Source: Lentisphaerae bacterium GWF2_57_35 (GTDB lineage: Bacteria > Verrucomicrobiota > Kiritimatiellia > CAIQIC01 > GWF2-57-35). From it: a stretch of DNA of 64,000 nt. Shown here one piece after another: positions 1-64,000 of the stretch. The notes under the pieces were generated by a model that worked only from the letters and a program-made list of their open reading frames with translations, was not told where the DNA came from and did not search any database. The stretch spans positions 62,001 to 126,000 of the forward strand of contig MHBK01000009.1 in the NCBI GenBank assembly GCA_001804865.1, given 5' to 3'. A program made the translations under genes and the position numbers. The number at the start of each line of letters is the position of its first letter. The first letter of the stretch is position 1.

Positions 1-122
1 TTATCGAAAGCAAACCTCCATCAAAGCAAAAATACGGAGCATAGTCCAAGAATAAACCGTCTCGTTGCGCATGCAAAAACATGGGATTGCATTTCCCCGG
101 CGCTCCCCGCAATATATTCGGC

Positions 123-1106
123 ATGAATTCGCCGATAAAAGTTTCCGTGGTGGTTCCCGTTTATAACGAGGAGGAAAACGTCGAAAGCCTTTGCCAGAAG
201 CTGCACGACGCCCTCTCGAAACTGGACCGCAGTTATGAAGTGATTTTGGTCGATGACGGCAGCAAGGACGACACGTGGCCCCGATTGAAAGCCCAAACCG
301 CCCGGCTGCCCCACTTCCGTTTGATTCGCTTTCGCCGCAATTTCGGCCAGACGGCCGCGATGAGCGCGGGCTTTACGCACGCCCGGGGCGAGATCATTGT
401 GACGATGGATGCCGATCTGCAAAACGATCCGGCGGATGTCGCCCTGCTGCTCGACCACATGGACAAGGGCTTCGACGTGGTCAGCGGCTGGCGCAAGGAC
501 CGCAAGGACGCCTTCATCAACCGGCGGCTGCCTTCCATGATCGCCAACAACCTGATCAGCCAGATCACGGGCGTGTACCTGCACGATTACGGCTGCACGC
601 TCAAAGCCTACCGCAGCGAAATTATCAAGAATGTCCGGCTTTACGGCGAAATGCATCGATTCATCCCCGCCCTGGCCAGTTGGGTCGGCGGCGAGATCGA
701 CGAAGTGGTCGTGAATCACCACCCGCGGCGTTTCGGGAAATCGAAGTACGGCATTTCCCGCACGTTCCGGGTTATTCTCGACTTGCTGACGGTGAAGTTT
801 CTGCTCCATTACAGCATGGGCCCCATTCAGCTCTTCGGAAAGTTCGGAGGACTGTTCGGCATTCCGGGCCTGCTGATGTTTGCCTTAATGATCGGAGGAA
901 ATGCCTCCTATCACCTGTTTGGCACCGAATGGGCCTCCACCCTGATCAAACGGCCGTTTTGGATCATGACCGCGTTTATGTTCGTCTTCTTCGGCGTGCA
1001 ATTCGTCAGCATGGGCCTGTTGGCCGAAATGCAGATTCGCACGTATCACGAGTCGCAGGACAAACCGATCTACGTGATCCGCGAAACCTGCGATTCGCCG
1101 GCATAA
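123..1106 (+). CDS. Membrane-anchored GT2 glycosyltransferase (DPM1/ArnC-like)
   Basis: A protein of about 327 residues of the polyprenyl-phosphate sugar transferase type, which moves a sugar from a nucleotide donor to a lipid carrier at the inner membrane. The N-terminal GT2 fold is clear: a VVVPVYNEEENV strand at residues 9-20, DDGS at 44-47 and the metal-binding MDADLQNDP at 95-103. Two hydrophobic segments near the C-terminus (IPGLLMFALMIGG and FWIMTAFMFVFFGVQF) are the usual membrane anchor of this group. The reading frame is open from 81, but the domain begins at the ATG at 123, so that start was chosen. A CPBP protease gene follows after 19 nt and is probably cotranscribed. Donor and acceptor cannot be told from sequence. 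Confidence 0.88.
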   Translation: MNSPIKVSVVVPVYNEEENVESLCQKLHDALSKLDRSYEVILVDDGSKDDTWPRLKAQTARLPHFRLIRFRRNFGQTAAMSAGFTHARGEIIVTMDADLQNDPADVALLLDHMDKGFDVVSGWRKDRKDAFINRRLPSMIANNLISQITGVYLHDYGCTLKAYRSEIIKNVRLYGEMHRFIPALASWVGGEIDEVVVNHHPRRFGKSKYGISRTFRVILDLLTVKFLLHYSMGPIQLFGKFGGLFGIPGLLMFALMIGGNASYHLFGTEWASTLIKRPFWIMTAFMFVFFGVQFVSMGLLAEMQIRTYHESQDKPIYVIRETCDSPA

Positions 1107-1125
1107 GGCGCCGCCCCGGGGGTCC

Positions 1126-1989
1126 ATGAACAATCCGCTTTCCCAAGCCGCCATCGAATGGGGCCATCATGTCTGGCTGGTTTATCTGGCCTTGCTTATA
1201 GCCGGCATGCTCGCGGATGTATTTCTGCTGGTGTATTACTACGCGCATCCTCCGCATTGGGACGAGAACGCCGGCTTGCTGCGCCAAAAAGCGGCGCCGG
1301 CGGGATTTATCGTCCGGCTCCTGCTTTTCCTGGTCTCGATCTTTATCGTCATCCTGTCGGCGCGCAAAATTGCCGGCGCTTGGGGAGGTCCCGCCGTGCT
1401 CGAAAACGAGCCGCTGTGGATCATCGTGCAGAGCGTGGGATTCCACGGCATCGGCCTGCTGGCCATCGCAGGACTCCTGAAGCAGTTCGGCGCGACCTGG
1501 AAAGGGGTGTTTGGACTGCGCTCCAAACGCTTCTTCAAGGCCCTGGGCACGGGGCTGGTGTTCTATCTGGCTTCCATGCCCTTCCTCTGGTTCTACTCCC
1601 TGCTCTATCAAGCCGCCTTGAAGCACATCGGCTACGAGCCGTCCTGGCAGGAGGTGGCGCTGGTGCTGACCGGCGATCAGCCGCTGTGGATTCGCATCTA
1701 CTTTTTCTTCATGGGCATCGTGCTGGCGCCGGTTTTCGAGGAAGTCGTGTTCCGCGGCATTCTACTGCCCTACTTTGCCCAGAAATGGGGCGTCAGCCGG
1801 TCGGTCATCCTGATCTCCCTGCTGTTCGCCGGCATTCACTTCCACATCCCTGCCCTGGGGCCCCTGTTTGTGATCTCCCTCGCATTATCGCTGGCTTACA
1901 TCTCGACCCGATCCATCCTCGTGCCGATCGCCATGCACGGCATCTTCAACGCAGTAAATCTGACGTTAATGCTGGTGATGAGGAACTGA
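1126..1989 (+). CDS. CPBP-family intramembrane glutamic protease (CAAX-like)
   Basis: A 287-residue multi-pass membrane protein of the CPBP/Abi family (PF02517). The three family motifs are present in order: EEVVFR at residues 205-210 (catalytic glutamates), a His pair in FAGIHFHI around 235-241, and the conserved HGIFNA at 271-276 near the C-terminus. About seven hydrophobic segments are visible, starting with residues 17-38. Bacterial members include Abi/CAAX-type proteases with roles in bacteriocin self-immunity or peptide maturation, but no target is obvious here. The gene starts 19 nt after a glycosyltransferase and ends 22 nt before the convergent ABC operon. Confidence 0.85.
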   Translation: MNNPLSQAAIEWGHHVWLVYLALLIAGMLADVFLLVYYYAHPPHWDENAGLLRQKAAPAGFIVRLLLFLVSIFIVILSARKIAGAWGGPAVLENEPLWIIVQSVGFHGIGLLAIAGLLKQFGATWKGVFGLRSKRFFKALGTGLVFYLASMPFLWFYSLLYQAALKHIGYEPSWQEVALVLTGDQPLWIRIYFFFMGIVLAPVFEEVVFRGILLPYFAQKWGVSRSVILISLLFAGIHFHIPALGPLFVISLALSLAYISTRSILVPIAMHGIFNAVNLTLMLVMRN

Positions 1990-2011
1990 AGGGGATCGAA
2001 GATCTCGAATT

Positions 2012-2824
2012 TCAGATGTAGAGGGCTTTTAGCATCTTTGCGGCGGAGACATCCAATTGTTCGTCGCGGCGGACTTCCTCGAAACGGGCCATGAGATCCT
2101 CCACCCGAAGACTTTTCTTTGCCATGCCCTCGGCATCGAAGATGATTTGTCCTTTGTTCATCATGATCAGACGGTCGCCGAGATGTACGGCCTGGGCCAT
2201 CGAATGGGTAACCATCAGCGTGGTCAGCCGGTCGCGCGTAACGATTTGATGCGTGAGCCGGATTACCTGGTCGGCCGCCTTCGGATCGAGCGCGGCGGTG
2301 TGTTCGTCGAGCAACAGCAACTGCGGCCGCACCCAGGAAGCCATCAGCAGCGTCAGCGCCTGGCGCTGGCCGCCGGACAGGCTGCCCATCTCGCTTTCCA
2401 AACGATCTTCCAGGCCCATGTTCAATTCGCCGACGCGGTCTTTCATCTGCCGCATCAGGCCCGGCAGGAGCGCCCAGCGCAAGCCTCGCGCCAGCCCTCT
2501 CCGGGCCGCCAGCGCCAGGTTCTCCGCCACGGTCATGTGCGGCGCCGTGCCGCTGAACGGATTCTGAAAAACCCGTCCGATCAGTCGCGCCCGCCGATGC
2601 TCCGGCCAGCGGGTCACGTCCTGCCCCGCCACTTCGATGCGGCCCCGCTCCGGCGGGAACACGCCGGCCACGGCGTTGAGCAAGGTGGACTTGCCCGAGC
2701 CGTTGGTTCCGATCACGACGACAAACGAGCCTTCCTTCACTTGGAGCTGAATCCCGTCCAGCACGCAAACTTCATCGGGCGTTCCGGCTTTGAAGCGAAT
2801 GCTTAAATCCTCGATGCGCAGCAT
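2012..2824 (-). CDS. ABC transporter ATP-binding protein
   Basis: A complete 270-residue ABC ATPase that powers an importer at the inner face of the cytoplasmic membrane. Walker A is GTNGSGKST (39-47), the Q-loop VFQNPF (85-90), the signature LSGGQRQ (149-155), and Walker B with D-loop LLLDEHTAALD (170-180); a switch His follows in VTHS. It is the last gene of a four-gene minus-strand operon and begins 1 nt after the permease stop. The type matches the ATPase of the poorly characterised ABC_sub_bind (PF04392) importers, which some databases label as tryptophan/tyrosine transporters. The substrate is unknown. Confidence 0.93.
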   Translation of the reverse strand: MLRIEDLSIRFKAGTPDEVCVLDGIQLQVKEGSFVVVIGTNGSGKSTLLNAVAGVFPPERGRIEVAGQDVTRWPEHRRARLIGRVFQNPFSGTAPHMTVAENLALAARRGLARGLRWALLPGLMRQMKDRVGELNMGLEDRLESEMGSLSGGQRQALTLLMASWVRPQLLLLDEHTAALDPKAADQVIRLTHQIVTRDRLTTLMVTHSMAQAVHLGDRLIMMNKGQIIFDAEGMAKKSLRVEDLMARFEEVRRDEQLDVSAAKMLKALYI

Positions 2825-2825
2825 G

Positions 2826-3752
2826 TCACGCCCTCCCCTTGCGACGCGTCCATTGACCGATCAACGACGGCAGGACCAGCGCCGCCAGCACAAAGACCGC
2901 CGTGATCAATTTCAGGCTGTTGGGATTGAGACCCCACCGCAAGGCGATGGCAATCAGCAATCGGAACAGCACCGAGCCCATCACGCACCCCACGATGGTC
3001 AGCCCCAGCTTGCGGCTCTGAACCAACGCCTCGCCGATGATCACGCTGGCCAGACCCCACACCATCATGCCGATGCCCATCTGCACATCCGCGAAGCCCT
3101 GATATTGCGCGAGCAGCGAACCCGACAGCGCGATCAAACCGTTGGACAGCATCAAGCCCACGACAATCATCCAACCGGTCGGCACGCCCAGCGCGCGGAT
3201 CATCAGAGGATTCTCGCCGGTGGCGCGCATCGCGGTGCCCACCTGCGTACGAAAGAACAGATAGAGCGACCCGCAGGCCGCCAGTACGACCGCGGCGATG
3301 CATCCGAGCATCGTCAGATCGCGAACCATCACCGGCCAGCCGAAAAGACTGATGTCGGCGCGCCCAAAGAAATCGACGCCGGCGGCCTCGGCCAGCGAGT
3401 TGAGGCTCCGCACGGACAGCAGCGGCACATTGCTTCGGCCCATCACATAAAGATTCGTCGAATACAACGCCGTCATTACTAGAATGCCGGACAACAGATT
3501 GTTGATGCGGAATCGCGTGTGCAGCAAACCGGTGACCGCCCCGGCCAGGACGCCCGCCGCGGCTCCTGCCAGGGTCGCCCATACCGGATGCAGACCCTGC
3601 ACCAACAAGACAGCCGATACCGCCGCGCCCAGAGCGAGGGAACCGTCGGCCGTCAAATCCGGAAAATCGAAAATGCGGAACGAAATATAAACGCCCAGCG
3701 CCAGCAGCGTGAGAATCAATCCAATGGTGAGGGAGCCCAGTAATAGCGTCAT
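2826..3752 (-). CDS. ABC transporter permease (BPD_transp_2-like)
   Basis: A permease of about 308 residues with roughly eight to nine hydrophobic segments, beginning with MTLLLGSLTIGLILTLLALG. The frame is open much further upstream, to 4103, but that part reads as shadow of the preceding gene. The ATG at 3752 overlaps the upstream stop by 4 nt (ATGA), which decides the start and implies translational coupling. The segment FPDLTADGSLALGAAVSAVL is typical of the permease partner of PF04392 substrate-binding proteins. It belongs to the importer formed with the ATPase downstream and the substrate-binding protein upstream. Confidence 0.9.
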   Translation of the reverse strand: MTLLLGSLTIGLILTLLALGVYISFRIFDFPDLTADGSLALGAAVSAVLLVQGLHPVWATLAGAAAGVLAGAVTGLLHTRFRINNLLSGILVMTALYSTNLYVMGRSNVPLLSVRSLNSLAEAAGVDFFGRADISLFGWPVMVRDLTMLGCIAAVVLAACGSLYLFFRTQVGTAMRATGENPLMIRALGVPTGWMIVVGLMLSNGLIALSGSLLAQYQGFADVQMGIGMMVWGLASVIIGEALVQSRKLGLTIVGCVMGSVLFRLLIAIALRWGLNPNSLKLITAVFVLAALVLPSLIGQWTRRKGRA

Positions 3753-5005
3753 GCGCGCACCCCATGCCGTGCGACGGAAGAAATGGGACTCAGCCAGAGC
3801 GTTCCGCGGTTGAACAGGCTTTCGCCGACGCCCGCCGGCAATCGCAACTCCGGCAGCAGATGCAGAAGCCCGGTCAGGCGGCCCTCCTCGAACAGCGCGT
3901 TGACGGCCGTCGGGCAATCCACCTTCCCGCGCGGCAAGGCCCTGAATTGGAAAATCGCGGCATGCTGATGCGAAAGCGGCAATTCCTCCGCCCCGGCAGG
4001 CCGCAGAAAATCGGCCAGGCGATGATCCTTGGCTGCCGTCGCCACCCCGGCCGCCAGCACGTGCGATCGGCGGAATTCTCCGTCCGACGTATGCATCAGC
4101 CACTCCCGGATGCCCGGATGCTCGAAGATCGAATGGTCCAGCCGTCCCGAGGCCGGCGACCGCTTCAAGGCGGCTCCGATCAGGCCGTCCGATTCCGCCA
4201 TCAGCACCCAGCCGAAAACCGGCGCTTCGAGAATTTCGAATCCGGCCCGAATCAGCGTGGACAGCGGCGCCGGGCCGTCCTGTTCGCCCGTCTCAAAACA
4301 GTATTGGCAGGAAAAACCGCCTTCGCAAAGAATCGCATACAGCACCCGCACTTCCGGCACGAGGGAGCTTTTCGAAATCACGTAGTCGGGCGTCCGTTCG
4401 CCCCCGGTCGGCAGGCAAGCCACAGCTCCCCCCGCGGCCAGAAATTCCCCAAATCGCGTGCGGCAGTCGTCGAAGCCCGTTCCCAAAGCTCCCAGGCCGA
4501 TGGCAAACGACTGACGGGTCAGTTGGAGCGTGGTCATGTCGGCCGCCGAAAAGAAGGCCCGGTCAAGAGCCGTAGGATCGCCGATCAGCCGGCAGGAGAG
4601 CGAGGCGCCGGGGGCTTCGCGATAGATCGTACCGCTGGCCGGCCCAAAGGTTCGGCGGTCCGGGTCCGGCCCCATGACTGGAACGGAAGACTCCGGAGCC
4701 GTCTTGACGGCGACCAGCATGTCCAGCAGCCCGCTCAGAGCCAGGACGGTTCGCACTTGTTCCGACGGCTGCGTTACCCCAAACGTTCCTCCCAGTTTTT
4801 TCAAAAGCTGGTACGTCTTTAGCAACACCCGAATTCCGGCGGAACTGACGAAGATCACCTTGGACAGATCGACGCGCACCTGTTGCGCTCCGTTCCGGAT
4901 CGCTTCTTCCAGTTCGGCCTCCACCCGTCCCGCCTGCGCCGCATCCAATCGTCCTTCCAGATGCAGTTCCAAAACCCCATCCCGTTTGTCCGCTTCGTTG
5001 TTCAT
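3749..5005 (-). CDS. STAS-domain protein with uncharacterised C-terminal region, inside an ABC importer operon
   Basis: A protein of about 418 residues. Residues 1-110 form a STAS (anti-sigma-factor-antagonist) domain: VLELHLEGRLDA at 11-22, then VDLSKVIFVSSAGIRVLLK at 45-63, where the SSAGIR serine is the position phosphorylated in SpoIIAA-type antagonists. The remaining 300 residues match nothing I recognise. They carry a cysteine pair in GFSCQYC and end with a Leu-rich stretch. The start is set to the ATG at 5005 because the upstream residues come from repeat-rich DNA. Lying between the substrate-binding protein and the permease, and overlapping the permease start by 4 nt, it is probably a regulator or accessory of the importer. 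Whether the serine is phosphorylated is unknown. Confidence 0.78.
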   Translation of the reverse strand: MNNEADKRDGVLELHLEGRLDAAQAGRVEAELEEAIRNGAQQVRVDLSKVIFVSSAGIRVLLKTYQLLKKLGGTFGVTQPSEQVRTVLALSGLLDMLVAVKTAPESSVPVMGPDPDRRTFGPASGTIYREAPGASLSCRLIGDPTALDRAFFSAADMTTLQLTRQSFAIGLGALGTGFDDCRTRFGEFLAAGGAVACLPTGGERTPDYVISKSSLVPEVRVLYAILCEGGFSCQYCFETGEQDGPAPLSTLIRAGFEILEAPVFGWVLMAESDGLIGAALKRSPASGRLDHSIFEHPGIREWLMHTSDGEFRRSHVLAAGVATAAKDHRLADFLRPAGAEELPLSHQHAAIFQFRALPRGKVDCPTAVNALFEEGRLTGLLHLLPELRLPAGVGESLFNRGTLWLSPISSVARHGVRA

Positions 5006-5042
5006 GCCCAATTCATTTCTTCCTAATAACCGATCACCGCCC

Positions 5043-5170
5043 ACTGATTACTGATCACTGTTTACTGATCACTGTTCACTGATCACTGTTCACTGATCAC
5101 TGTTCACTGATCACTGTTCACTGATCACTGTTCACTGATCACTGTTCACTGATCACTGTTCACTGATCAC
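5043..5170. repeat. 14-bp tandem repeat (ACTGATCACTGTTC), about 8.6 copies
   Basis: Seven perfect copies of ACTGATCACTGTTC run from 5064 to 5161. One copy with a single mismatch precedes them (5050-5063), a 7-nt piece with one mismatch comes before that, and a 9-nt partial copy follows (5162-5170). Each unit holds the palindrome TGATCA. The array fills the gap between the substrate-binding gene and the STAS gene, and the TGA stop of the former (5167-5169) lies inside the last unit. It contains no gene. Confidence 0.97.
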
Positions 5171-7164
5171 TTCCCCTCCCCCTCCCTCCCCACCACCTCA
5201 TCCGCCCGTTGCACCACCGCCTCCGGCACGTAGAAATTCATCTCGCGGGCGGTCGTCAGATTAACGGTCAACCTCACTTTAGTAATGCCCACATAGGGAA
5301 TCGAGGCCGGGCTTTCGCCCCGCATGATCCGCGCGGCGATCAGCGCCGCTTCGCGACCGCCGTCTTCGTGATCGTTCGACAACGTCAGAATGGCCCCGCG
5401 CCGGGCCAGCCCGGTGCTGAAGCCAAAAACAGGAAGACGAGCCCGTTGAGCCGCCTGGACAATGGACGGAAAAGCCGCTTCGTTTTGATTGTCGTTGATC
5501 TGGCAAATCAGGTCCACGCCGCGTTCGGTCAGGGCCAGAGCCGCATCGCCAACCTCCGTGGACGAATTGGCCGGCATGGCCGCCAAGCGATAGCCGGCCG
5601 CTTCGGCGGCCTTTTGCATTTCGTCGCGAAAGTTGACCGAATTGGATTCCCCGGGCGCATACAAGGTTCCAAGGGTCTTCGCCTCCGGCAGGCATTCACG
5701 GATCACGCCCATCATCTGCTCGAACGGGCTGCGGTCATAGACTCCGGCCACATTGGGACGGTGCCGCTCGTGAGTGCCCGTATCGCCTGCCAGCAAAGGG
5801 TCCAGCGCCAAGGCATATACAATGGGCCGGTCCGTGATCTTCTGCATCGCCATCTGCAAGGCGGGCGTGGTGATCGTAAAAATCAGGTCCGCCTTTTCCG
5901 TGAGGGCGGCATCGAACAGGCTGTTCATCGTGGCCAGGTCCCCCTGCGCATCGCCAATGTGCAACTCGTAATCGCGGCCTTCCACCAGACCCGACTCTTT
6001 CAGGCCGGACAAAATGCCCTGGCGGGTTTCCTCGATGGCCGGGGCCTCCACCAGTTCAATCAGGCGGAGCTTCCACTTGCGGGCCGGCGCCGGGGAGGCG
6101 ACCCCGTCGATGCGTTTTCCATCCGCGCCGATAACGATGGCCGCGGATTTCATCAAGTCATCCGGAATCCGCCACGGATCGCGCAATTTCGCCAGCGTAG
6201 CCAGATTGACAGCAAGCTGCTGGGGCACGCAATTTTCAATGGGGATGGAGGCCGGCTTGCGCCCGTTCAGGATGTCCGCCGCCATGTCGCCAGTCGCCTT
6301 GCCCACTTCATAATAATCGGCGCCCAGCCCCAGCAACGCGCCGGCCTTGGCATGGGCGGGCTCATTGGCAAACACCGGGATTCCCGCCTCCATCGCCGGC
6401 TTGACGACGGACGCCACGGAGGTCTCCACAATGTTGTCCCCGCCGATCCATAAAGCTTCCGCGCCGCGGGAAATCAGGGAGCGGGCCGCGTCCAAGACTT
6501 CCACGGAACTCTGCACTGGCGCCTCCAGCAGCGTAATGCCCAGTTCGGCGCATTTCTCGCGCGCCAGTTTCAGGCAGGCCTCGGAGCACGTTTCGGAGGT
6601 ACACCAGACCACGCCGACCGTCTTGAGCGCCGGGAAACATGCCCGGGCCATGACAAAAACTTCCTTCACCGGCTGGAAGGTGCCCAGCCCGGCCAGCCAG
6701 GCCGGACGGCTGGCGAGATTGGTCCGACACAGCCCCACGCCGGAAACGAAGGGATCCGTCACCGTGCCGAACACATGGACGATGCGCCCTTCGCGGTTGG
6801 CCGCCGCCATGACTTGCAGCGCGGGGGTGCTGAACGTGATCGCCATGTCGAAGCCGCCGCTTTCGATGGCCTTGGCGATGCCGTTGGCCGTCGGCAAGTC
6901 GTTCTCGGCATTGAATCGCTCCAGGTCCATGGTAAGGCCCGGCTCAAATCCCCGGACCGCCAAAGCGTCAAGACAGCCTCGCACGCTGTCGTCCAGCGTC
7001 GGACGACTCGCAAAAGAAAAAATGGCCGCGCGCGGTCGGCGGTTGTTCCGCGCCGAACGCTGAGGTCTGTCGGAAAGCAACAGGACGGACGCCGCCAGGG
7101 CCATCAGGATCAGCCCCAAGGATGTTCGTTTCAGTCCATGCCACATCGGGTACCTGCCATGCAA
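5167..7164 (-). CDS. ABC importer substrate-binding protein with two tandem ABC_sub_bind domains
   Basis: A 665-residue exported protein. An N-terminal hydrophobic segment (SLGLILMALAASVLLL, residues 15-30) acts as signal peptide or membrane anchor. Two copies of the PF04392-type periplasmic binding fold follow, roughly residues 43-330 and 355-650. Each contains the paired pattern of TPALQ (FSTPALQVMA in the first, ITTPALQMAM in the second) and a lobe ending in ...ASIP.... Usual family members have one domain of about 330 residues, so this is an internal duplication or fusion. It is the first gene of the operon with STAS, permease and ATPase. A second possible ATG lies 18 nt downstream (7146). 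The ligand is not known. Confidence 0.88.
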   Translation of the reverse strand: MHGRYPMWHGLKRTSLGLILMALAASVLLLSDRPQRSARNNRRPRAAIFSFASRPTLDDSVRGCLDALAVRGFEPGLTMDLERFNAENDLPTANGIAKAIESGGFDMAITFSTPALQVMAAANREGRIVHVFGTVTDPFVSGVGLCRTNLASRPAWLAGLGTFQPVKEVFVMARACFPALKTVGVVWCTSETCSEACLKLAREKCAELGITLLEAPVQSSVEVLDAARSLISRGAEALWIGGDNIVETSVASVVKPAMEAGIPVFANEPAHAKAGALLGLGADYYEVGKATGDMAADILNGRKPASIPIENCVPQQLAVNLATLAKLRDPWRIPDDLMKSAAIVIGADGKRIDGVASPAPARKWKLRLIELVEAPAIEETRQGILSGLKESGLVEGRDYELHIGDAQGDLATMNSLFDAALTEKADLIFTITTPALQMAMQKITDRPIVYALALDPLLAGDTGTHERHRPNVAGVYDRSPFEQMMGVIRECLPEAKTLGTLYAPGESNSVNFRDEMQKAAEAAGYRLAAMPANSSTEVGDAALALTERGVDLICQINDNQNEAAFPSIVQAAQRARLPVFGFSTGLARRGAILTLSNDHEDGGREAALIAARIMRGESPASIPYVGITKVRLTVNLTTAREMNFYVPEAVVQRADEVVGREGEGK

Positions 7165-7277
7165 TTCATGCCGTCAAAATAGAGGTTTGCGACAGCCCTG
7201 TCGAGAGCGAGTTCGTACGCTCTTGCCGGCTGGGGACCAGCAGCTCGAACGCGTCAAACAATTCCCATCCCCCCTTT

Positions 7278-7305
7278 TTGACAATGACCTCCCTTCCCGT
7301 ATATT
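7278..7305 (+). promoter_or_regulatory. Sigma70-like promoter for the FemAB/deacetylase operon
   Basis: TTGACA at 7278-7283 and TATATT at 7300-7305 are separated by 16 bp, a near-consensus sigma70 promoter facing the operon that starts at 7455. The predicted start of transcription near 7312 would leave a leader of about 140 nt, in which I see no known riboswitch. The rest of the 290-nt gap between the divergent genes holds no other clear signal. Confidence 0.6.
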
Positions 7306-7454
7306 GAGAGCGAATAGTATTAGATCCTTCGTCACGATAGGCAGGGGCGAGAGGGAGGTTGGAAGGAAGCCGCGACGTAACGCATTCTTCTCACGGGACG
7401 CCAGCAACAGCACGTCTTCCGGTCCACCGCCAGAAAGGCACGGGTATTCGGATT

Positions 7455-8519
7455 ATGTCGAAGCCAGGATTAGATCAAAAGACTTCCACGCCGTGGAAAA
7501 TTGTGGAGCCGCAAAAATACGGCGACTGGAACGACCGACTGCCCGCCACGGTTGGGAGCTTGTTTTTTCATACCGCCAACTGGGCTCGCGTGCTGGAAGA
7601 AACCTATCGATACAAGCCCCTGTATTTCATCGAAGAGTCGGGGACCCGCCCCACCGGCTTGATGCCGGTCATGGAAGTGAACAGCCCGCTCACCGGGCGT
7701 CGCGGCGTCTCGCTGCCCTTTTCCGACTACTGCCCGCTCATCGAAAGGGACGCCCCCTGGGCCGGCCAGGGGCTCGACCAAGTGCTGGCTTACGGAAGAA
7801 AAGCCCGCTGGAATTATTTCGAATGGCGAGGCCGCCGGAACGGCGGCTCCGCCCACCGGCCTTCAGCCAGCTATTATCGCCATGTGTTGCCGTTGGATCA
7901 GGAAGATAAATTGTTCTCGCACCTGCACGACGCAAACCGGCGCAACATCAAAAAAGCCCTGCGCGAAAAAATCCAGGTCGCCTTTTATCGTTCGCCGGAG
8001 GCAATGGCCGCATTCTACCGCCTGAACGCCATGACCCGCCGGGAACACGGCTTGCCGCCGCAGCCGTATCTCTTTTTCAAAAAGATTCAGGAACATGTCG
8101 TCGCCAAAGGAATGGGCTTTGTGGCGCTGGCTTATCACCAGGACCGGGCGATCGCCGGCGCCGTGTATTTTCATTTCCGCAAGGAAGCGCTCTATAAATA
8201 CGGCGCCTCGGACGCGGCCTTTCAGCAGCTTCGCGCCAACAATCTGCTCATGTGGGAGGCCATCCAATGGTTTTCACAACAAGGATTTCAAAGCCTTTGC
8301 TTCGGGCGGACCGATCTGCATCACGAGGGCCTGCGGCGATTCAAGCTGGGTTGGGGCGCCCTCGAAACCACCCTCGATTACTATCGCTACAATTTCAAAC
8401 AGGAGGCATTTGTGGAGGCTCGTTCCAAGGTATCGGGAATCCACACGCTGGTCTTCGGCAAATTGCCGGAGCCGTTGCTGAGAATAGTCGGGACGGTGCT
8501 CTACAAACACATGGGGTAG
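7455..8519 (+). CDS. FemAB-like / GNAT-fold acyltransferase of exopolysaccharide type
   Basis: A protein of about 354 residues of the FemAB/GNAT (Acetyltransf_6-like) class. Visible landmarks are SLPFSDYCPLI, the HDANRRNIKKALR segment typical of FemAB-like proteins in exopolysaccharide loci, and YKYGASDAAFQQLRANNLL followed by CFGRTDLHHEGLRRFKLGWG in the C-terminal half. The frame opens at 7359, but homology-like sequence begins only at the ATG at 7455. Together with the deacetylase, ATP-grasp and methyltransferase genes directly downstream it forms a set known from XrtA/PEP-CTERM-associated exopolysaccharide clusters. No exosortase is in the window. It probably adds an amino-acid or acyl group to a polysaccharide or its precursor. 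Confidence 0.82.
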   Translation: MSKPGLDQKTSTPWKIVEPQKYGDWNDRLPATVGSLFFHTANWARVLEETYRYKPLYFIEESGTRPTGLMPVMEVNSPLTGRRGVSLPFSDYCPLIERDAPWAGQGLDQVLAYGRKARWNYFEWRGRRNGGSAHRPSASYYRHVLPLDQEDKLFSHLHDANRRNIKKALREKIQVAFYRSPEAMAAFYRLNAMTRREHGLPPQPYLFFKKIQEHVVAKGMGFVALAYHQDRAIAGAVYFHFRKEALYKYGASDAAFQQLRANNLLMWEAIQWFSQQGFQSLCFGRTDLHHEGLRRFKLGWGALETTLDYYRYNFKQEAFVEARSKVSGIHTLVFGKLPEPLLRIVGTVLYKHMG

Positions 8520-8545
8520 CGTCACGGCGACAACAAGGAGGCATT

Positions 8546-9550
8546 ATGAATCCGAACGGACAGGCCCATCGAATCGTGCGGACCCTGTTTTATGCGGTCA
8601 AGCCGCTGATTCCCAGAACCGCACAGCTTTTTTTACGCCGGGCGCTCATGAACCGGCGACGCCAGGCCTGCGCCCAGATCTGGCCCATCGATCCCCAGGC
8701 CGGAGATGCGCCGCCCCAATGGAAGGGCTGGCCGGACGGCAAGAAGTTTGCCCTGGTGCTTACGCACGACGTGGACACCCAAGCCGGCCACGACAAATGC
8801 CGGAGACTGATGCAGGCGGAAGAGGAGCGAGGCTTTCGATCGTCCTTCACGATCGTCCCCGAACGGTACAACATTTCTCCGGAGTTGCTCAAGGAAATGA
8901 CGGCCCGAGGCTTCGAAGTGGCCGTCCACGGCTTGAAACACGACGGCAAGTTATTCAGCTCCCGGGAAGTGTTTCTTCAGAAGGCCGCGTGCATCAATCG
9001 CTACTTAAAAGCTTGGGGCGCCGTCGGATTTCGGGCGCCGGCCATGCATCATAACCTGGACTGGATACTCGACCTGGACATCGAATACGACATGTCCACC
9101 TTCGACGTGGATCCCTTCGAACCGCAACCGGACGGCATGGGCACCATTTTCCCGTTCTGGGTCGACGGGACCGCACGAGGCCGGAAGGGATACGTGGAGC
9201 TGCCCTACACGCTGTCGCAGGATTTCACGCCGTATATTCTTTTCAGGGATAAAGACAACGGTTGCTGGAAACGCAAGCTGGATTGGATTGTCGAGAAGGG
9301 CGGCATGGCCTTGATCAACGTACACCCGGATTATATGGGCTTCGACCCACTCCGTCTGGGCCGGGAGGAATATCCCGCGGCCTTCTACACCGACTGGCTC
9401 GATTACATTAAATCGCGGTATGCCAACCAATATTGGGCCGTCTTGCCGCGGGACATGGCCCGCTTTATCAGAAGCGAAACGCCCCGGGCGCAGGAGAAGT
9501 TTATCAAACCGTTTGCGACCGAGGAGAAGCCCGCATGCTCACTGACTTAA
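8546..9550 (+). CDS. Polysaccharide deacetylase (NodB-homology, CE4-like)
   Basis: A protein of about 334 residues. The NodB core is seen as LTHDVDTQ (residues 72-79, the Asp pair of motif 1) and AVHGLKHDG (126-134, metal-binding His residues), with FRAPAM and HPDYMG further on. The ATG at 8546 is preceded by AAGGAGG at 8535-8541, which fixes the start although the frame is open from 8252. The role expected is removal of N-acetyl groups from a surface polysaccharide. The gene lies 26 nt after the FemAB gene, and its 3' end overlaps the ATP-grasp start by 16 nt, so coupling is likely. Confidence 0.88.
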   Translation: MNPNGQAHRIVRTLFYAVKPLIPRTAQLFLRRALMNRRRQACAQIWPIDPQAGDAPPQWKGWPDGKKFALVLTHDVDTQAGHDKCRRLMQAEEERGFRSSFTIVPERYNISPELLKEMTARGFEVAVHGLKHDGKLFSSREVFLQKAACINRYLKAWGAVGFRAPAMHHNLDWILDLDIEYDMSTFDVDPFEPQPDGMGTIFPFWVDGTARGRKGYVELPYTLSQDFTPYILFRDKDNGCWKRKLDWIVEKGGMALINVHPDYMGFDPLRLGREEYPAAFYTDWLDYIKSRYANQYWAVLPRDMARFIRSETPRAQEKFIKPFATEEKPACSLT

Positions 9551-10821
9551 CCAAAACAAACGATCGGCCCCATCGTAAAATCCCGGCCGTAGTGCTCTCC
9601 TGCCACACGATGGGTCTCGGGGTCATCCGGGCTCTGGGCGTCATGCAAGTGCCCGTGATTGCCCTGTTCTACGAAAAGGCGGATATGGGACAGGTTTCGC
9701 GCTATGTCCAGCGCGCCCAGTTCATCCCGCATCCCAAACAATCGGAAGGAGCCTTCATCGACGCCCTGGTCGAGCAGTCGCGCCGACTCGGAGAGAGCGT
9801 CTTGATCCCCGTTGACGACGCGACGCTGGTGACCGTTTCCCGGCATAAAGCGTATCTGGACGAACACTTCATGGTCGCCTGCGCCGAATGGAACATCGTC
9901 GAACGGGTGATCGACAAGCACTATACCTATGCGCTCGCCGAAACCCTTAACGTATCCGCGCCTTGGTCCCACTCTCCCGAATCCGAGGCTGAGGTGGAGC
10001 TGCTCGAGAAAGACATCTCTTATCCTTGTCTGGTCAAACCCCGGCAAAGCCACCTCTACTTCGAGCGCTTCCGCAAAAAAATGGTCCGCGTCGAAAACAA
10101 GGATCAACTGATGGCCGCCTACCGGGAAGCGGCTCAAGCCGGCCTGAAAACCATGCTGCAGGAATGGATTCCCGGAGACGACGCCCAGGGCATCAACTAC
10201 AATTCCTATTGTTGGAACGGCCAACCGGTCGTCGACTTTACAGCGGAAAAAGTCCGCTTGTCGCCGCCTTCGTTCGGGGTGCCCTGCGTGGTCGTCAGCA
10301 AGCCGATTCCCGAAGTGAGCGAGCCTGCCGCAAAAATGCTGAAGGCGTTGGGTTTTTATGGATACTCCTGCATGGAATTCAAACGGGATGCGCGCGACGG
10401 AAGCTACAAATTCATGGAAATAAACGCTCGGTACAACCGGTCCATTCTGCTGTCGATTTCCTGCGGGATTAATTTCCCCTGGCTTATGTATTGTCACCTG
10501 ACCCAAGGACAACGGCCGTCCGCGATGCCGTACGCCAACGGGATCTATTGGATCGACGAACTTCGGGATATCGCTGCCGGCGTCCAGCGCATCCGGCAGG
10601 AGCGCTACTCGCTCTCGAAATTTATCGAACCGTATGTCGGTCCGCACATTTTTGCCGTTTTCGACTGGAAGGATCTTCGCCCATTCGTCAAACGATGCCT
10701 CGATCTCTGCCGAATAGCAGGGACAAAATTCTTGGAAGCAAAAGGGTGGTTCGCTGCCCGGAAAAGGAACGAAATCAACAAACCGGCTCAGGTCCTTCAA
10801 AGGGAAGAGAGGGGATTATGA
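9535..10821 (+). CDS. ATP-grasp family ligase
   Basis: A protein of about 428 residues with an ATP-grasp fold of the carbamoyl-phosphate-synthase-large-chain/D-aspartate-ligase-like type. Visible are SYPCLVKPRQSHLYF (ATP-binding lysine strand), LQEWIPGDDAQ and the metal-binding FMEINARYNRS (E-x-N-x-R). Such enzymes join a carboxylate to an amine through an acyl phosphate. In exopolysaccharide operons they may amidate sugar acids or build an amino-acid decoration for the neighbouring FemAB-like transferase. The ATG at 9535 overlaps the deacetylase gene by 16 nt. The stop overlaps the next ATG (ATGA). The exact substrates are unknown. Confidence 0.85.
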   Translation: MLTDLTKTNDRPHRKIPAVVLSCHTMGLGVIRALGVMQVPVIALFYEKADMGQVSRYVQRAQFIPHPKQSEGAFIDALVEQSRRLGESVLIPVDDATLVTVSRHKAYLDEHFMVACAEWNIVERVIDKHYTYALAETLNVSAPWSHSPESEAEVELLEKDISYPCLVKPRQSHLYFERFRKKMVRVENKDQLMAAYREAAQAGLKTMLQEWIPGDDAQGINYNSYCWNGQPVVDFTAEKVRLSPPSFGVPCVVVSKPIPEVSEPAAKMLKALGFYGYSCMEFKRDARDGSYKFMEINARYNRSILLSISCGINFPWLMYCHLTQGQRPSAMPYANGIYWIDELRDIAAGVQRIRQERYSLSKFIEPYVGPHIFAVFDWKDLRPFVKRCLDLCRIAGTKFLEAKGWFAARKRNEINKPAQVLQREERGL

Positions 10822-11603
10822 ACACAGTAGCCATACGTCTAGAGGAAAAACGCCTTGAAAATGTTAAAAATATCGCCGATTACAACATGGTGCACGAACG
10901 ACACCGGATATTTCCAGCCCTGTTTGAGAACCGGCAGCATCGAACGATACTCGATATGTCCGCGGGCATGGGCGTGGTCGCCCAACGAATACGCGACCAG
11001 TATCCCTGCTCGCTTATTTGCAACGATATTTGCCCCAAATGTCTTCAATCGCTGAACGACTTGGGCCTCCAAACCATATCGTTCGATCTGGACAATGCAG
11101 CAGTGCCTTTTCCCTTTCCGGCCAAAAGTTTCGACGCCATCATTTCGCTCTCCACCATCGAACACCTGATTCATCTGGAACACTTCCTGGAGGAAACCCG
11201 CCGCATCCTCGACGATAACGGCTTCCTGTATATTTCCTCGCCCAATTATTCCAGCCTTAGTTACATGCTTCCGTTTGTTCTGAAAGGCCAAACCTTCCAC
11301 GACCCGTTCTCCCAAGCCGACCAATACGAGTTCTATGCGCACTATCGCTATTTCACCTACAAGACCCTGCTCCAGTATGTCCGCGCCTTTGGCTTTTCCC
11401 CGGTAGCCTCGTACATCGGAAAACCCCACGGCAGTTCCTATTATCAGCGATTGAAGCGGCAATCCAAATGGAAGTCGCTGTGCTTCAAGGTTGTCCTCTC
11501 CTCCCTTTGCCATCTGCTGCCGCCCCGGTGGTCATCCGAGCCCGTCCTTTGTTTCCGCAAGGGATCCGGAGGAGCCCCATCGCCGAAAAAAATCGTGCTC
11601 TAA
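10818..11603 (+). CDS. Class I SAM-dependent methyltransferase
   Basis: A protein of about 261 residues. The SAM-binding motif I is ILDMSAGMGVVAQRI (about residues 43-57). Motif II is near LICNDI, and FDAIISLSTIEHLIHLEHFL is the usual post-motif segment of Methyltransf_11-type enzymes. The start ATG overlaps the stop of the ATP-grasp gene by 4 nt, so it is the last gene of the four-gene exopolysaccharide-type operon, and a hairpin follows at 11663. It probably methylates a glycan or precursor. The C-terminal 40 residues are basic and Pro-rich. Confidence 0.85.
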   Translation: MNTVAIRLEEKRLENVKNIADYNMVHERHRIFPALFENRQHRTILDMSAGMGVVAQRIRDQYPCSLICNDICPKCLQSLNDLGLQTISFDLDNAAVPFPFPAKSFDAIISLSTIEHLIHLEHFLEETRRILDDNGFLYISSPNYSSLSYMLPFVLKGQTFHDPFSQADQYEFYAHYRYFTYKTLLQYVRAFGFSPVASYIGKPHGSSYYQRLKRQSKWKSLCFKVVLSSLCHLLPPRWSSEPVLCFRKGSGGAPSPKKIVL

Positions 11604-11662
11604 CGTCCTTGCTTTGGAGGCGGGGCCACATGGCCCCGCTCCCCCTAAAATCAACCTTGCCA

Positions 11663-11706
11663 AGGGCGCCTTTCCCGCCGGGCGGCGGGAAAGGCGCCCT
11701 TTCGGC
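11663..11706 (+). terminator. Strong hairpin, likely transcription terminator
   Basis: Two perfect 17-bp arms (11663-11679 and 11684-11700) enclose a 4-nt loop. The stem is very GC-rich and is followed by TTC rather than a long T run. It lies 60 nt after the stop of the methyltransferase gene and before mtnA, so it fits the end of the operon. Confidence 0.6.
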
Positions 11707-11726
11707 ATCCTCAAGCGCCCGAAAAG

Positions 11727-11776
11727 TTTTCCAATCGTTGGAAAAATTCTCTACACTTTTTCCAATCGTTGGAAAA
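11727..11776. promoter_or_regulatory. Twin 19-bp palindromes TTTTCCAATCGTTGGAAAA upstream of mtnA
   Basis: Two identical 19-bp palindromes lie at 11727-11745 and 11758-11776, with centres 31 bp apart (three helical turns), just upstream of the mtnA ATG at 11793. A variant palindrome occurs at 56138-56159. They could be a paired operator for a dimeric regulator or copies of a dispersed palindromic repeat. Confidence 0.6.
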
Positions 11777-11792
11777 CCCAGGAAAACTGCCC

Positions 11793-12863
11793 ATGCACTT
11801 GAAGACGATCGAATGGATATCGACGCAAAAAGGTTCGCTGACCCCGGGCTACGCGCGCCTGATCGACCAAACTTTGCTGCCCGGCCAACTGGCCTACCTT
11901 GAAACCGACGACATCAAGACCGTTTGGAACGCCATCAAGACCCTGCAGGTGCGCGGAGCCCCCGCCATCGGCGTGGCTGGCGCCATGGGCATCGTCGCGG
12001 GCATTCAACGCAGCCGGGCGCGCACGCCGGACGATTTGATCCGCGCCGTGGAAAAAGCCGGCGACTACCTGGCGACCTCGCGGCCCACCGCCGTAAATCT
12101 TTTTTATGCCATCGATCGCATGAAGCGCGTGGCCCGGCAGAATCGAAGCCTGCCGCCGCCGGCCTTCAAAGAGCGCATGGCCCGTGAAGCCGTCGAGATC
12201 TGCGAGCAAGACGCCGCCTTGTGCCGCGCCATCGGAGCGCATGGCTCCAAGCTGTTGAAAAACGGGCAAACCATCCTGACGCACTGCAACGCCGGCAGCC
12301 TCGCCACGGCCCAGTTCGGTACGGCGCTCTCCCCCGTTTATGTCGCAAAGGAGCAAGGTAAAACCATCCGGGTCTTCGCCGACGAAACCCGCCCCCTGCT
12401 CCAGGGCGCGCGACTCACCGCCTGGGAATTGATGCAGGAAGGAATCGACGTCACCCTGATCTGCGACAACACCGCCGCGCAAGTCATGAAGGAAGGCCGC
12501 ATCGACGCCGTGCTCGTCGGCGCCGACCGCATTGCCGCCAACGGCGACGCCGCCAACAAAATCGGCACCTACTCCGTCGCCGTGCTCGCCCGCGAACACA
12601 AAATCCCCTTCTACGTGCTCGCCCCGACCACGACATTCGATTTGACCCTTTCCACCGGCGATCAAATCCCCATCGAACACCGCGAAGCCGAGGAAGTCAC
12701 CCAAGGCTTCGGCAAACGCACCGCCCCGGCCAACGTAAAAGTCTATTCCCCCGCCTTCGACGTCACCCCGGCGCGCCTCATCGCCGCCATCGTCTGCGAA
12801 AACGGCATCGCCCGCGCGCCGTTCGGGAAAAGCTTGAAGAAGATGACAGAAGAAAATTCATGA
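11793..12863 (+). CDS. mtnA: Methylthioribose-1-phosphate isomerase
   Basis: A protein of about 356 residues, the usual length for MtnA, which converts 5-methylthioribose-1-phosphate to the ribulose form in the cytosolic methionine salvage pathway. Recognisable are QVRGAPAIGVAGAMG near the N-terminus, THCNAGSLAT with the catalytic Cys, DETRPLLQGARLTAWEL, and GADRIAANGDAANKIGTY with the catalytic Asp. The frame is open from a TTG at 11769 inside the second palindrome, but the ATG at 11793 gives the family N-terminus. The stop overlaps the thiL start (ATGA). No other methionine salvage genes are nearby. Confidence 0.96.
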   Translation: MHLKTIEWISTQKGSLTPGYARLIDQTLLPGQLAYLETDDIKTVWNAIKTLQVRGAPAIGVAGAMGIVAGIQRSRARTPDDLIRAVEKAGDYLATSRPTAVNLFYAIDRMKRVARQNRSLPPPAFKERMAREAVEICEQDAALCRAIGAHGSKLLKNGQTILTHCNAGSLATAQFGTALSPVYVAKEQGKTIRVFADETRPLLQGARLTAWELMQEGIDVTLICDNTAAQVMKEGRIDAVLVGADRIAANGDAANKIGTYSVAVLAREHKIPFYVLAPTTTFDLTLSTGDQIPIEHREAEEVTQGFGKRTAPANVKVYSPAFDVTPARLIAAIVCENGIARAPFGKSLKKMTEENS

Positions 12864-13795
12864 CCACCTTGCGACAATTGGGCGAACGGGAAACGATCCG
12901 GCGATTGGCGGCGCTGCTGCCGACGCGGCCGGATGTGCGCATGCACATTGGCGACGACGTGGCGGTGGTTTCCGCGGGCGAATACGATTTTCTGCTGACG
13001 TCCGATGCGGTCATCGAAGGCACGCATTTCCTGGCGGACGCCGTGCCGGAACAGATCGGGCACAAGGCCATCGGCCGGGCGCTGAGCGATCTGGCGGCTA
13101 CGGGCGGCGAACCGCTTTGGGCGTTGATCGATGTAGTGGCGCCGCCGGAGCTGGAAGCCGAACGGCTCGAACGGATTTACCAAGGGCTTGCGAAACTCTC
13201 GTCGACGTACAGCCTCGCCGTGGTCGGCGGCGATCTGGCCCAAGGCCCGGTGCTGGAGTTGCACGTTTTCGCCGTCGGACGAGTGCCGGCCGGCCAGGCG
13301 GTCCTGCGATCCGGCGCCAAAGCGGGCGATGCGATCTACGTCACCGGCCAACTGGGCGGCAGCATTCAGGGCAAGCATTTAACCTTCGAGCCTCGCGTCA
13401 AGGAAGGCCAATGGCTGCGCCAAAATCAGTGGGCCACGGCCATGATCGATTTGAGCGACGGCTTGGCGACGGACTTGAATCATATCCTCGAAATGAGCTG
13501 CGTCGGGGCGGAACTGGCGATGGAAACCATCCCCATTTCCGACGCCGCCAAGATCTCCCCCTCACAACAGACGCCGCTGGAACATGCGCTTTACGATGGC
13601 GAGGATTTCGAGCTGCTCTTTACCGTCGCCGATGAACGCCGGCTCGCTTTTGAAGAAGCTTGGGCTCAAGCGAATTTCCTCCCATGCACTCGCATCGGTC
13701 ACATAACCCAAGAGCCCCGCGGCATCCTCCTCATCGATGCCGAAGGACGCCGCACCCCCTTGGCGCGCGACGGCTTCGAACATTTTACGAGTTGA
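12860..13795 (+). CDS. thiL: Thiamine-monophosphate kinase
   Basis: A 311-residue protein of the PurM/ThiL (AIRS) family, which phosphorylates thiamine monophosphate to the diphosphate cofactor in the cytosol. Typical segments are HIGDDVAVV, LLTSDAVIEGTHF, KAIGRALSDLAATGGEP, the VVGGDLAQ strand, DLSDGLATDLNHI and YDGEDFELLFTV. The length is normal for ThiL. It is coupled to mtnA by a 4-nt overlap. No other thiamine gene is in the window, and no TPP riboswitch is seen upstream of this pair. Confidence 0.95.
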   Translation: MTTLRQLGERETIRRLAALLPTRPDVRMHIGDDVAVVSAGEYDFLLTSDAVIEGTHFLADAVPEQIGHKAIGRALSDLAATGGEPLWALIDVVAPPELEAERLERIYQGLAKLSSTYSLAVVGGDLAQGPVLELHVFAVGRVPAGQAVLRSGAKAGDAIYVTGQLGGSIQGKHLTFEPRVKEGQWLRQNQWATAMIDLSDGLATDLNHILEMSCVGAELAMETIPISDAAKISPSQQTPLEHALYDGEDFELLFTVADERRLAFEEAWAQANFLPCTRIGHITQEPRGILLIDAEGRRTPLARDGFEHFTS

Positions 13796-13852
13796 CGGAG
13801 GCACGGCCTTTTTCAACTGAAACAGCCGTCCATTGGCGTATCGTGATCCCTC

Positions 13853-13905
13853 TTTTGGAGGGTTCCGCTCTGTCGGAACCTTCTTCTTCCGGTCGCGACG
13901 GAGCG
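13853..13905 (+). repeat. Dispersed hairpin repeat, copy 1
   Basis: A segment of about 53 bp containing the hairpin GGTTCCG/CGGAACC and the palindrome GGTCGCGAC. An inverted, nearly identical copy lies at 17987-18038, so the pair brackets the flotillin-to-radical-SAM block. It lies in the gap between thiL and the flotillin gene. Confidence 0.85.
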
Positions 13906-13936
13906 CGACATCCATGCTGAGCGGGCCGCCGCTTCT

Positions 13937-15316
13937 TCAGTTTTTAGGGATGGAATCGATGGACGTCTTCTTGATGCGATCGTCGACCATGCGCCCCAGA
14001 TAATCGGGCAGTTCGACGCCGGCCATGGAAGCCACATCCTGCAACGGCGGAACGCTCTTGATCAGGCTGGAAACGAAATTGGCCGTGGAAGAACCTTTAC
14101 CCTCGCCATTGGAAGAATCCCAGACGGTGATCTTGTCGATCTTGAGGTGGCTGATGGCCTCGACCTGTTTGGCGACTATATCTTCGAGTTTTTCCACCAT
14201 CAGGAAGGTGGCCGCCGCCTTGGCATCGCCATTGCAGCTTTTGACAAGCGAGGCATAGCCCGCGGCCTTGCTTTCCAAGACCTGCCGCAAGCCTTTCGCT
14301 TCCGCCTCATACTTGTAAAGAATTCCGTCGGCCTGACCTTTCGCTTCGCGGCGCATGCGTTCCGCCTCGGCTTCAGCGGAGATTTCGATCTTTCGCCGGT
14401 CGATTTCCTTCTGGACGACTTCTTCCGCATTGAGTCGCTCGGCTTCGGCCAAGTATTGGGCCTTCTGAATTTGGACTTGGGCTTCGCGCTTGGCGACCTC
14501 GGCTTTCTGCATGGCCGCGGCCTGTTTCGTAGCCAACTGCGCATTCGAATCGGCAATCTGCGCTTTGGCGGTATTTTCGCCCGTCACCGCTTCCGCTTCC
14601 TGACCCTGCACATAAATCCGCTGATCCGCTTCCGCCTTTTTCTTGCCCTTTTCTGCGGCGGCCACGTTTTCCGCCTGGCCAATGGCGCCGTATTTCTCCT
14701 GAATGGCCACATCGACCCGAGCCTTGTTGATCGCTTCGGAAGCGGCCTTCTTGCCGATGCTTTCGATGTAGGTCGATTCGTCGGTGATGTCCGTGATGTT
14801 GACATTGATCAGGTAGAGGCCGATCTTGTTCAGTTCGGGTTCGACATTCTTACGGATCGATTCGAGGAAACTCTCGCGGTCCTGATTAATCTGCTCGATC
14901 GTCAGCGAGGCCACGGTCAAACGCAGTTGGCCGAAGATGATTTCCTTGGCCATCGCCTCGATGTCGCCGCTTTCCAAGCCCAGCAGACGTTCGGCGGCAT
15001 TGAGCATGATGTTCGGATCGGTGCTGATGCCGACGGTGAAGGTGCTGGGAACGTTGATGCGGATGTTCTGCAACGACAAGGCATTTTGCAGCGGGATGCT
15101 GATCGTCATGGGCGTCAAACTCAGGTAGGAGTAATCCTGAATCAACGGCCAGACCATCGTACCGCCGCCATGTACGCACTTCGACGAACGGTTGTCGGCC
15201 ACCTTTCCGTAAATCACCAGAATGCGGTCGGACGGGCATCGTTTATACCGCGCCGCCAAAAACAGGATGGTGGAAACAATCAGGATTACAAACGCCAGAA
15301 TGACAACAGGCCACAT
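13937..15316 (-). CDS. Flotillin-like SPFH protein
   Basis: A 459-residue membrane protein. It has an N-terminal transmembrane helix (VVILAFVILIVSTILFLAA, residues 4-22) and an SPFH/band-7 domain to about residue 190. A long Ala/Glu/Lys-rich coiled-coil follows, with several repeated AEAE-type segments (about 200-350) and a C-terminal flotillin tail. Flotillins assemble into membrane microdomain scaffolds. The ATG is preceded by GGAGGT. The NfeD-like gene lies directly upstream (22-nt gap), the classic NfeD-flotillin pairing. It is the YuaG/FloT type rather than the short FloA type, judged by its length and helical tail. Confidence 0.92.
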   Translation of the reverse strand: MWPVVILAFVILIVSTILFLAARYKRCPSDRILVIYGKVADNRSSKCVHGGGTMVWPLIQDYSYLSLTPMTISIPLQNALSLQNIRINVPSTFTVGISTDPNIMLNAAERLLGLESGDIEAMAKEIIFGQLRLTVASLTIEQINQDRESFLESIRKNVEPELNKIGLYLINVNITDITDESTYIESIGKKAASEAINKARVDVAIQEKYGAIGQAENVAAAEKGKKKAEADQRIYVQGQEAEAVTGENTAKAQIADSNAQLATKQAAAMQKAEVAKREAQVQIQKAQYLAEAERLNAEEVVQKEIDRRKIEISAEAEAERMRREAKGQADGILYKYEAEAKGLRQVLESKAAGYASLVKSCNGDAKAAATFLMVEKLEDIVAKQVEAISHLKIDKITVWDSSNGEGKGSSTANFVSSLIKSVPPLQDVASMAGVELPDYLGRMVDDRIKKTSIDSIPKN

Positions 15317-15338
15317 GAGACTACCTCCGTTTGAGTTA

Positions 15339-15908
15339 TTAAACTTTCGTCACGACCAGAACATTTCCGCTGACCACGCGCACCACAATGACCCGTTCGC
15401 CGGTCTTCAAGTCGCCCGCGTCTTCCGAGCTGGCATCGAAGATCCGAAGCTGCCCCTGGACCGGGACACGGACTTGTCCGGTCTTGCCGGGATGAATCGT
15501 CAGATAAACCGACCCTTCCTGTCCGATGGCGTTTTCCATGCGGAGGGTTCCATCGGATTGCAGACTTTTCATGCCTACAAAAATCTTTCCGATCAACCAC
15601 ACCGTGGCCAATCCGGCGACTACTCCGCCCAGCATCGCCCAAACCTCCGCCACGTGATTTTGTTTGGACAACGCCAAGGCCACCAAACCGAACATCATGA
15701 AAAAGGCGGTCAACCCCTGAAGGGACAAAATCTTGAAGCTGGCATCCGCATCGCCATGAACCTCGCCGCCATGCAGATCGGTTTCAACGTCGCCGCCGTG
15801 GCCCACCATCATCAGGATCGTACGGACCAAAAAAAGAGCGCCGCCAAACAACGCACAGGCGGCATAGAACTTTTCCATCGAGGTAAGATTTTCCATAAAA
15901 TCGATCAT
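15339..15908 (-). CDS. NfeD-like membrane protein with C-terminal OB-fold
   Basis: A 189-residue protein with three hydrophobic segments (around residues 12-34, 62-80 and 88-110). A soluble C-terminal domain (about 118-189) of NfeD/OB-fold type follows, with GQEGSVYLTIHPGKTGQVRV and GERVIVVRVVSGNVLVV. A His/Asp/Glu-rich loop lies between the first two helices. The start is set by TAAGGAGG 6 nt upstream of the ATG. It is the first gene of the NfeD-flotillin operon and is expected to interact with the flotillin in the membrane. Confidence 0.85.
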   Translation of the reverse strand: MIDFMENLTSMEKFYAACALFGGALFLVRTILMMVGHGGDVETDLHGGEVHGDADASFKILSLQGLTAFFMMFGLVALALSKQNHVAEVWAMLGGVVAGLATVWLIGKIFVGMKSLQSDGTLRMENAIGQEGSVYLTIHPGKTGQVRVPVQGQLRIFDASSEDAGDLKTGERVIVVRVVSGNVLVVTKV

Positions 15909-15962
15909 AGGTCCTCCTTAGTTCTTTATTAAACACAGATTATGTAGAAAATCCAATCATTA

Positions 15963-16060
15963 GTCTGGAAAGAAACCACCGGCTTACGCCGGCGGCTACG
16001 TAGCCGCGTCCGTAAGGACGTGGATTCTTATTCATATGCGCGGGGGCCGCATCAAGATGC
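15963..16060. repeat. 98-bp dispersed repeat, copy A
   Basis: This copy differs from copy B (17890-17987) at only three of 98 positions. It holds the hairpin core CCACCGGCTTACGCCGGCGG, the palindrome GGCTACGTAGCC, and GCGTCCGTAAGGACG. It lies in the divergent gap between the NfeD gene and the radical SAM gene. Shorter relatives of the core occur at 54658-54682 and 56110-56134. Confidence 0.93.
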
Positions 16061-16121
16061 ACCCGGTGGCGCCGTCCATGCTTAACCCATGTTGTCCGTT
16101 CCAAAACAGGGAGGCGCGACA

Positions 16122-16946
16122 ATGAAATTAGAATCTCAGGCGGTGGTCGACAACCGGATGCAGCCGATGGCGAGTCCATTGAGTGTTCGAGCCCATTATT
16201 ACGGCGTCTTTCTTTCGTTCCGATGTCCCTTTTCGTGCAGTTTTTGCGTCCGAAGATTCCATGCCGACCGCCTGGCCCAATATGAGGAAATCTCCGGCAA
16301 TCGTTGGATCGATTACCTGTCGATGCTCCATACCGACGGCCTTCCGTTGGTTTTTCAAGGCGGCGAACCCGGTCTGCACCGCGATTTCGCGGAAATTATT
16401 CATTTTCTAAGCCCGTTACATCGCATTCAAATCGTCACCAATCTGGCGTTCGATGTACGCAAATTTGCCAAGACGGTGGACCCAGCCCTTCTGAACCGTG
16501 AAACGGACCTGATTCCCATCCTGGCCTGCTTCCATCCTGAAGAATTTACGCCGCAGGAATTTGTCGAACGGGCTTTTTATCTGCACGCGGCCGGGTTCCG
16601 CATGCGCATCACCGGTTTTACCGACTCCACCCGCCAACGAGCCATGGACGAAATGATCCTGTTAAGCAAGGATAACGGCCTGGACTTCAAGCAAGCCGAA
16701 TTTCTCGACTGGTATCAAGATCGATTTTACGGCGGCAGCGAAGGGTTGCTCTATGCCCAACTCGACCACGAGGCCAACCGCCTGCCGGCGCTGCTGTACG
16801 CCCCCGATGGCAGCATCCACGGCAGTCATCATCATCTTTATGAAAAGGCCCAGCCCATGGGACATATTTTTGACCGCACATTCGTCTGCCCCCATCCGCC
16901 GGATGCCCACGTCTTTTGCGGAGCGCACGCGTGTGCGGAGGCGTGA
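16122..16946 (+). CDS. Radical SAM protein
   Basis: A protein of about 274 residues. The [4Fe-4S]-binding CxxxCxxC motif is CPFSCSFC (Cys 35, 39, 42), and LVFQGGEPGLH is the GGEP SAM-binding motif. A Cys cluster at the extreme C-terminus (CPHPPDAHVFCGAHAC) could bind a second cluster but is shorter than a standard SPASM domain. The start at 16122 has AGGGAGG upstream. Radical SAM enzymes of this build modify peptides or cofactors in the cytosol. The next gene, 19 nt on, encodes an unknown 231-residue protein that could be its substrate or partner. The reaction is unknown. Confidence 0.85.
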   Translation: MKLESQAVVDNRMQPMASPLSVRAHYYGVFLSFRCPFSCSFCVRRFHADRLAQYEEISGNRWIDYLSMLHTDGLPLVFQGGEPGLHRDFAEIIHFLSPLHRIQIVTNLAFDVRKFAKTVDPALLNRETDLIPILACFHPEEFTPQEFVERAFYLHAAGFRMRITGFTDSTRQRAMDEMILLSKDNGLDFKQAEFLDWYQDRFYGGSEGLLYAQLDHEANRLPALLYAPDGSIHGSHHHLYEKAQPMGHIFDRTFVCPHPPDAHVFCGAHACAEA

Positions 16947-16965
16947 AAGAAACGGAGAGACTTAC

Positions 16966-17661
16966 ATGTATCTGACTCCCATCATGGCTTCGGTGCTGAC
17001 CAACAAATCGAACGAAACCGCCGCCCCTTCCCGTGAGGTCCAGGAAATCCCCTCCGAATCCTTTGGAAGCGTTTTGAGCCATCAAATCGGGTCCACGACG
17101 CCGTCCCTATACTCCTCCAGCGTCTCGCCCCTCCGCCGCAACACATCGCTTTATCCGACCATGATCCCAGGCGTGCAGATTGGCGAAGCCGTCGCCGGCA
17201 ATCGCGCGTTGGACGGCAACCGGGAAACCCAGAACTTCGGCAACGAAAAAATTTGGCGCAACGGCAGCAGCAACCTGCCGGTTCGATGCCTGGCCAACGA
17301 CGGCAAGACCAACGGCCAGGGCAAGGATTACTTCTGCGACAACATGGTCAGCGCCACCGGCGCCCTGGAAATGCGCAAGAATGCCAACGGCTCCATCACC
17401 GCCATCGGCCGCGATTTCATCAGCCCCGAAACCGGGCTGTATTACAAATTCATGGGTTACACCGTCATGAAAACCAGCAATCCGTTGGTGACGGATAATG
17501 TTCTCACGCTGGGCTCCGGCCAGCAAAAGGAAGTGTTCAGGGCCTACTGGAATACCTACAAGGTCTCCGACCTGGGCTCCTCCATCGCCACCGGACGAGC
17601 CGCCGCCACCACCGAGGCCCAACTGCACGAACTGCAAAAAAACACGTTGATGAATCTGTAG
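16966..17661 (+). CDS. Hypothetical protein downstream of a radical SAM gene
   Basis: A protein of about 231 residues that I do not recognise. It starts MYLTPIMASVLTNKSNE and is rich in Asn, Gly, Ser and Thr. It has no signal peptide and no long hydrophobic segment, and only two Cys (LPVRCLANDG and DYFCDNM). The C-terminal part (STATGRAAATTEAQL-like, then HELQKNTLMNL) looks helical. The ATG at 16966 has a CGGAGAG ribosome site. It follows the radical SAM gene by 19 nt, so cotranscription and a shared function are likely, for example as modified substrate. That role is inference only. Confidence 0.6.
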   Translation: MYLTPIMASVLTNKSNETAAPSREVQEIPSESFGSVLSHQIGSTTPSLYSSSVSPLRRNTSLYPTMIPGVQIGEAVAGNRALDGNRETQNFGNEKIWRNGSSNLPVRCLANDGKTNGQGKDYFCDNMVSATGALEMRKNANGSITAIGRDFISPETGLYYKFMGYTVMKTSNPLVTDNVLTLGSGQQKEVFRAYWNTYKVSDLGSSIATGRAAATTEAQLHELQKNTLMNL

Positions 17662-17684
17662 TCCCGCCAGAACAGGCAGACAAC

Positions 17685-17795
17685 TTAAGAGGGTTTTTCA
17701 AAAGGCAATTCGGCGCGTTCCAGAGCATCGACCATGCGCATGACATCGTCGGCGCCTCCAGCGGTTTGCCAATCGTAGAACTGTCGTTTAGTCAT
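17685..17795 (-). pseudogene. Short ORF, probable remnant of a nucleotidyltransferase-type gene
   Basis: A 36-residue frame starting MTKRQFYDWQTAGGADDVMR and ending in ALERAELPFEKPS. The sequence resembles the first residues of small nucleotidyltransferase (AbiEii/MNT-like) proteins, where a helix and then ALIGGVAV would be expected. Here the frame stops just before that point. It is embedded in repeat-rich DNA, so a truncated remnant is more likely than a working gene. The match is from memory of the family and is uncertain. Confidence 0.35.
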
Positions 17796-17849
17796 GCCTT
17801 ACATTCTAGTCCAGACGCCATTTCCGAGGCGAGTTCATTTTCCGCCCTC

Positions 17850-18000
17850 CGTCGCGACCAGGTGCATCCTGACACGGCCCCTCCTCAACGTCTGGAAAGA
17901 AACCACCGGCTTACGCCGGCGGCTACGTAGCCGCGTCCGTAAGGACGTGGATTCTTATTCGTATGCGCGGGGGCCGTGTCAAGATGCGCTCGTCGCGACC
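17850..18000. mobile_element. MITE-like element with 18-bp inverted ends, carrying repeat copy B
   Basis: Inverted arms lie at 17864-17881 and 17970-17987, 18 nt each with one mismatch. They enclose most of the second copy of the 98-bp repeat (17890-17987), whose last 18 bp form the right arm. The whole is flanked by the 10-bp direct repeat CGTCGCGACC at 17850-17859 and 17991-18000. No coding capacity is present. The structure is that of a small non-autonomous element, although the flanking decamer is itself partly palindromic and also present at the related 13.9-kb repeat. Confidence 0.5.
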
Positions 18001-18038
18001 GAAAGAAGAAGGTTCCGACAGAGCGGAACCCTCCAAAA
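17987..18038 (-). repeat. Dispersed hairpin repeat, copy 2 (inverted relative to copy 1)
   Basis: Reverse-complement match to 13853-13905, with the hairpin GGTTCCGACAGAGCGGAACC at its centre. It lies directly beside the MITE-like element and before the 3' end of the minus-strand methyltransferase gene. Apart from these elements and the remnant at 17685, the gap 17662-18066 shows nothing else. Confidence 0.85.
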
Positions 18039-18066
18039 TCTTTGAGAGCTTTTTTGGCGCATCTCT

Positions 18067-19116
18067 TCAGATACAATTTTCTTCCGAAACCAGCGTCAGG
18101 ATTTCCCCCTCCCTGCGCAAGCAAAGGCAGGGGCTGGAACGATCGTTGAAGCGCCAGTTCACAAACAGCATTCCTTCGTTTTCCATCGATTGGAAAAGGT
18201 GGGTCAACAACAACATCTGCTCGGGCTCGGTCAGGTGTCGGTGTACATTGGCGAGCAGAATCACGTCGTAACGCCGAGGCAAGGGACGCCGGAGAAGATC
18301 CGAACCATACAGCAAAATCCGTTCTTCCCTGGCCACTTGGCGCGCCATTAGGCGATCGGGAGGAATCACATCGACGCCATGAAGGTCTTCACAAAGCCCT
18401 CCCGCGCGCAACATCTCGGCCGCCAGCCGCACGCCCGGAGCGCCGCCGGCCATGGCGCAACCCACATCGACATACGAACATCCGCGCCGGCCTTGCTCCG
18501 TCATCAGGCGAGCCATCCAGGCCAGAACCGGTTTAAGCCGGGTTAAATCCGTGGTCGAGTTGAAGGTCAACCCCCGGTCTACGGCGCGATAGACCTTTTT
18601 CAAATAGCGTCTTCCAAAATGACGGGAACTTGCCAACACATTGTCCAGCAGCAAAACCTCCAGCAAGCCCAACCGCCGAAGCATATCGCTGGGCACGTCG
18701 TCGGACGATGGAATGTAGCCTCTCAGCGAGACCGGAATCAGATCGGACAGTCCGGCCAAAACCCGATCGCGCAGATGCGAGGAAACCCCGGTCCCCACCA
18801 TCTGCCGAAGCCGCTCCATCCGCTGCAACACCGCTTGAACCAGTTCCCCTTCTTTTCCTTGGACTTTGGACTCCCCCTTAACCATCCACGTCCTCCCCCA
18901 AGCATAAATCCGGTTCATCTCGTCCAGAATGCTTTTGGGCGTCTCGTCGGAAGAGCTGGGCATATGTCGCAGCCGACGAAGGGTCCGGTCGCATTTTTCA
19001 ACAGCCAGGGGCGACGACAACGGCGCATAACAAGCGCTGCCCTCAAAAAGCGGATGCAGCCGAAGCTCAGCCGGCAGCAAAGTCGCGGGCTCCCCACCTG
19101 TGAGAATGGTCGTCAT
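18067..19116 (-). CDS. SAM-dependent methyltransferase-like protein
   Basis: A 349-residue protein. The C-terminal half has a class I methyltransferase pattern: CSYVDVGCAMAGGAPGVRLA (motif I region), DLHGVDVIPPD (acidic residue after strand 2), and YDVILLANVHRHLTEPEQ (motif IV region), then FVNWRF. The N-terminal 190 residues are helical and unrecognised, with many Arg and Leu. It stands alone between repeat-rich gaps, with no obvious operon partner. Substrate unknown. Motif I is less canonical than in the other methyltransferases here, so activity is not certain. Confidence 0.6.
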   Translation of the reverse strand: MTTILTGGEPATLLPAELRLHPLFEGSACYAPLSSPLAVEKCDRTLRRLRHMPSSSDETPKSILDEMNRIYAWGRTWMVKGESKVQGKEGELVQAVLQRMERLRQMVGTGVSSHLRDRVLAGLSDLIPVSLRGYIPSSDDVPSDMLRRLGLLEVLLLDNVLASSRHFGRRYLKKVYRAVDRGLTFNSTTDLTRLKPVLAWMARLMTEQGRRGCSYVDVGCAMAGGAPGVRLAAEMLRAGGLCEDLHGVDVIPPDRLMARQVAREERILLYGSDLLRRPLPRRYDVILLANVHRHLTEPEQMLLLTHLFQSMENEGMLFVNWRFNDRSSPCLCLRREGEILTLVSEENCI

Positions 19117-19348
19117 GATTCGTTAATTAGCAGCCGTCATGCCTAATAAACACGGGTTTAAGCAGAGCCCATGCCACACAGGTTCAAAGCCTTAGTCCTA
19201 TTTAGGCGCAGGCAAAAATTGCCGCACGGCATCCGACCTGCTACAATGCACTTGATCGGCCTTTCTTATGAAACTTTCGGATAGAGGACCTGGGAATTGA
19301 CGGGGACGAAGTCTGCCCATATCCAATTCATGCCGAACAAAATCAATC

Positions 19349-19451
19349 TTAACCACGAATGAACACGAATAGACACGAATTAGTTCATTCTGCCATTATG
19401 GGCTCCTTTCTTTGCGTTGATTCGTGTTCATTCGTGTTCATTCGTGGTTGA
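19349..19451. repeat. Stem-loop repeat of the AACCACGAATGAACACGAAT family, copy 1
   Basis: The left arm TTAACCACGAATGAACACGA (19349-19368) and the right arm ending TTCATTCGTGGTTGA (to 19451) are near-perfect inverted repeats of about 35 bp, with internal repeats of the GAACACGAAT type. A second copy is at 23233-23315. The rest of the gap 19117-19456 shows nothing I can name. The element runs to within a few bases of the next gene. Confidence 0.9.
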
Positions 19452-19456
19452 ATCCC

Positions 19457-21505
19457 GTGACCCCTCCCCTTTCATTGGAGATTTCGCCGTTGCTGGCACG
19501 CAACATGGACGTTTTGCGCCGCCGATTTCCGGCTCTCGCCCAACGCCTGGACGCTTTTCCCGGCAAGGATCACGTCCGGATTCTTCGAGCCCAAGACGGC
19601 AGCGTGGCGTATGGCGTCGAACAAAACGGCCGCGTCATTCCCGTCACCGACGTTCGGGAACCCACCCGCCGCATGCAGGCGCAACTGGATCAAATGAGCC
19701 GGCAACTGACGGACTTCACTCGCCCCGTTCTGTTCGTAGGGCTTTATCCAGGCAACGAATTAATCGCCATTTTCGACCAGTGCGAAAAAGTCTCCACCCC
19801 TCATTGCCCCCAGCCCATCACCGTCTGTGTGGATTCGACCGTCTGCCTCCAAGGCTTCCTTCAAACCTGGGATGTCGCCAATATCCTGGAATCGCCCAGG
19901 GTTCGATTCGTCTGGCACGAAGATATCCCCGAACTGATTGGCGCGCTGCGCGAACATCCGGAAATACCGCATGTGTTCACCCTCGTCAGCGGAGCCGGCG
20001 ACCGAACGCTCAACACGATCCTTCCGCCGTTGGCCGCACTGATCCAGGAACGCGAAGCCGAAACCCGTCGCCTTCAGGAGGAAAACAACGCCTATTACAA
20101 CGGCCTCGATGACGTTCAACTGGCCCAACTCATCTCCGGCCAAGGCGGACGCAAGCCCCGCCTAATGATGCCCACCGCCTCCTGGTCCACCTTCATTCAG
20201 CACAGCACGCGCGACACCTGCGCCGCCTTCGACGCGCTTGGCTGGGAGACGCGCCTGCTCAGGATGGAAGCCATGATGACCCCCTATTACCTGGTCAGCC
20301 AGCTTCACGAGTTCAAGCCGGACGTCTTCCTCTTCATCGACCACCTGCGCTACGAAGCCGAAGAAGTCTATCCCCGCAACATGATGTACGTCGCCTGGGT
20401 CCAGGACGAAATGGCCAACATCCATTGCCTACAAGCCGGGCAGAAGCTGCAGGAATACGCCCAAGCCGGCAAGCGCGATCTCGTCATCGGACACACCGAG
20501 CGTTTGGACTCGGTCTTCGGCTATCCCAAGGAACGCCTGACCCCCATGATCATCCCCGCCGATCCGCGCGTTTTCTATCCCATAACCTTGTCCAATCTCG
20601 ACCGGAACAAATACGGCTGCGAAATCGCCTTCATGAGCAACTGCGGCCTCTCTTCGGAACGGGCTGTCGACGAGAAAATCGCCCCGGTCGTCGAATCCCT
20701 GGGCATCTCCCGCGCCACCGTGCAATCGATTCACGATCGGCTCTGGACCCTTTATCGCGCAGGCGCCGTCTTCAGCGAGCGAGAAGCGTTTCTCGCGGAG
20801 ATGATGAAATTCCCGGAATTCGAGGCCTCCTATAACACAAACAACGAAGCCGCCTCCCCCGCCGGCGAGAGCCGTCAGGACGCCCTTTTGCGCATCTTCC
20901 TGTGGGGATTCAACGACACGATTTATCGGCATGTAGCGCTGGAATGGCTCGATGAATTGGGCCTCGACCTTCATCTTTACGGACACGGCTGGGAGCAGCA
21001 CCCGCGGTTTTCGAAATATGCACGAGGCATCCTGACTCACGGCCCCGAACTCAACATCGCCTATCAAGCCGCCCACTTGAACCTTCACCTAAACATCACC
21101 TACGGCATGCACCAGCGCCTGTGGGAAATCATGGCCGCCGGGGCTCAACCCCTGCTGCGTTATCCCCGCCCCAAGCCCAACGAACCGCCCGCCTCTGTGA
21201 TGCGCGAATTCGCCGAAGTGCTGCTGGAAGGAAAAGACTTCTCCCAACTGCCCGAATCCAGCCAGGAAGTCATTAACGACTATGTCTTCACTATCGCTTA
21301 TGGAATGGCGCAGCTCGACGCCAAGGAGCCCAAGCCCAACCAGGAACCCCTTGAAACCCGCGTGATGGCGCGCCTGGAAGAAATCGTCATGAATCGCCCG
21401 GCCTGGCTCATCCCTGATTTCGAAAAATACGCCTTCCACGACAAAGCCACGATGACTGAACGGCTGGAATTTCTGCTGCAGAAGACAAACGGCAAAGAGT
21501 TTTAA
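19457..21505 (+). CDS. CgeB-like glycosyltransferase
   Basis: A protein of about 682 residues. The N-terminal part (LLARNMDVLRRRFPALAQRL onward) resembles the helical start of MAF/DUF115-like proteins. The C-terminal half is a GT-B fold of the CgeB type (Glyco_trans_1_2): LLRIFLWGFNDTIYRHVALE, DLHLYGHGWEQHPRF, AYQAAHLNLHLNI, then MHQRLWEIMAAGAQPLLRYPRP. The start is uncertain. The frame reads back into the stem-loop repeat, and candidates are GTG 19457, TTG 19490 (with GGAG 9 nt upstream) and ATG 19505. The N-terminal helix favours one of the first two. Likely a cytosolic sugar transferase acting on a glycan or protein. Confidence 0.75.
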   Translation: MTPPLSLEISPLLARNMDVLRRRFPALAQRLDAFPGKDHVRILRAQDGSVAYGVEQNGRVIPVTDVREPTRRMQAQLDQMSRQLTDFTRPVLFVGLYPGNELIAIFDQCEKVSTPHCPQPITVCVDSTVCLQGFLQTWDVANILESPRVRFVWHEDIPELIGALREHPEIPHVFTLVSGAGDRTLNTILPPLAALIQEREAETRRLQEENNAYYNGLDDVQLAQLISGQGGRKPRLMMPTASWSTFIQHSTRDTCAAFDALGWETRLLRMEAMMTPYYLVSQLHEFKPDVFLFIDHLRYEAEEVYPRNMMYVAWVQDEMANIHCLQAGQKLQEYAQAGKRDLVIGHTERLDSVFGYPKERLTPMIIPADPRVFYPITLSNLDRNKYGCEIAFMSNCGLSSERAVDEKIAPVVESLGISRATVQSIHDRLWTLYRAGAVFSEREAFLAEMMKFPEFEASYNTNNEAASPAGESRQDALLRIFLWGFNDTIYRHVALEWLDELGLDLHLYGHGWEQHPRFSKYARGILTHGPELNIAYQAAHLNLHLNITYGMHQRLWEIMAAGAQPLLRYPRPKPNEPPASVMREFAEVLLEGKDFSQLPESSQEVINDYVFTIAYGMAQLDAKEPKPNQEPLETRVMARLEEIVMNRPAWLIPDFEKYAFHDKATMTERLEFLLQKTNGKEF

Positions 21506-21551
21506 CGCAAAGCTCGCGAAGAAATCATGAATTCTGAGAAAGAAATACTTG

Positions 21552-21626
21552 GCCCACAGATCACACAGATAAACACCGATAAAATCCACTCTAATTTATC
21601 TGAGTCAATCAGCGTGATCTGTGGGC
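21552..21626. repeat. Stem-loop repeat (GCCCACAGATCACAC type)
   Basis: The left arm GCCCACAGATCACAC (21552 onward) and the right arm GTGATCTGTGGGC (ending 21626) pair over more than 30 nt with some mismatches. This is a different sequence family from the AACCACGAAT element but has the same architecture. It lies in the gap before the metalloprotease gene. Confidence 0.85.
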
Positions 21627-21721
21627 AACAAATCCCCTCTTGCCTTTGCGTTAAAAAATCATCTCTTCCCTCCGTTTTACCCCCTCTTTCCGTTCGGGTA
21701 CCTTTTTCTTTAAGGCGGCCC

Positions 21722-23224
21722 ATGAAATCATTTAAGCCAACACTTCAACTCATAGCTATGGCGGTTATGGTTTCGTTGTCCTCCAAGGCAGGGTCCGCGG
21801 ACTCCACGCTGCTCTTCAGTCCGTCCCCCACTTCCCGAGGGCTTGACGCACGAAGCGGTCCCAGCCAGGGCAACCCCATCGAACTCAATTCGGCGGCCTT
21901 TGAACCCGGAGCCGTCCAACCCGGCAACACGCTCCTGATGGAGCCGCTACCCGGAACGTTTTTCACCGTGATCGTGGAAAAAATCGTCACCGACGTGAAT
22001 GGCACGCTCTCGTGGAAAGGCCAAGTCCAAGGTTATCCCAATGCCTTCTTCCTGCTGTCTTATTCCGATGGCCAAGCCTTGGGCTCGATCGAGTTCCCGG
22101 ATGAAGGAAAACGGTATTTCATTCGATACGACGCCGCTCTGCAACAACACGTCGCACAAGACGCCCTGCCGGCCGAATGGAAAGAACTGGAAGATTCGCC
22201 TTCTTTAATTCCTCCTGCCCTCAATCTCCAATCTCTAGTCACCCAATCTCCCCCCACGCCAACAGGCCCCACAACCATCGATGTGATGATCGTCTACACC
22301 CCCAACGCCAAAACCTGGGCCAACACATCGGGCGGAGGCATTAACAATGTGATCGCCCAAGCCATGTCGCGAGGACAACAGACCATGGACAACACCGCCG
22401 TCCCCGTCACGCTTCGGCTCATTCACTCCGCGGAAGTCAGCTATACGGAAAGCGGCAACTCCAACACCGATCTCAACCGCCTGACCAACCCGTCCGACGG
22501 CTACATGGACAACGTGCATACCTTGCGTTCGACCTACGGAGCCGACCTCGTCGCGCTCTTCACGCAAATAGAAGACACCGGCGGTCTCGGCTGGCTGTTG
22601 GACCTGACCACCGGACGCCCCACCCATGCCTTTTCCATCAGCCGGGTCCAGCAAGTCGCCTCAGGCTACACCACCATTCATGAACTGGGGCACAACATGG
22701 GCTGCCACCATCGCCGCAATCAGTCCACTCAACCCGGGCCAGGCCTCTATTCCTATTCCGCCGGCTGGCATTGGACCGGCGTCAATAACGGGAAATATGC
22801 CTCCGTCATGTCCTATGAAGACGGAGGCTACTCGCGCGTCGCCTATTGGTCCAGTCCCACCAACAAATACATGGGCGTCGCCACCGGCTCCGTCAACGAC
22901 GACAATGCCCGCACCATCCAAAACATCAAAAACGTCATCGCCGCCTATAAGTCGGCGCCAGCCGCCGCCTTCACCTTCAGAGCCGTCGCCCTGACCAATA
23001 ACGTCATCCTGCGGTGGACCAATCCGACGAATTGCGGCATCACCAGTCCCTACGTATATATCGTTACTCACGCCAGTCGTTACCCCACCAACACCTCGGA
23101 CGGAACGCCGATTTACTACGGAACCAACCAAGTCTACGAACACACGGGACTCCCGTCGAATCAGACCAACTACTACACCATCTGGGTCAGCAACGACGGC
23201 TTCAACTTCGTCGATCCGCCATAA
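21722..23224 (+). CDS. Secreted zinc metalloprotease (metzincin) with shared C-terminal module
   Basis: A 500-residue exported protein. A signal peptide (LQLIAMAVMVSLSSKAGSA) is followed by a propeptide-like region, then a metzincin catalytic domain starting near TIDVMIVYTPNA. The zinc site is HELGHNMGCHH (residues 320-330, pattern HExxHxxGxxH) with a Met-turn at SVMSYE. The last 84 residues (22970-23221) form the FTFRAVALTNNVILRW ... YYTIWVSNDG module shared with the proteins at 56.2 and 58.4 kb. The ATG at 21722 was chosen because the longer frame runs into a stem-loop repeat. Expected to act outside the cell or on the surface. Confidence 0.9.
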   Translation: MKSFKPTLQLIAMAVMVSLSSKAGSADSTLLFSPSPTSRGLDARSGPSQGNPIELNSAAFEPGAVQPGNTLLMEPLPGTFFTVIVEKIVTDVNGTLSWKGQVQGYPNAFFLLSYSDGQALGSIEFPDEGKRYFIRYDAALQQHVAQDALPAEWKELEDSPSLIPPALNLQSLVTQSPPTPTGPTTIDVMIVYTPNAKTWANTSGGGINNVIAQAMSRGQQTMDNTAVPVTLRLIHSAEVSYTESGNSNTDLNRLTNPSDGYMDNVHTLRSTYGADLVALFTQIEDTGGLGWLLDLTTGRPTHAFSISRVQQVASGYTTIHELGHNMGCHHRRNQSTQPGPGLYSYSAGWHWTGVNNGKYASVMSYEDGGYSRVAYWSSPTNKYMGVATGSVNDDNARTIQNIKNVIAAYKSAPAAAFTFRAVALTNNVILRWTNPTNCGITSPYVYIVTHASRYPTNTSDGTPIYYGTNQVYEHTGLPSNQTNYYTIWVSNDGFNFVDPP

Positions 23225-23232
23225 CACAATGC

Positions 23233-23315
23233 TTAACCACGAATGAACACGAATAGACACGAATTAAGAAATGCCCCCTCTTCATTAGTGTTAATTCGTG
23301 TTCATTCGTGGTTAA
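23233..23315. repeat. Stem-loop repeat of the AACCACGAATGAACACGAAT family, copy 2
   Basis: Left arm TTAACCACGAATGAACACGA from 23233, right arm TTCGTGTTCATTCGTGGTTA near 23315. It begins 8 nt after the stop codon of the metalloprotease gene and could serve as a processing or termination stem. The same left arm with the same internal AGACACGAATTA occurs at 19349. Confidence 0.92.
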
Positions 23316-23413
23316 AAAGTCTTCTTTTCCGAATTCGCAGAACCGCTTAAGCAGAAGGGCTCTATTGACGATTTCTTATGCGAGGGGGTACTTATAAGTG
23401 TGGAGGTTATCCA

Positions 23414-24853
23414 ATGAAAAAACCCGCGCGTAATATTAAAATCAGCCGGCGCGCTTCATGGAATAAGGAAGCGTGGAAACTCATTCTAACCCTCTGTATA
23501 GCCTCCGCTTCCACAACCTTCGCCAATCCCCCCGACATGACCGGCATCTGCATCCAAGACGGCAATTTGTATCTAGCCGCCGACACCACCAATTCTTTCG
23601 TGGTCGAACGCAAAACCCCTGACAGCGATTGGGAAACCTTGGGCATATTTACCCCCCCACCCGAAGGCGACATGGAATGGTTCCGCGCCATAAGCAGCCT
23701 GAGCACTTTGCCTAAAACCCAAAGTGATGCCATCGTTTTCGATCCAGCCAGTCCGACTCTACCTTCCGAGACGGATTCATCAGGCGCACTTGACGGCTGG
23801 ACTTTGATTGGCCGGTATTATGAGGACGCAGGAACTGTGATATATGGCCCCGTCGTCGAAATGAAAAGTGCTGCGGATGCCCCTACCACAGCGGGCAACA
23901 ATCACGCTGTGGCCACGCCGGATCCAGGCCGAGTAAAAATGTTCTGGTACAACACGAGTTCGAGAATGGTTGCTGCTTGGATGCTGTCGGCCACTGGAAC
24001 GCTTAAATCCTCAGGCACAAGTAACTCTGGAGGCATGAGCGCAGGCTGGGTGTTGAAGGGCGCAGGAGACATTAACCGAGACGGTATTGATGATATCATT
24101 TGGCACAACTCCAGCACGCGTATGGTCGCATACTGGATAATGGCGGCCGATGGCTATCTGCAGAGCTCCGGCCTCGCAAACGATGGAGCCATGGCAGCAG
24201 GATGGGAGCTTAAAGGCGTGGGCGATATCAATCGCGATGGAACGATTGATATTCTTTGGCACAATTCTTCGACACGCATGGTGGCTTACTGGCTGCTGAA
24301 TCAAAACGGAACGCTGAACTCCTCTGGCTTTTGTACCAGCAACACCATGTCTGCCGGGTGGGTCCTTAAAGGCGTGGGCGATATCGATCGTGATGGAACG
24401 GTTGATGTTCTTTGGCACAATTCTTCGACACGCATGGTGGCTTACTGGCTGCTGAATCAAAACGGAACACTGAATTCCTCTGGGTTATGCAATCCCAGCG
24501 GGATGTCGGCGGGCTGGGAATTCCGAGCGGCGGGCGATATTGATAACGACGGAACCATTGATGTGTTCTGGCATAACGCATCCACTAAACGCGTAGCCTT
24601 CTGGACCCTCAACGCAGACGGAACGCTAAAGGCTTCGGGGTTCTGTTTCGACGGCACGATGAGCGGCGGCTGGGTTTTGGAAGCGGCTGGCGATATCAAC
24701 AACGACGGAACTTCAGATTTGCTCTGGTATAATTCTTCCACATGTCGAGTGGCTTATTGGCTGCTGAATTCAAGTGGTGCGATGACCTCATCTGGCTTCT
24801 GCACCGATAGCGCCATGTCATCCGGATGGGCTCTTGAAGCCTCCGCTTTGTGA
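23414..24853 (+). CDS. Secreted FG-GAP/VCBS-like repeat protein
   Basis: A protein of about 479 residues with a long signal peptide ending near ASASTTFA (a basic N-region, then KLILTLCIASASTTF). After about 120 residues without a known domain, six repeats of about 52 residues follow. Each has the form W[HY]NSSTRMVAYW, then G.L.SSG, then M..GW.L, then GDINRDGT.D. The calcium-binding-like DxNxDGxxD loops mark them as FG-GAP/VCBS-type beta-propeller blades, and six blades would make one propeller. The start at 23414 has GGAGG at 23402-23406. Probably a surface or secreted binding protein. No catalytic motif is seen. Confidence 0.82.
   Translation: MKKPARNIKISRRASWNKEAWKLILTLCIASASTTFANPPDMTGICIQDGNLYLAADTTNSFVVERKTPDSDWETLGIFTPPPEGDMEWFRAISSLSTLPKTQSDAIVFDPASPTLPSETDSSGALDGWTLIGRYYEDAGTVIYGPVVEMKSAADAPTTAGNNHAVATPDPGRVKMFWYNTSSRMVAAWMLSATGTLKSSGTSNSGGMSAGWVLKGAGDINRDGIDDIIWHNSSTRMVAYWIMAADGYLQSSGLANDGAMAAGWELKGVGDINRDGTIDILWHNSSTRMVAYWLLNQNGTLNSSGFCTSNTMSAGWVLKGVGDIDRDGTVDVLWHNSSTRMVAYWLLNQNGTLNSSGLCNPSGMSAGWEFRAAGDIDNDGTIDVFWHNASTKRVAFWTLNADGTLKASGFCFDGTMSGGWVLEAAGDINNDGTSDLLWYNSSTCRVAYWLLNSSGAMTSSGFCTDSAMSSGWALEASAL
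23942..24850 (+). repeat. 156-bp internal coding repeats (six units)
   Basis: Units begin near 23942, 24094, 24250, 24406, 24562 and 24718. Units three and four are almost identical at DNA level over more than 80 bp (from 24250 and 24406), so they are a recent duplication. Confidence 0.85.
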
Positions 24854-25042
24854 GTCTCTTCGCGTAGATATAGGCAATGCTCGAACTCTTAGTTGTCTCA
24901 TCAACGTTTTGTGGTCTCCTAGGGCGAAGAGGACTCGAAGCCAGTTAAATCCACTATCCACCGGGCCTAGAGGCCAACATCAAAAATACGCACGGAGTTC
25001 TTACTAAATCCCCAGCCTCCACCTCCTGACTAAATAGCAAAA

Positions 25043-26515
25043 ATGGATTTCTGCCTGACAAACGCTAACGAAAAAAATGTGTGCCGTCAAATTGCCGCCA
25101 TCACATATGCCGGCATTACCGCCCAAATACGGGAACAGATGCTTGGACTTCTTGATCGCAGAAGCAACGCCTCGATTTTTTCATATCGGCAGGCGCCATC
25201 CAGTATACGCGAGATCGTGGAATCTGTTGGCCGCTTAATGGAATTGAATACTAGGGATAGCGAGCCAGAGTTTCATCGTTTGCTACAGCGAATCTTGTCT
25301 AATTCAGCTATCAACGCCTTGATCAAACTGCAAGTCGCCGAACAATATTGCGCATTAACCGGCGGACAAAATGCCGCATGGGTTATACAAGATCTAAACG
25401 ACAATGAACTGACAGCTCCGCATCAGCAACTGCCGTTCATCAATCTATGTCTATGGACTAATCAGTTTGCTAAAGCAAAGACGGCTGCGGACAAAGTCAT
25501 CGAGTCCAAAGCTCAATCGATCTGTGACCATTTAGCCGCAAAGGCTGTTAGCTGGCATGTTCGTGACCGTCGTCGCGCGTCCCTATTTTGCTGGCATCAA
25601 GCTGCAAAGACCGGTCCACTGAACCCGGCGCAAATCCTTACGTTCTGCATGTTGTTGCTGGATATCGGACGGGTAAGTGCCGCCAAGCGGATTTTCCGCA
25701 AGATTGAGCACAGCGCATGTCACGCCAACCCCGACGATCAGTTGCGCACGGCCTTTGCACGCCACATGCTGAGTCTCTCATCGGAAGAAGACCTCCGAAA
25801 TGAAGCAGAATCACTCCTCCAGCGCACTTCATTGAATGCGTCGTTCATTCGTCTATTTCATCCGTGCTGCAATCAGCTGTTTTACAGGCTCGAGATTCCT
25901 CATCCGAATGCGTGCGACAAGAAACTGGCTCGCGCCTATTCACAATTATTGCTAGCGGAATGGCATCTCAAGCGTTTCTCACCTGAGTCCTTGCTAGTGG
26001 GCAGCAAATTCTTGGCATATTCAGACTTGATGCCGCAGGCCATGGAAATCATGGGGGAGCGTCAGATCAAAGATTCCACGTTCGTCGATGGTTTTTCGTC
26101 ATTGGCGGTCTACGCCTGGATTGCAGGTATGAATGATGCGGCACAAGCCTGCTACGCGCGCGAACCCTTGGAACGACCCCATACGTCCCTAGGCTGGCTT
26201 AGGATGGCGCTTGCCGCCGCACTGCTCGGCAAAATTTGCGAGGCCGAACGTTTTCTAAAAAGACTTTATGATCAAGCTCCTGATTTTTTTATACAGCAAC
26301 CATCCTCCACTCGACTTTGGGGTATTTTATCTATTCTTCTTAAGACGATGGGATGGGAAAGAGCCGCCAAACAAGTCGCGATCTTTGCAAGCAGCGATCC
26401 CTACTGGAAATATCGGCAACATCTCTTTGTGCGTTGTCCAATAGCTGAAAAAACAGCTGCGATTCCTGCCTTTAAATGGCCCGCTTTTTTCCAGCAAGAC
26501 TCGTTCTGGAATTGA
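25043..26515 (+). CDS. Hypothetical TPR-like helical protein at the start of the glycan locus
   Basis: A 490-residue protein not recognised as a whole. It is almost entirely helical, with loosely repeated pairs such as LLDIGRVSAAKRIFRKIE and LLGKICEAERFLKRLYDQAP, which resemble TPR repeats. There is no signal peptide. The first 30 residues contain several Cys and polar residues. It opens the AT-richer glycan locus, 45 nt before the bi-methyltransferase gene, and may act as a scaffold or regulator. No function can be assigned. The gap 24854-25042 before it holds no clear signal. Confidence 0.6.
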   Translation: MDFCLTNANEKNVCRQIAAITYAGITAQIREQMLGLLDRRSNASIFSYRQAPSSIREIVESVGRLMELNTRDSEPEFHRLLQRILSNSAINALIKLQVAEQYCALTGGQNAAWVIQDLNDNELTAPHQQLPFINLCLWTNQFAKAKTAADKVIESKAQSICDHLAAKAVSWHVRDRRRASLFCWHQAAKTGPLNPAQILTFCMLLLDIGRVSAAKRIFRKIEHSACHANPDDQLRTAFARHMLSLSSEEDLRNEAESLLQRTSLNASFIRLFHPCCNQLFYRLEIPHPNACDKKLARAYSQLLLAEWHLKRFSPESLLVGSKFLAYSDLMPQAMEIMGERQIKDSTFVDGFSSLAVYAWIAGMNDAAQACYAREPLERPHTSLGWLRMALAAALLGKICEAERFLKRLYDQAPDFFIQQPSSTRLWGILSILLKTMGWERAAKQVAIFASSDPYWKYRQHLFVRCPIAEKTAAIPAFKWPAFFQQDSFWN

Positions 26516-26560
26516 TCGCTTCGTATTGTTTGATGAACACGACCGCAATGAGAAGTTAAA

Positions 26561-28777
26561 ATGAAAAAACCTGTTTATTATCGGTGGTATAATTATCGTC
26601 GTGAAGCTTTGCCTAATGCTTATTTGGCTTCTTTAGAAGAAGGCGTCTCCTGTTTAGAAGAGGCTCAGGCCAAGACCGGTTATTCCATCGGCTATCCGGG
26701 CTGGAATTTGCTGTATTATGCGGCCGTGTGCGCATTGGATCCCCGCAAGGAGAACGTTATTCTTGAAACAGGAAGCAACATCGGCTGTTCATCTATTGTT
26801 CTTGCTCAAGCGTTGCGTGATGCAAAGGTGCGCGGTCATTTGCATACGATCGAAGCTGATCCTGCCGCGCATGAAAAAGCCGTGACCAACATAAAGCTCG
26901 CGGGATTAAGTGACCTCACTACAGCTCATCTTGGTCGCAGCGCGGAAATTCTTCCAAGCCTTCTGGCTTCACTTCGCGAACCCCTTTCCGTTGCGTTTTT
27001 GGACGCATCCCATCTCTTTGATGATATCATGTCCGAATTTTCGCTCGTCCTTCCGTATTTAAAAACGGACGGGGTTGTAATCTTCGACAATACTTACCCG
27101 CTCGCGGATAAAGGCGAGGATCCGCGTGTTCATGGCGCGCTTCTTGAGATTACAAATCGCTATGGGGGAAATGTTGTGCATTTTCCTTTTGTTTCCTGGT
27201 ACACCCCAGGAATGGCTGTTTGGCAGCCGGATCAGGAAGGCACCTCAAGAGATCTCATCAAGGTGCAACGACACGACGCCACAAATCAGGCTGTCGATGG
27301 GATATCGAAAACTCTTTCCTCGTGTAGCTTTGCCGTCACAACTTCATTACAGCGGATATTCCCTCACGTAGCGTACGAATCATTTTTGAAGGCTTTTACA
27401 GCTGTATTCCAAATCTATAGCAAGATCAGCGGACGATTTTGCGGCGATGGAGGAGATCATCTTGCGCAATACTGCGCTTGCATCGAATTCCTGAATACAC
27501 AACCGGACACAGAAGTCTTCAGGGCAGTCGAAATTGGCTCTCTTTTCGGAGGAAGCGCCTCTCTCATCCTTAGCGCAGCCAGGGACAGGGGCAAGGCAGC
27601 TAAACTGACTTGTATCGACCCTATGTCTGGTTTTTACGCAAAACCGGACATATCGGGAGTTGAAGTTTCTCCCAAAACCTTTTGGACCAATATTGGCCAC
27701 ATGGGCTTTGGACACGAGCAAGTGGATCTCCAGATCATGACAAGCGATGCTTTCGATGTTCGCACAAATATTGCCAATGAATCCTGCGGGATATTGCTGA
27801 TTGATGGAGATCATTCATATCAAGGAGTGAAGTCTGATTGGGAGAGATATTCGCACGTCGTCAGTCCAGGCGGATTCGTTCTGTTCGATGATTACGGCGA
27901 TGCCGCATGGCCAGACATCACACGCTTTGTCGATGATCTTGTTGCGGACTTGCCATGCGGATGGAAAGGATTGGGAGCCATCGGCACTACGTATGTTGTC
28001 TCGCGTTCTTACAGTGCGAAACCCACCGCAGTCCCGACAAAAGAGATTAGCGACGACTGGAATTCAACCATTGAATCGCTGGCCTTGGCAGATGAATTGA
28101 TCGGCAACAACATAGCTGACGGCTTCCAGCGCACGAGGAGGATCACCCAGCTGCTTTCTAATTTCCTTGGTCACTATCGCCACGTCACAGAGAAACACCG
28201 GAAAATTCAGCCCGTTTGCCCGACTTCGCAACCCAATCGAGCTCAAATCCGTGCTGTTCAACCACCGACTATTACTAGCGAGGGTCTAGAATGTGAATTT
28301 ACTCACGCCAAGAATGTCTTGAATGAATTCGATAAAGCTTATCAAAATAGAATCGCAGCATATGACCGTCTTCGCAAGACCCACGGTTTGTTTATTCGCG
28401 ATTTGCTGAAAATCAAATGGCAGAGCCTTCTGGAAAATGGCCATTTAGAACAAATTTGGCTCTACGGCGCAGGACAGCATACACGATGGCTTCTCCGCCA
28501 AGTGGCTCATCAAAAAGGCCCTCGAATTATAGGGATCATTGACGACGCAGCAATATCAGGGCAAACCATCGACGACATTCCTGTTCTTTCATTGAAGGCG
28601 GCATTAAAACACGATATTAAAGCCGTCATCCCATCCACTGACACGCCCAATAGCCCCTTGACACGCAAAGTAGCGCAAGTGTTTCAGCATAAGGCGCAAA
28701 TTATTTCTCTTTATTCGGATTGGCCTCCGGGGCCTTATCCCAAAGAGGAGGATACGAATAGTTCTCAGATTGAATGA
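26561..28777 (+). CDS. Fusion of two methyltransferase domains and the GAGxHT Rossmann module
   Basis: A 738-residue cytosolic protein with three parts. Residues about 50-220 are a Methyltransf_24-like domain (VILETGSNIGCSSIVLAQAL, then LDASHLFDDIMSEF). Residues about 300-490 are a second domain of the same class (AVEIGSLFGGSASLIL, then ILLIDGDHSYQGVKSDWERY, FVLFDDYGDA). After a linker, residues about 620-735 (28420-28760) hold the module IWLYGAGQHTRWLL ... GIIDDAA ... DIPVLS ... SLYSDW. The module recurs in at least six other proteins of this locus. Likely a glycan or precursor methyltransferase. The substrate is unknown, and whether both SAM sites are active is unclear. Confidence 0.8.
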   Translation: MKKPVYYRWYNYRREALPNAYLASLEEGVSCLEEAQAKTGYSIGYPGWNLLYYAAVCALDPRKENVILETGSNIGCSSIVLAQALRDAKVRGHLHTIEADPAAHEKAVTNIKLAGLSDLTTAHLGRSAEILPSLLASLREPLSVAFLDASHLFDDIMSEFSLVLPYLKTDGVVIFDNTYPLADKGEDPRVHGALLEITNRYGGNVVHFPFVSWYTPGMAVWQPDQEGTSRDLIKVQRHDATNQAVDGISKTLSSCSFAVTTSLQRIFPHVAYESFLKAFTAVFQIYSKISGRFCGDGGDHLAQYCACIEFLNTQPDTEVFRAVEIGSLFGGSASLILSAARDRGKAAKLTCIDPMSGFYAKPDISGVEVSPKTFWTNIGHMGFGHEQVDLQIMTSDAFDVRTNIANESCGILLIDGDHSYQGVKSDWERYSHVVSPGGFVLFDDYGDAAWPDITRFVDDLVADLPCGWKGLGAIGTTYVVSRSYSAKPTAVPTKEISDDWNSTIESLALADELIGNNIADGFQRTRRITQLLSNFLGHYRHVTEKHRKIQPVCPTSQPNRAQIRAVQPPTITSEGLECEFTHAKNVLNEFDKAYQNRIAAYDRLRKTHGLFIRDLLKIKWQSLLENGHLEQIWLYGAGQHTRWLLRQVAHQKGPRIIGIIDDAAISGQTIDDIPVLSLKAALKHDIKAVIPSTDTPNSPLTRKVAQVFQHKAQIISLYSDWPPGPYPKEEDTNSSQIE

Positions 28778-28897
28778 ATCTGGAAAAAAACAGCGAGCAT
28801 CTCTCATCATGCGGACCGGGAATGACGGTAGATAAGTTGGCACATCTAACGATGAAGCGGCGATTCTCGTCTGTGATCGAAAAAGATAAGGGAATAA

Positions 28898-30565
28898 ATG
28901 ATGAAAGCTTCAGAATTTCATATTCTTGATTATCTGATCAATCATTCCAAGAACATGCCTGAAAAAATTTTCTGTTTTTTCAGGACGGGCGCTGCTTACA
29001 ACCAGATAACGTATGGAGATCTCCTCAAAAAATCTGCGACTTTCGGAAACTACTTCAAGAATGCCGGCATAGTAAAGGGCGATGTGGTCCTTATTATGCT
29101 CAAGCATTGTCCGGAAATGTATTTTTCCTATATCGGCGCGATGTTAGCGGGGGCGGTCCCGTCATTCATTCCACCCCTAACGGAAAAGCAAGATTCATCC
29201 ATTTTCTGGTCTTCTCATGATGTGTTATTCAGACGGATTGAGGCGAAGGCATTAGTCTTAAGTCGATTGCATGAGGACATGGTAAAGGCCAATTTGAAGG
29301 AAGTTCCAACGGTGATTGCAGTAAACGACATTAGCGATAGCACCGAAACGGGCAACTATGACATCCAACGCTATCCGCTCGCGCTCCTGCAACACAGTTC
29401 AGGAACCACGGGACTTAAAAAGGGGGTTGAGTTATCGCATAAGGCTATCATCGAACAAGTCGTTCGGTATTCTGATGCGCTGGGACTTGAACCATCAGAC
29501 CGGTTCGCAAGTTGGTTGCCATTATATCATGACATGGGGTTGATTGCTTGCTTTCTACTTCCGCTTATCAAAGGTCTTTCAATTGTGTCTCAAGATGCAT
29601 TTGAATGGGTATCCAATCCGGTAATTTTGCTCGAAGACATCGACGCTTATCGATGCACTCACGCATGGCTGCCTAATTTTGCTTTTCATCACATCCTGCG
29701 ATTTCTGCATTCGGAACAATCATATAATTTGAGCAGCCTGAAAGCTTTGATCGATTGCTCCGAGCCTTGCAAGCCGTTTACAGCCAGTATGTTTATGAAA
29801 GAGATTGAACGCATGGGGTGTAGTCCGGCTGTTTTTCAGACATGTTATGCAATGGCTGAAACAGTTTTTGCAGTGACCCAAACCGATCTTCATCGTCCCC
29901 CCTCGGTCATACGCACCGACAAGGATAGCTTTCAAACTCATCAGCGCATCAAACTCTGCGAGAGCAATAGCTTGGAATTCATTTCTTGTGGCCGTCCTAT
30001 CTCCGGCATGACGGTTCGGATTGCAGACGAAACCGGCAGAACACTGAACGCGGGACAAGTGGGTGAAATCGTTGTGTCGGGACCATGTCTTTTTGACGGG
30101 TATTTCCGGTTGCCGGAAAAGTCTGCGGAACGATTGAAGGGGGGAGAGTACTACACCCATGATCTGGGCTTTATACACGACGAAGAGCTGTATGTGACAG
30201 GTCGTGTGGACGATCTAATTATTATTTATGGAAAAAAGTTCTACGCACATGACATTGAATTCATTGCCAATCAGTGTGCCGGCATCGCCAAAGGGCGCTG
30301 TGTAGCCATCGCCATGGAAAATCAGATGGCAGGGTCTCAAGAAATTGTGCTCTTGGCTGAAACAGACGAAACACAGGCCGAAACGAGAAAGAACATCATG
30401 TTAGAATTGAAACGTCAACTGTTGGCGCAGATGGGGCTGGCCATTCAACGCATCGTTTTGCTTGAAAAGGGACATTTAGTGAAAACAACCAGCGGCAAAA
30501 TCAGTCGGGATATGAATCGAAAGAACTATATTCAGTCCCTGCAAGCCGCAGGAGCAATGGCATGA
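28898..30565 (+). CDS. Fatty-acyl-AMP ligase-like AMP-binding enzyme
   Basis: A 555-residue adenylate-forming enzyme. The P-loop is LLQHSSGTTGLKKGVELSH, followed by SWLPLYHDMGLI (typical of fatty-acyl-AMP ligases), CYAMAETVF, YTHDLGF with the ribose-binding Asp, and the C-terminal catalytic lysine in TTSGKISRD (K534). These enzymes activate a fatty acid with ATP and load it on a carrier protein. The next gene, overlapping by 4 nt, is an acyl carrier protein, which strongly supports that role. Either of two consecutive ATGs (28898 or 28901 region) could be the start. Confidence 0.88.
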   Translation: MMKASEFHILDYLINHSKNMPEKIFCFFRTGAAYNQITYGDLLKKSATFGNYFKNAGIVKGDVVLIMLKHCPEMYFSYIGAMLAGAVPSFIPPLTEKQDSSIFWSSHDVLFRRIEAKALVLSRLHEDMVKANLKEVPTVIAVNDISDSTETGNYDIQRYPLALLQHSSGTTGLKKGVELSHKAIIEQVVRYSDALGLEPSDRFASWLPLYHDMGLIACFLLPLIKGLSIVSQDAFEWVSNPVILLEDIDAYRCTHAWLPNFAFHHILRFLHSEQSYNLSSLKALIDCSEPCKPFTASMFMKEIERMGCSPAVFQTCYAMAETVFAVTQTDLHRPPSVIRTDKDSFQTHQRIKLCESNSLEFISCGRPISGMTVRIADETGRTLNAGQVGEIVVSGPCLFDGYFRLPEKSAERLKGGEYYTHDLGFIHDEELYVTGRVDDLIIIYGKKFYAHDIEFIANQCAGIAKGRCVAIAMENQMAGSQEIVLLAETDETQAETRKNIMLELKRQLLAQMGLAIQRIVLLEKGHLVKTTSGKISRDMNRKNYIQSLQAAGAMA

Positions 30566-30819
30566 ATGAAGAAGAAGTATTCAAGCAGGTTATCGATTCC
30601 ATACGGTTGATATTTGGTGATTACGATGTGGTCATTACGAAAAAGACCGTCGCTGACGAAGTAAATGGCTGGGATTCTCTTTATCATTCATTGTTCATTC
30701 TGGATCTCGAAAAAAAATTTGGGATAACAATCCCTCTAGAAGTAACATGCTCGCTGAAAAATGTTGGGGAATTAGTCGAGTATATGATGAGGCGCATTCA
30801 TGAAAACAGTCGTTCTTGA
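30562..30819 (+). CDS. Acyl carrier protein (dedicated)
   Basis: An 85-residue carrier protein. The phosphopantetheine serine lies in GWDSLYHSLFI (Ser39), followed by LEKKFGITIP, the usual helix II-III pattern of ACPs. The ATG overlaps the stop of the acyl-AMP ligase gene (ATGA), and the end overlaps the WcbI-like gene by 20 nt. Both features tie the three genes together. It most likely carries the acyl group activated by the ligase to a glycan acyltransferase and is separate from the housekeeping ACP. Confidence 0.9.
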   Translation: MNEEEVFKQVIDSIRLIFGDYDVVITKKTVADEVNGWDSLYHSLFILDLEKKFGITIPLEVTCSLKNVGELVEYMMRRIHENSRS

Positions 30820-31648
30820 AGGCAATTGCCAAGCCGGAATAATGGCACGATTTTTAGGTCTTTGCCCTGTTTTGGCAACGGAATATGAATTCAAGCATGT
30901 GCCTAATTATGGCGAGGCAACGGCAGAACAACGCGGCCAATATAACCACTGGGCGACAACATGCGCTATCTGGATTGAGCAGGTCGGGACCACGCGAACG
31001 ACCGATTATAGCGGATATTTGGCGTCCCACTGTCGCCGCATTCGCATCCCGGTGCTGATTTGTTTATCATTATGGCCGCTAATGGCAAAAGATCCGCGAA
31101 GCAAACCAGAGTTGCCTGCCTATCCTTGGGGTAAATTCCCTTATGGCGACAAATTAGTTATCAAACTGTTGTCACGCTTGAATGACCCAGATCAAGTGTT
31201 CCAGGAATATGTGAATACGGATATCTCCTCAGAGGTAGATTTCAAGATGGTACATGAGATGACCTTGGAACGGTTTCGCCGCATTGAATCAACCTGTGAT
31301 TTTGGTGTTTCGGATTATTATGTTGAACACATTCAGAATGAACGGCTGTTTCATGCGGTCAATCATATGTCGGCCAATTTGATTGAGCAATTGGTGCAAT
31401 CGATAAGCTCTTGTTTGGCTTCTGAAGCCGGTCTTGCAGGGGCCGATTTGAGCGAGGGACAGCATAACCGCCACACAGCTTACGTACAACAGGAGCCTTT
31501 GGGAGGGGTGCAGCTTCCAATCCATCCCCAAGTCATAGAATTTTTCAAACTAACTTGGGTCAAGCCGGATGATTCTTACAAATATTTCAAGCAACATTTG
31601 AATTGGCGTAACTATCTAATGAAATATATTCGATACGAACTTGATTAA
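30800..31648 (+). CDS. WcbI-like capsular polysaccharide biosynthesis protein
   Basis: A 282-residue protein beginning MKTVVLEGNCQAGIMARFL. The GNCQ motif (residues 8-11), together with the later HPQVIEFF segment, is characteristic of the WcbI family (PF18588), first known from the Burkholderia capsule, where the protein binds coenzyme A and is thought to act in acyl transfer. The gene overlaps the ACP gene by 20 nt. Ligase, ACP and WcbI-like protein therefore look like one acylation unit for a glycan. The family assignment is by motif. Confidence 0.75.
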   Translation: MKTVVLEGNCQAGIMARFLGLCPVLATEYEFKHVPNYGEATAEQRGQYNHWATTCAIWIEQVGTTRTTDYSGYLASHCRRIRIPVLICLSLWPLMAKDPRSKPELPAYPWGKFPYGDKLVIKLLSRLNDPDQVFQEYVNTDISSEVDFKMVHEMTLERFRRIESTCDFGVSDYYVEHIQNERLFHAVNHMSANLIEQLVQSISSCLASEAGLAGADLSEGQHNRHTAYVQQEPLGGVQLPIHPQVIEFFKLTWVKPDDSYKYFKQHLNWRNYLMKYIRYELD

Positions 31649-31684
31649 CTGCAATCATTAGTCACACCTAAGAAGAAGGAAAAT

Positions 31685-32449
31685 ATGAATCAGACACAGA
31701 CCGGAATACAGGCCAGAATAAAAGGCCTTGAGCAAGACATGCAACGGAATTACGCCGATCGGGTCACGTTATTTAAGAAGGATGTCATCGATTATGCTTT
31801 CAGCGCTCTTAGCATCAAAAAAGTCGCAGAACTGGGTTGTATCTGGGGCGTGGATGGCGCATATGGTCAATACATTCATGATAAATACGCGCCGACAGAA
31901 GTAGTGATGGTAGATGCCATCTGGAATGAAAACGCCTTGCGTCTATGTCGAGAAAGAAAAAATATCACAACCGTGGATGGGAATTTCTGTGATGTTTCCA
32001 TGCCCCAACGAATTGGGAAAGTGGATGCGATAATTTTCTTTGATATTTTGTTACACATGGTATCCCCCAATTGGGACGAGATGCTTCGAATGTATGCCGA
32101 TTACACGAACGCCTTCCTCATTGTGAATCCGCAGTTTATGGCTACTTCTACAACGGTCCGACTCCTCGATCTAGGCGTCGACGAATATTTTCGAAATATC
32201 CCTCATGCCCCAGATTACCCAATCTATCAAACAGTCTTTGCAGATCCCTATCAAATGGATGCAAAACAAAACAAACCCCTTCGGGATGCTTTTTACATCT
32301 GGCAATGGGGGATTACCAATCATGACCTGATTGACAAGATGGACCGCATGGGCTTTGAGCCGGTTTTAATTCAGAAGGACAAGCTTTACTATGGCAAGGC
32401 AAAGAATTTCGCCAACTACGGCTTTATCTTTGCTCGCTCCCGCAAATGA
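31685..32449 (+). CDS. SAM-dependent methyltransferase-like protein
   Basis: A 254-residue protein. The motif I region is KKVAELGCIWGVDGAYGQYI, then VVMVDAIWNE (acidic residue after strand 2), then IGKVDAIIFFDILLHM. The N-terminal 35 residues are helical and charged. It follows the WcbI-like gene by 36 nt in the same operon. The substrate is probably a sugar or lipid intermediate of this locus. The 168 nt after its stop contain no convincing gene. Confidence 0.78.
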   Translation: MNQTQTGIQARIKGLEQDMQRNYADRVTLFKKDVIDYAFSALSIKKVAELGCIWGVDGAYGQYIHDKYAPTEVVMVDAIWNENALRLCRERKNITTVDGNFCDVSMPQRIGKVDAIIFFDILLHMVSPNWDEMLRMYADYTNAFLIVNPQFMATSTTVRLLDLGVDEYFRNIPHAPDYPIYQTVFADPYQMDAKQNKPLRDAFYIWQWGITNHDLIDKMDRMGFEPVLIQKDKLYYGKAKNFANYGFIFARSRK

Positions 32450-32617
32450 AAAACTCGTAAATTACTTTAAACACAATGGAAACTGCGCCATCCATGTCAC
32501 GGACTATATGGAAGGATCGTTCAAAACATCCTTGCCATATGAGAGTTCCTTCAACATCGCGACCTGCTGCCGGCTTAAAGCGGGAAAATCAATCTCACAA
32601 CCGGAAGAGATGCTGAT

Positions 32618-34306
32618 GTGACAGGATTATTTGTCATTCGCAATGCGTACGAATTAGATCACCTGACTCCAATGATTTCGCTGCTGGCTCAAAAGGACGA
32701 TCTCTTTCAGCTTCTTGTATTAAATGAAAACATTGCCCAGAATGATTATCGGCTGCATCACTTGGAAACGACGGGGCTGACCAAGATTGTTCGACCTCAT
32801 GATCTGTCGTTGTTATCCAGCGATGAATCTAGTCTAGCTACATGGCTGAATCTGCCGTGTCGGGGAGAGACTGGCTTCATCGCTTTCGGTTGGCTTCGTC
32901 ATGGCCAATACGGATTGGCGTTTGTCAAACGACTCATCGCTGCGGCAACCAAGCTGGGCATCCAAACGCTTTGCCTGCCTTCGGAAGCCTGCAGCTTTTC
33001 AAACCGTCTTGTCGCCCGTTCGGATACGGAAAGCAGCGTTATCCTTCGACATGAACCCGGCTGCTGGGTAAATCGCGTATTTGTAACATCGGACGTTTGT
33101 GAATCGAATTATCGGCCATGGGTGGAGTCTGAGCACTTAATTCGGACGGGATATGCACGATATTCCAATTCGTGGATATCCACACTCACTAAAATCGCTC
33201 CAGCTTTCCAATCGCCTGAAGCATTGGGTCATATAAAAATCGCCCTTTTTCTGCCGCGATATGAAATCCCCGCTAATTGGGACGAACTATTGTCCATTAT
33301 TCATATGCTTGCCCGCCAAGATCGCTTGTCTATCGCGATCAAACCGGATGACCAAGGGGCAGGACTTGAACGATTACAGAGGGCTTATCCAGCCTTGCGG
33401 GAGCTGGATGCGACCAACATTCGTTTTGTGGGTCACACGGTTGACAACATTTCACTGGTCCAATGGGCGGACTGGGTCTTGGATGCAGGTACAGAAGCTG
33501 TTTTTGATGCCATTGCACTGAACAAGCCTTTTCGATTGCTCGACTATCTCCTGTGCAATCGTTTAGTGGCTGCTGAGTTCTTTCCAAATACGCGCATTGG
33601 CTGCAGGGATGAGGTGGTGCAGTGGATGACGGCGCTTCCAAATGAAGAGCCGGGTGTATTAAGCAAATGCGAACGCAAAGCTTTTACTGAAAAAGTAATC
33701 AGAGAGTCCGCGTTGGTCTCACGTGACGATCTGTTCTCCGAGCAGCCACCGTCCCCCCGTTCGAAATCGCGTGCGCATTCCAATCAAATGGCGGGGACCA
33801 CTTGTGACGATCTGATCGCGAAGTCTGATCTTATGTTGCGAAATGACCAATTGCTCCGATCCATTGCTGCGTGTCATAAAATGATTGCTGCACGGGACAA
33901 AATGATCCAGATGAGAGAGGACTATCGCAATTCGGTATCCCGACTAGTTAAAGGATGTGTCAGAATATGCTGGGAACGGCTGGCTATCCAAGGTGTTACG
34001 AACGTCATTTTGTTCGGCGCCGGCAAGCATACCGACTGGTTGCTGCACGTTACGCATGACATGCCAACGCCTGCGGTCAGACTGATTCTGGACGATGCGG
34101 CCATTCCAGGGGAAACAAGGTTCGGCATTCCCGTTCTCCGACCATTGGATGCAACGCCGAACGGCGATCCCATCATTCTGTCAACGGATACGCATCAAGA
34201 AACCTTCCGAGCACGCTGCCAAACGTTGTTTGGCGAACGGATCAAATTGATAAATTTGTATGAGGAGCTACAGTTCCCTGGCCCTTATCCTAAAGGGATT
34301 TCATAA
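32618..34306 (+). CDS. GT-B-like protein (CDP-glycerol-transferase-like fold) with C-terminal GAGxHT module
   Basis: A 562-residue protein started by GTG at 32618, with GGAAGAGA upstream. The N-terminal 370 residues resemble a GT-B glycosyltransferase: IKIALFLPRYEIPANWDEL, RLSIAIKPDDQG, then VQWADWVLDAGTEAVFDAIALNKPF, the last being like the donor site of glycerophosphotransferase or capsule transferases. A linker of repeated ARDKMIQMRED-type helix follows. Residues about 455-562 are the module NVILFGAGKHTDWLL ... LILDDAAIPG ... GIPVLRP ... ILSTDTH ... INLYEE. Donor and acceptor unknown. The glycosyltransferase call rests on overall pattern only. Confidence 0.65.
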   Translation: MTGLFVIRNAYELDHLTPMISLLAQKDDLFQLLVLNENIAQNDYRLHHLETTGLTKIVRPHDLSLLSSDESSLATWLNLPCRGETGFIAFGWLRHGQYGLAFVKRLIAAATKLGIQTLCLPSEACSFSNRLVARSDTESSVILRHEPGCWVNRVFVTSDVCESNYRPWVESEHLIRTGYARYSNSWISTLTKIAPAFQSPEALGHIKIALFLPRYEIPANWDELLSIIHMLARQDRLSIAIKPDDQGAGLERLQRAYPALRELDATNIRFVGHTVDNISLVQWADWVLDAGTEAVFDAIALNKPFRLLDYLLCNRLVAAEFFPNTRIGCRDEVVQWMTALPNEEPGVLSKCERKAFTEKVIRESALVSRDDLFSEQPPSPRSKSRAHSNQMAGTTCDDLIAKSDLMLRNDQLLRSIAACHKMIAARDKMIQMREDYRNSVSRLVKGCVRICWERLAIQGVTNVILFGAGKHTDWLLHVTHDMPTPAVRLILDDAAIPGETRFGIPVLRPLDATPNGDPIILSTDTHQETFRARCQTLFGERIKLINLYEELQFPGPYPKGIS

Positions 34307-34339
34307 AGAAGAGTCTTTCTCATAAAACAGAATCATACG

Positions 34340-35347
34340 ATGACTCCTCAACCTCTTCTAAGCATAGCCATCCCCTCCTACGGGCGCAGTCGCGAGCTGC
34401 TTCATTCACTCTCAATCTTCGCCGATCAGATAGCGGCACAACCACCCGGTGAAATTGAGTTACATGTCGTAGATGATGCATCGCCAGACGATACCGGCGC
34501 AATCATGCAGAATTACATTTCAAGATTTCCATTCATGCACTATCACCGGCATCCTGAAAACCGGGGCCTTGAGCGAAATCTGATTGACTGCACGGATTCT
34601 TGCCGCGGAGAGTATCTATGGATTTTTGGGGATGACGACTTCCTTGAGCGGACAGATTCGTTAAGCGTCATATTGCATCAATTGCGAAAAAGAGAATTCG
34701 ATTTCTATATACTCAACCGCACGCGTAGAAATGCCGATTTGAGTCGCATCTTGAGCAACAACTGGATGCAGATGGATACCTCCATCGATATTCGGTTCGA
34801 GAGCTTGAAAGCTTTTTGTCTGCGCTGGGGTTTGATCAGTATCATTGGCTTCATATCCATCAACATTTTCCGTCGAGACCCTTTTGCCCGTCTAAGTCCA
34901 TCTCCCTATGCCGGCACTATGTACCCGCAACTGGGTATGATGATGGAAACGTTTCATGACAAACCCTGCCTGCTTCTTACCCAACCGCTTGTCTGCCACC
35001 GCACACAAACTGCGCAAGAAAAGAAAAATTCGTGGGGACGAAAAACTAGTGAACGTGATTTTTTTGGTGACGATAATTCGCGAAATGTGACGCACTTCGG
35101 AATTCGCTGGATTCGGTTGTTGAGGGAACTTGTGCACCGTGGCGCGCTAGAATGGCGCGATATTAGCTTTATCCCTGAAAGCACGGTCATTGATGGCTAT
35201 TTGGTGGATTTCCTTCTGGATAATATGGAGTTGGCACTCGTTCTGGGACATCGCGAAACAATCTCAAATTGGCCGATTGTCGACGATTTTTTAAGCAGAG
35301 TGAACCTAGTGGGAGAACGACGCAACCGATGGCTTGCCATGAGATGA
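34340..35347 (+). CDS. GT2 family glycosyltransferase
   Basis: A 335-residue GT-A enzyme. It begins LLSIAIPSYGRSREL, with VVDDASPDDT as the nucleotide-binding region and YLWIFGDDDFLE as the metal-binding DxD segment. The C-terminal 130 residues are unrecognised. No membrane segment is seen, so it is a cytosolic transferase of the locus. It lies 33 nt after the previous gene and 21 nt before the next, in one probable transcript. The nucleotide sugar used cannot be told. Confidence 0.85.
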   Translation: MTPQPLLSIAIPSYGRSRELLHSLSIFADQIAAQPPGEIELHVVDDASPDDTGAIMQNYISRFPFMHYHRHPENRGLERNLIDCTDSCRGEYLWIFGDDDFLERTDSLSVILHQLRKREFDFYILNRTRRNADLSRILSNNWMQMDTSIDIRFESLKAFCLRWGLISIIGFISINIFRRDPFARLSPSPYAGTMYPQLGMMMETFHDKPCLLLTQPLVCHRTQTAQEKKNSWGRKTSERDFFGDDNSRNVTHFGIRWIRLLRELVHRGALEWRDISFIPESTVIDGYLVDFLLDNMELALVLGHRETISNWPIVDDFLSRVNLVGERRNRWLAMR

Positions 35348-35368
35348 AATGCTGGGGAATAAACTGAC

Positions 35369-37114
35369 ATGAGCAATAAAACTGACTTGACCATCTCCGT
35401 TATCACGCCGAGTTATAACCAGGCAGATTTTCTGCCTTACTGTCTCGATTCCGTCGCCATGCAAAACTATGCGCCTATCGAGCACCTCGTCTATGACCCA
35501 GGCTCGACGGATAGCAGCCGAGAGACCGCTCTCCGCTATCCGCATGTCACGCTGCTCGCTGAGTCGGATCGCGGCCAGGCAGAGGCCGTAAACAAGGGGT
35601 TCACGCGCGCCAAGGGGGATATCCTGGCCTGGATCAATTCCGACGATTGTTACGCGGATGAAGCAGTTTTCGCCCGTGTAATCGCGCGCTTCAACGAGAG
35701 CGATCACCCGGACATCGTGTATGGGAAAGGCATTTTTACCAACGAAAAAGACGAATACCTGCGCGACGCCTATATTCACACCCGCTCGGACTTGCTTTTC
35801 TGGTTGTTTCAACAAGGAACAGGGATTCTTCAACCGGCAACGTTCATACGCCGCGAGGTGTTCGAAAAAGTCGGACGGATCAACGAATCGCTTCACTACA
35901 GTATGGATTACGAATACTGGATTCGGTGCGTCAAATCGAAGATTCAATTTGTGTACCAGGATGATTGTTATGCAAAAGCGCGTTATCACATTAAAAACAA
36001 AACCTTTGGCATGAGGGGTGAAAGCTATCGTGAGGTTTGCGAGATGTTGCTCTCGCAGTACGGTTATGTAAATCACAACTGGTTACGGCGTTATGCAGAA
36101 TACCGTGTGCAAGGGTTTGACGGCGTGCTTACTCATACAGGCAATCATCCATCCGATACAGAATCCATTGAAGTCGAATACAAAAAACTTCTCAAGGCCT
36201 ATAACGGTGGATTTGATGTGCGACGCTACATCACCGAACACAAGGATGAACGAGGCTGGCGCGACACGCAGAAGGAAATGGATCGTCTGAAGATTTCTGA
36301 AGGAACACCGTGTCATTCCATTCCTCTTGATCAAGCGACAGAGCAGGGAAATGTCTGTTATACCGTTGGGCCGCGTCGTTGGGCTTTCCGAGCCGATTGG
36401 AAAAAAGAACAAATTGTTAAAACGCATATGTTTCTTCGAGAGCGAATAGCCCAGCGTCACACCGATACTTGCGTTATCGTAGGTAATGGGCCAAGCCTCA
36501 AGCAGACCGACTTGAGTTTGCTGGTTGGGCAGGACGTAATCATTTCGAACAATGCGTTTCTAAATCCTGACTTGATTCGTCAAGCCGCCTTTTACACCGT
36601 GGTCAATTATCTCGTGGCGGAACAAAGTGCACCTTACATCAATCTTTTGCGCGGGCCCTGCAAAATCCTTCCTTATTGGCTCAGCTATTGCCTCAACGAG
36701 GGAGATGACACCTATTTTCTAGATGCGGTAGGCTATCCAGAATTCAGCACGGACATTTTCAAGAACGCATCGTGGCGGCATACCGTCAGTTTCTTCAATA
36801 TGCACTTGGCCTATGGCTTAGGATACAAACGGGTTGTTTTGGTTGGGTTTGATCACTCCTACACCCAACAGCAAGGCATCAAGGAAGGAGACGTTATTAC
36901 TCAGTTGGAGGATGACATAAACCATTTCGATCATTCTTACTTTCGCGGACGCAAATGGCAGGCCGCCGATGTGGATAACATGGAAAAAATGTATGAATTG
37001 GCCAAGAACGCGTATGAACAGGATGGGCGTGAAATCGTTAATGCAACCGTCGGCGGCCATTTGGAGTTGTTCAATCGCATGAGCCTGAAAGAAGCGTTGA
37101 TAGGGAGCCCCTGA
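35369..37114 (+). CDS. Fusion of GT2 glycosyltransferase and DUF115 (MAF/MptE-like) domain
   Basis: A 581-residue protein. Residues 1-230 are a GT2 domain (TISVITPSYNQADFLPYCLD, YDPGSTDSS, LAWINSDDCY). After a linker, residues about 365-575 form a DUF115-type domain: CVIVGNGPSLKQTDLSLL, VVLVGFDHSYTQ, then FDHSYFRGRKWQAADVDNM and GREIVNATVGGHLELF. DUF115 occurs in motility-associated factors that decorate flagellin with nonulosonic acids and in archaeal MptE. Here it probably transfers or modifies a charged sugar. The same domain occurs at 38315-39394 and as a remnant at 45.9 kb. Confidence 0.82.
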   Translation: MSNKTDLTISVITPSYNQADFLPYCLDSVAMQNYAPIEHLVYDPGSTDSSRETALRYPHVTLLAESDRGQAEAVNKGFTRAKGDILAWINSDDCYADEAVFARVIARFNESDHPDIVYGKGIFTNEKDEYLRDAYIHTRSDLLFWLFQQGTGILQPATFIRREVFEKVGRINESLHYSMDYEYWIRCVKSKIQFVYQDDCYAKARYHIKNKTFGMRGESYREVCEMLLSQYGYVNHNWLRRYAEYRVQGFDGVLTHTGNHPSDTESIEVEYKKLLKAYNGGFDVRRYITEHKDERGWRDTQKEMDRLKISEGTPCHSIPLDQATEQGNVCYTVGPRRWAFRADWKKEQIVKTHMFLRERIAQRHTDTCVIVGNGPSLKQTDLSLLVGQDVIISNNAFLNPDLIRQAAFYTVVNYLVAEQSAPYINLLRGPCKILPYWLSYCLNEGDDTYFLDAVGYPEFSTDIFKNASWRHTVSFFNMHLAYGLGYKRVVLVGFDHSYTQQQGIKEGDVITQLEDDINHFDHSYFRGRKWQAADVDNMEKMYELAKNAYEQDGREIVNATVGGHLELFNRMSLKEALIGSP

Positions 37115-38265
37115 TGAAATTAGATGAAACAAGAATAGCCTACGAATATCTCTCCGCGACGCGAACAAAAGGCGTCATGCTGGATGTCGGCGCACATATC
37201 GGAGGATCGGCCCTACCCTTTCTTGCGAACGGCTGGCGAGTATGCGCTTTCGAGCCCAATGATGAAAACCGGGAAAAACTTACCCGTTTGGCGGAACAGT
37301 ACCCGTTGCTCTCCGTTGACCCCAGAGCGGTCTCTGACAAATCCGGGCAGAAGGCGCCCTTCTATGCAAGCCATGTATCGACAGGAATTGGGTCCCTCAG
37401 TCCATTTCACAGCAGTCATGCGCTCAGCAGCCACGTAGACACCGTGACGCTCGTTGACTTCTGCAGGGAAAAACAAATTAGCAAGGTTGATTTCTTGAAG
37501 ATCGATACAGAAGGACACGACTTCTTTGTTTTAAAAGGTTTCCCCTGGGACACACTTCAGCCGGACATTATTGAATGCGAATTCGAAGACCGCAAAACGA
37601 GCATGCTGGGATATTCTTTTGGCGAGATGGCCGATTTTCTGACAACGCGAGGCTATGAAGTGCTGGTGTCGGAATGGGACCCCATCGTGGAATATGGGGG
37701 AAACCATCAATGGCATGCATTTAAAGCATGGCCATGTACTTTGGAAAAAGCCGAGAGCTGGGGCAATCTGCTTGCGTTCCGTGGAGGCCTGAACAGGGAA
37801 AGGCTATGCAACGCCATCGCCCAAACGCTTGGGCGCGACGTTGAGCGCGTGAGTCAGAAAAAAGCTCCCGCATCTACGCCTCAAAGAAATCGCGACGAAA
37901 TGATGCGCGCATATTTACGTTTGCGTTGGCGCGGCTTGCGAGCGGAAGGCGTTCATAGCGTCTACCTTTTTGGTGCAGGCAAGTTCACAAAATGGTTTAT
38001 GCCGCTGATCCACGACGCACAGGGACCCTCCATAATTGGCGTGCTGGATGATCAGGCAGTGTGCGGACAGACGATCGGAAGCACGCCGGTCTTACGTCCA
38101 GACAAAGTTGATGTCGGGCTTACCGATGGCGTAATTCTTTCAACGGATTCCCTGCGCAATGTGTTTACAGAACGCTGCCGCAGTCTGTATGGAATGGATG
38201 TGAGGCTGATTGATCTCTTTGAGGATCTAGGGGGCGAAAGCCCCAAGACCGTCAAAGGAGAGTAG
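37114..38265 (+). CDS. FkbM-type methyltransferase with C-terminal GAGxHT module
   Basis: A 383-residue protein. The N-terminal 230 residues are FkbM-like: GVMLDVGAHIGGSALPFLA (motif I), CAFEPNDENREKL, then VDFLKIDTEGHDFFVLKGF, the family hallmark. Residues about 260-375 are helix plus module: SVYLFGAGKFTKWFM ... GVLDDQAVCGQ ... TPVLRPD ... ILSTDSLR ... IDLFED. The ATG overlaps the stop of the previous gene by 1 nt. Probable O-methylation of a sugar hydroxyl. The module has Phe in place of the usual His. Confidence 0.85.
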   Translation: MKLDETRIAYEYLSATRTKGVMLDVGAHIGGSALPFLANGWRVCAFEPNDENREKLTRLAEQYPLLSVDPRAVSDKSGQKAPFYASHVSTGIGSLSPFHSSHALSSHVDTVTLVDFCREKQISKVDFLKIDTEGHDFFVLKGFPWDTLQPDIIECEFEDRKTSMLGYSFGEMADFLTTRGYEVLVSEWDPIVEYGGNHQWHAFKAWPCTLEKAESWGNLLAFRGGLNRERLCNAIAQTLGRDVERVSQKKAPASTPQRNRDEMMRAYLRLRWRGLRAEGVHSVYLFGAGKFTKWFMPLIHDAQGPSIIGVLDDQAVCGQTIGSTPVLRPDKVDVGLTDGVILSTDSLRNVFTERCRSLYGMDVRLIDLFEDLGGESPKTVKGE

Positions 38266-38314
38266 AACAATTTTTTGCCGAAGTAGAATCGGCATTTGAC
38301 GATCGAGGCAAACA

Positions 38315-39394
38315 TTGTCGCGAGAATATATATTTCGTGAAGCCTATTTCCGTGAAGTCTGGCAGCGCCTTGTCAGACACTATAAATCTGTCGCTATTTA
38401 CGGCGCGGGTAAACACACGGATTGGTTGCTTCATCATGTGGTTTCTCCCGAACAAATCGAATCCGTTCGCGTTATTCTGGATGATTGCGCACCTCTAAAC
38501 GGTTCACTGCAGGGGCGACCTGTTATTGCGACCGCGGATTATGTCCCCCGTCCGGATGAAGTGGTTTTTGTTTCATCGGATGTTCATGAACGCGTCATGG
38601 CGGAACGGATATGCAAGATGTTCCCCGAGACGGAAATAGTCGCCCCATATGCCAATACAGGATATGGACCTTTCGAGCTGCCGCTCACGTTGGAACTCGA
38701 TGCATGCGCAAAGAATCGGGCTGCGATAGCGTCGTTTTCCCGACGTCATATCGGACAACGGTGCTTTATCCTGGGCAATGGACCCAGCTTGCGTGATACG
38801 AATTTGTCCCGGTTATCAGGCGAAATCACCTTTGGCTTGAACCGCATCTACCTGATGGAAAAGCTGATGGGTTTCAAGCCGTCGTACTATGTAGCCGTCA
38901 ACCCTCACGTGCTTGAGCAATTTCGAGACGACATTTCCAACAAAGTCCAATGCCCAAAGTTTATCAGTTCTGCCATGGCTCATCACTTTGAAGAACGGGA
39001 TGACGTCATGTTTTTTGATCATCAGTCGATACCCACTTTCCAAACCAATTTATTGGATCCCCTCTGGATTGGCGCTACGGTAACGTATGTGGCCATGCAA
39101 ATCGCTTTTTATATGGGCTTTCAGCAAGTCATTCTACTGGGCGTCGATCATTCTTTTACGACGCAAGGCAAGCCTCATGCCTTGGTTGAGTCCACGTGCG
39201 CCGACCCCAATCATTTTTGCGCGGATTATTTCGGTCAGGGCATCCGATGGCAATTACCCGATCTAGCCACTTCAGAACTGGCCTATTCATTGGCCCGATA
39301 CGCCTATTCGCAGAATGGACGCGAAATATTGGATGCGACCTTGCGCGGTCATTTAACTATTTTCCCGAAGGTGGATTACAATCAATTGTTTTAA
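38315..39394 (+). CDS. N-terminal GAGxHT module fused to a DUF115 domain
   Basis: A 359-residue protein in which the module comes first (about residues 1-115): SVAIYGAGKHTDWLL ... RVILDDCAPLNG ... GRPVIAT ... FVSSDVH. A DUF115 domain follows (about 145-359): CFILGNGPSLRDTNLSRL, VILLGVDHSFTTQGK, DPNHFCADYFGQGIRW, GREILDATLRGHLTIF. It starts at TTG 38315, because the in-frame stop TGA at 38297-38299 excludes an upstream start and the next Met is far inside the protein. This order shows that the module can be placed at either end of its partners. Confidence 0.78.
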   Translation: MSREYIFREAYFREVWQRLVRHYKSVAIYGAGKHTDWLLHHVVSPEQIESVRVILDDCAPLNGSLQGRPVIATADYVPRPDEVVFVSSDVHERVMAERICKMFPETEIVAPYANTGYGPFELPLTLELDACAKNRAAIASFSRRHIGQRCFILGNGPSLRDTNLSRLSGEITFGLNRIYLMEKLMGFKPSYYVAVNPHVLEQFRDDISNKVQCPKFISSAMAHHFEERDDVMFFDHQSIPTFQTNLLDPLWIGATVTYVAMQIAFYMGFQQVILLGVDHSFTTQGKPHALVESTCADPNHFCADYFGQGIRWQLPDLATSELAYSLARYAYSQNGREILDATLRGHLTIFPKVDYNQLF

Positions 39395-39471
39395 AGCAAC
39401 AGACGTGATCTTCGATCATGGGTCTCCTATTATCGAAGCAGGGTTTCACTTGGCATACGGAGGTTTTGCTC

Positions 39472-40155
39472 ATGATCGGTTCTGACAAAATAGTGGCGCT
39501 TCTGCCGATGAAGGCGCATTCAGAGCGTCTTGCGGACAAGAATATCCGACCCTTCTGCGGGCGCCCGCTCTATCATCACACGTTGCACGCACTGGCGGCG
39601 ATGACCGAAGTGGATGAGATTGTCGTCGATACGGACAGCGAACTAATTTCAATGGAAGCCCCGATCCTTTCGCCCAAGGTTCGAATTATCGAGCGTCCGG
39701 TGGAGTTGCGCGGGGATTTCGTGAGTATGAACCGGATTATCGAGCATGATTTGAGTCGGACAGACGGCAGTATTTTTTTGCAGACGCATTCAACCAATCC
39801 GCTGATTCGCTCGGGAACTTATGCACTCGCTCTGCGTTGCTTTCGAGAAGCAGAGGGACAGGATTCGTTGTTCAGCGTGAATCGTTATCAGAGCCGTTTT
39901 TATGACGCAGATATGCGTCCCATGAATCATCAGCCGGGGCATTTGATTCGCACCCAAGATTTACCCCCAATGTTTGAGGAAAACTCCTGCATCTATATTT
40001 TCACCAAAGAATCGTTTGCCCGAAGTGGCGCCCGCCTGGGCAAGAGTCCCCGTCTGTTTGTCACCCCCCGCTTGGAGTCGGTGGATATTGATGACGAAGA
40101 GAGCTGGCGACTCGCCGAATTGATTGGCAAAACGATGACCATTCATCCAGACTGA
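39472..40155 (+). CDS. Cytidylyltransferase, NeuA-like (acylneuraminate/CMP-sugar type)
   Basis: A protein of about 227 residues. It begins KIVALLPMKAHSERLADKNI, the nucleotide-binding motif of CMP-nonulosonate and Kdo cytidylyltransferases, followed by RPLYHHTL, EIVVDTDSE and FLQTHSTNPLI. The start ATG 39472 has ACGGAGG 8-9 nt upstream. It would activate a sugar acid with CTP for a transferase in the locus. The nearby DUF115 proteins fit such a donor. No NeuB-type synthase is in the window, so the acid must be made elsewhere or be something unusual. Confidence 0.85.
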   Translation: MIGSDKIVALLPMKAHSERLADKNIRPFCGRPLYHHTLHALAAMTEVDEIVVDTDSELISMEAPILSPKVRIIERPVELRGDFVSMNRIIEHDLSRTDGSIFLQTHSTNPLIRSGTYALALRCFREAEGQDSLFSVNRYQSRFYDADMRPMNHQPGHLIRTQDLPPMFEENSCIYIFTKESFARSGARLGKSPRLFVTPRLESVDIDDEESWRLAELIGKTMTIHPD

Positions 40156-40186
40156 ACAGGGAACACAGGCTCCAAACGGGAAGTCC

Positions 40187-41167
40187 ATGACAGCCACAAC
40201 GCCTATAATTTCGATCATTATTCGCTGCCGCAACGAGGAGCGGCATATCGGACGCCTGTTGGAAGGCATTTTGAGTCAGCAGCGAAAGGATGCAGAAATT
40301 ATTGTAGTGGATTCAGGCTCGACGGATGCAACGCTTCTCATTGCGCGTCGATATCCGGTAAAAATCATCTCTGTTGAGCCAGCCAGTTTTTCATTTGGCT
40401 ATGCCTTAAACCGCGGATGTGAGGAGGCGCAGGGCGAGTTTCTTGTTTTCGTCAGCGCCCACGTCTATCCGGTTTATCGCAACTGGCTGGATGAAATGCT
40501 CCAGCCTTTTGCGGACGAAAAAGTAGCCTTGGTTTACGGACGACAATGCGGCGATATACGCACAAAATATGCTGAACGCCGTATTTTTGCCAAATGGTTT
40601 CCGTCCGAATCAAGTGCATGCCAAGCCCATGCCTTCTGCAACAACGCAAACACCGCCGTACGTAAATGCGTGTGGATGACTCATCGTTACGACGAGTCGC
40701 TGACGGGGTTGGAAGATCTGGATTGGGCTCGTCGAGTAAAGGCGCTGGGTTATCGGATTGCTTATCAAGCTCAGGCCGAGGTGGTGCATGTGCACGAGGA
40801 AACATATCGGCAGATTTATACGCGCTATTATCGCGAAGCCATAGCCATGAAACGGATGTTTCCGGAAGAGCAGTTCTCATTCTTCGACCTGATTCGCGCA
40901 CTTACCGGCAATGTGATCAGCGATTGGCGTTATGCGCTTCATGAGCACGTCCTACATCGAGAGTGGATTAGGATTGTACGTTTTCGAACCATGCAGTTTG
41001 TGGGAACGTTCAAGGGTTACCGTATGCGAATAGGCATGCTGCCCGAATTACGCGACAGGTTCTACTATCCAGATGGCCGCCCGCCAGCAACCGCATCGGT
41101 AGAGGCAGCGACAAACAATCTGATTATTGATTATTCACGGCAGGATGGAGGCCACGATGATAATTGA
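40187..41167 (+). CDS. GT2 family glycosyltransferase (rhamnosyltransferase-like)
   Basis: A 326-residue GT-A enzyme: ISIIIRCRNEERHIGRLLEG, EIIVVDSGSTDAT, and FLVFVSAHVYPV at the position of the acidic metal-binding motif, where the usual DxD reads SAH as in many rhamnosyltransferase-like members. GLEDLDWARRVKALGYRIAY is the ED acid-base segment. The C-terminal part is basic and aromatic. It overlaps the next gene by 11 nt, indicating cotranscription. Donor and acceptor unknown. Confidence 0.83.
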   Translation: MTATTPIISIIIRCRNEERHIGRLLEGILSQQRKDAEIIVVDSGSTDATLLIARRYPVKIISVEPASFSFGYALNRGCEEAQGEFLVFVSAHVYPVYRNWLDEMLQPFADEKVALVYGRQCGDIRTKYAERRIFAKWFPSESSACQAHAFCNNANTAVRKCVWMTHRYDESLTGLEDLDWARRVKALGYRIAYQAQAEVVHVHEETYRQIYTRYYREAIAMKRMFPEEQFSFFDLIRALTGNVISDWRYALHEHVLHREWIRIVRFRTMQFVGTFKGYRMRIGMLPELRDRFYYPDGRPPATASVEAATNNLIIDYSRQDGGHDDN

Positions 41168-41801
41168 CATATCCATGCCGGTTCAACCAGGCATGCCGAT
41201 ATGGGAGGGAATTGAACCGTCCCGTCTCGAATGGACGCTTCGCATGGAACGAGGGGACGCCGTAAACAATAGCCGGATTGAGATGGATCTTCACAGCGGG
41301 ACGCATATTGATGCGCCTCTGCACTTCATGCAGGATGGATATTCAGCCGATATGCTACCCCTGCAGGCATTTTGCGGAGCCGTTTTCGTAGCCGGTGTTC
41401 CGGGTGTGAAGCATATCGGCGAGCGAGAAATCGAAGCCCTCAAACTACCTTCACACGTGGAACGCGTTTTATTCAAGACGGACAATTCCAGGCGGCGGCT
41501 ATATGAAAAACCTGAATTTCACACGGATTTCACTGCACTGACCCCATCTGGAGCACGATCGTTGCTTAAGCGGGGAACAAGACTGGTCGGCATCGATTAT
41601 CTGTCCATTGCCCCATACGGTGATGCAAAAGAGACTCATGAAGTTTTGCTAAGTGAGGGAATCATTGTGCTGGAAGGGCTCTGTCTGCATGATGTGGAAC
41701 CCGGCTTCTATGAGTTGATTTGTCTGCCTATTCGTCTAGTCGGGACGGAAGCCACGCCTGTACGGGCCATATTGAAACCGAAAGCAAACCAAGTCGGATG
41801 A
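41157..41801 (+). CDS. Cyclase family protein (kynurenine-formamidase-like)
   Basis: A protein of about 214 residues of the PF04199 fold. The metal-binding signature is SGTHIDAPLHF, with further conserved VLFKTDNS and GIDYLSIAPYG segments. The ATG at 41157 follows GGATGGAGG and overlaps the previous gene by 11 nt. Members hydrolyse N-formylkynurenine, isatin or polyketide-like substrates. In a glycan locus it more likely opens or forms a lactone or amide in an unusual precursor. It heads a set with a 2-hydroxyacid dehydrogenase and an SDR, but the pathway is unknown. Confidence 0.82.
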   Translation: MIIDISMPVQPGMPIWEGIEPSRLEWTLRMERGDAVNNSRIEMDLHSGTHIDAPLHFMQDGYSADMLPLQAFCGAVFVAGVPGVKHIGEREIEALKLPSHVERVLFKTDNSRRRLYEKPEFHTDFTALTPSGARSLLKRGTRLVGIDYLSIAPYGDAKETHEVLLSEGIIVLEGLCLHDVEPGFYELICLPIRLVGTEATPVRAILKPKANQVG

Positions 41802-41805
41802 ATTT

Positions 41806-42759
41806 ATGACGATTACTGCAAAGTGGAAAGTCCTCATGTCGGCGCCTTATATGATGAGTGTGTTGAAGGATTTTCGAGACGAATTTGAACGAAATGAAAT
41901 AGAGCTGATTGTGCCGGAAGTGCATGAACGGCTGGAAGAAGAACAGCTGTTTGAGTTGATTGAAGACATGGATGGAGTAATCTGTGGCGATGACCGTTTC
42001 ACAGAACGGGTTCTCCAAAAAGCGAAGCGACTTAAAGTTATTTCCAAGTGGGGCACAGGGATCGATTCGATTGATTTAGCCGCGTGCACTCGACATGGCG
42101 TTCGTGTCTGCAATACGCCCAATGCGTTCACCGATTCCGTAGCAGACAGCGTTATGGCTTATATTCTCGCTTTTGCGCGCAATGCTTTCCGTATGGATGT
42201 AGCCATGAAGGCCGGGACGTGGGAAAAAATTCAAGGCCACGCGCTTTGTGAATGTACACTGGGGGTTATAGGGGTAGGCAACATTGGGCGTGCCGTGGCC
42301 CGTCGTGCACAAGCTTTTGGCATGACATTATTAGGCAACGATATTCGTACACTTGATACGGCCGTTTCAGGCACACTTGGCATAAGAATGCTGCCGCTGA
42401 ACGACCTGCTTCGCACGTCGGATTATATCAGTGTGAATTGCGATCTGAATCCAACAAGCCGACATCTGCTCAATGCAGCGACTTTTTCCCTGATGAAACC
42501 AACAGCGGTGGTTGTAAACTGTGCTCGTGGCCCGATCATCGATGAACTAGCCTTGACGGATGCCCTGAAAAACAAAAAAATTGCAGGCGCAGGACTGGAT
42601 GTTTTTGAAGAAGAACCCCTGCCGCTAGACAGTTCTTTAAGGACTTTTAGCGAGGTGTTGTTGGCGCCTCACAATTCCAATAGTAGTCCAGCGGCCTATC
42701 AACGAATTCATCGAAACACCATTAATAATCTCATTAAAGGACTGAAGGAATTGTCATGA
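41806..42759 (+). CDS. D-isomer-specific 2-hydroxyacid dehydrogenase
   Basis: A 317-residue NAD-dependent enzyme of the SerA/2-hacid_dh family. Visible are GVICGDDRFTERVL, ISKWGTGIDSIDLAA, the NAD-binding TLGVIGVGNIGRAVARRA (dinucleotide-binding GxGxxG), VNCARGPIIDELAL with the catalytic Arg, and LDVFEEEPLP with the Glu. LLAPHNSNSSPAAY contains the active His region. It reduces or oxidises a 2-keto/2-hydroxy acid in the cytosol. It lies between the cyclase (4-nt gap) and an SDR (4-nt overlap), so the three probably act on one compound. Confidence 0.9.
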   Translation: MTITAKWKVLMSAPYMMSVLKDFRDEFERNEIELIVPEVHERLEEEQLFELIEDMDGVICGDDRFTERVLQKAKRLKVISKWGTGIDSIDLAACTRHGVRVCNTPNAFTDSVADSVMAYILAFARNAFRMDVAMKAGTWEKIQGHALCECTLGVIGVGNIGRAVARRAQAFGMTLLGNDIRTLDTAVSGTLGIRMLPLNDLLRTSDYISVNCDLNPTSRHLLNAATFSLMKPTAVVVNCARGPIIDELALTDALKNKKIAGAGLDVFEEEPLPLDSSLRTFSEVLLAPHNSNSSPAAYQRIHRNTINNLIKGLKELS

Positions 42760-43511
42760 AAAGAGTAGCGTTGATCACGGGCGTACTGGGCGGAATTGGG
42801 AGGGCAACAGCCGAACTGTTTGTTAGCAAAGGATGGAACGTTGTAGGAGCGGACCGCAACGCACGCACGGAGGATGGCGTTAAAGGCATAGACTTGCTCT
42901 CCCTGGATGTTTCAAAGCCGGTCGATATGACGGCATTGAAGCACCATGTAGAAACTGAATACGGACGGCTCGACTCACTGATCAATAATGCAGCTATTCA
43001 AGTATGCAAGCCCCTGGTCGAAACATCGCTCGAAGAGTGGGACAACGTCATGGACAGCAACCTCCGGTCAGTTTTTTTGGGAATGCAGTTATTCCATCCA
43101 CTTCTTAAAACAGCTCATGGGGCTGTTGTAAATGTTAGTTCGGTCCATGCGCGACAAACCTCGCGCGACATTTCCGCCTATGCCGCCAGTAAAGGCGCCG
43201 TCATGGCTCTCACGCGCGCTGCCGCACTTGAATTTGCCGTTGATGGCATAAGAGTCAATGCCATCCTGCCAGGAGCCACAGATACGGGCATGCTGCGCGC
43301 GGGGCTCGGCCGTGGACATGTCGCCCAAAACAGCTCCCTTACCGAGCGCATGAAACAATTGGCCGACAGGCATCCGCTCGGATGTATCGGCAAACCATCG
43401 GATATGGCTGCCGCCATTTACTTTTTAGCTGATTCAGAACAGTCTGCCTTCATAACAGGCGAAGGATTAACTGTGGATGGCGGCGCTCTGGCACGGCTTA
43501 GCACAGAATGA
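42756..43511 (+). CDS. Short-chain dehydrogenase/reductase
   Basis: A 251-residue classical SDR. The cofactor motif is ITGVLGGIGRATAELF (TGxxxGIG-like), NNAAIQV is the NNAG-type motif, and the catalytic set is the Ser in VVNVSSVHA with YAASKGAV (YxxxK). The C-terminal GEGLTVDGGA is typical. The ATG overlaps the stop of the dehydrogenase gene by 4 nt. Probably reduces a keto group of a sugar or keto-acid intermediate. It ends the plus-strand run before the Nudix gene. Confidence 0.92.
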   Translation: MKRVALITGVLGGIGRATAELFVSKGWNVVGADRNARTEDGVKGIDLLSLDVSKPVDMTALKHHVETEYGRLDSLINNAAIQVCKPLVETSLEEWDNVMDSNLRSVFLGMQLFHPLLKTAHGAVVNVSSVHARQTSRDISAYAASKGAVMALTRAAALEFAVDGIRVNAILPGATDTGMLRAGLGRGHVAQNSSLTERMKQLADRHPLGCIGKPSDMAAAIYFLADSEQSAFITGEGLTVDGGALARLSTE

Positions 43512-43588
43512 GTTCACCTCATGAATACTCGCCTCATTTAAACCCATTATTTTTCAGGCGCCGTTGCTGGCGAGGGGCTCAGGGTACG

Positions 43589-44044
43589 TTATTCCAATCC
43601 AGCCCCCATCAAGCATCGCTGAACATAGGAGTGAAGCCCTTGAGGGATACGATCAATCCAAACACATTCCGATTGATGATGGTCCAGTTTGGGCACAAAA
43701 TTCTTGTCTGCAGGATACATGAAAAAACAACAGTTAATGCTGTGAACAGGAATTCCCCAAGGGCCGTCCGGGAAGATGGTTTCTGCGGTATGAATAATGG
43801 GCCCCACATGGCATTCGATACCCACCTCGTCCCGAGCCTTCCGGACGGCGGTTTCTTTCATCATCTCTCCCTTCAAAACTCGTCCACCTGGAACCCACAA
43901 ATGCCCTTGGGCCGGAGGATCTTTGCGCCGCACTAATAATACGGAGCCATGAGAGACGATGGCAATATCCACACAGGCAATGGGCACATGCTCCAGGATT
44001 TGATTATAAAGATCCTGAGGAATAAAGGAATGCTGTGCGCTCAT
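43589..44044 (-). CDS. Nudix hydrolase, GDP-mannose mannosyl hydrolase-like
   Basis: A protein of about 151 residues, the only minus-strand gene inside the glycan locus. The Nudix box is WVPGGRVLKGEMMKETAVRK followed by ARDEVGIE. It departs from the strict GX5EX7REUXEEXGU consensus (RKARDEVG in place of REUXEEXG), which resembles the Gmm/WcaH branch acting on GDP-mannose. The frame opens earlier (44116), but the ATG at 44044 gives the normal N-terminus. Likely a nucleotide-sugar hydrolase in the cytosol. It overlaps no neighbour and has its own strand and presumably its own promoter. Confidence 0.82.
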   Translation of the reverse strand: MSAQHSFIPQDLYNQILEHVPIACVDIAIVSHGSVLLVRRKDPPAQGHLWVPGGRVLKGEMMKETAVRKARDEVGIECHVGPIIHTAETIFPDGPWGIPVHSINCCFFMYPADKNFVPKLDHHQSECVWIDRIPQGLHSYVQRCLMGAGLE

Positions 44045-44275
44045 CGTGGGCTCCAGTACAAAGGCTATCGAATATATTTTTCTTTGTATGCGTAAAAGGA
44101 ACATAACCGAAAACAAATGGGTTCGTAAAACAGAAATAGTTTCAGGTAATGAGTTCCATGATCATATGTCAGCCCGATGGGATCACAGCAAATCAGTCAG
44201 CCGTGAGACATCTTGCCTCATGAATGAGCGCGCCCATTGGAGCATCACGGATACCTCAAGAACTCTGGCCATATT

Positions 44276-45877
44276 ATGAATATCCTCATCGTCATCCCTT
44301 CCACCCGAACCCAATGCCAGGGCATCAGCGCTGTGGCCTATGCGCGCCACCTTCTTCGCAAGGGACAGAAGGTTCTTTTGCTTTATCATTTGGACCGGCG
44401 CGAACTGGAACAGGCCTTTCCAGATGAACTCCCGGCCATCCCCATGCGCTGGGAAGGCCGCCATTTGGCCGCTGACATCAAGAGGCAAGTGTCTGCCTTT
44501 GCCCCCGAGATCATTCATGTATGGGACATGTGGAGCCATGGATTGACGGCGGCGATCGAATGCGTCGTGGTTTCCAATGCCAAATTGATCATGCACCAAG
44601 AGGACAATTTGCTCCAAATTTGGAACCGTCAAAAACGCCATAGAAGGAACGAGAAACCTTTTCGCACCATTTTTGATGGAATTCGAAACAGAAAAGACCT
44701 CCTCAATCTGCTAAAGGAATGCAACCTCGATACATACTTCACCTCGGATTGGGCACCGCAGAATCCAGAGTTCGATCCCCTACTTTTCTTTATAGCCACC
44801 CGCACGACAAGCGCCTTCACAGCCATCTGGCATCCTATGAAAAACCGGCTCGATGAGGCCTTCCACAAGCCGGTCATGCTCTTCCCGCCCGGGTTTGAAC
44901 TGGACAGACATCTCCTAAATACAGCTCAGACGAAGACTCTCCGACGAGAGATCCTGGATTCCTTGAACGCGCCGCCAGATGCCATCCTATTGGGTGCAGG
45001 CGGCTCGCTACGGCATTTTGACAACGAATGGGGAACCTTTATTCAAGCCTTTCGCATCGCCGCTAAGAAAAACTCAAAACTTTTCCTGGCCGTATGGGGC
45101 TTTGATACGGATCCAGCCCTGACTCAGGCACTGACAAAACGGCATCGCCTATCTGAACGTGTGGCCTTGTTGGGAACCGTGGATGACGCTCGTTTCGCTG
45201 GCCTCCAGCAAGCGGCGGACATTCATGTCTGCGCGGGATATGACAGCACGTTCAACATCTATCGCCTGCCCAGCCGGCTCTGTCGCCTGTTCTGGCTAGG
45301 CAAACCCCTTCTCATCCATCGAGCCGGCTTTGGGGAATCGCTGGCAGAGGGCGAAGAGGCCATGCTGACCCATACTAATAAAGCTTCCGAATGGGCTGAG
45401 AAACTGCTTACGTTAGCCCAAGACGAAGCCTTGCGCAACCGGCTTTCCCAAGCTGCACGCCGATTTGCCGAACGCCATTTCGACATGGAGCAGAACACCG
45501 ACCGCCTGCTTGAATTTTATGCCGCTGTGATGGCCAACCCTGCGGCTAGTCAAACTGGCGATGTCCACTCGAAGGCTGCAGCTTGTCTGCGACAGCGGCT
45601 GGAAAAATCGGGGGTACGACGTATCGCACTCTACGGAGCCGGGCTACATTCCCAGCGGCTAATCCGACAGGGCTGGCTAAAAGAGGTGGAAATCGTCGCC
45701 ATCCTTGACGACGCTCCTTGTTCGCTTTCCCTGGAAGGGATTCCCATCCTTGACACCCATACCCCCAATCTCCCTGCTTGGGACGCGCTCGTTCTTTCTA
45801 GCGATACTCACGAGTCGGCGCTTCTTGAAAAAGCTCGAGCCCGCGACTGGAAGAATGTTTGGACTATGTATGCATGA
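44276..45877 (+). CDS. GT-B glycosyltransferase with C-terminal GAGxHS module
   Basis: A protein of about 533 residues. It begins NILIVIPSTRTQCQGISAVA and shows a GT4-like layout: ILLGAGGSLRHFDNEWGTFI, LALWGF-like strand LAVWGFDTDP, RVALLGTVDDARFAGLQQAADIHV, and the donor site region LFWLGKPLLIHRAGFGESLAEGEE. Residues about 445-533 are the module RIALYGAGLHSQRLI ... ILDDAPCSLS ... GIPILDTH ... LSSDTH ... WTMYA. The ATG at 44276 was chosen, since the upstream extension lies in the leader. A truncated DUF115 remnant follows directly. Confidence 0.82.
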   Translation: MNILIVIPSTRTQCQGISAVAYARHLLRKGQKVLLLYHLDRRELEQAFPDELPAIPMRWEGRHLAADIKRQVSAFAPEIIHVWDMWSHGLTAAIECVVVSNAKLIMHQEDNLLQIWNRQKRHRRNEKPFRTIFDGIRNRKDLLNLLKECNLDTYFTSDWAPQNPEFDPLLFFIATRTTSAFTAIWHPMKNRLDEAFHKPVMLFPPGFELDRHLLNTAQTKTLRREILDSLNAPPDAILLGAGGSLRHFDNEWGTFIQAFRIAAKKNSKLFLAVWGFDTDPALTQALTKRHRLSERVALLGTVDDARFAGLQQAADIHVCAGYDSTFNIYRLPSRLCRLFWLGKPLLIHRAGFGESLAEGEEAMLTHTNKASEWAEKLLTLAQDEALRNRLSQAARRFAERHFDMEQNTDRLLEFYAAVMANPAASQTGDVHSKAAACLRQRLEKSGVRRIALYGAGLHSQRLIRQGWLKEVEIVAILDDAPCSLSLEGIPILDTHTPNLPAWDALVLSSDTHESALLEKARARDWKNVWTMYA

Positions 45878-45907
45878 CAACGTGTTGGAGTTGGGGGCTG
45901 CCCCAGG

Positions 45908-46211
45908 CAAGTTCTATCTCATCGGCGTCGATCATTCCTATGCGATCGATCCATCCCAATGCTATCAAGAAGAACGCGTATTAACTTCGATCGACAAAGA
46001 TCCCAACCACTTTCATCCGGATTACTTCGGCAAGGGGCGTCGCTGGACGTCGCCACCTCCCATGGAAAAATTGGATGCCTGCTACCTAAAGGCACAAGCG
46101 GTATATGCGGAACACGGGAGGAGCATTTTTAATGCAACGGCGGGCGGCATGCTGAACGTGTTGCCGAGGGTCGAGTTCGGCAGCCTGATTCAAACCACAT
46201 CCCGCGAATGA
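45908..46211 (+). pseudogene. 5'-truncated DUF115 domain remnant
   Basis: The frame ending at 46211 encodes KFYLIGVDHSYAIDPSQ, DPNHFHPDYFGKGRRW and GRSIFNATAGGMLNVLPRV. This corresponds to only the last 95-100 residues of the DUF115 domain, matching the ends of the proteins at 36.4-37.1 and 38.7-39.4 kb. The first half, with GNGPSL, is missing, and the upstream part of the frame is shadow of the glycosyltransferase. It is therefore a gene relic left by deletion or recombination at the 3' end of the GAGxHS module. A reading start could exist near the ATG at 45896. Confidence 0.75.
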
Positions 46212-46716
46212 TTCCGCTGAAAAGACGCATCATTACTTCCGGAACCGTCAACTTGTTTTTCATATCGCCCATTTGAATGGGTATCAATCAGTGAAACTGT
46301 TGCGAAATATCAAGAATTGCCGTCGAGCCAAATAAGTGCAATTTGAAATCTTCGTTTTCATTTTGCACTTGAGGTCAGTCCAGGGTCGGACCAAAACCGA
46401 CGTTGATTGCCAACAGGTTACTGCAGATAACACGCGTTTGAGGTTTCTTAGCGGTTGATTTTATCCTCAAAACGAGCTTTTAAGGCGCCCCATTCTCGCT
46501 TTGGCCACTTTCGAGACGGCGAGGCCGCCGTCCCTCCCGAAAAAAGCCAGGAATCAGCGGCCTTTCCGTAAGGAGGTTGGGAATCATGGCAACGAATAGG
46601 ATAATCAACGAATGAAGGACCGCGCTTTTCTTTATTCGCTGCTTATCTGTATTCGTTGCCAGCCATCTAATTTTGGATTCCGATTAGATCGGATACGTCT
46701 CTCCGAAAATAAGCTC
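46212..46716. other. Intergenic stretch with stem-loops, no gene
   Basis: About 500 nt without a supportable gene. It holds a stem-loop with AAGTGCAATTTGAAA and TTTTCATTTTGCACTT arms (46334-46370) and a GC-rich hairpin GACGGCG/CGCCGTC (46515-46532). It also holds a larger stem-loop at 46587-46661. The tail TTTTGCACTTGA recurs near 48895. It marks the boundary between the large glycan block and the DUF4143 region. Confidence 0.6.
46587..46661. repeat. Stem-loop repeat (TGGCAACGAAT type)
   Basis: Perfect 11-bp ends TGGCAACGAAT and ATTCGTTGCCA, continued inward with imperfect pairing (AATCAACGAAT against ATTCGCTGCTT). This is a third sequence family with the same architecture as the stem-loops at 19.3, 21.6 and 23.2 kb. 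Confidence 0.85.
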
Positions 46717-46827
46717 ATGCCCGGCGTTGGGAGGGGCTGCGGCCTCGCGGCCCGTGGTCAAGATGAGAAGGGCTGGAACATTGTCGTTGACGAAGCTTTC
46801 ATGAATGCTAGGGTTTATCAGGCATGA
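46717..46827 (+). CDS. Possible small upstream ORF coupled to the nucleotidyltransferase
   Basis: A 36-residue frame ending DEKGWNIVVDEAFMNARVYQ plus A. Its stop overlaps the next ATG (ATGA), which is the only argument for translation. The first half is Gly/Arg-rich and may be repeat-derived. The frame is open back to 46612 inside a stem-loop. It may be a leader peptide, the end of a decayed gene, or chance. Confidence 0.25.
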   Translation: MPGVGRGCGLAARGQDEKGWNIVVDEAFMNARVYQA

Positions 46828-47282
46828 ATGTTTTCTTCGAATTTCATAAAATTGTTCAGCAGTTCCAGCAAGAGCGCATCGAATACGCCTTGATAGGAGG
46901 TGTAGCCGTCGCTTTTCATGCTGAACCGCGATTCACTAAGGATGTGGATTTCCTAATTCGCGAACATGAATTAGAGCGAGTGAGTAAAGTCCTTAAACGA
47001 GAAGGATATTTTAAAGCTGCGGATCCTTGGACATTCAAAGATAGTCATTTGACCTTGCATCGCTTTATCAAGACGGAGAAGTTGGATGAAATGATTATTG
47101 ATGTCTTGATTGCGGGAGAGGAACGCCACGAACAGATCATAGCCCATGCTCAGTCAGCGGAATCGCCCGGAACAGGCATAGTCAGGGTGGCGACGAAGAC
47201 GGATCTGGTCTGGCTAAAGAAACAGCGAAACTCCAAACAGGATCAAGCCGATATCGAGAGGCTGGAAAATGAACGCCCCTGA
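46824..47282 (+). CDS. Nucleotidyltransferase-fold protein (AbiEii/MNT-like)
   Basis: A 152-residue protein. The nucleotidyltransferase signature is YALIGGVAVAFHAEPRFTKDVDFLI (GG, then R, T and DxD; residues about 21-45). A second acidic position is in DEMIIDVLI. This is the class found as type IV toxin AbiEii or as MNT antitoxin-like enzymes, which add nucleotides to proteins or tRNA. The gene is followed, with a 14-nt overlap, by a small basic protein, an arrangement that suggests a two-gene module. No HEPN partner is visible. Confidence 0.75.
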   Translation: MNVFFEFHKIVQQFQQERIEYALIGGVAVAFHAEPRFTKDVDFLIREHELERVSKVLKREGYFKAADPWTFKDSHLTLHRFIKTEKLDEMIIDVLIAGEERHEQIIAHAQSAESPGTGIVRVATKTDLVWLKKQRNSKQDQADIERLENERP

Positions 47283-47469
47283 TGCCGTATTCCATACCCT
47301 GGGTCAACTTTATGATTTCTATGGAAGGATTGCCAAATACCGTCTTCCCGCTGAACGGGAACGTTCACGCAAAGCAGCAAAGAGAAGCCAACGCACGGGA
47401 AAAAACTCGTTGAAGAGCGTTCCGAAAGGGTGTATCTCGACACTGCCGCAGATTCATTCCATTCACTAA
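47269..47469 (+). CDS. Small basic protein overlapping the nucleotidyltransferase gene
   Basis: A 66-residue frame starting MNAPDAVFHTLGQLYDFYGR and rich in Arg and Lys in the middle. Its ATG overlaps the previous gene by 14 nt. The first 40 residues look like real protein. The last 25 (SVPKGCISTLPQIH) look less so and might follow a frameshift. It may be the partner of the nucleotidyltransferase. I cannot assign a family. Confidence 0.45.
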   Translation: MNAPDAVFHTLGQLYDFYGRIAKYRLPAERERSRKAAKRSQRTGKNSLKSVPKGCISTLPQIHSIH

Positions 47470-47580
47470 GGATCGGGCTTGCGAAATGGAGCTGAAGCGA
47501 TCCACGTCATCCGCGAACTGTCACGCAAACCTGTTATATTCATAACATTACATATTTATAATAAACGCATTAAGATATTT

Positions 47581-47615
47581 TTGACAAATTTATACTATAG
47601 GTATAAATATTTCAT
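47581..47615 (+). promoter_or_regulatory. Promoter with overlapping inverted repeat upstream of DUF4143 ATPase 1
   Basis: TTGACA at 47581-47586 stands 17 bp before TAAATA (47604-47609). The interval contains the inverted repeat ATTTATAC-TATAG-GTATAAAT (about 47588-47608), so a bound regulator would block the promoter. A smaller inverted repeat GTTAT-ATTC-ATAAC lies at 47533-47546. The predicted transcript start is almost at the ATG (47616), giving a very short leader. Confidence 0.5.
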
Positions 47616-48806
47616 ATGCACTACGAAAGGAAATTTAACCAGCAACTGCTGCAACTGTCAAAGTCGCATCCTGCGCTAGTCTTGACAGGGGCGCGTCAGT
47701 CCGGCAAGACGACTTTGCTTCAACGCGTGTTTCCAAATCACCAGTATGTAAGCCTGGACTTGCCCAGCGTTGCGGAGCTGGCTGAACGGAATCCGGAGAC
47801 TTTTTTCCTGCAGCACGCGCCGCCGTTAATTGTGGATGAAGTGCAATATGCGCCAGGACTATTTCGGCATCTCAAACAACTGATCGATAAGGATCGTCTA
47901 ACGAGCGGTCAGTTCATGTTAACGGGGAGCCAGAAATTCAATTTAATGAAAAATGTCTCCGAAAGTCTGGCAGGGCGATGCGTATGGGTGGAGCTGGAAA
48001 ATCTCCCTTATGAAGAAATTGCGGCGCATAACAAGCCGGATACGGATTTATTATTGCGGGTGCTGGCGCGCGGGCAGTTTCCCGAACTCTGGCGCGTTCC
48101 CGACATCTCGGCAAACGACTATTACCGATCGTACCTGGCGACCTATCTTGAACGCGACGTGCGACAGTTAATCAATGTGACGAGCTTGCGCGACTACGAG
48201 CGATTCATCCGCCTGCTGGCGGTAAGAAGCGGACAGGGATTCAATCGTTCGGAGCTGGCTCGGGAAACAGGGGTTTCGGTGAAAACCATCAGCGATTGGG
48301 CCAGCGCGCTGGAGGCGTCCAATCAGATCGTTTTTTTGGAACCGTGGTATCACAACTTCTCGAAGCGAATCGTGAAGAATCCAAAAATCTATTTCTGCGA
48401 CACAGGGTTTCTCTGTTACTTGCTGAATATCCATCCGTCGCAACTCCTCGCCTCGCCTTTTCTGGGGAGTCTGTGGGAAACCTTCGTTTTCGCGGAATTA
48501 CGGAAAATTAATCGCACGCTAGCGGAGCCGTATCAGCTTTGGTTTTATCGGGATCAACGGGCGCGGGAAATCGATTTTGTGCTGGAGCGAGGAGGGGTGC
48601 TGTCTTTCTTGGAATGCAAGTGGACGGAACGGCCAAGGGAGGAGGACACCCTAACCATGCACAAGATTGCCGAAGAGTTGAAAGAGAGCTCCACCCCTTT
48701 CCGACCGGGATGGATGGGAGTTGTTTGTCGAACGGCCAATGCCTATCCCATGCAGGCAGGAGAGCGGGCGCTGGCTTTGAGCGACTTGCGGCAACAGCTT
48801 GAGTGA
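47616..48806 (+). CDS. DUF4143-family AAA ATPase 1
   Basis: A 396-residue ATPase. Walker A is LTGARQSGKTTLLQRVF (about residues 20-36), Walker B is PPLIVDEVQYAPGL, and MLTGSQKFNLM is the sensor-1-like segment. A winged-helix-like middle (NRSELARETGVSVKTISDW, about 210-230) is followed by the DUF4143 region with FCDTGFLCYLLNIH, LWETFVFAEL and the nuclease-like REIDFVLERGG ... LECKWTERP. Members are common in genomes of the PVC and Bacteroidota groups and are thought to be self-regulated or defence-linked. The function is not established. Confidence 0.88.
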   Translation: MHYERKFNQQLLQLSKSHPALVLTGARQSGKTTLLQRVFPNHQYVSLDLPSVAELAERNPETFFLQHAPPLIVDEVQYAPGLFRHLKQLIDKDRLTSGQFMLTGSQKFNLMKNVSESLAGRCVWVELENLPYEEIAAHNKPDTDLLLRVLARGQFPELWRVPDISANDYYRSYLATYLERDVRQLINVTSLRDYERFIRLLAVRSGQGFNRSELARETGVSVKTISDWASALEASNQIVFLEPWYHNFSKRIVKNPKIYFCDTGFLCYLLNIHPSQLLASPFLGSLWETFVFAELRKINRTLAEPYQLWFYRDQRAREIDFVLERGGVLSFLECKWTERPREEDTLTMHKIAEELKESSTPFRPGWMGVVCRTANAYPMQAGERALALSDLRQQLE

Positions 48807-48938
48807 ACGAGGCTCGAAGCGAAATATGGCCGCAAAAAGCGCAAAACAACGCAAGCAGGGAAAGTTGCTTTCCCGCTTGAAGATATTATTGATATTTTGC
48901 ACTTGAATGGCAGACAAAATAAAAGGTGAATTATCCGC

Positions 48939-49397
48939 ATGAACCCCAAACGCATCATCACCTTCGGAACCTTCGATCTGTTTCACATCGGACATGTGGA
49001 GATTCTTCGCCGGGCCAAGGAACTGGGATCCGTGCTGATTGTTGGAGTCAGTTCCGACGCGCTGAATTTTTCGAAGAAGAAAATCTATCCGGTGTATCCA
49101 CTCGCTGATCGGTTGGACATTGTGCGGTCAGTTCGCTACGTGGACGAGGTGTTTGTCGAGGAAAGTCTGGAGCTGAAGCGCGAGTATCTGTTGAGTCATC
49201 GCGCGGATGTATTGGTCATGGGAAATGACTGGGCCGGTCGTTTTGACGAATTCAAGGATGTCTGCGAAGTGGTTTATCTTTCCCGCACGCCTTTTGTCTC
49301 CAGTTCTGAAATCAAGATCGTCTGTCAGAAGCCGGACGCCCGGCTGCCGGAACGATTCGATCCGTATGTGGGCGGGAATGAGACCGGAAATCGTTAG
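48939..49397 (+). CDS. TagD-like cytidylyltransferase (glycerol-3-phosphate type)
   Basis: A 152-residue enzyme of the nucleotidyltransferase HIGH family. The motif is ITFGTFDLFHIGHVEIL (HxGH at residues 16-19), then VLVMGNDWAGRFDEF and RTPFVSSSEIK in the place of the family RTxGISTTxI. TagD makes CDP-glycerol from CTP and glycerol-3-phosphate. A CDP-glycerol glycerophosphotransferase-like gene lies 1.4 kb downstream beyond the second DUF4143 ATPase, which supports this substrate. The altered RT motif leaves room for another alditol phosphate or for an ethanolamine-phosphate-like donor. Confidence 0.82.
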   Translation: MNPKRIITFGTFDLFHIGHVEILRRAKELGSVLIVGVSSDALNFSKKKIYPVYPLADRLDIVRSVRYVDEVFVEESLELKREYLLSHRADVLVMGNDWAGRFDEFKDVCEVVYLSRTPFVSSSEIKIVCQKPDARLPERFDPYVGGNETGNR

Positions 49398-49399
49398 GC

Positions 49400-49430
49400 A
49401 ACCACAGATTCACACAGATGAACACGGATA
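49400..49430. repeat. Half of an ACCACAGATTCACACAGATG-type stem-loop repeat
   Basis: AACCACAGATTCACACAGAT followed by GAACACGGAT resembles the left arm of the stem-loops at 19.3, 21.6 and 23.2 kb. No right arm is visible in the next 250 nt. The remaining gap to 49612 shows nothing else. Confidence 0.55.
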
Positions 49431-49612
49431 TGAACAGGTATTCCCTTTGCTTTAATTGAAGACCGTTTGCTCGTTCTTCTTGGTCCAAACATGAAAAAAG
49501 GGGCTGCCGGGTTCTTAATAAATAAATCGCGTTATAGTTGTCATATATGCTTCTTTTTTTACATTCCATAGTTAAAAAAGCCATAAAACGACAGAAATTC
49601 TATCGCAAAAAC

Positions 49613-49675
49613 TTGACTTAGTATGTTATTTTTAGCTAAATATGTGTGTTGTGATGCTCATATTTAGCTAAATAT
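49613..49675 (+). promoter_or_regulatory. Promoter with tandem 16-bp palindromic operators upstream of DUF4143 ATPase 2
   Basis: TTGACT at 49613-49618 is followed 18 bp later by TAAATA (49637-49642), a possible though poor -10. The palindrome ATATTTAGCTAAATAT is perfect at 49660-49675, and the same site with one mismatch is at 49628-49643. The centres are 32 bp apart, about three helical turns. The first site covers the -10 region and the second overlaps the ATG at 49674, as expected for a repressor operator pair. Confidence 0.55.
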
Positions 49676-50831
49676 GGTTGTTTTAATGATTTTTCAACGA
49701 TATTACAGCCCATTCTTATCCGAGCAGGCTTCGCCTGGAAAAGTCTTGGTACTATATGGCGCCCGGCGAACGGGGAAGACTTGGCTGATTAAGCATTTCC
49801 TGGAAGGTTCCAAGGAGCGTGTCTATCAAGGAACGGGTGACGACTCGTCGTTGCGCGCCGTGCTCGAAAAATGCTCCATATCGGATATCAAAGCTTTGTT
49901 CGGCGGTTATGATATGGTCTTTATCGATGAGGCACAGCGGATCGCGGGCATTGGAAACATCCTGAAGCTCATGATCGATACCCTGCCTACGTTGCGGATC
50001 ATCGCCACAGGATCCTCTTCATTCGAATTGGCGCATCAAGTCGGCGAACCTTTGACGGGGCGCAAGAAAACGCTGAAACTTTATCCGATGTCCGTGCTGG
50101 AATTGAACCGGCAATGGGGCGGAATGTATTGCGAAGAGTCCTTGGAGTCGATGCTGATCTATGGAACCTATCCCGAGGTCCTAACGTTGGCCAGCCCATC
50201 GGCTAAAACCGACTATCTCATTGAATTGAGAGATTCCGCATTATACAAAGACATCCTGGAGCTTGATTCGGTTCGAAACGCGAAGAAGATTGGCGACTTG
50301 CTGCGATTGGTTGCCTTTCAAGTGGGTCGAGAAGTTTCTTACAGGGAATTGGCCACCCAGTTAGGTTTGAATGTTAAAACCGTTGAACGGTATCTTGACT
50401 TGCTGGAAAAGGCCTTTGTCTTGTTCAATGTGCGTGGGTTTTCAAGGAATCTCAGGAAGGAGATTTCCAAGACATCTCGATATTTCTTTCTCGATAACGG
50501 AATCCTCAACGCCTTGACGGCAAACTTCAACGCCTTGCCATTGAGAAACGATGTGGGCGTGCTGTGGGAGAATTTCGTATTCATGGAACGGTTAAAACGA
50601 AACACCTACCTTGCCCATCGGGCAAATTATTACTTCTGGCGGACGTATGACCAACAAGAGATTGACTTGGTCGAAGAGCACGACGGGAAGCTGGCTTCTT
50701 TCGAATTCAAGTACCGTTCAACCAAAATCAAAAAACCCAAGGCCTGGGGTGACGCTTATCCACAAGCCACCTATGACGTGATATCCAGAAGCAATTATCT
50801 CCCATTCATGACAGAAAGTTCTCATGGATAG
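49674..50831 (+). CDS. DUF4143-family AAA ATPase 2
   Basis: A 385-residue ATPase. Walker A is LVLYGARRTGKTWLIKHF, Walker B MVFIDEAQRI, and the sensor segment RIIATGSSSFELA. A winged-helix-like part (SYRELATQLGLNVKTVERYL, about 220-240) and the DUF4143 end (YFFLDNGILNAL, VLWENFVFMERL, QEIDLVEEHDG ... FEFKYRS) follow. The start may be 49674 or the second ATG at 49686. Its own promoter carries twin palindromic operators. It splits the TagD-like gene from the glycerophosphotransferase-like gene and overlaps the latter by 8 nt, so an insertion into an older pair is likely. Confidence 0.88.
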   Translation: MVVLMIFQRYYSPFLSEQASPGKVLVLYGARRTGKTWLIKHFLEGSKERVYQGTGDDSSLRAVLEKCSISDIKALFGGYDMVFIDEAQRIAGIGNILKLMIDTLPTLRIIATGSSSFELAHQVGEPLTGRKKTLKLYPMSVLELNRQWGGMYCEESLESMLIYGTYPEVLTLASPSAKTDYLIELRDSALYKDILELDSVRNAKKIGDLLRLVAFQVGREVSYRELATQLGLNVKTVERYLDLLEKAFVLFNVRGFSRNLRKEISKTSRYFFLDNGILNALTANFNALPLRNDVGVLWENFVFMERLKRNTYLAHRANYYFWRTYDQQEIDLVEEHDGKLASFEFKYRSTKIKKPKAWGDAYPQATYDVISRSNYLPFMTESSHG

Positions 50832-52326
50832 GTCCTACACACTGTTATTTGAACACACGTCCGGCGGCATTGCGGAACATGCGGTTCCGGTGGCGGCGGA
50901 ATGGATACGGCGCGGGCATGTCGCGCTGGTTATGACAACGGCGCAAGAACTCCCTGCGGTGCAAAAGGCTCATGAGGGCCTCGCGGTCCGCTACGAGATT
51001 TTTGGGGGCGCCGGCGTGGATTGGGCAAATGTGAATGCGATTTTTAATGTCATCCCCGGAGAACCGGGGCCGATTTTTCGCGATATTCGTGGGCGGTGCG
51101 ACATTCCGCGCGTGACGATCAATCATGGGCTGACCGACAAGCAAACGACCTTTCCCGCGGATTTTATTGGGAACGGGGTCGGTTATGCAAATGTTCTGTT
51201 CGCCTGCGGGCCGGCCATGTTTAAAGGCTCCTGGGAAAAATACATTCGAAAATGGCCTGAAATTCTTCATAGCTTAAAAGTCGTTCCGATTGGCTCTCCC
51301 AAAACGGATGTGCTTTTTGACGGCACGTTTCAACGCGACGAGGTTCTGCAATCGTTGGGTCTCGATCCGAAAAGACCGGCTGTGCTTTATGCGCCCACAT
51401 ATCAGAAGGAAGCTTCGCTGGAGCAGGCCGGCGAGGATATTATCCAAGCTCTGGTTTCATTGCCGATCAGCGTCATCGTTCGCCCACATCATTTATCTAT
51501 GCGTAAAGAATGGATGGACCGCCTGCGGGAGTTAGAGGCCGCACATTCTAATCTTCGCGTAATCGCAAGCAGCAGCAACCCGCTTTTTGTGGCGGCGGAT
51601 CTGTTGGTGGGCGATGTGAGCGGGGCGTGTTTCGAATACATTCTGCAGGACAAGCCGGTGGTCTTTTATGATGTGCCTGCATTTTTTGAGGCGCACGGAC
51701 GCGCCGGCGTCGGTTATTGGGGACGCGATGCCGGGACGATCGTGAAAACGCCTGACGAATTGCGCGCCGCCGTAATGTCCGAATTGCTTCATCCCGAGCG
51801 CATGGCTAAGGCGCGGAAGAGCCTCATTGGGCAACTCGTATCCGAGAGAGGCGGGGCGGCTGTACGGGCGGTGGATGCGCTTTTGGATATGATCGAAGGG
51901 CGTCTGGATTATCCTACCTGGGGACCCCGTCAGTGTCTGCGCCAAGATACGATGTTAAGATCCTATCTGCTTGAGCGCCTTGAGCGCTGTGCGCTTGAAA
52001 CCGAAAGTATCGCCTTGTTCGGTGCCGGAGCGCATGCTTCTTGGCTTCTTGATTTCATGCAACGAGTATCTGCAACAGGACGCCGCATGCCTTGCGTGAC
52101 GTGCATACTTGACGACCATGCGATCTCGTCGAACGCTACGCTCAACGAGATCCCCATTGTTGCGCCTTGCAAAGAAATGAGTTTTTCTTTTGATGCCGTC
52201 ATTTTCGCGACAGACTATCATCAAGCCGCTTTTCGAAAACGTTGTGAAGAGGTCTTTGGAAAGGAATTGCCGACCATCGATTTGTACGAGCCTTTTCCAT
52301 GGCATAGGCCCCATACAACGAGTTAA
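50824..52326 (+). CDS. CDP-glycerol glycerophosphotransferase-like enzyme with C-terminal GAGxHA module
   Basis: A 500-residue protein. Residues 1-370 match the Glyphos_transf (TagB/TagF) pattern: PIGSPKTDVLF, AVLYAPTYQKE, VIVRPHHLSMR, LLVGDVSGACFEYILQDKPV and VFYDVPAFF. These enzymes add glycerol phosphate from CDP-glycerol to a growing polymer. Residues about 380-500 are the module SIALFGAGAHASWLL ... ILDDHAIS ... EIPIVAP ... FATDYH ... IDLYEPF. With the TagD-like gene upstream it would give a glycerol-phosphate-decorated glycan, unusual for a Gram-negative envelope. The gene overlaps DUF4143 ATPase 2 by 8 nt. Confidence 0.82.
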   Translation: MDRSYTLLFEHTSGGIAEHAVPVAAEWIRRGHVALVMTTAQELPAVQKAHEGLAVRYEIFGGAGVDWANVNAIFNVIPGEPGPIFRDIRGRCDIPRVTINHGLTDKQTTFPADFIGNGVGYANVLFACGPAMFKGSWEKYIRKWPEILHSLKVVPIGSPKTDVLFDGTFQRDEVLQSLGLDPKRPAVLYAPTYQKEASLEQAGEDIIQALVSLPISVIVRPHHLSMRKEWMDRLRELEAAHSNLRVIASSSNPLFVAADLLVGDVSGACFEYILQDKPVVFYDVPAFFEAHGRAGVGYWGRDAGTIVKTPDELRAAVMSELLHPERMAKARKSLIGQLVSERGGAAVRAVDALLDMIEGRLDYPTWGPRQCLRQDTMLRSYLLERLERCALETESIALFGAGAHASWLLDFMQRVSATGRRMPCVTCILDDHAISSNATLNEIPIVAPCKEMSFSFDAVIFATDYHQAAFRKRCEEVFGKELPTIDLYEPFPWHRPHTTS

Positions 52327-52340
52327 TGGCCTAACACATT

Positions 52341-53522
52341 ATGCCTAATGTTTCCATTGTTATTCCCGTAATGAACCAGTTGCCGTTCACGCGCAACTGC
52401 CTGGATGCGCTTTTTCGGCGGACGCCGCAGCGACTGTATGAGTTGATACTTGTCGACAACGGCTCGATGGATGCGACGCCGGATTATCTGCAGGCGCAGA
52501 CGCATTCGTTTCGGTATTTGCGCAACGAAACCAACCTGGGGTTTGCAAAGGCTTGCAACCAGGGGGCGGAGGCGGCGCGGTGCGAGTGGGTGTTGTTTTT
52601 GAATAACGATACGTTGCCGCAACAGGGCTGGCTGGAGACGATCGTCGAGTTGGCTGCGAGCGATCCGCAGATTGGGGCGGTGGGAGCGCGATTGCTGTGG
52701 CCCAACGGGACGTTGCAGGAGGCGGGGGGAATTGTGTTTTCGGATGCGGCCACTTGCCACATCGGGAACCGGGACGACGCCTCCAAAGAGCTGTACAATA
52801 CCGCCTACGAAGTGGATTTCTGTTCGTCGGCGTGCTTACTGGTCCGGCGCAATGTGTTTCTGAGCTTGGGCGGCTTCGATACCCAGTATTTTCCATATTA
52901 TTATGAATGCCCTGACCTTTGTTTTACGCTACGGAGCCATAACTACCGCGTGATGTATTGCCCGGATTCGCTGGTCATTCATTACGAAGGCATGACGCCG
53001 CTTGAAGCCGGCTTGGATCGCGAACAACTGATGGAACAGAATCGGCAGAAGTTCATCGCCAAATGGCGGGAGGAATTGCGGCTGCAACCGGCGCCGCCGG
53101 TGGAGAGCGGGTTGATGGTGGTCGAGTCGCGTCAGGGCATCAAGCTCCGGGTCGGAAAATGGTACTACATCGGCAACGACCGGGTGCTGAAACAAAACCT
53201 CGAACGATTCATTCATTTGCACCTCGCCGATCCGGGCGTACGGCTGGCTTTATACGGCGCCGGAAAACATACCCGGCGGCTGCTGGCGCTGAATATGATT
53301 CCGAAGAATCGCATCGTGGCGATTTTTGACGATCTGGCAACGGTTCCGAATGTGTCCGGCATCCCGGTGTTGCATCCCCGGCAGGCCAAGCCCATCGAAT
53401 ACGACCTTCTGCTGGTGAGTTCCGACAGCGTCTGGGAGGATCTGGCGTATAAGGCCCGCCAATGGGTTCCGGAAGGGCGACGAATCGAGAGCCTTTACAG
53501 CGATCTCCAGGAGCTGCCGTGA
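52341..53522 (+). CDS. GT2 glycosyltransferase with C-terminal GAGxHT module
   Basis: A 393-residue protein. Residues 1-250 are a rhamnosyltransferase-like GT2 domain: VSIVIPVMNQLPFTRNCLDA, LILVDNGSMDATP, WVLFLNNDTLPQQGWL (DxD position as NND), FCSSACLLVRRNVF, and LCFTLRSHNYRVMYCPDS. Residues about 285-393 hold the module LALYGAGKHTRRLL ... AIFDDLATVPN ... GIPVLHP ... LVSSDS ... ESLYSDL. The following gene starts by GTG within the stop codon of this one, so translation is coupled. Confidence 0.87.
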   Translation: MPNVSIVIPVMNQLPFTRNCLDALFRRTPQRLYELILVDNGSMDATPDYLQAQTHSFRYLRNETNLGFAKACNQGAEAARCEWVLFLNNDTLPQQGWLETIVELAASDPQIGAVGARLLWPNGTLQEAGGIVFSDAATCHIGNRDDASKELYNTAYEVDFCSSACLLVRRNVFLSLGGFDTQYFPYYYECPDLCFTLRSHNYRVMYCPDSLVIHYEGMTPLEAGLDREQLMEQNRQKFIAKWREELRLQPAPPVESGLMVVESRQGIKLRVGKWYYIGNDRVLKQNLERFIHLHLADPGVRLALYGAGKHTRRLLALNMIPKNRIVAIFDDLATVPNVSGIPVLHPRQAKPIEYDLLLVSSDSVWEDLAYKARQWVPEGRRIESLYSDLQELP

Positions 53523-54643
53523 ACATTGCCTTCCATTTCATGGGCCATGAGAAGTGGATGGCGGGGCTGACGGTTCTTTCCGCGTTCATTCATGCGCTAC
53601 ACGAGAAGGGATCGGCCAAAGTTTCGCTGACCGCGTGGGATAATCAGCCGGAAACTACGACGCGTCCGTGGGAAGACTTGATCGATGCGTTGATCCCCCT
53701 TCCCTCTCAACCCGGGCCCGGCTTTTCCTTCACGAAGTATCTTCGCGAAAAGGGGGTCGATGTTTTCTTTTCCCTGCCCATTCAAACCGCTCTTCAGATT
53801 CATCTGCCGCGACTGGTGTGGATCTACGATTTTCAACATGTACATCATCCGGAGTTGCTGCCGCCGGAGGAAGTCGAGCGCCGCAACCGGCTCTTTCTGG
53901 ACCATGCTCGAACGGCCGCCCGCGTGATCGTGACCGCCCGGACCGTTCGCGACGATTTTGCCGCGTTCGCTCCGGAGTTGGCGGATAAGGCGGTCGTCCT
54001 GCCTATTGTGCCGTGGATGCCGCCTTATTTCTTCGAGGACACATCCACCGAGGCGCTGCCGAAAGCCTGTCCTGAACGGTTTTTCTTCCTACCTAATCAT
54101 TTCCTGCGTCATAAAAATCATGGGGTGGTTTTGAAAGCATTGCGCCTGCTCAAGCAACAAGGAACGAACGTTTGCGTGGTCTGCACCGGGAATCCCCATG
54201 ACGGCCAAGGGGATGCCTGTTATGCCGAATTGATGCATCAGCGCGCCGAGTGGGGGCTTGAAAAGGAATTTGTTGTACTGGGCCTCGTGGAGCGCGAAGT
54301 CTTTCACAGCCTGCTGCGGCGTTGCGCGGCCGTTATTAATCCCAGCCTCTTCGAAGGCTTTGGGTTGAGCGTCGCCGAGGCGCGATTTGCGGGCGCGCGG
54401 GCCTTGCTCTCGGATCTGCCCGTCCTGCGCGAGCACGAGCATCCTGCGGCTAAGTATTTTCCCGCTTCCGATCCCGAAGCGCTGGCCGTGCTCATGGAAG
54501 AGATCTGGCAGGCAGAACCTGTGCAGCGAGATGCCATGACTCTTAGGAAGAATTACCGGCACGCCCAGGCGAGCTTTGCCGATAGGCTTCTGGAACTGGC
54601 GGAAGAAATATCGGGGGCTGAGAGGAACACGGGTGCATCATGA
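53519..54643 (+). CDS. GT4-like glycosyltransferase
   Basis: A protein of about 374 residues started by GTG at 53519, overlapping the upstream stop (GTGA) with AGGAG upstream. It begins NIAFHFMGHEKWMAGLTVL. The C-terminal half has the GT4 layout: FFLPNHFLRHKNHGVVLKAL, VCTGNPHD, EFVVLGLVEREVFHSLLRRC, and the EX7E donor motif in INPSLFEGFGLSVAEARFAG. LVWIYDFQHVHHPE is typical of family members acting early in O-antigen or capsule synthesis. It has no GAGxHT module. Sugar donor unknown. Confidence 0.88.
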   Translation: MNIAFHFMGHEKWMAGLTVLSAFIHALHEKGSAKVSLTAWDNQPETTTRPWEDLIDALIPLPSQPGPGFSFTKYLREKGVDVFFSLPIQTALQIHLPRLVWIYDFQHVHHPELLPPEEVERRNRLFLDHARTAARVIVTARTVRDDFAAFAPELADKAVVLPIVPWMPPYFFEDTSTEALPKACPERFFFLPNHFLRHKNHGVVLKALRLLKQQGTNVCVVCTGNPHDGQGDACYAELMHQRAEWGLEKEFVVLGLVEREVFHSLLRRCAAVINPSLFEGFGLSVAEARFAGARALLSDLPVLREHEHPAAKYFPASDPEALAVLMEEIWQAEPVQRDAMTLRKNYRHAQASFADRLLELAEEISGAERNTGAS

Positions 54644-54657
54644 TACGGACGAGAAGG

Positions 54658-54682
54658 CCACCGGCTTACGCCGGCGGCTACG
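54658..54682. repeat. Short copy of the CCACCGGCTTACGCCGGCGG hairpin
   Basis: A 25-bp segment identical to the core of the 98-bp repeats at 15963 and 17890, followed by different sequence. It lies in the 116-nt gap between two glycosyltransferase genes. A further degenerate relative (CCACGGCCTTACGGCCGCGG) is at 56110-56129. Confidence 0.85.
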
Positions 54683-54759
54683 AAACCGAGGGCAGGGGTT
54701 GCGGCTTCTACAAAAATAGGCTCTTCGCTGTGATCGATCCATTACGCTGACCAAGCCAC

Positions 54760-56025
54760 ATGAACAACTGCACAACAAAATTTCTGAGCATCGTCCTCAC
54801 CGGCCGCAACGACAATCATAACGGCGATTTCAATCGGCGGGCGGAATTCGCGATCAAGCATAATGCCGCACTCTTGAAGGCGCATGAAGTTGACGCGGAA
54901 TGGGTGTGGGTGGAGTGGAATCCTCTGGCCGGCGCGCCGCTGTTTGCGGAGACCATTCGCGAATGGGTATCGCCGCTGAGAGCCTATGTGGTCCCCGCGG
55001 CTCTGCATCGGCACTTCTGCGACAATCCGCATGTGGGCGTGGTGCAGTTTTTTGCCAAGAATGTGGGAATCCGGCGCGCCCACGGCGAATGGATTCTTTC
55101 CATGAATGCCGATACGTATCTGACGGAGGAAGTGGTTCGCAGCCTGGCGAGGGAAAACTTGCGCAAAGACGTTTTGCACCTGGCTATCCGGATTGATTTT
55201 GACAGCCGGCATTTGGTCGAAACCCCGTCAAGCTTTCCCGTAACCGGGTTGGAGCAAAGAACGATCGTCCGCACCAGCGAAATCCGATTGCCCAATGCGT
55301 ATGGGTCGGCGGGCGATTTCACGTTGATGCATCGGGATTTGTTCATGAGAACGCAGGGGCATTACGAGGGCATCCGGTTTTCGAATAATCACCTCGATAC
55401 GTTGCTGGGGCGGCAGGTTCAGGCGCTGGGCGGGAGCTTTCGAATCCTTGGGCAGGTCTTCCATGCCGATCACGCCGATTCGTGGAATAATTTTACTGTG
55501 GAGGACGTCTTTGCCCATCATCACGGGGCCGATTACAATTCCCTGAAGATCCCGGTTCCGTATCGCAATCCCGAAGATTGGGGCCTGGCGAACTATCCGG
55601 AGCAGCCCTTGCGCGAGGATGTATGGGAAATTGGGATTCCAGCGGGAACGGCAATCCGAAACGAATTGCCGGCCACCCTTCTCATTCCGCCGGAATTAAA
55701 GGGAGTGGCGGAAGCGTCTCGTCGGCTGGCCGAGGCGATTGGGGACCTTCGCCGGCGGCCGTTGCGGGTGGTGATTTTTGGACTGGGCGAACAGTTGAGG
55801 CAATCGATTCTCAAAGGCGTCTTGAGCGGAATCGAGGTGTTGGGTTACATCGACGAGAATCGCGGCGAAGACCTGACGTTGCCTTGCCGGAAACTATCCT
55901 GGGAGGAGCTGAAGGCCATCGAATATGATGTGGTTCTGCTCGGAAGTTTTTATTGGGCGGAGGAGCTGCGCGAGAAGGCGCTTCGGCATGTCGCGGAGGA
56001 AAGGATTTTGCCGACGAGGAAATAA
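54760..56025 (+). CDS. GT2-like glycosyltransferase with divergent C-terminal Rossmann module
   Basis: A 421-residue protein. The N-terminal part is GT-A-like: LSIVLTGRNDNHNGDFNRRA, HGEWILSMNADTYLTEEVV (DxD as NADT), and GSAGDFTLMHRDLF. The central part contains DTLLGRQVQALGGSFRI. The last 90 residues have the same layout as the GAGxHT module but with the glycine motif VVIFGLGEQLRQSI, then GYIDEN, CRKLSWEELK and VVLLGSFYWAEELREKAL, so this copy is the most diverged. It is the last gene of the locus. A hairpin and a strong terminator follow within 80 nt. Confidence 0.8.
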   Translation: MNNCTTKFLSIVLTGRNDNHNGDFNRRAEFAIKHNAALLKAHEVDAEWVWVEWNPLAGAPLFAETIREWVSPLRAYVVPAALHRHFCDNPHVGVVQFFAKNVGIRRAHGEWILSMNADTYLTEEVVRSLARENLRKDVLHLAIRIDFDSRHLVETPSSFPVTGLEQRTIVRTSEIRLPNAYGSAGDFTLMHRDLFMRTQGHYEGIRFSNNHLDTLLGRQVQALGGSFRILGQVFHADHADSWNNFTVEDVFAHHHGADYNSLKIPVPYRNPEDWGLANYPEQPLREDVWEIGIPAGTAIRNELPATLLIPPELKGVAEASRRLAEAIGDLRRRPLRVVIFGLGEQLRQSILKGVLSGIEVLGYIDENRGEDLTLPCRKLSWEELKAIEYDVVLLGSFYWAEELREKALRHVAEERILPTRK

Positions 56026-56042
56026 TCGCTGGCCACAACCTT

Positions 56043-56064
56043 GGACGCGAGCGGAGTCGCGTCC
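56043..56064 (+). other. Hairpin at end of the glycan locus
   Basis: Perfect 8-bp arms GGACGCGA and TCGCGTCC around a 6-nt loop, 18 nt after the last stop codon and just before the terminator. Probably an RNA 3'-end structure. Confidence 0.5.
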
Positions 56065-56073
56065 CCACCTTGA

Positions 56074-56101
56074 AAACCGGACGGAAACGTCCGGTTTTTT
56101 T
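56074..56101 (+). terminator. Rho-independent terminator of the glycan locus
   Basis: A 10-bp stem (AAACCGGACG with CGTCCGGTTT) capped by a GAAA tetraloop and followed by seven T (56095-56101). This is textbook terminator structure, downstream of the last plus-strand gene. Confidence 0.88.
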
Positions 56102-56137
56102 GCTGTTTACCACGGCCTTACGGCCGCGGCTACGAAG

Positions 56138-56159
56138 AGTTTCCAACCATTGGAAAACT
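56138..56159. repeat. Palindrome related to the mtnA-upstream sites
   Basis: AGTTTCCAACCATTGGAAAACT is a near-perfect palindrome of the TTCCAA-N3-TTGGAA type. It ends at the stop codon of the convergent C25 protease gene (56159-56161), so here it cannot be that gene's operator and is more likely a dispersed repeat. Confidence 0.65.
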
Positions 56160-58330
56160 CACGGAGGCGGGTCTTGGAAGGCGACGCCGTCCTGGCTGAC
56201 CCAGATGGTGTAGTAGAGGGGCTGATTGGGCGAGGCGCTCGTGTGTTCGCAGGACTGGGCCGTGCCGGTATAAAGAAGAACCCCGTCGGCAATATTGGTG
56301 GGATAACGGTCGGTGCGATAACGGATTTGCACGGTTTGGCTTGGAATGCCGCAGGTATAGGGATCTGGCCAGCGCAGAACGACATTGTTGGTCAGCGCCA
56401 CGGCACGGAACCAGAAAGGATCGTCGCCGAGGTTATTGGTTGCCATATTAAGCGGAACCAGCGGGTCGCCCTGAAGATTCATCCCGAATTGCACCCATCG
56501 ATTGGCGCCGTTGTAGCTTGAAGAGGCCGCCATGGCCAGTTTGTGTTCGGCAAAGGCGCGGCCAATGGTGGATCGCTGATAGTAGAAGAGCTGTCGATAG
56601 AACTGATAGGCATAATCGAAGGAGGAGCCGCCCTGATAAGAACCGGGGGAACCCCAGCCATACCGGCTGCATCCCATGTAAACCAGGGCGCCGCCGTTCG
56701 CATTGCGAAGGAACGCTTCGCTAAGGCAGGGTTCGGCCAAATCGAAGCCGCCGGTCAGACAAGCCATGGTATAGATGAAGGTGGCTATATTCGTTTGCGC
56801 CGTCGCATGGGAGGAGTAATAGCCGCCGCTCTCAAGTCCCCAAACGGTTGTGTTCCCATGCGTTCCCAGAAACACATGATTCCATCCCTGATTCAGGCGC
56901 GTCTGCAGGCCGGCGCCGCTTAACGCATAGTCGCCGGCCGTTGAGGAGTCCCAGGAGGTCAAGGTATCATAGAATATCGAAAGCGTCAGGCCAGCCGCAT
57001 AGGCCGCCATTCGATCCCGATACATCCGGCGGCCCCAGATTTCGGCGTCGCTGTTGGAGGCATGGGAAGGGAATTCGGAGAACCCGTCGCCAATGACATC
57101 CGAGGGACGACCGCTGGTTGTATAGGTATTCCAGAGTTCGTTTCCGGCCATCAAAGTTTTCTTCGAAAAACTCGTGGGCCTAATGGTCGTCTCGAATTTC
57201 TTCAGCTTGTTGATGTAGCCAGCCGCCTGGGTGGGGGTATAAACCGGAATCCTGGACACAATGACGTCGAAGGCCATATCGGCCTCGGAACCGCTGACCT
57301 CGCCATAGACTCCGTTGGCGTTATTGTCCCAGTTGCCGTCGAGGCCCGAGTAATAGATGTCCGAGGGCATGGCCGATTCGGTATAGCCGCTGCAGGAGAC
57401 ATAGCAGTCGCGGTCGGGAATAATCGTATTTTCTCCACCCAAGACCACGTAAGTGGTTCCATAATTTTGAACATAGTCGATGATGCAATTGCGGATTTTG
57501 GTCTGCAAATCCGATCCGCCGGCGGGACGGGTTCCGCTGTAATTCGCGTTGATGTAGTCAGTGGAAAGGACCCATGTGTTCAAATTGTTTTGCGTGCGAC
57601 GGTGGTTGGCCAACACTTGAAACGAATTGGAGAGCGCCGCGGTGGTGATGATCAGATAATCGACCGTGGCGGCCGGTTGATCGTTCATGGCCCTCATGGC
57701 AGCGGCTTGCAGGGGCACGCTTTCAGGGTTGACCACGGCCGCCGAAACAATGTCGGCAAACAAGTCATTCTGAGCGGGCGCCGTCGTGATGGCGTCAGAA
57801 GGATTAGCTGCTTCGTCATAGGCAATCGTCACCTGAAGGTTGGTGGCCAGATACACGTCGCGGGAGGCCGGGATATACCGTACTGGATTCAGGCGGACAG
57901 AGACAAAAGCATATCCGCGCAACCGGTGTGTTTCACCCAGCTCGGCTGCTTTACGAGGCCAGCGCGTGGTCAGGGAATAGACCGCGGCATCGGGCGGAAC
58001 AAACGCCGCGGCAGCAGCACTGAGCGGCTGCGGAGGCTGCACGGGGAAACCGTCCACAGAGCTCTTCACCAGGATCTCGTCGACAACCGTTTTCAACAAA
58101 GCCCCCTCAGCCCCTGAAGGCAGCAACACATTGACATATTTGGCCGGCAACCAGGGTGAGCCGGGAGCATCCTCCGGCAAGAGGCCATCCTCCAGGAAGA
58201 CTTGCTCATAAGCTCCATGAGGTTCAAACGTCAATTGGGCGGGGCTGAAAGAGAAGGAAACCGTCAATTCCGCGGCGAAAACGGCACAGCAGCCGGCAAA
58301 GAAAATTAAGCCTGCCCACAGCCTTTTCAA
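56159..58330 (-). CDS. Secreted gingipain-like C25 cysteine protease with shared C-terminal module
   Basis: A 723-residue exported protein. The signal peptide is KRLWAGLIFFAGCCAVFA, followed by a propeptide of about 200 residues. The C25 catalytic domain starts near VDYLIITTAALSNSF. The catalytic pair is visible as His in FLGTHGNTT and Cys in YTMACLTGGFD, with SRYGWGSPGS after them. The last 85 residues (56162-56416) are the FWFRAVALTNNVVLRW ... YYTIWVSQDG module. Translation starts at TTG 58330, supported by the strong ribosome site 7 nt upstream. The enzyme should act at the cell surface or outside. Confidence 0.87.
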   Translation of the reverse strand: MKRLWAGLIFFAGCCAVFAAELTVSFSFSPAQLTFEPHGAYEQVFLEDGLLPEDAPGSPWLPAKYVNVLLPSGAEGALLKTVVDEILVKSSVDGFPVQPPQPLSAAAAAFVPPDAAVYSLTTRWPRKAAELGETHRLRGYAFVSVRLNPVRYIPASRDVYLATNLQVTIAYDEAANPSDAITTAPAQNDLFADIVSAAVVNPESVPLQAAAMRAMNDQPAATVDYLIITTAALSNSFQVLANHRRTQNNLNTWVLSTDYINANYSGTRPAGGSDLQTKIRNCIIDYVQNYGTTYVVLGGENTIIPDRDCYVSCSGYTESAMPSDIYYSGLDGNWDNNANGVYGEVSGSEADMAFDVIVSRIPVYTPTQAAGYINKLKKFETTIRPTSFSKKTLMAGNELWNTYTTSGRPSDVIGDGFSEFPSHASNSDAEIWGRRMYRDRMAAYAAGLTLSIFYDTLTSWDSSTAGDYALSGAGLQTRLNQGWNHVFLGTHGNTTVWGLESGGYYSSHATAQTNIATFIYTMACLTGGFDLAEPCLSEAFLRNANGGALVYMGCSRYGWGSPGSYQGGSSFDYAYQFYRQLFYYQRSTIGRAFAEHKLAMAASSSYNGANRWVQFGMNLQGDPLVPLNMATNNLGDDPFWFRAVALTNNVVLRWPDPYTCGIPSQTVQIRYRTDRYPTNIADGVLLYTGTAQSCEHTSASPNQPLYYTIWVSQDGVAFQDPPP

Positions 58331-58337
58331 AGGGGAG

Positions 58338-58346
58338 CCTCCTTTT
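58338..58346 (-). promoter_or_regulatory. Ribosome binding site deciding a TTG start
   Basis: On the minus strand AAAAGGAGG lies 7 nt before the TTG at 58330. No ATG or GTG gives a full signal peptide, so this site fixes the unusual start of the C25 protease. Confidence 0.75.
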
Positions 58347-58375
58347 CGGTTTACTCAGCACGGCTAATAGTAAAC

Positions 58376-61300
58376 TTACTCCGGAGGGACCACGAAGTTT
58401 AGGCCGTCGTTCGAGACCCAAATCGTGTAATAGTATGGCTGATGCGACGTTAAACTGACGTGCTCGTAGACCTGCGCTGTGCCGGTATACAAGGCCGTTC
58501 CATCGGCGACGTTGACCGGATAATGATCTGTATGGAACCGGATGTGGACCGTTGCATCGACCAGCCCGCACAGGGTCGGATCGATCCAGCGCAGCATTAC
58601 ATTGTTGGTCAACGCAACGGCACGGAACCAAAAGTCCTCACGGGTGGGAAGCGACATATCCCAGACGGCCTGATTATTCTCGTCGGATTCTTCGAGGGTG
58701 GAACAGAGACTGTTGACAAACGCCCGGACTACGGTCGAGGTGGCATTGGTTCCCAGCCCCCAGTCTTCGAACACAAATTCGCGGCTTTCGCCCGAATTCA
58801 AAATACCCACCGCGTTGGTACGATCGGACTCCTCTCCGCAAGGTGCGGCCAACTCCCGATCCAGCCATAGGGCAAGCATTCCGCCGTCGCCGGCGGCTGC
58901 GCCGCTGTTGCTGACCGTGACCATGATCGTAAAGGGCGCCGCATAATTGGAAATGCTTGCGATGACAAAATCAGGCAATGCCGGACGAGTGAAAGATCCC
59001 GTGACAAACAGAGAACCGGCGCCGGCCGTATCGAGCGCTTGAATACCCCACGCATAGGTTCCCGCCGTGAGATCCTTGACCGGCCAGGACAAACCTTGCT
59101 GCGCATTTCCTGAAGCCAGGAGCCGACGCCAACCGCTGGTGGTATTCGCCATGGGCGTATAAAGGTCCCCGGAGCCGGCGGCCGTGCCGACGTAGAGGTT
59201 ATACGATAATCCGGACGAATTGGTTGTTTCGGCGTCCGATGCAGCCGACCAACTCAATACGACGCCATTGTTGGTAACGCCCCAGGTCAGATTGCTGGGC
59301 GGCAAGGGAGGCGAGTTGAGCGTAGGATAATAATCCCGGTAGATTCGAGCGAGGGAACTAGTGCCCGAGTTTCCAACCGTCGCAAGATCCAAAACACCGT
59401 CGTTATCGTAATCGCCCCAAGCCAGCCCGCAGTTTTGCATGACGGAGATGGTGGAAGTATAGACCAAGAACCCGTTCCCGCCCACATTGCGGTAGAGGTT
59501 GGCCATGGCGCCGGTTGTGGCATTTCCCGCAAGCGCCACATCCGGATAGCCGTCGTTGTTAAAATCGCCCCAGGCCATGTCGCCCTGCCAAACGCCGGGC
59601 AGAATAGTGGAAACGTTGAAGAAAGCTCCAGCGATGTTCCGATAGAGGCGGGTGACCGCCCCCGTCGAGGTGGAATAGCCGGTCAAGGCCACATCCAGAT
59701 CGCCATCCGCGTCGTAATCGCACCAAGTCACGCGGCCGTGCGAAACGCCGATGAGGTTGATTCGGCTGTTGGTCAAGGAATTATGCCCGTCGTTATGATA
59801 GATCTTCGTTACTTTCCCCGTATTGATCGCGCCGGCCACCAGTAGATCGAGGTACCCGTCCTTATCGTAATCCCCCCAGGCCAGACTGGCGTCGCTTACC
59901 CCATCCAACGACATCCGGGTATCGGTGAACGTTCCATTTTCGTTCCGGAAAATTTTTGCCAACTTGCCGTTCGTGGATAGCCCGGCCATGGCTAGATCGA
60001 GCAGGCCGTCATTGTTGTAATCGCCCCAGGCCAGGCTGGCCGTGTAAACGCCGGGCAAGCCAGCCTCGATATCGGTAAAGACATCTCCCCCATCGTTTCG
60101 ATAGATCATCGTGACGCAGGAGCTTCCTACATAACCCGCAAGGGCGAGATCCAAATCGCCGTCGTTATCATAATCGCCCCAGGCCACAGCCCCGCTCTCC
60201 ACGGCTTGGAACGGGATACCGGTGTCCGTGAAGGTGTGCTGCCCGTCATTCCTAAAGAGTTTCGTAATGCGGCCTTCCGCTGCGCTGTATCCCAATGTGA
60301 TCAAATCCAGATCGCCATCCGAATCGTAATCTCCCCAAGCCAGGGCATTCCCACGCACGCCGATCAGCGGGGCAAATACGTTGTAAAGCATCGATGCCGG
60401 GCCTTCGCCTTTGATCGTGAAATGGTAGTTAGGCTCGTCGGCGTCGTCGTTGACCACATAGACCTCGGCCGTACGGCCCCACATGGACATGGGATCGAAA
60501 CGAATTTCAAACGTGGTCGTTTCGCCCATGTCGATAGGCGACGAAGGCTGGCTAATGACCGTGAAATCGTTCGAATGAGGACCTCCAATGGTTACATAAG
60601 GCGTATTGGTCAAGGTCAGGATCGTAGACCCGGAATTCGTGATGGTGAACAGGCGGGCAGCTCCGCCGGTAAAGGGTTCGGGAGCGCCGAAGTCGGTTCC
60701 TTTATTCAGATTGGGCACGGACTCTCCATCGGCAATCAGCGCGCCATTCGTCCCCAGCACGGCGATCTCCGGCTCGATGCCGGTTCCCTGAACGGCAAAG
60801 GTATAATTTGTCGCATGGTAGAAATCGTCGTTAGCCAAAGAAATTATCGCTTCACGCAATCCCAGCGCCGAAGGATTGAAGCGGACGGTGAACGTGGCTT
60901 CGCTTCCGGCGGGGATTGTGCTTCCGAGCCCGTCCAGGATCGTAAAGTCGGCTCGCGCTGCGCCGGATGTGGATGCGCTGCCGATCGTCAAATCGGCCGT
61001 GCCCGAATTCGTGACGGTAAAGATATGGTCTTCGACCGGAGACGAGGTTTGCACGTCGTCGAACACTCGGACTTCTCCGAAATCGGTTCCGCGGGCCAGA
61101 TCGGGAACCAGGGTTCCCGAAACAATTTCGGCCAGATTAATTCCCAGCACATGCATCTCGGGTTCTATTCCCGTACCTTGAACCGCAAAACTGTAATCCG
61201 CCTCGGTTTCGTCATCGCTCCATACGTGGAGCACGGCCGCGCGCAGTCCCAATGCCGATGGGTCGAACCGGACGCTAAAGGTCGTTGTTTCGCCCGCCGC

Positions 61301-64000
61301 AATATTGGTTGCAGGGCCGCTGAGCACAGTGAATTGGTTTGGATTGGCGCCGTTGGTCGTCACTCCGAATACCGTCAACACGGTAGTTCCCGAGTTCGTG
61401 ATCGTAAACACATGATCTTTCGTCGGATTGGCGGTCCCATTCCACACGCGCAGCGAACCGAAATCCGTTCCATCCGCTGTAATCGGAGTCAAGTCGCCAT
61501 TCGCAATGACCGCCTCGTTGGTTCCCAACACGGTTATCTCGGGTTCGACGCCCGTGCCTTGCACGGCAAAGTCGTAATCCGCTTCGTTCACGTCGTCGCT
61601 CAGAATATGCACCGTGGCCGATCGTTGACCCAACGCCAACGGATTGAATCGCAAGACAAAGGTCGTCTTGGCCCCCGCCGCCACGCTGGCGGCAGGACCG
61701 CTGAGCACGAGGAAGTCCGCTCGTTGCGCCCCGGCCGTCGTCACGCCGCTGATGTTCAACGGCGCACTTCCGGAGTTGGTCACGGTGAAGACGTGATCCG
61801 CCAGCGGCGGCCAAGTCGTGGAACCGTCGTAGACCCGGATATCCCCAAAGTCCGTTCCGTCCGCGACGCTCGGCGATCCATCCCCGTCAACCAGATCGGC
61901 GCCATTGGTTCCCAGCACATGAATTTCCGGTCCAATGCCTGTACCTTGCACCGCAAAGGTGTAATCCGCTTCATCTTCGTCGTCGTTCAGCACATGGAGC
62001 ACGGCCGTCCGATTGCTTTGAGTCAAAGGATCGAATCGCACGGTAAAGGTCGTCTTGGCGCCGGCCAGCACACTCGTCGCCGGGCTGCTGAGCACGATAA
62101 AGTCCGCCGGGTTCGTCCCATTGGTGGTCACCCCGGCAACGTACAAAGTCGCAGAGCCTTGATTGGTCACGGTAAAGATCCGATCGACCAGCCCGGTGGT
62201 CTCATGAGTCGAACCAAAATCCGTCCCTTCCGCAAGGGTCGGAAGCACGGAGCCATTGGCAACGATCGCGCCATTCGTTCCCATGACGGCAATCTCCGGT
62301 TCTACCCCTGTGCCTTGAACGGCAAAATCGTAATCGGCTTCGTCGGCGTCATCGTTCAATACATGGAGGGTAGCCGTTCGCAATCCAAGCGCGGACGGGT
62401 TGAATCGAACCGTAAAGGAGGCTTTGGCGCCTGCCGCCACGTTGGTCCCGGGACCGCTGATCATGGTAAAATTGTCGGTGTGAGTTCCGTTGGTCGTCAC
62501 CCCCGAAAGATTGAGAACCGTGGTTCCTGAATTGGTAATCGTAAAGACGTGATCTCGCATGGGCGCCCACGTTGTCGAACCATCATACACGCGAATCAAT
62601 CCAAAATCCGTGCCATCCGTCAGGCTGGGCGACAAGCTGCCATCGGCAATAACCGCCCCGTTCGTTCCCAGCACGGCGATTTCCGGCTCCACGCCCAAGC
62701 CTTGCACGGTAAAGGTATAATCCGATTCGTCCACATCGTCGCTTAGCACGTGAATGACCGCACTGCGCGCGCCCAAGACGGACGGATCGAACCGGACGGT
62801 AAAGGTCGTCTTCGCCCCGGCCGCCACCGTCGCAGCCGGGCTGCTGGTCACGATAAAGTCGTCCGGATTCGTTCCGTTCGTCGTCACGCCCGAAATCGTC
62901 AAGACCATTGCCCCGGAGTTGGTCACCGTGAAGACCCGATCCACCGTCACATTAAACGTTCGTACGGAGCCATAGTCTGTTCCATCCGCCGCGTTCGGCG
63001 TCACATCGCCATTGGCAATCACCGCTCCGTTGGTCCCCAGCACCGCAATCTCCGGCTCGACGCCCGTGCCTTGCACGGTGAAGCTGTAATCCGCTTCGTC
63101 CACGTCGTCGCTCAAAACGTGCACTACCGCGCTACGCGAGCCCAGGGCGGACGGATCGAACCGCACAGTGAAAGTGGTCTTGGCTCCCGCGGCCACGGTC
63201 GAGGCCGGGCCGCTGGTAACGATAAAGTCGCTAGGATTCGTGCCGTTGGTCGTCACCCCCGAAATGGTCAGCACCATCGTCCCGGAGTTGGTCACGGTGA
63301 AGATCCGGTCCACGGTCGTCCCGGTCATTCGGACGTCTCCGTAATCCGTCCCGTCTGCCCCACTCGGCGTCGCATCGCCGTCGGCGATCACGGCTCCATT
63401 AGTTCCAAGCACCGCGATCTCCGGTTCCACGCCTGTACCTTGAATCGTGAAATCATAGTCCGCTTCATCGGCGTCGTCGTTCAGGACATGAATCACCGCG
63501 CTCCGCGCGCCCAACGCCGAAGGATCGAATCGAACGGTAAAGGTTGTCTGGGCTCCTGCCGCCACGGTGGAAGCCGGGCCGCTGGTCACAGAGAAGTCGC
63601 CGGGATTCGTGCCATTCGTCGTCACGCCCGACACGTTCAGCACGGTCGTGCCGGAGTTGGTCACCGTGAAGGTGCGGTCCACCGTGGCGCCGGTCATTCG
63701 AACATCTCCGTAATCGGTTCCGTCCGCCGCGCTCGGCGTCGCATCGCCGTCGGCAATCAAGACTCCGTTGGTCCCCAGCACGGCGATCTCCGGCTCCACC
63801 CCCGTGCCTTGCACGGTGAAGGTGTAATCCGATTCGTCCACGTCGTCGCTCAAAACGTGCACCACCGCGCTTCGCGAGCCCAACACCGACGGATCGAACC
63901 GCACGGTAAAGGTCGTCTTGGCTCCGGCCGCCACGGTCGAGGCCGGGCTGCTGGTAATAATGAAGTCGCCGGGATTCGTGCCGTTGGTCGTCACGCCCGA
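58376..64000 (-). CDS. Giant secreted multidomain repeat protein, 5' end beyond the window
   Basis: At least 1874 residues are visible and the frame is still open at the window edge. From the visible N-side: ten choice-of-anchor-D (ASPM-SPD-2-Hydin-like) repeats of about 123 residues (60.4-64.0 kb), each with DFxVxSxPAxxVAAGAKTTF and D.DE.DY.F.VQGTG. Seven FG-GAP repeats follow (AWGDYDNDGDLDLA type, 59.3-60.4 kb), then an FN3-like domain (SNLTWGVTNNGVVLSW), a CARDB-like domain (DFVIASISNYAAPFTIMVTV), and finally the FWFRAVALTNNVMLRW ... YYTIWVSNDG module (58379-58633). It is probably an adhesin or surface-layer protein. It lies 45 nt upstream of the C25 protease gene, likely in one operon. 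Confidence 0.88.
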   Translation of the reverse strand, partial: SGVTTNGTNPGDFIITSSPASTVAAGAKTTFTVRFDPSVLGSRSAVVHVLSDDVDESDYTFTVQGTGVEPEIAVLGTNGVLIADGDATPSAADGTDYGDVRMTGATVDRTFTVTNSGTTVLNVSGVTTNGTNPGDFSVTSGPASTVAAGAQTTFTVRFDPSALGARSAVIHVLNDDADEADYDFTIQGTGVEPEIAVLGTNGAVIADGDATPSGADGTDYGDVRMTGTTVDRIFTVTNSGTMVLTISGVTTNGTNPSDFIVTSGPASTVAAGAKTTFTVRFDPSALGSRSAVVHVLSDDVDEADYSFTVQGTGVEPEIAVLGTNGAVIANGDVTPNAADGTDYGSVRTFNVTVDRVFTVTNSGAMVLTISGVTTNGTNPDDFIVTSSPAATVAAGAKTTFTVRFDPSVLGARSAVIHVLSDDVDESDYTFTVQGLGVEPEIAVLGTNGAVIADGSLSPSLTDGTDFGLIRVYDGSTTWAPMRDHVFTITNSGTTVLNLSGVTTNGTHTDNFTMISGPGTNVAAGAKASFTVRFNPSALGLRTATLHVLNDDADEADYDFAVQGTGVEPEIAVMGTNGAIVANGSVLPTLAEGTDFGSTHETTGLVDRIFTVTNQGSATLYVAGVTTNGTNPADFIVLSSPATSVLAGAKTTFTVRFDPLTQSNRTAVLHVLNDDEDEADYTFAVQGTGIGPEIHVLGTNGADLVDGDGSPSVADGTDFGDIRVYDGSTTWPPLADHVFTVTNSGSAPLNISGVTTAGAQRADFLVLSGPAASVAAGAKTTFVLRFNPLALGQRSATVHILSDDVNEADYDFAVQGTGVEPEITVLGTNEAVIANGDLTPITADGTDFGSLRVWNGTANPTKDHVFTITNSGTTVLTVFGVTTNGANPNQFTVLSGPATNIAAGETTTFSVRFDPSALGLRAAVLHVWSDDETEADYSFAVQGTGIEPEMHVLGINLAEIVSGTLVPDLARGTDFGEVRVFDDVQTSSPVEDHIFTVTNSGTADLTIGSASTSGAARADFTILDGLGSTIPAGSEATFTVRFNPSALGLREAIISLANDDFYHATNYTFAVQGTGIEPEIAVLGTNGALIADGESVPNLNKGTDFGAPEPFTGGAARLFTITNSGSTILTLTNTPYVTIGGPHSNDFTVISQPSSPIDMGETTTFEIRFDPMSMWGRTAEVYVVNDDADEPNYHFTIKGEGPASMLYNVFAPLIGVRGNALAWGDYDSDGDLDLITLGYSAAEGRITKLFRNDGQHTFTDTGIPFQAVESGAVAWGDYDNDGDLDLALAGYVGSSCVTMIYRNDGGDVFTDIEAGLPGVYTASLAWGDYNNDGLLDLAMAGLSTNGKLAKIFRNENGTFTDTRMSLDGVSDASLAWGDYDKDGYLDLLVAGAINTGKVTKIYHNDGHNSLTNSRINLIGVSHGRVTWCDYDADGDLDVALTGYSTSTGAVTRLYRNIAGAFFNVSTILPGVWQGDMAWGDFNNDGYPDVALAGNATTGAMANLYRNVGGNGFLVYTSTISVMQNCGLAWGDYDNDGVLDLATVGNSGTSSLARIYRDYYPTLNSPPLPPSNLTWGVTNNGVVLSWSAASDAETTNSSGLSYNLYVGTAAGSGDLYTPMANTTSGWRRLLASGNAQQGLSWPVKDLTAGTYAWGIQALDTAGAGSLFVTGSFTRPALPDFVIASISNYAAPFTIMVTVSNSGAAAGDGGMLALWLDRELAAPCGEESDRTNAVGILNSGESREFVFEDWGLGTNATSTVVRAFVNSLCSTLEESDENNQAVWDMSLPTREDFWFRAVALTNNVMLRWIDPTLCGLVDATVHIRFHTDHYPVNVADGTALYTGTAQVYEHVSLTSHQPYYYTIWVSNDGLNFVVPPE
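62500..64000 (-). repeat. 369-bp coding tandem repeats (choice-of-anchor-D units)
   Basis: Units of 369 bp in this part are highly similar at DNA level, while those nearer 60.4-62.4 kb are more diverged and vary in length by insertions. The array continues past the window end. Confidence 0.85.

Follow-up and report, generated by a model that had tools for sequence, protein, structure and literature searches.

The N-terminal domain of the PglD, NeuD and VioB proteins (PF17836, TIGR03570) has a Rossmann-like fold with a G-x-G-x-H loop, an Asp-Asp pair after strand 2 and a G-(I/L)-P-V strand, and is accompanied by a left-handed beta-helix acetyltransferase. This Asp pair and a Ser/His loop touch UDP in PglD and in Pcryo_0637 (PMC8040287). 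A Rossmann domain closing a methyltransferase is described as Methyltransf_14 (PF08484), which is known from one enzyme type. Domains of the CoA_binding_3 (PF13727) or 3nkl type, found in nucleotide-sugar enzymes, are carried by membrane sugar-phosphate transferases or dehydratases. Among flagellin-modifying enzymes, FlmG of Caulobacter carries a non-catalytic domain, a TPR array, which binds flagellin and sets the acceptor specificity of the transferase (PMC7591256), and Maf1 binds flagellin directly, the glycosylation being cytoplasmic (PMC4065374).

Here, we analysed a window of 64,000 nucleotides from Lentisphaerae bacterium GWF2_57_35, in which one Rossmann-like module of about 100 residues is attached to seven enzymes of a glycan locus. 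The module has the fold, loop, Asp pair and strand of the PglD/NeuD/VioB domain, but it lacks the acetyltransferase and adds a conserved S-(S/T)-D motif and a Tyr. Like Methyltransf_14, to which it gives weak matches, it can close a methyltransferase, but it joins dozens of enzyme types. With FlmG it shares the logic of a non-catalytic domain on a transferase, whereas the TPR array is unrelated in sequence and sits on one enzyme only. The window protein at 38315 has the MptE-like core of Maf/PseD (PF20157 + PF01973) and carries the module where Maf has PF20157; its identity as a Maf is unsupported, as a search of this protein matched PF01973 alone and did not find PF20157, whereas the Maf of Aestuariibacter matched both families.

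Results

The module-bearing genes of the window and the neighbours discussed below are as follows.

26561..28777, + strand: 738-aa protein with two Methyltransf_24 domains, a Pro/Ser-rich linker and a C-terminal module at 28412-28744 (Pfam; leave-one-out E 3e-27)
32618..34306, + strand: 562-aa protein, GT-B-like by eye, with a C-terminal module at 33965-34294 (profile)
37114..38265, + strand: FkbM methyltransferase with a C-terminal module at 37921-38247 (Pfam, profile)
38315..39394, + strand: N-terminal module at 38357-38671, then an MptE-like/DUF115 domain (Pfam, profile)
39418..40155, + strand: CMP-sugar synthetase-type cytidylyltransferase (CTP_transf_3), without module (family match)
44237..45877, + strand: GT4-type glycosyltransferase with a C-terminal module at 45584-45874 (Pfam, profile)
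45900..46211, + strand: C-terminal remnant of a second MptE/DUF115 protein, immediately behind the GT4 module
48939..49397, + strand: presumably a TagD-like nucleotidyltransferase, assigned from its GTFDLFHIGH motif, without module
50824..52326, + strand: CDP-glycerol-type glycerophosphotransferase (Glyphos_transf) with a C-terminal module at 51967-52317 (Pfam, profile)
52341..53522, + strand: GT2 glycosyltransferase with a C-terminal module at 53226-53516 (Pfam, profile)
54760..56025, + strand: GT2-like protein whose end (55762-56004) is possibly a degenerate module (profile, BLASTP)

A sequence-only reading of this DNA had proposed that the same module occurs in unrelated enzymes, at the end of six proteins and at the start of one, and both the homology and the positions of these seven segments held. 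Each was recovered from the 461 open frames of the window by a leave-one-out profile built from the others (E 5e-16 to 3e-27), whereas frames unrelated to the module stayed at E > 0.3; the seven segments are thus almost certainly one homologous module, and their belonging to different known families is ruled out. Their pairwise identity is approximately 25-44%, and the enzyme parts joined to them are mutually unrelated, so that duplication of whole enzymes does not explain the pattern. The host enzymes had been named correctly, since Pfam returned two Methyltransf_24 domains, FkbM, MptE-like/DUF115, GT4, Glyphos_transf and GT2; only a Pfam search of the 562-aa protein gave no match, and the AlphaFold model of its module reached a pLDDT of 92.8. 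In the FkbM protein, the module has Phe in place of both the His and the Tyr. An eighth copy, also proposed, did not stand in the same way: the segment at 55762-56004 scored E 0.35-1.4 with the module profile and E 0.002 by BLASTP to the module-bearing GT2 protein. It has no His, second Asp, SSD or Tyr at the conserved positions and may at best be a degenerate copy.

Not every transferase of the window is tagged, as the GT2s at 34340 and 40187 and the GT4 at 53462 carry no module. The MptE/DUF115 remnant behind the GT4 module resembles the protein at 38315 (BLASTP, 37% over 90 aa, E 9e-18) and is a probable recombination scar. The TagD-like protein is a likely supplier of CDP-glycerol to the transferase at 50824. 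The locus also holds WcbI and CDP-glycerol genes, which are compatible with a surface polymer. A structure model of the whole GT2 fusion had a mean pLDDT of 67, with both ends well folded and a low-confidence middle (residues 207-278), which suggests that the module is a separate domain, or alternatively reflects just a shallow alignment.

The likeness to PglD/NeuD N-terminal domains that had been noticed by eye was substantiated by profile-profile comparison (hhalign) with PglD_N, at a probability of 95.7% and E 9e-9 over 66 columns, and more weakly by the NeuD model (TIGR03570), which matched 8/27 module copies. We consider a descent of the module from a PglD_N-like nucleotide-binding Rossmann domain very probable. 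It is nevertheless remote: the window copies gave 12.5-19.1 bits or no match against the Pfam cut-off of 23.4 bits for PglD_N (PF17836), which few copies elsewhere pass (L046 and the double copy of L057), and just 1/90 module proteins reached PglD_N at E 1e-5. As had been claimed, the catalytic part of PglD/NeuD is missing; no acetyltransferase domain (TIGR03570) was found behind the module, which either ends its protein or precedes another enzyme. A Methyltransf_14 search of the window gave no match, and modules elsewhere stayed below its cut-off (18.0-18.4 bits); L053, at 25.3 bits, is probably a true Methyltransf_14 member rather than a module. One module-partner protein, L056, passes the CoA_binding_3 (PF13727) cut-off. 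A sequence profile search of the PDB found no significant match (best 3nkl, E 0.15). By structure, the top solved fold was Rex (E 6e-3, probability 0.99), with TM-scores of only about 0.5, and the nearest folds also included VioB (7txp, 2.5 A over 84 columns) and the PglB acetyltransferase domain (4m99). The likeness to Rex concerns the Rossmann part only, and no Rex-type winged helix family was found among the module partners.

The most conserved residues outline a putative pocket. The last Gly of GAG is kept in 91/91 copies and the His in 77/91, the two positions of the Asp-Asp pair in 89/92 and 81/92, those of S-(S/T)-D in 75/92, 83/91 and 73/91, and the Tyr in 74/79. In the AlphaFold model, strands 1, 2, 4 and 5 carry the conserved residues at their C-terminal ends.

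Is the tagging of enzymes with this module a peculiarity of one locus? It is not, as the arrangement recurs across many genomes and phyla. Our collection comprises 92 copies of the module, carried by 90 proteins, the majority of them from Kiritimatiellae, Verrucomicrobiota, Lentisphaerae and Phycisphaerae; weak single-copy matches (G086, G448) and PglD-like proteins (G007, G009, G121) were counted as relatives of the family, not as members. The module was found in 12/388 genomes of a phylum draw, clustered and with up to nine copies per genome, and in 54/298 genomes of Phycisphaerae. On one Pontiellaceae contig, seven of eight consecutive genes are tagged, and a Lentisphaeraceae locus has 7/11; many genomes hold a single copy. 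The module is placed C-terminally in 65 cases, N-terminally in 15 and internally in 10, with tandem copies in L150 and L166. Its partners among the 90 proteins comprise group-1 GT (16), radical SAM (12), GT2 (11), Methyltransf_11/23/25 (8-9), Methyltransf_24 (6), Glyphos_transf (5), B12-binding (5), SPASM (4), FkbM (2), deacetylase (2) and Asn-synthase (1), as well as MptE/DUF115, and thus extend beyond glycosyl- and methyltransferases to radical SAM enzymes, a sulfotransferase, deacetylases and an Asn-synthase. Three further genomes of the window organism's class share the fusion with a CDP-glycerol transferase, which makes four in all. On the module tree, partner type required 31 changes and genome 35, compared to 41.2 +/- 1.6 and 40.8 +/- 1.6, respectively, when shuffled. 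Modules thus group by partner type as well as by genome, which indicates that the fusions are old and were kept, and rules out that duplication or gene conversion inside a locus produced them in a single recent burst.

The multi-copy genomes of the phylum draw, i.e. those with strong modules, were all flagellin-positive (8/8, from eight families), compared to 45/388 genomes overall (p = 1.8e-8). Glycan loci in general are ruled out as the source of this link, since only 3/28 control genomes with Glyphos_transf were flagellin-positive (p = 0.65). Conversely, 35 flagellated genomes of the draw have no module. Flagellin was present in all 28 module genomes tested individually; positives from Phycisphaerae carry little weight, since flagella are perhaps common there regardless. 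In Aestuariibacter sp. AA17, a tagged GT at contig position 55.2 kb belongs to a typical flagellin-glycosylation island, in which a stretch of 35 kb also contains PseB, PseC, PseF, PseI, a PseH-like gene, Maf, FliS, FliD and six flagellins; the module of this GT is among the more diverged copies (D-N, SSQ). In the window organism, flagellin genes were not found beside the module locus (modules on contig C9, flagellins on C15 and C32), nor were they adjacent in a Desulfobacterales genome assembled as a single contig, where the modules lie at 29-46 kb and flagellin at 1.52 Mb. Taken as a whole, flagellin glycosylation is a fairly likely usual context of the module, and by extension the window locus itself may act on flagellin.

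Discussion

We propose that a non-catalytic, PglD/NeuD-type Rossmann domain has been attached repeatedly to transferases that build and tailor one glycan, where its conserved pocket would recognise a single ligand shared by the entire pathway, and enzymes of unrelated folds would thereby reach the same acceptor. The most likely pathway is the cytoplasmic glycosylation of flagellin, in which sugars and modifications are added serially to a soluble protein that each enzyme must find. The suggestion of an adaptor or sensor of a shared ligand, made when the module was first noticed, is plausible because the conserved residues sit where a Rossmann domain holds its ligand, but for a shared domain docking to a common acceptor or ligand we can argue only tentatively, giving it somewhat less than an even chance, with both the docking act and its target being conjectural. 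A wider version, in which the module would be a widespread 'ticket' that docks glycosyl-, methyl-, phosphoglycerol-, sulfo- and radical-SAM enzymes of a pathway to one acceptor, is rather doubtful. Here, the shared acceptor would be flagellin or its first sugar, the hosts would be flagellated planctomycetal, verrucomicrobial and related bacteria, and membership in a soluble glycan assembly line would be written in one common domain.

The conserved, presumed small-molecule pocket favours a nucleotide or sugar ligand no less than it favours docking to a protein. The module might act in cis and grip the nucleotide end of an activated sugar that is to be modified or consumed by the enzyme it is fused to, in the way that the N-terminal domain of PglD or VioB serves the acetyltransferase domain. 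The retained Asp-Asp and G-x-G-x-H, the presence of VioB (7txp) and the PglB acetyltransferase domain (4m99) among the nearest folds, and the scores that likely NDP-sugar C-methyltransferases with a Methyltransf_14-like end obtain with the module profile speak for such a handle. We consider it unlikely, since GT2, GT4 and FkbM partners have donor sites of their own and should need no module, since the linkers look long and flexible (from sequence and, weakly, from stretch 207-278 of the GT2 model), and since a placement at either end, internally or in tandem is easier to reconcile with a tether than with a built active site. A module that reads a nucleotide, redox or energy state and switches its enzyme, as Rex senses NADH, would fit the conserved pocket and the top fold match; this is very improbable, as the Asp pair and His are PglD-like, the TM-scores to Rex reach only about 0.5, and there is no evident reason to regulate solely glycan-tailoring transferases in this manner.

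Pairing is frequent among Rossmann domains of the Rex/CoA-binding type, and modules could bind each other, or one partner protein, and thereby assemble the enzymes of a locus. The many tagged enzymes of single loci, the tandem copies and the Rex match agree with self-association, but the strongest conservation lies in the presumed ligand pocket, many genomes have only one copy, and the module sequence tracks partner type more than genome, while an adaptor private to a locus should track genome; we therefore hold it to be quite unlikely. Finally, the cut MptE remnant shows that modules get shuffled, and a functionless module might have been carried along by recombination between neighbouring genes. 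Such neutral spread is hardly credible given that the pocket residues persist in different phyla and beside different partners despite terminal branches of about 0.8 changes per site, and that the CDP-glycerol transferase fusion was retained in different genera.

The literature searched contains no description of such a shared domain, in agreement with the initial reading, and no current model names the family; Pfam and NCBIfam give a weak PglD/NeuD match at most. Only single cases, for instance FlmG and Maf, show how cytoplasmic flagellin-modifying enzymes find the same protein, and in order. If as many as nine enzymes of a genome share one domain, pathway membership could be predicted from sequence, also for enzymes without a recognised family, and the domain would offer a portable tag for glycan engineering.

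RESULTS

We translated the open frames of the window and cut out the eight segments that the sequence-only reading had proposed as copies of one module. Seven of them are homologous beyond doubt, reaching E 5e-16 to 3e-27 when a leave-one-out profile of the other six was searched against 461 window frames (background frames, E > 0.3). The eighth segment (55762-56004), however, matched weakly (profile E 0.35-1.4; BLASTP 0.002) and has lost typical module residues. The proposed fusion to unrelated enzymes held, as the seven hosts differ in Pfam: double Methyltransf_24, FkbM, MptE-like, GT4-type, Glyphos_transf, GT2 and an unmatched GT-B-like protein. All seven strong copies in this genome lie within the locus and none outside, and the locus also contains a CMP-sugar-synthetase-type gene and WcbI. 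Other features in and beside it are:

23378-24853, secreted-looking repeat protein a little upstream of the locus (repeat GWVLKGVGDINRDGTxDILWHNSSTRMVAYWLLNxxGTLxSSG)
35369-37114, GT2 domain fused to an MptE-like domain on its C-terminal side, lacking the module; two genes ahead of the module-MptE protein (38315)
45900-46211, C-terminal MptE/DUF115 remnant in a different frame, immediately behind the GT4 protein's module
46824-50831, between module genes: a nucleotidyltransferase-like gene (46824), two AAA-type ATPase-looking genes (47616, 49674) and, with them, a gene at 48939 that we take to be TagD-like
56159-63994, opposite strand (-), locus end: gingipain-like protein (C25-type by eye) and a 1872-aa open frame

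The MptE remnant is 37% identical to the 38315 protein, in which the module precedes MptE, and probably is a scar left by the shuffling of modules.

The module is not covered by any model of Pfam or NCBIfam, PglD_N and NeuD being weak matches. A profile of 27 copies matched five genuine NeuD/PglD acetyltransferases from related genomes over its first 66 columns (profile-profile probability 95.7%, E 9e-9), in agreement with the suggested likeness to their N-terminal domain; the acetyltransferase part present there is missing from the module, as claimed. The module of the 562-aa protein at 32618 gave a confident AlphaFold model (pLDDT 92.8); among the solved structures closest to it in fold are Rex, the PglB acetyltransferase domain, 3nkl and VioB. 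Across 92 copies the conserved positions each follow a strand: the G-A-G-x-H-T loop comes after strand 1, D-D after 2, S-(S/T)-D after 4 and a Tyr after 5.

Within the organism's class, genomes carry up to eight copies. In the phylum draw (388 Verrucomicrobiota genomes), 12 pass E 1e-8, and eight of these have four or more copies, mostly clustered on one contig. Scanning named genomes extended the range to Phycisphaerales, other Planctomycetota, Lentisphaeraceae, Verrucomicrobia, Deltaproteobacteria/Desulfobacterales and Gammaproteobacteria, and of 298 Phycisphaerae genomes 54 have the module. In dense arrays it occurs in 7/8 genes (a Pontiellaceae contig), 7/11 (Lentisphaeraceae), 6/8 (genome G486) and 3/3 (two others).

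The position of the module is C-terminal (65 proteins), N-terminal (15) or internal (10), and two proteins have it doubled. Pfam partners among 90 tagged proteins are group-1 glycosyltransferases (16), radical SAM (12), GT2 (11), several methyltransferase families (6-9 each), Glyphos_transf (5), B12-binding (5), SPASM (4) and, less often, deacetylase, FkbM and Asn-synthase; further partners from individual scans are sulfotransferase-TPR, HAD and GT47-like. Once the module is masked, the partner parts, whose number the earlier reading had proposed to check, fall into 14 homologue groups and 29 singletons. Where the module is fused to a radical SAM/SPASM or a B12-dependent radical SAM enzyme (L035, L060/L165, L049), the fusion protein may C-methylate the same glycan or tailor it by other radical chemistry. 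The module tree (few sites, most forks open) is clustered by partner type (31 changes vs 41.2 +/- 1.6 shuffled) and, less strongly, by genome (35 vs 40.8 +/- 1.6), so many fusions are old and were passed on as fusions, with some local copying.

Since the MptE/DUF115 partners suggest flagellin glycosylation, we tested module genomes for flagellin genes and found them in 15/15 and then in 13/13 further ones. The phylum draw is more telling: flagellin occurs in 45/388 genomes overall vs 8/8 with strong arrays (p = 1.8e-8), the latter spread over eight families, and in 10/12 when weak single-copy matches are included (p = 9e-9; by genus, p 6e-7). As a control we used Glyphos_transf, a partner family and marker of glycan loci; its genomes in the draw show no flagellin excess (3/28, p = 0.65), and two of those three carry the module.

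In Aestuariibacter sp. AA17, the module sits on a TIGR04440-type glycosyltransferase whose gene has an FlgL-like gene on one side and several flagellins in a row on the other. The same locus encodes PseB, PseC, PseF, PseI, an acetyltransferase resembling PseH, a second NeuB-like synthase, a Maf that has both Maf domains, FliS and FliD. The contig bearing this flagellin-glycosylation island (L169/L170/L171, contig 32-90 kb) includes eight flagellin-type genes, two synthases of NeuB type and a Maf of 1193 aa. In the window organism the flagellar link is indirect: its flagellins lie on contigs other than that of the module locus, one of which also has NeuB.

DISCUSSION

The fold and ancestry of the module are already known, and accessory domains of glycan enzymes are the known kind to which we assign the system. 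Our searches of the open-licence literature turned up no account of a single domain of this type that recurs as an accessory to dozens of unrelated transferases, forms arrays and is associated with flagellated lineages, in line with the novelty suggested earlier.

What does the module bind? UDP is held on the N-terminal domain of Pcryo_0637, a PglD-like enzyme, with uracil and ribose contacted by an Asp pair common to PglD and the phosphates by the loop (PMC8040287). Because the Asp pair is kept in 89/92 and 81/92 copies, the module pocket presumably still binds something. This conserved pocket makes a strong rival of the reading in which the module would bind a nucleotide or nucleotide-sugar; there is less support for self-association of putative adaptor modules and for allosteric sensing.

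In the window, WcbI, the presumed TagD-like gene and the CDP-glycerol-type transferase also suit a surface polymer, so the locus may act on flagellin or on such a polymer. Most simply, a module shared by the enzymes of a putative flagellin-glycosylation pathway would let them all recognise the acceptor, or else a ligand that the acceptor carries.

Follow-up and report, generated by a model that had tools for sequence, protein, structure and literature searches.

A fatty acyl-AMP ligase, an ACP-like protein and a WcbI-type protein encoded together in a glycan locus of a Lentisphaerae bacterium: a candidate acyl-transfer relay

The stretch of DNA analysed here, the window, spans 64,000 nucleotides of the genome of Lentisphaerae bacterium GWF2_57_35. 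Among a series of genes for glycosyltransferases and sugar modification it carries three overlapping genes, which encode a FAAL-type fatty acyl-AMP ligase, a small protein resembling an acyl carrier protein (ACP) and a WcbI-type protein. The trio and its neighbours are as follows; G118 denotes a distantly related genome of the phylum sample.

26561..28777, + strand: protein with two Methyltransf_24 domains and a C-terminal nucleotide-binding-like module (PF13578; module alignment)
28898..30565, + strand: FAAL-type fatty acyl-AMP ligase, 555 aa (PF00501; nearest PDB structures are FAALs; clade with the G118 FAAL)
30562..30819, + strand: putative private ACP, 85 aa, with attachment serine Ser39 in GWDSL (PRK12449 and PF00550, both below cut-off; aligned with the G118 and Niveispirillum ACPs)
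30800..31648, + strand: WcbI-type protein, 282 aa, predicted acyltransferase (PF18588; predicted model against 4bqn; residue alignment)
31685..32449, + strand: methyltransferase-like gene (PF13649 at E 7e-4, below cut-off; gene order)
34340..41167, + strand: glycan locus with glycosyltransferases, MptE-like (DUF115-type) proteins, an FkbM methyltransferase and a CMP-sugar-type cytidylyltransferase (family scans)

The coordinates of the open reading frames bear out the overlaps given in the preliminary description: the FAAL and ACP genes share 4 nucleotides (ATGA), the ACP and WcbI genes 20. Gene overlap by itself carries little weight; the trio rises above chance because it is conserved in the distant genome G118. 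On the 5' side the neighbouring gene ends 120 nucleotides before the FAAL gene, while on the 3' side the methyltransferase-like gene begins 36 nucleotides beyond the trio and possibly shares its transcript. When the trio was scanned for promoters and terminators, the site counts lay within about one standard deviation of those of shuffled sequences, with no excess. The GC content of the glycan region (25000–44000) drops to 44–52%, against about 58% on either side; that of the FAAL, ACP and WcbI genes is 46.0%, 38.4% and 45.3%, respectively, compared with 58% in the flanks. Family scans covered 20 proteins of the window, a subset of its open reading frames, and among these 20 there was neither an export or flippase family nor a serine palmitoyltransferase family. 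Elsewhere the genome holds five flagellin-family matches and three matches to Poly_export.

How well do the three labels FAAL, ACP and WcbI-like, first assigned from the sequence alone, hold up? Family, fold and key residues agree, and we retain them. The ligase matches PF00501 (AMP-binding) at 195.7 bits, and its closest solved structures are themselves FAALs, 3kxw first, then 7r7g and 3pbk. FAALs use fatty acids as substrate and carry a specific insertion that bars the use of CoA; the corresponding segment of the window FAAL aligns without large gaps to the Legionella FAAL 3kxw. The 85-residue protein is divergent, ACP-like by motif, size and context, and misses the curated cut-offs: it scores 17.1 bits against PF00550 (PP-binding, cut-off 20.8) and, among the NCBIfam acyl carrier models, at best 42.6 bits (PRK12449, E 4e-11, cut-off 70). 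Its counterpart in G118 passes the PF00550 cut-off at 21.7 bits. The predicted attachment residue, Ser39, is the serine of GWDSL, and this serine is invariant in all three stand-alone ACPs aligned (window, G118 and Niveispirillum). The genome contains one AcpS-type phosphopantetheinyl transferase gene, and it encodes another, separate ACP that scores above the cut-off.

The WcbI-type protein matches PF18588 at 98.1 bits (cut-off 29.2). A structure predicted from six sequences (pLDDT 84.2, pTM 0.81) was compared with 4bqn, the WcbI of Burkholderia pseudomallei. At an identity of 15%, the model superimposes on 4bqn_B with Z 20.5 and rmsd 3.1 over 256 aligned residues, the next unrelated row lying at Z 11.3; Foldseek gave E 1e-10. 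Cys10 and His189 align to Cys14 and His201 of 4bqn, and this Cys and His pair is present in all 13 WcbI-family members aligned to that structure, the window's included. On the other hand, Tyr97, Arg167 and Asn172 of 4bqn are unmatched in a sequence alignment that is weak there, and the Arg294 segment lies outside the fold-aligned range; several WcbI proteins that have no ACP beside them also stop before it. At position 167, in the same weak alignment of 13 members, Arg occurs in five proteins of the Azospirillum type and in none of the three ACP-linked WcbI proteins. It is also replaced in Leisingera, in Microvirga, in the Pseudomonas alcaligenes protein and in a pair linked to GSCFA-family proteins. 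We asked whether the missing CoA contacts prove that an ACP is the donor, and rejected the argument, since residue 167 is not Arg in several ACP-less WcbI proteins either and the alignment there is weak. In the Pseudomonas alcaligenes locus (L029:7812-9881) WcbI is fused to a methyltransferase-like domain; the window WcbI precedes a methyltransferase-like gene.

Is the trio found elsewhere? FAAL, ACP and WcbI occur in the same order in the window's genome and in G118, the two full trios found, and in both genomes the sole WcbI gene directly follows FAAL–ACP. The check for the trio in other genomes thus recovered it in a distant relative, and its being kept together there upholds the earlier proposal that the genes form a unit dedicated to acylation and equipped with its own ACP. 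The other condition named against that proposal, an ACP lacking phosphopantetheinylation, likewise finds no support as far as the sequence goes, the serine being retained and an AcpS-type gene present. Pairwise identities between the two trios are 46.5% (FAAL), 36.1% (ACP) and 28.3% (WcbI). The FAAL and ACP genes of G118 again overlap by 4 nucleotides; its WcbI gene starts 11 nucleotides past the ACP stop codon and encodes a TPR-like C-terminal extension. The G118 trio is isolated, outside any glycan locus and with no glycan genes near; its neighbours, read by eye, are unrelated genes and include an alpha-hydroxy-acid dehydrogenase-like and an RlmN-like open reading frame. PF18588 itself is rare in this phylum. 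It was matched in 2 of the 387 genomes of the phylum sample (the window's, G000, and G118). Samples from the class and the order to which G118 belongs gave 2 matches among 384 and 2 among 372 genomes, respectively, and a sample of 345 from the class of the window's genome gave 2, one of them below the cut-off. These samples overlap; taken together, they contain four genomes with a match above the cut-off, namely the window's, G118, G586 and G1039.

The FAALs tell the same two genomes apart from the rest of the phylum. Of the 387 genomes, 18 have a FAAL that matches with E no higher than 1e-40, and only G000 and G118 have the trio type. A profile of the trio FAALs scores 1148.6 and 1124.5 bits in these two, inflated because the profile was built from them, and 262.2 bits for the next. 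With the window FAAL as sole query the scores are 517 bits for G118, 346 for a FAAL on a Leptolinea plasmid and about 202 for the best other FAAL of the phylum, and in a tree the window and G118 FAALs group together at 100/99. Among 37 relatives of the window's genome we found no comparable FAAL, the best match being a split frame in G037 whose two parts are 27% and 33% identical. This and the low GC content point to a horizontal arrival of the trio region.

How general is the pairing of WcbI with an ACP? A detectable ACP adjoins WcbI in 3 of 13 loci, the window's included. This count omits a further candidate, G752, which lies below the cut-off (E 4e-4) and has two internal stops. The ten loci with no detected ACP comprise six of Azospirillum/betaproteobacterial type, Leisingera, Microvirga and two linked to GSCFA. 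A family-wide rule is therefore not established: the pairing is recurrent, not general. In the third ACP-linked case, on a Niveispirillum plasmid, an FkbH_N-domain protein, an ACP, WcbI and a MaoC/SDR protein stand in a row, so that here WcbI follows a different kind of ACP loading enzyme. The WcbI genes of Leisingera and Microvirga also lie within polysaccharide loci. A wider search for the trio, in which genome contigs were scanned with WcbI, gave five loci; each was of the Azospirillum type, and an ACP was detected in none. The plasmids yielded four distinct WcbI records overall; scans of the viral collection with WcbI queries revealed no relative, and in phages no WcbI was found.

GSCFA-family proteins are a second recurrent partner of WcbI, fused to it or adjoining it in two genomes of the phylum (L031:109-2205 and L035:1492-3411). 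G586 encodes a WcbI–GSCFA fusion, while in G1039 WcbI adjoins GSCFA and a sulfotransferase-like gene; no ACP was detected in either.

One contig of the viral collection (L063:4421-7369) encodes, in a single open reading frame of 982 residues, an unknown N-terminal domain with a Cys motif, an ACP with the GWDSL motif and a FAAL of the trio type. It sits between a Methyltransf_24 gene and an FkbM gene. When its FAAL is added to the tree, the window, G118 and L063 FAALs group together at 98/99. Might the N-terminal domain be a WcbI? Profile comparison gives no support (hhalign probability 0.3%); searches of Pfam, NCBIfam and the PDB sequences gave nothing credible for this domain, and its single-sequence model has a pLDDT of 39.4. 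Two other phylum genomes (L059:6068-8664 and L060:5199-8131) carry a different type of FAAL beside a weakly ACP-like open reading frame and, by eye, a conserved neighbour of about 284 residues; in one of the two an acyltransferase-like gene lies near, also by eye.

What might a WcbI do? We know of no activity for any member of the family. The WcbI of B. pseudomallei is encoded in a capsule locus and is needed for capsule antigen and virulence; it binds CoA with a Kd of 58 uM, and in the crystal CoA is disulfide-bonded to Cys14, with His201 near the acetyl group (PMC4104973). In the assays described there, neither GDP-mannose nor mannotetraose was seen to be acetylated, and the structure showed no site for a second substrate; the 2013 study proposed that the acceptor is presented by a partner yet to be identified (PMC4104973). 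This protein (PDB 4bqn/4bqo, PF18588) and that of the window are alike in fold, in the Cys/His pair at the CoA thiol end and in their placement in a polysaccharide locus. They differ in that the other CoA-contact residues are not visibly retained in the window protein, the alignment being weak there, and in that the part of PMC4104973 consulted describes no FAAL or stand-alone ACP as partner of the Burkholderia protein.

We give an even chance to the proposition that the trio is a small acyl-transfer relay, running from FAAL to private ACP to WcbI to acceptor. The analysis establishes how the genes are ordered, to which families and fold they belong, and that the key residues and the trio itself are conserved; the steps that follow, with the acceptor and the chain length, are inferred. 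First, the FAAL would convert a free carboxylic acid (a fatty acid, probably) into acyl-AMP and load the acyl group onto the phosphopantetheine arm that its private ACP carries. WcbI would then dock the acyl-ACP via its Cys/His pair, where the B. pseudomallei protein holds the thiol end of CoA, so that the arm of the ACP would take the place of CoA, and would hand the acyl group to an acceptor. In the window, the glycan that the surrounding locus makes probably provides the acceptor sugar; in G118 the acceptor would have to come from elsewhere. Counting against the relay are the ten WcbI loci with no detected ACP, the score of the window ACP below the PF00550 cut-off and the small number of full trios, two. 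The arrangement suggests that the missing partner of WcbI may be an acyl-ACP donor, unlike the acceptor-presenting protein proposed in 2013. We hold more tentatively, as a conjecture that probably goes too far, that the ACP-linked WcbI proteins at least, and perhaps the whole family, are acyltransferases that take their donor from a carrier, the missing partner being a holo-ACP with its arm in the CoA cleft. Were it true, a single family of transferases would receive various acyl groups, depending on the loader (FAAL, FkbH).

Why a sugar? The trio is surrounded by glycosyltransferases, methyltransferases, MptE-like proteins and a cytidylyltransferase, and a sugar is therefore the likeliest acceptor there. 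The flagellin and Poly_export matches in the genome make two products possible, a glycan of the flagellum and a polysaccharide that is exported. The isolation of the G118 trio shows that a glycan locus is not required, and this weakens the case for a sugar. It also lends weight to a different product, an acylated small molecule or a membrane lipid, with the position in a glycan locus incidental; the window trio and the DNA around it are also low in GC, as is expected of mobile DNA, and this fits as well. Against it stand the glycosyltransferase and sugar-modifying genes around the window trio, the capsule locus from which WcbI was originally described (PMC4104973) and the polysaccharide loci of Leisingera and Microvirga, and we consider such a product possible though on balance unlikely. 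The relay could likewise serve a polysaccharide in which a long fatty acid is the membrane anchor of the exported chain. That FAALs use fatty acids and that three Poly_export matches lie elsewhere in the genome would suit this. The preliminary description had predicted a fatty-acylated or lipid-anchored polysaccharide, a prediction for which we find no support: the 20 scanned window proteins include no export or flippase family, which also disposes of a lipid anchor with a dedicated exporter in this set, and the G118 trio has no glycan genes near. We regard the anchor as very improbable.

Could WcbI instead acetylate the glycan from acetyl-CoA, the FAAL and ACP serving another nearby enzyme and the genes being merely co-transcribed? 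The affinity of the B. pseudomallei protein for CoA (PMC4104973) speaks for this, as does the lack of a detected ACP beside WcbI in 10 of 13 loci. Yet the sole WcbI gene lies directly 3' of FAAL–ACP in two genomes, and in Niveispirillum an FkbH-type loader and an ACP precede it. Of the CoA contacts, Arg167 and Asn172 have no like residue aligned in the window protein, and the Arg294 segment lies outside the aligned range, a point blunted by the several ACP-less WcbI proteins that also end before that segment. We think this division of labour improbable, and prefer the relay.

No paper linking WcbI to an ACP or a FAAL was found in the open-licence literature searched. What parallels are there for the relay? 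In Rhodobacteria, AcpR is loaded by AasR and in turn feeds serine palmitoyltransferase (PMC9386255). As in the trio, a specialised acyl-ACP synthetase with its own ACP supplies one acyl-using enzyme; the likeness claimed is one of mechanism only, the consumer being serine palmitoyltransferase there and a WcbI-type protein in the window. In Flavobacterium psychrophilum (wfpD/wfpG) an O-antigen-specific ACP is the predicted acyl donor to a sugar nucleotide, whereas the acyl group is made by ketoacyl synthases and not supplied by a FAAL, and the transferase is PglD-like, not WcbI (PMC6519341, in the sections consulted). The wcb and rkp capsule clusters likewise encode an acyl-making enzyme, the type I PKS WcbR/RkpA; this is a multidomain protein with no separate FAAL and ACP, and the portion of PMC3908369 consulted claims no link to WcbI. 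The trio would be one more way of acylating glycans or lipids, and a small one of three genes. As a natural cassette, FAAL–ACP–WcbI offers a concrete, testable candidate for the missing partner of WcbI and a simple assay system, one that comes from environmental bacteria.

A further feature of the window concerns the glycan enzymes themselves. An iterative profile search detected a module of about 110 residues (GAGKHT...DD...GIPVL...STD), weakly matching PglD_N, on seven proteins of differing kinds: methyltransferases, glycosyltransferases, a CDP-glycerol-type transferase and an MptE-like protein (26561-28777, 32618-34306, 37114-38265, 38315-39394, 44237-45877, 50824-52326 and 52341-53522). 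An eighth carrier was recognised by eye at 54760-56025. Through it, these enzymes of glycan synthesis may be tied to one shared partner or substrate.
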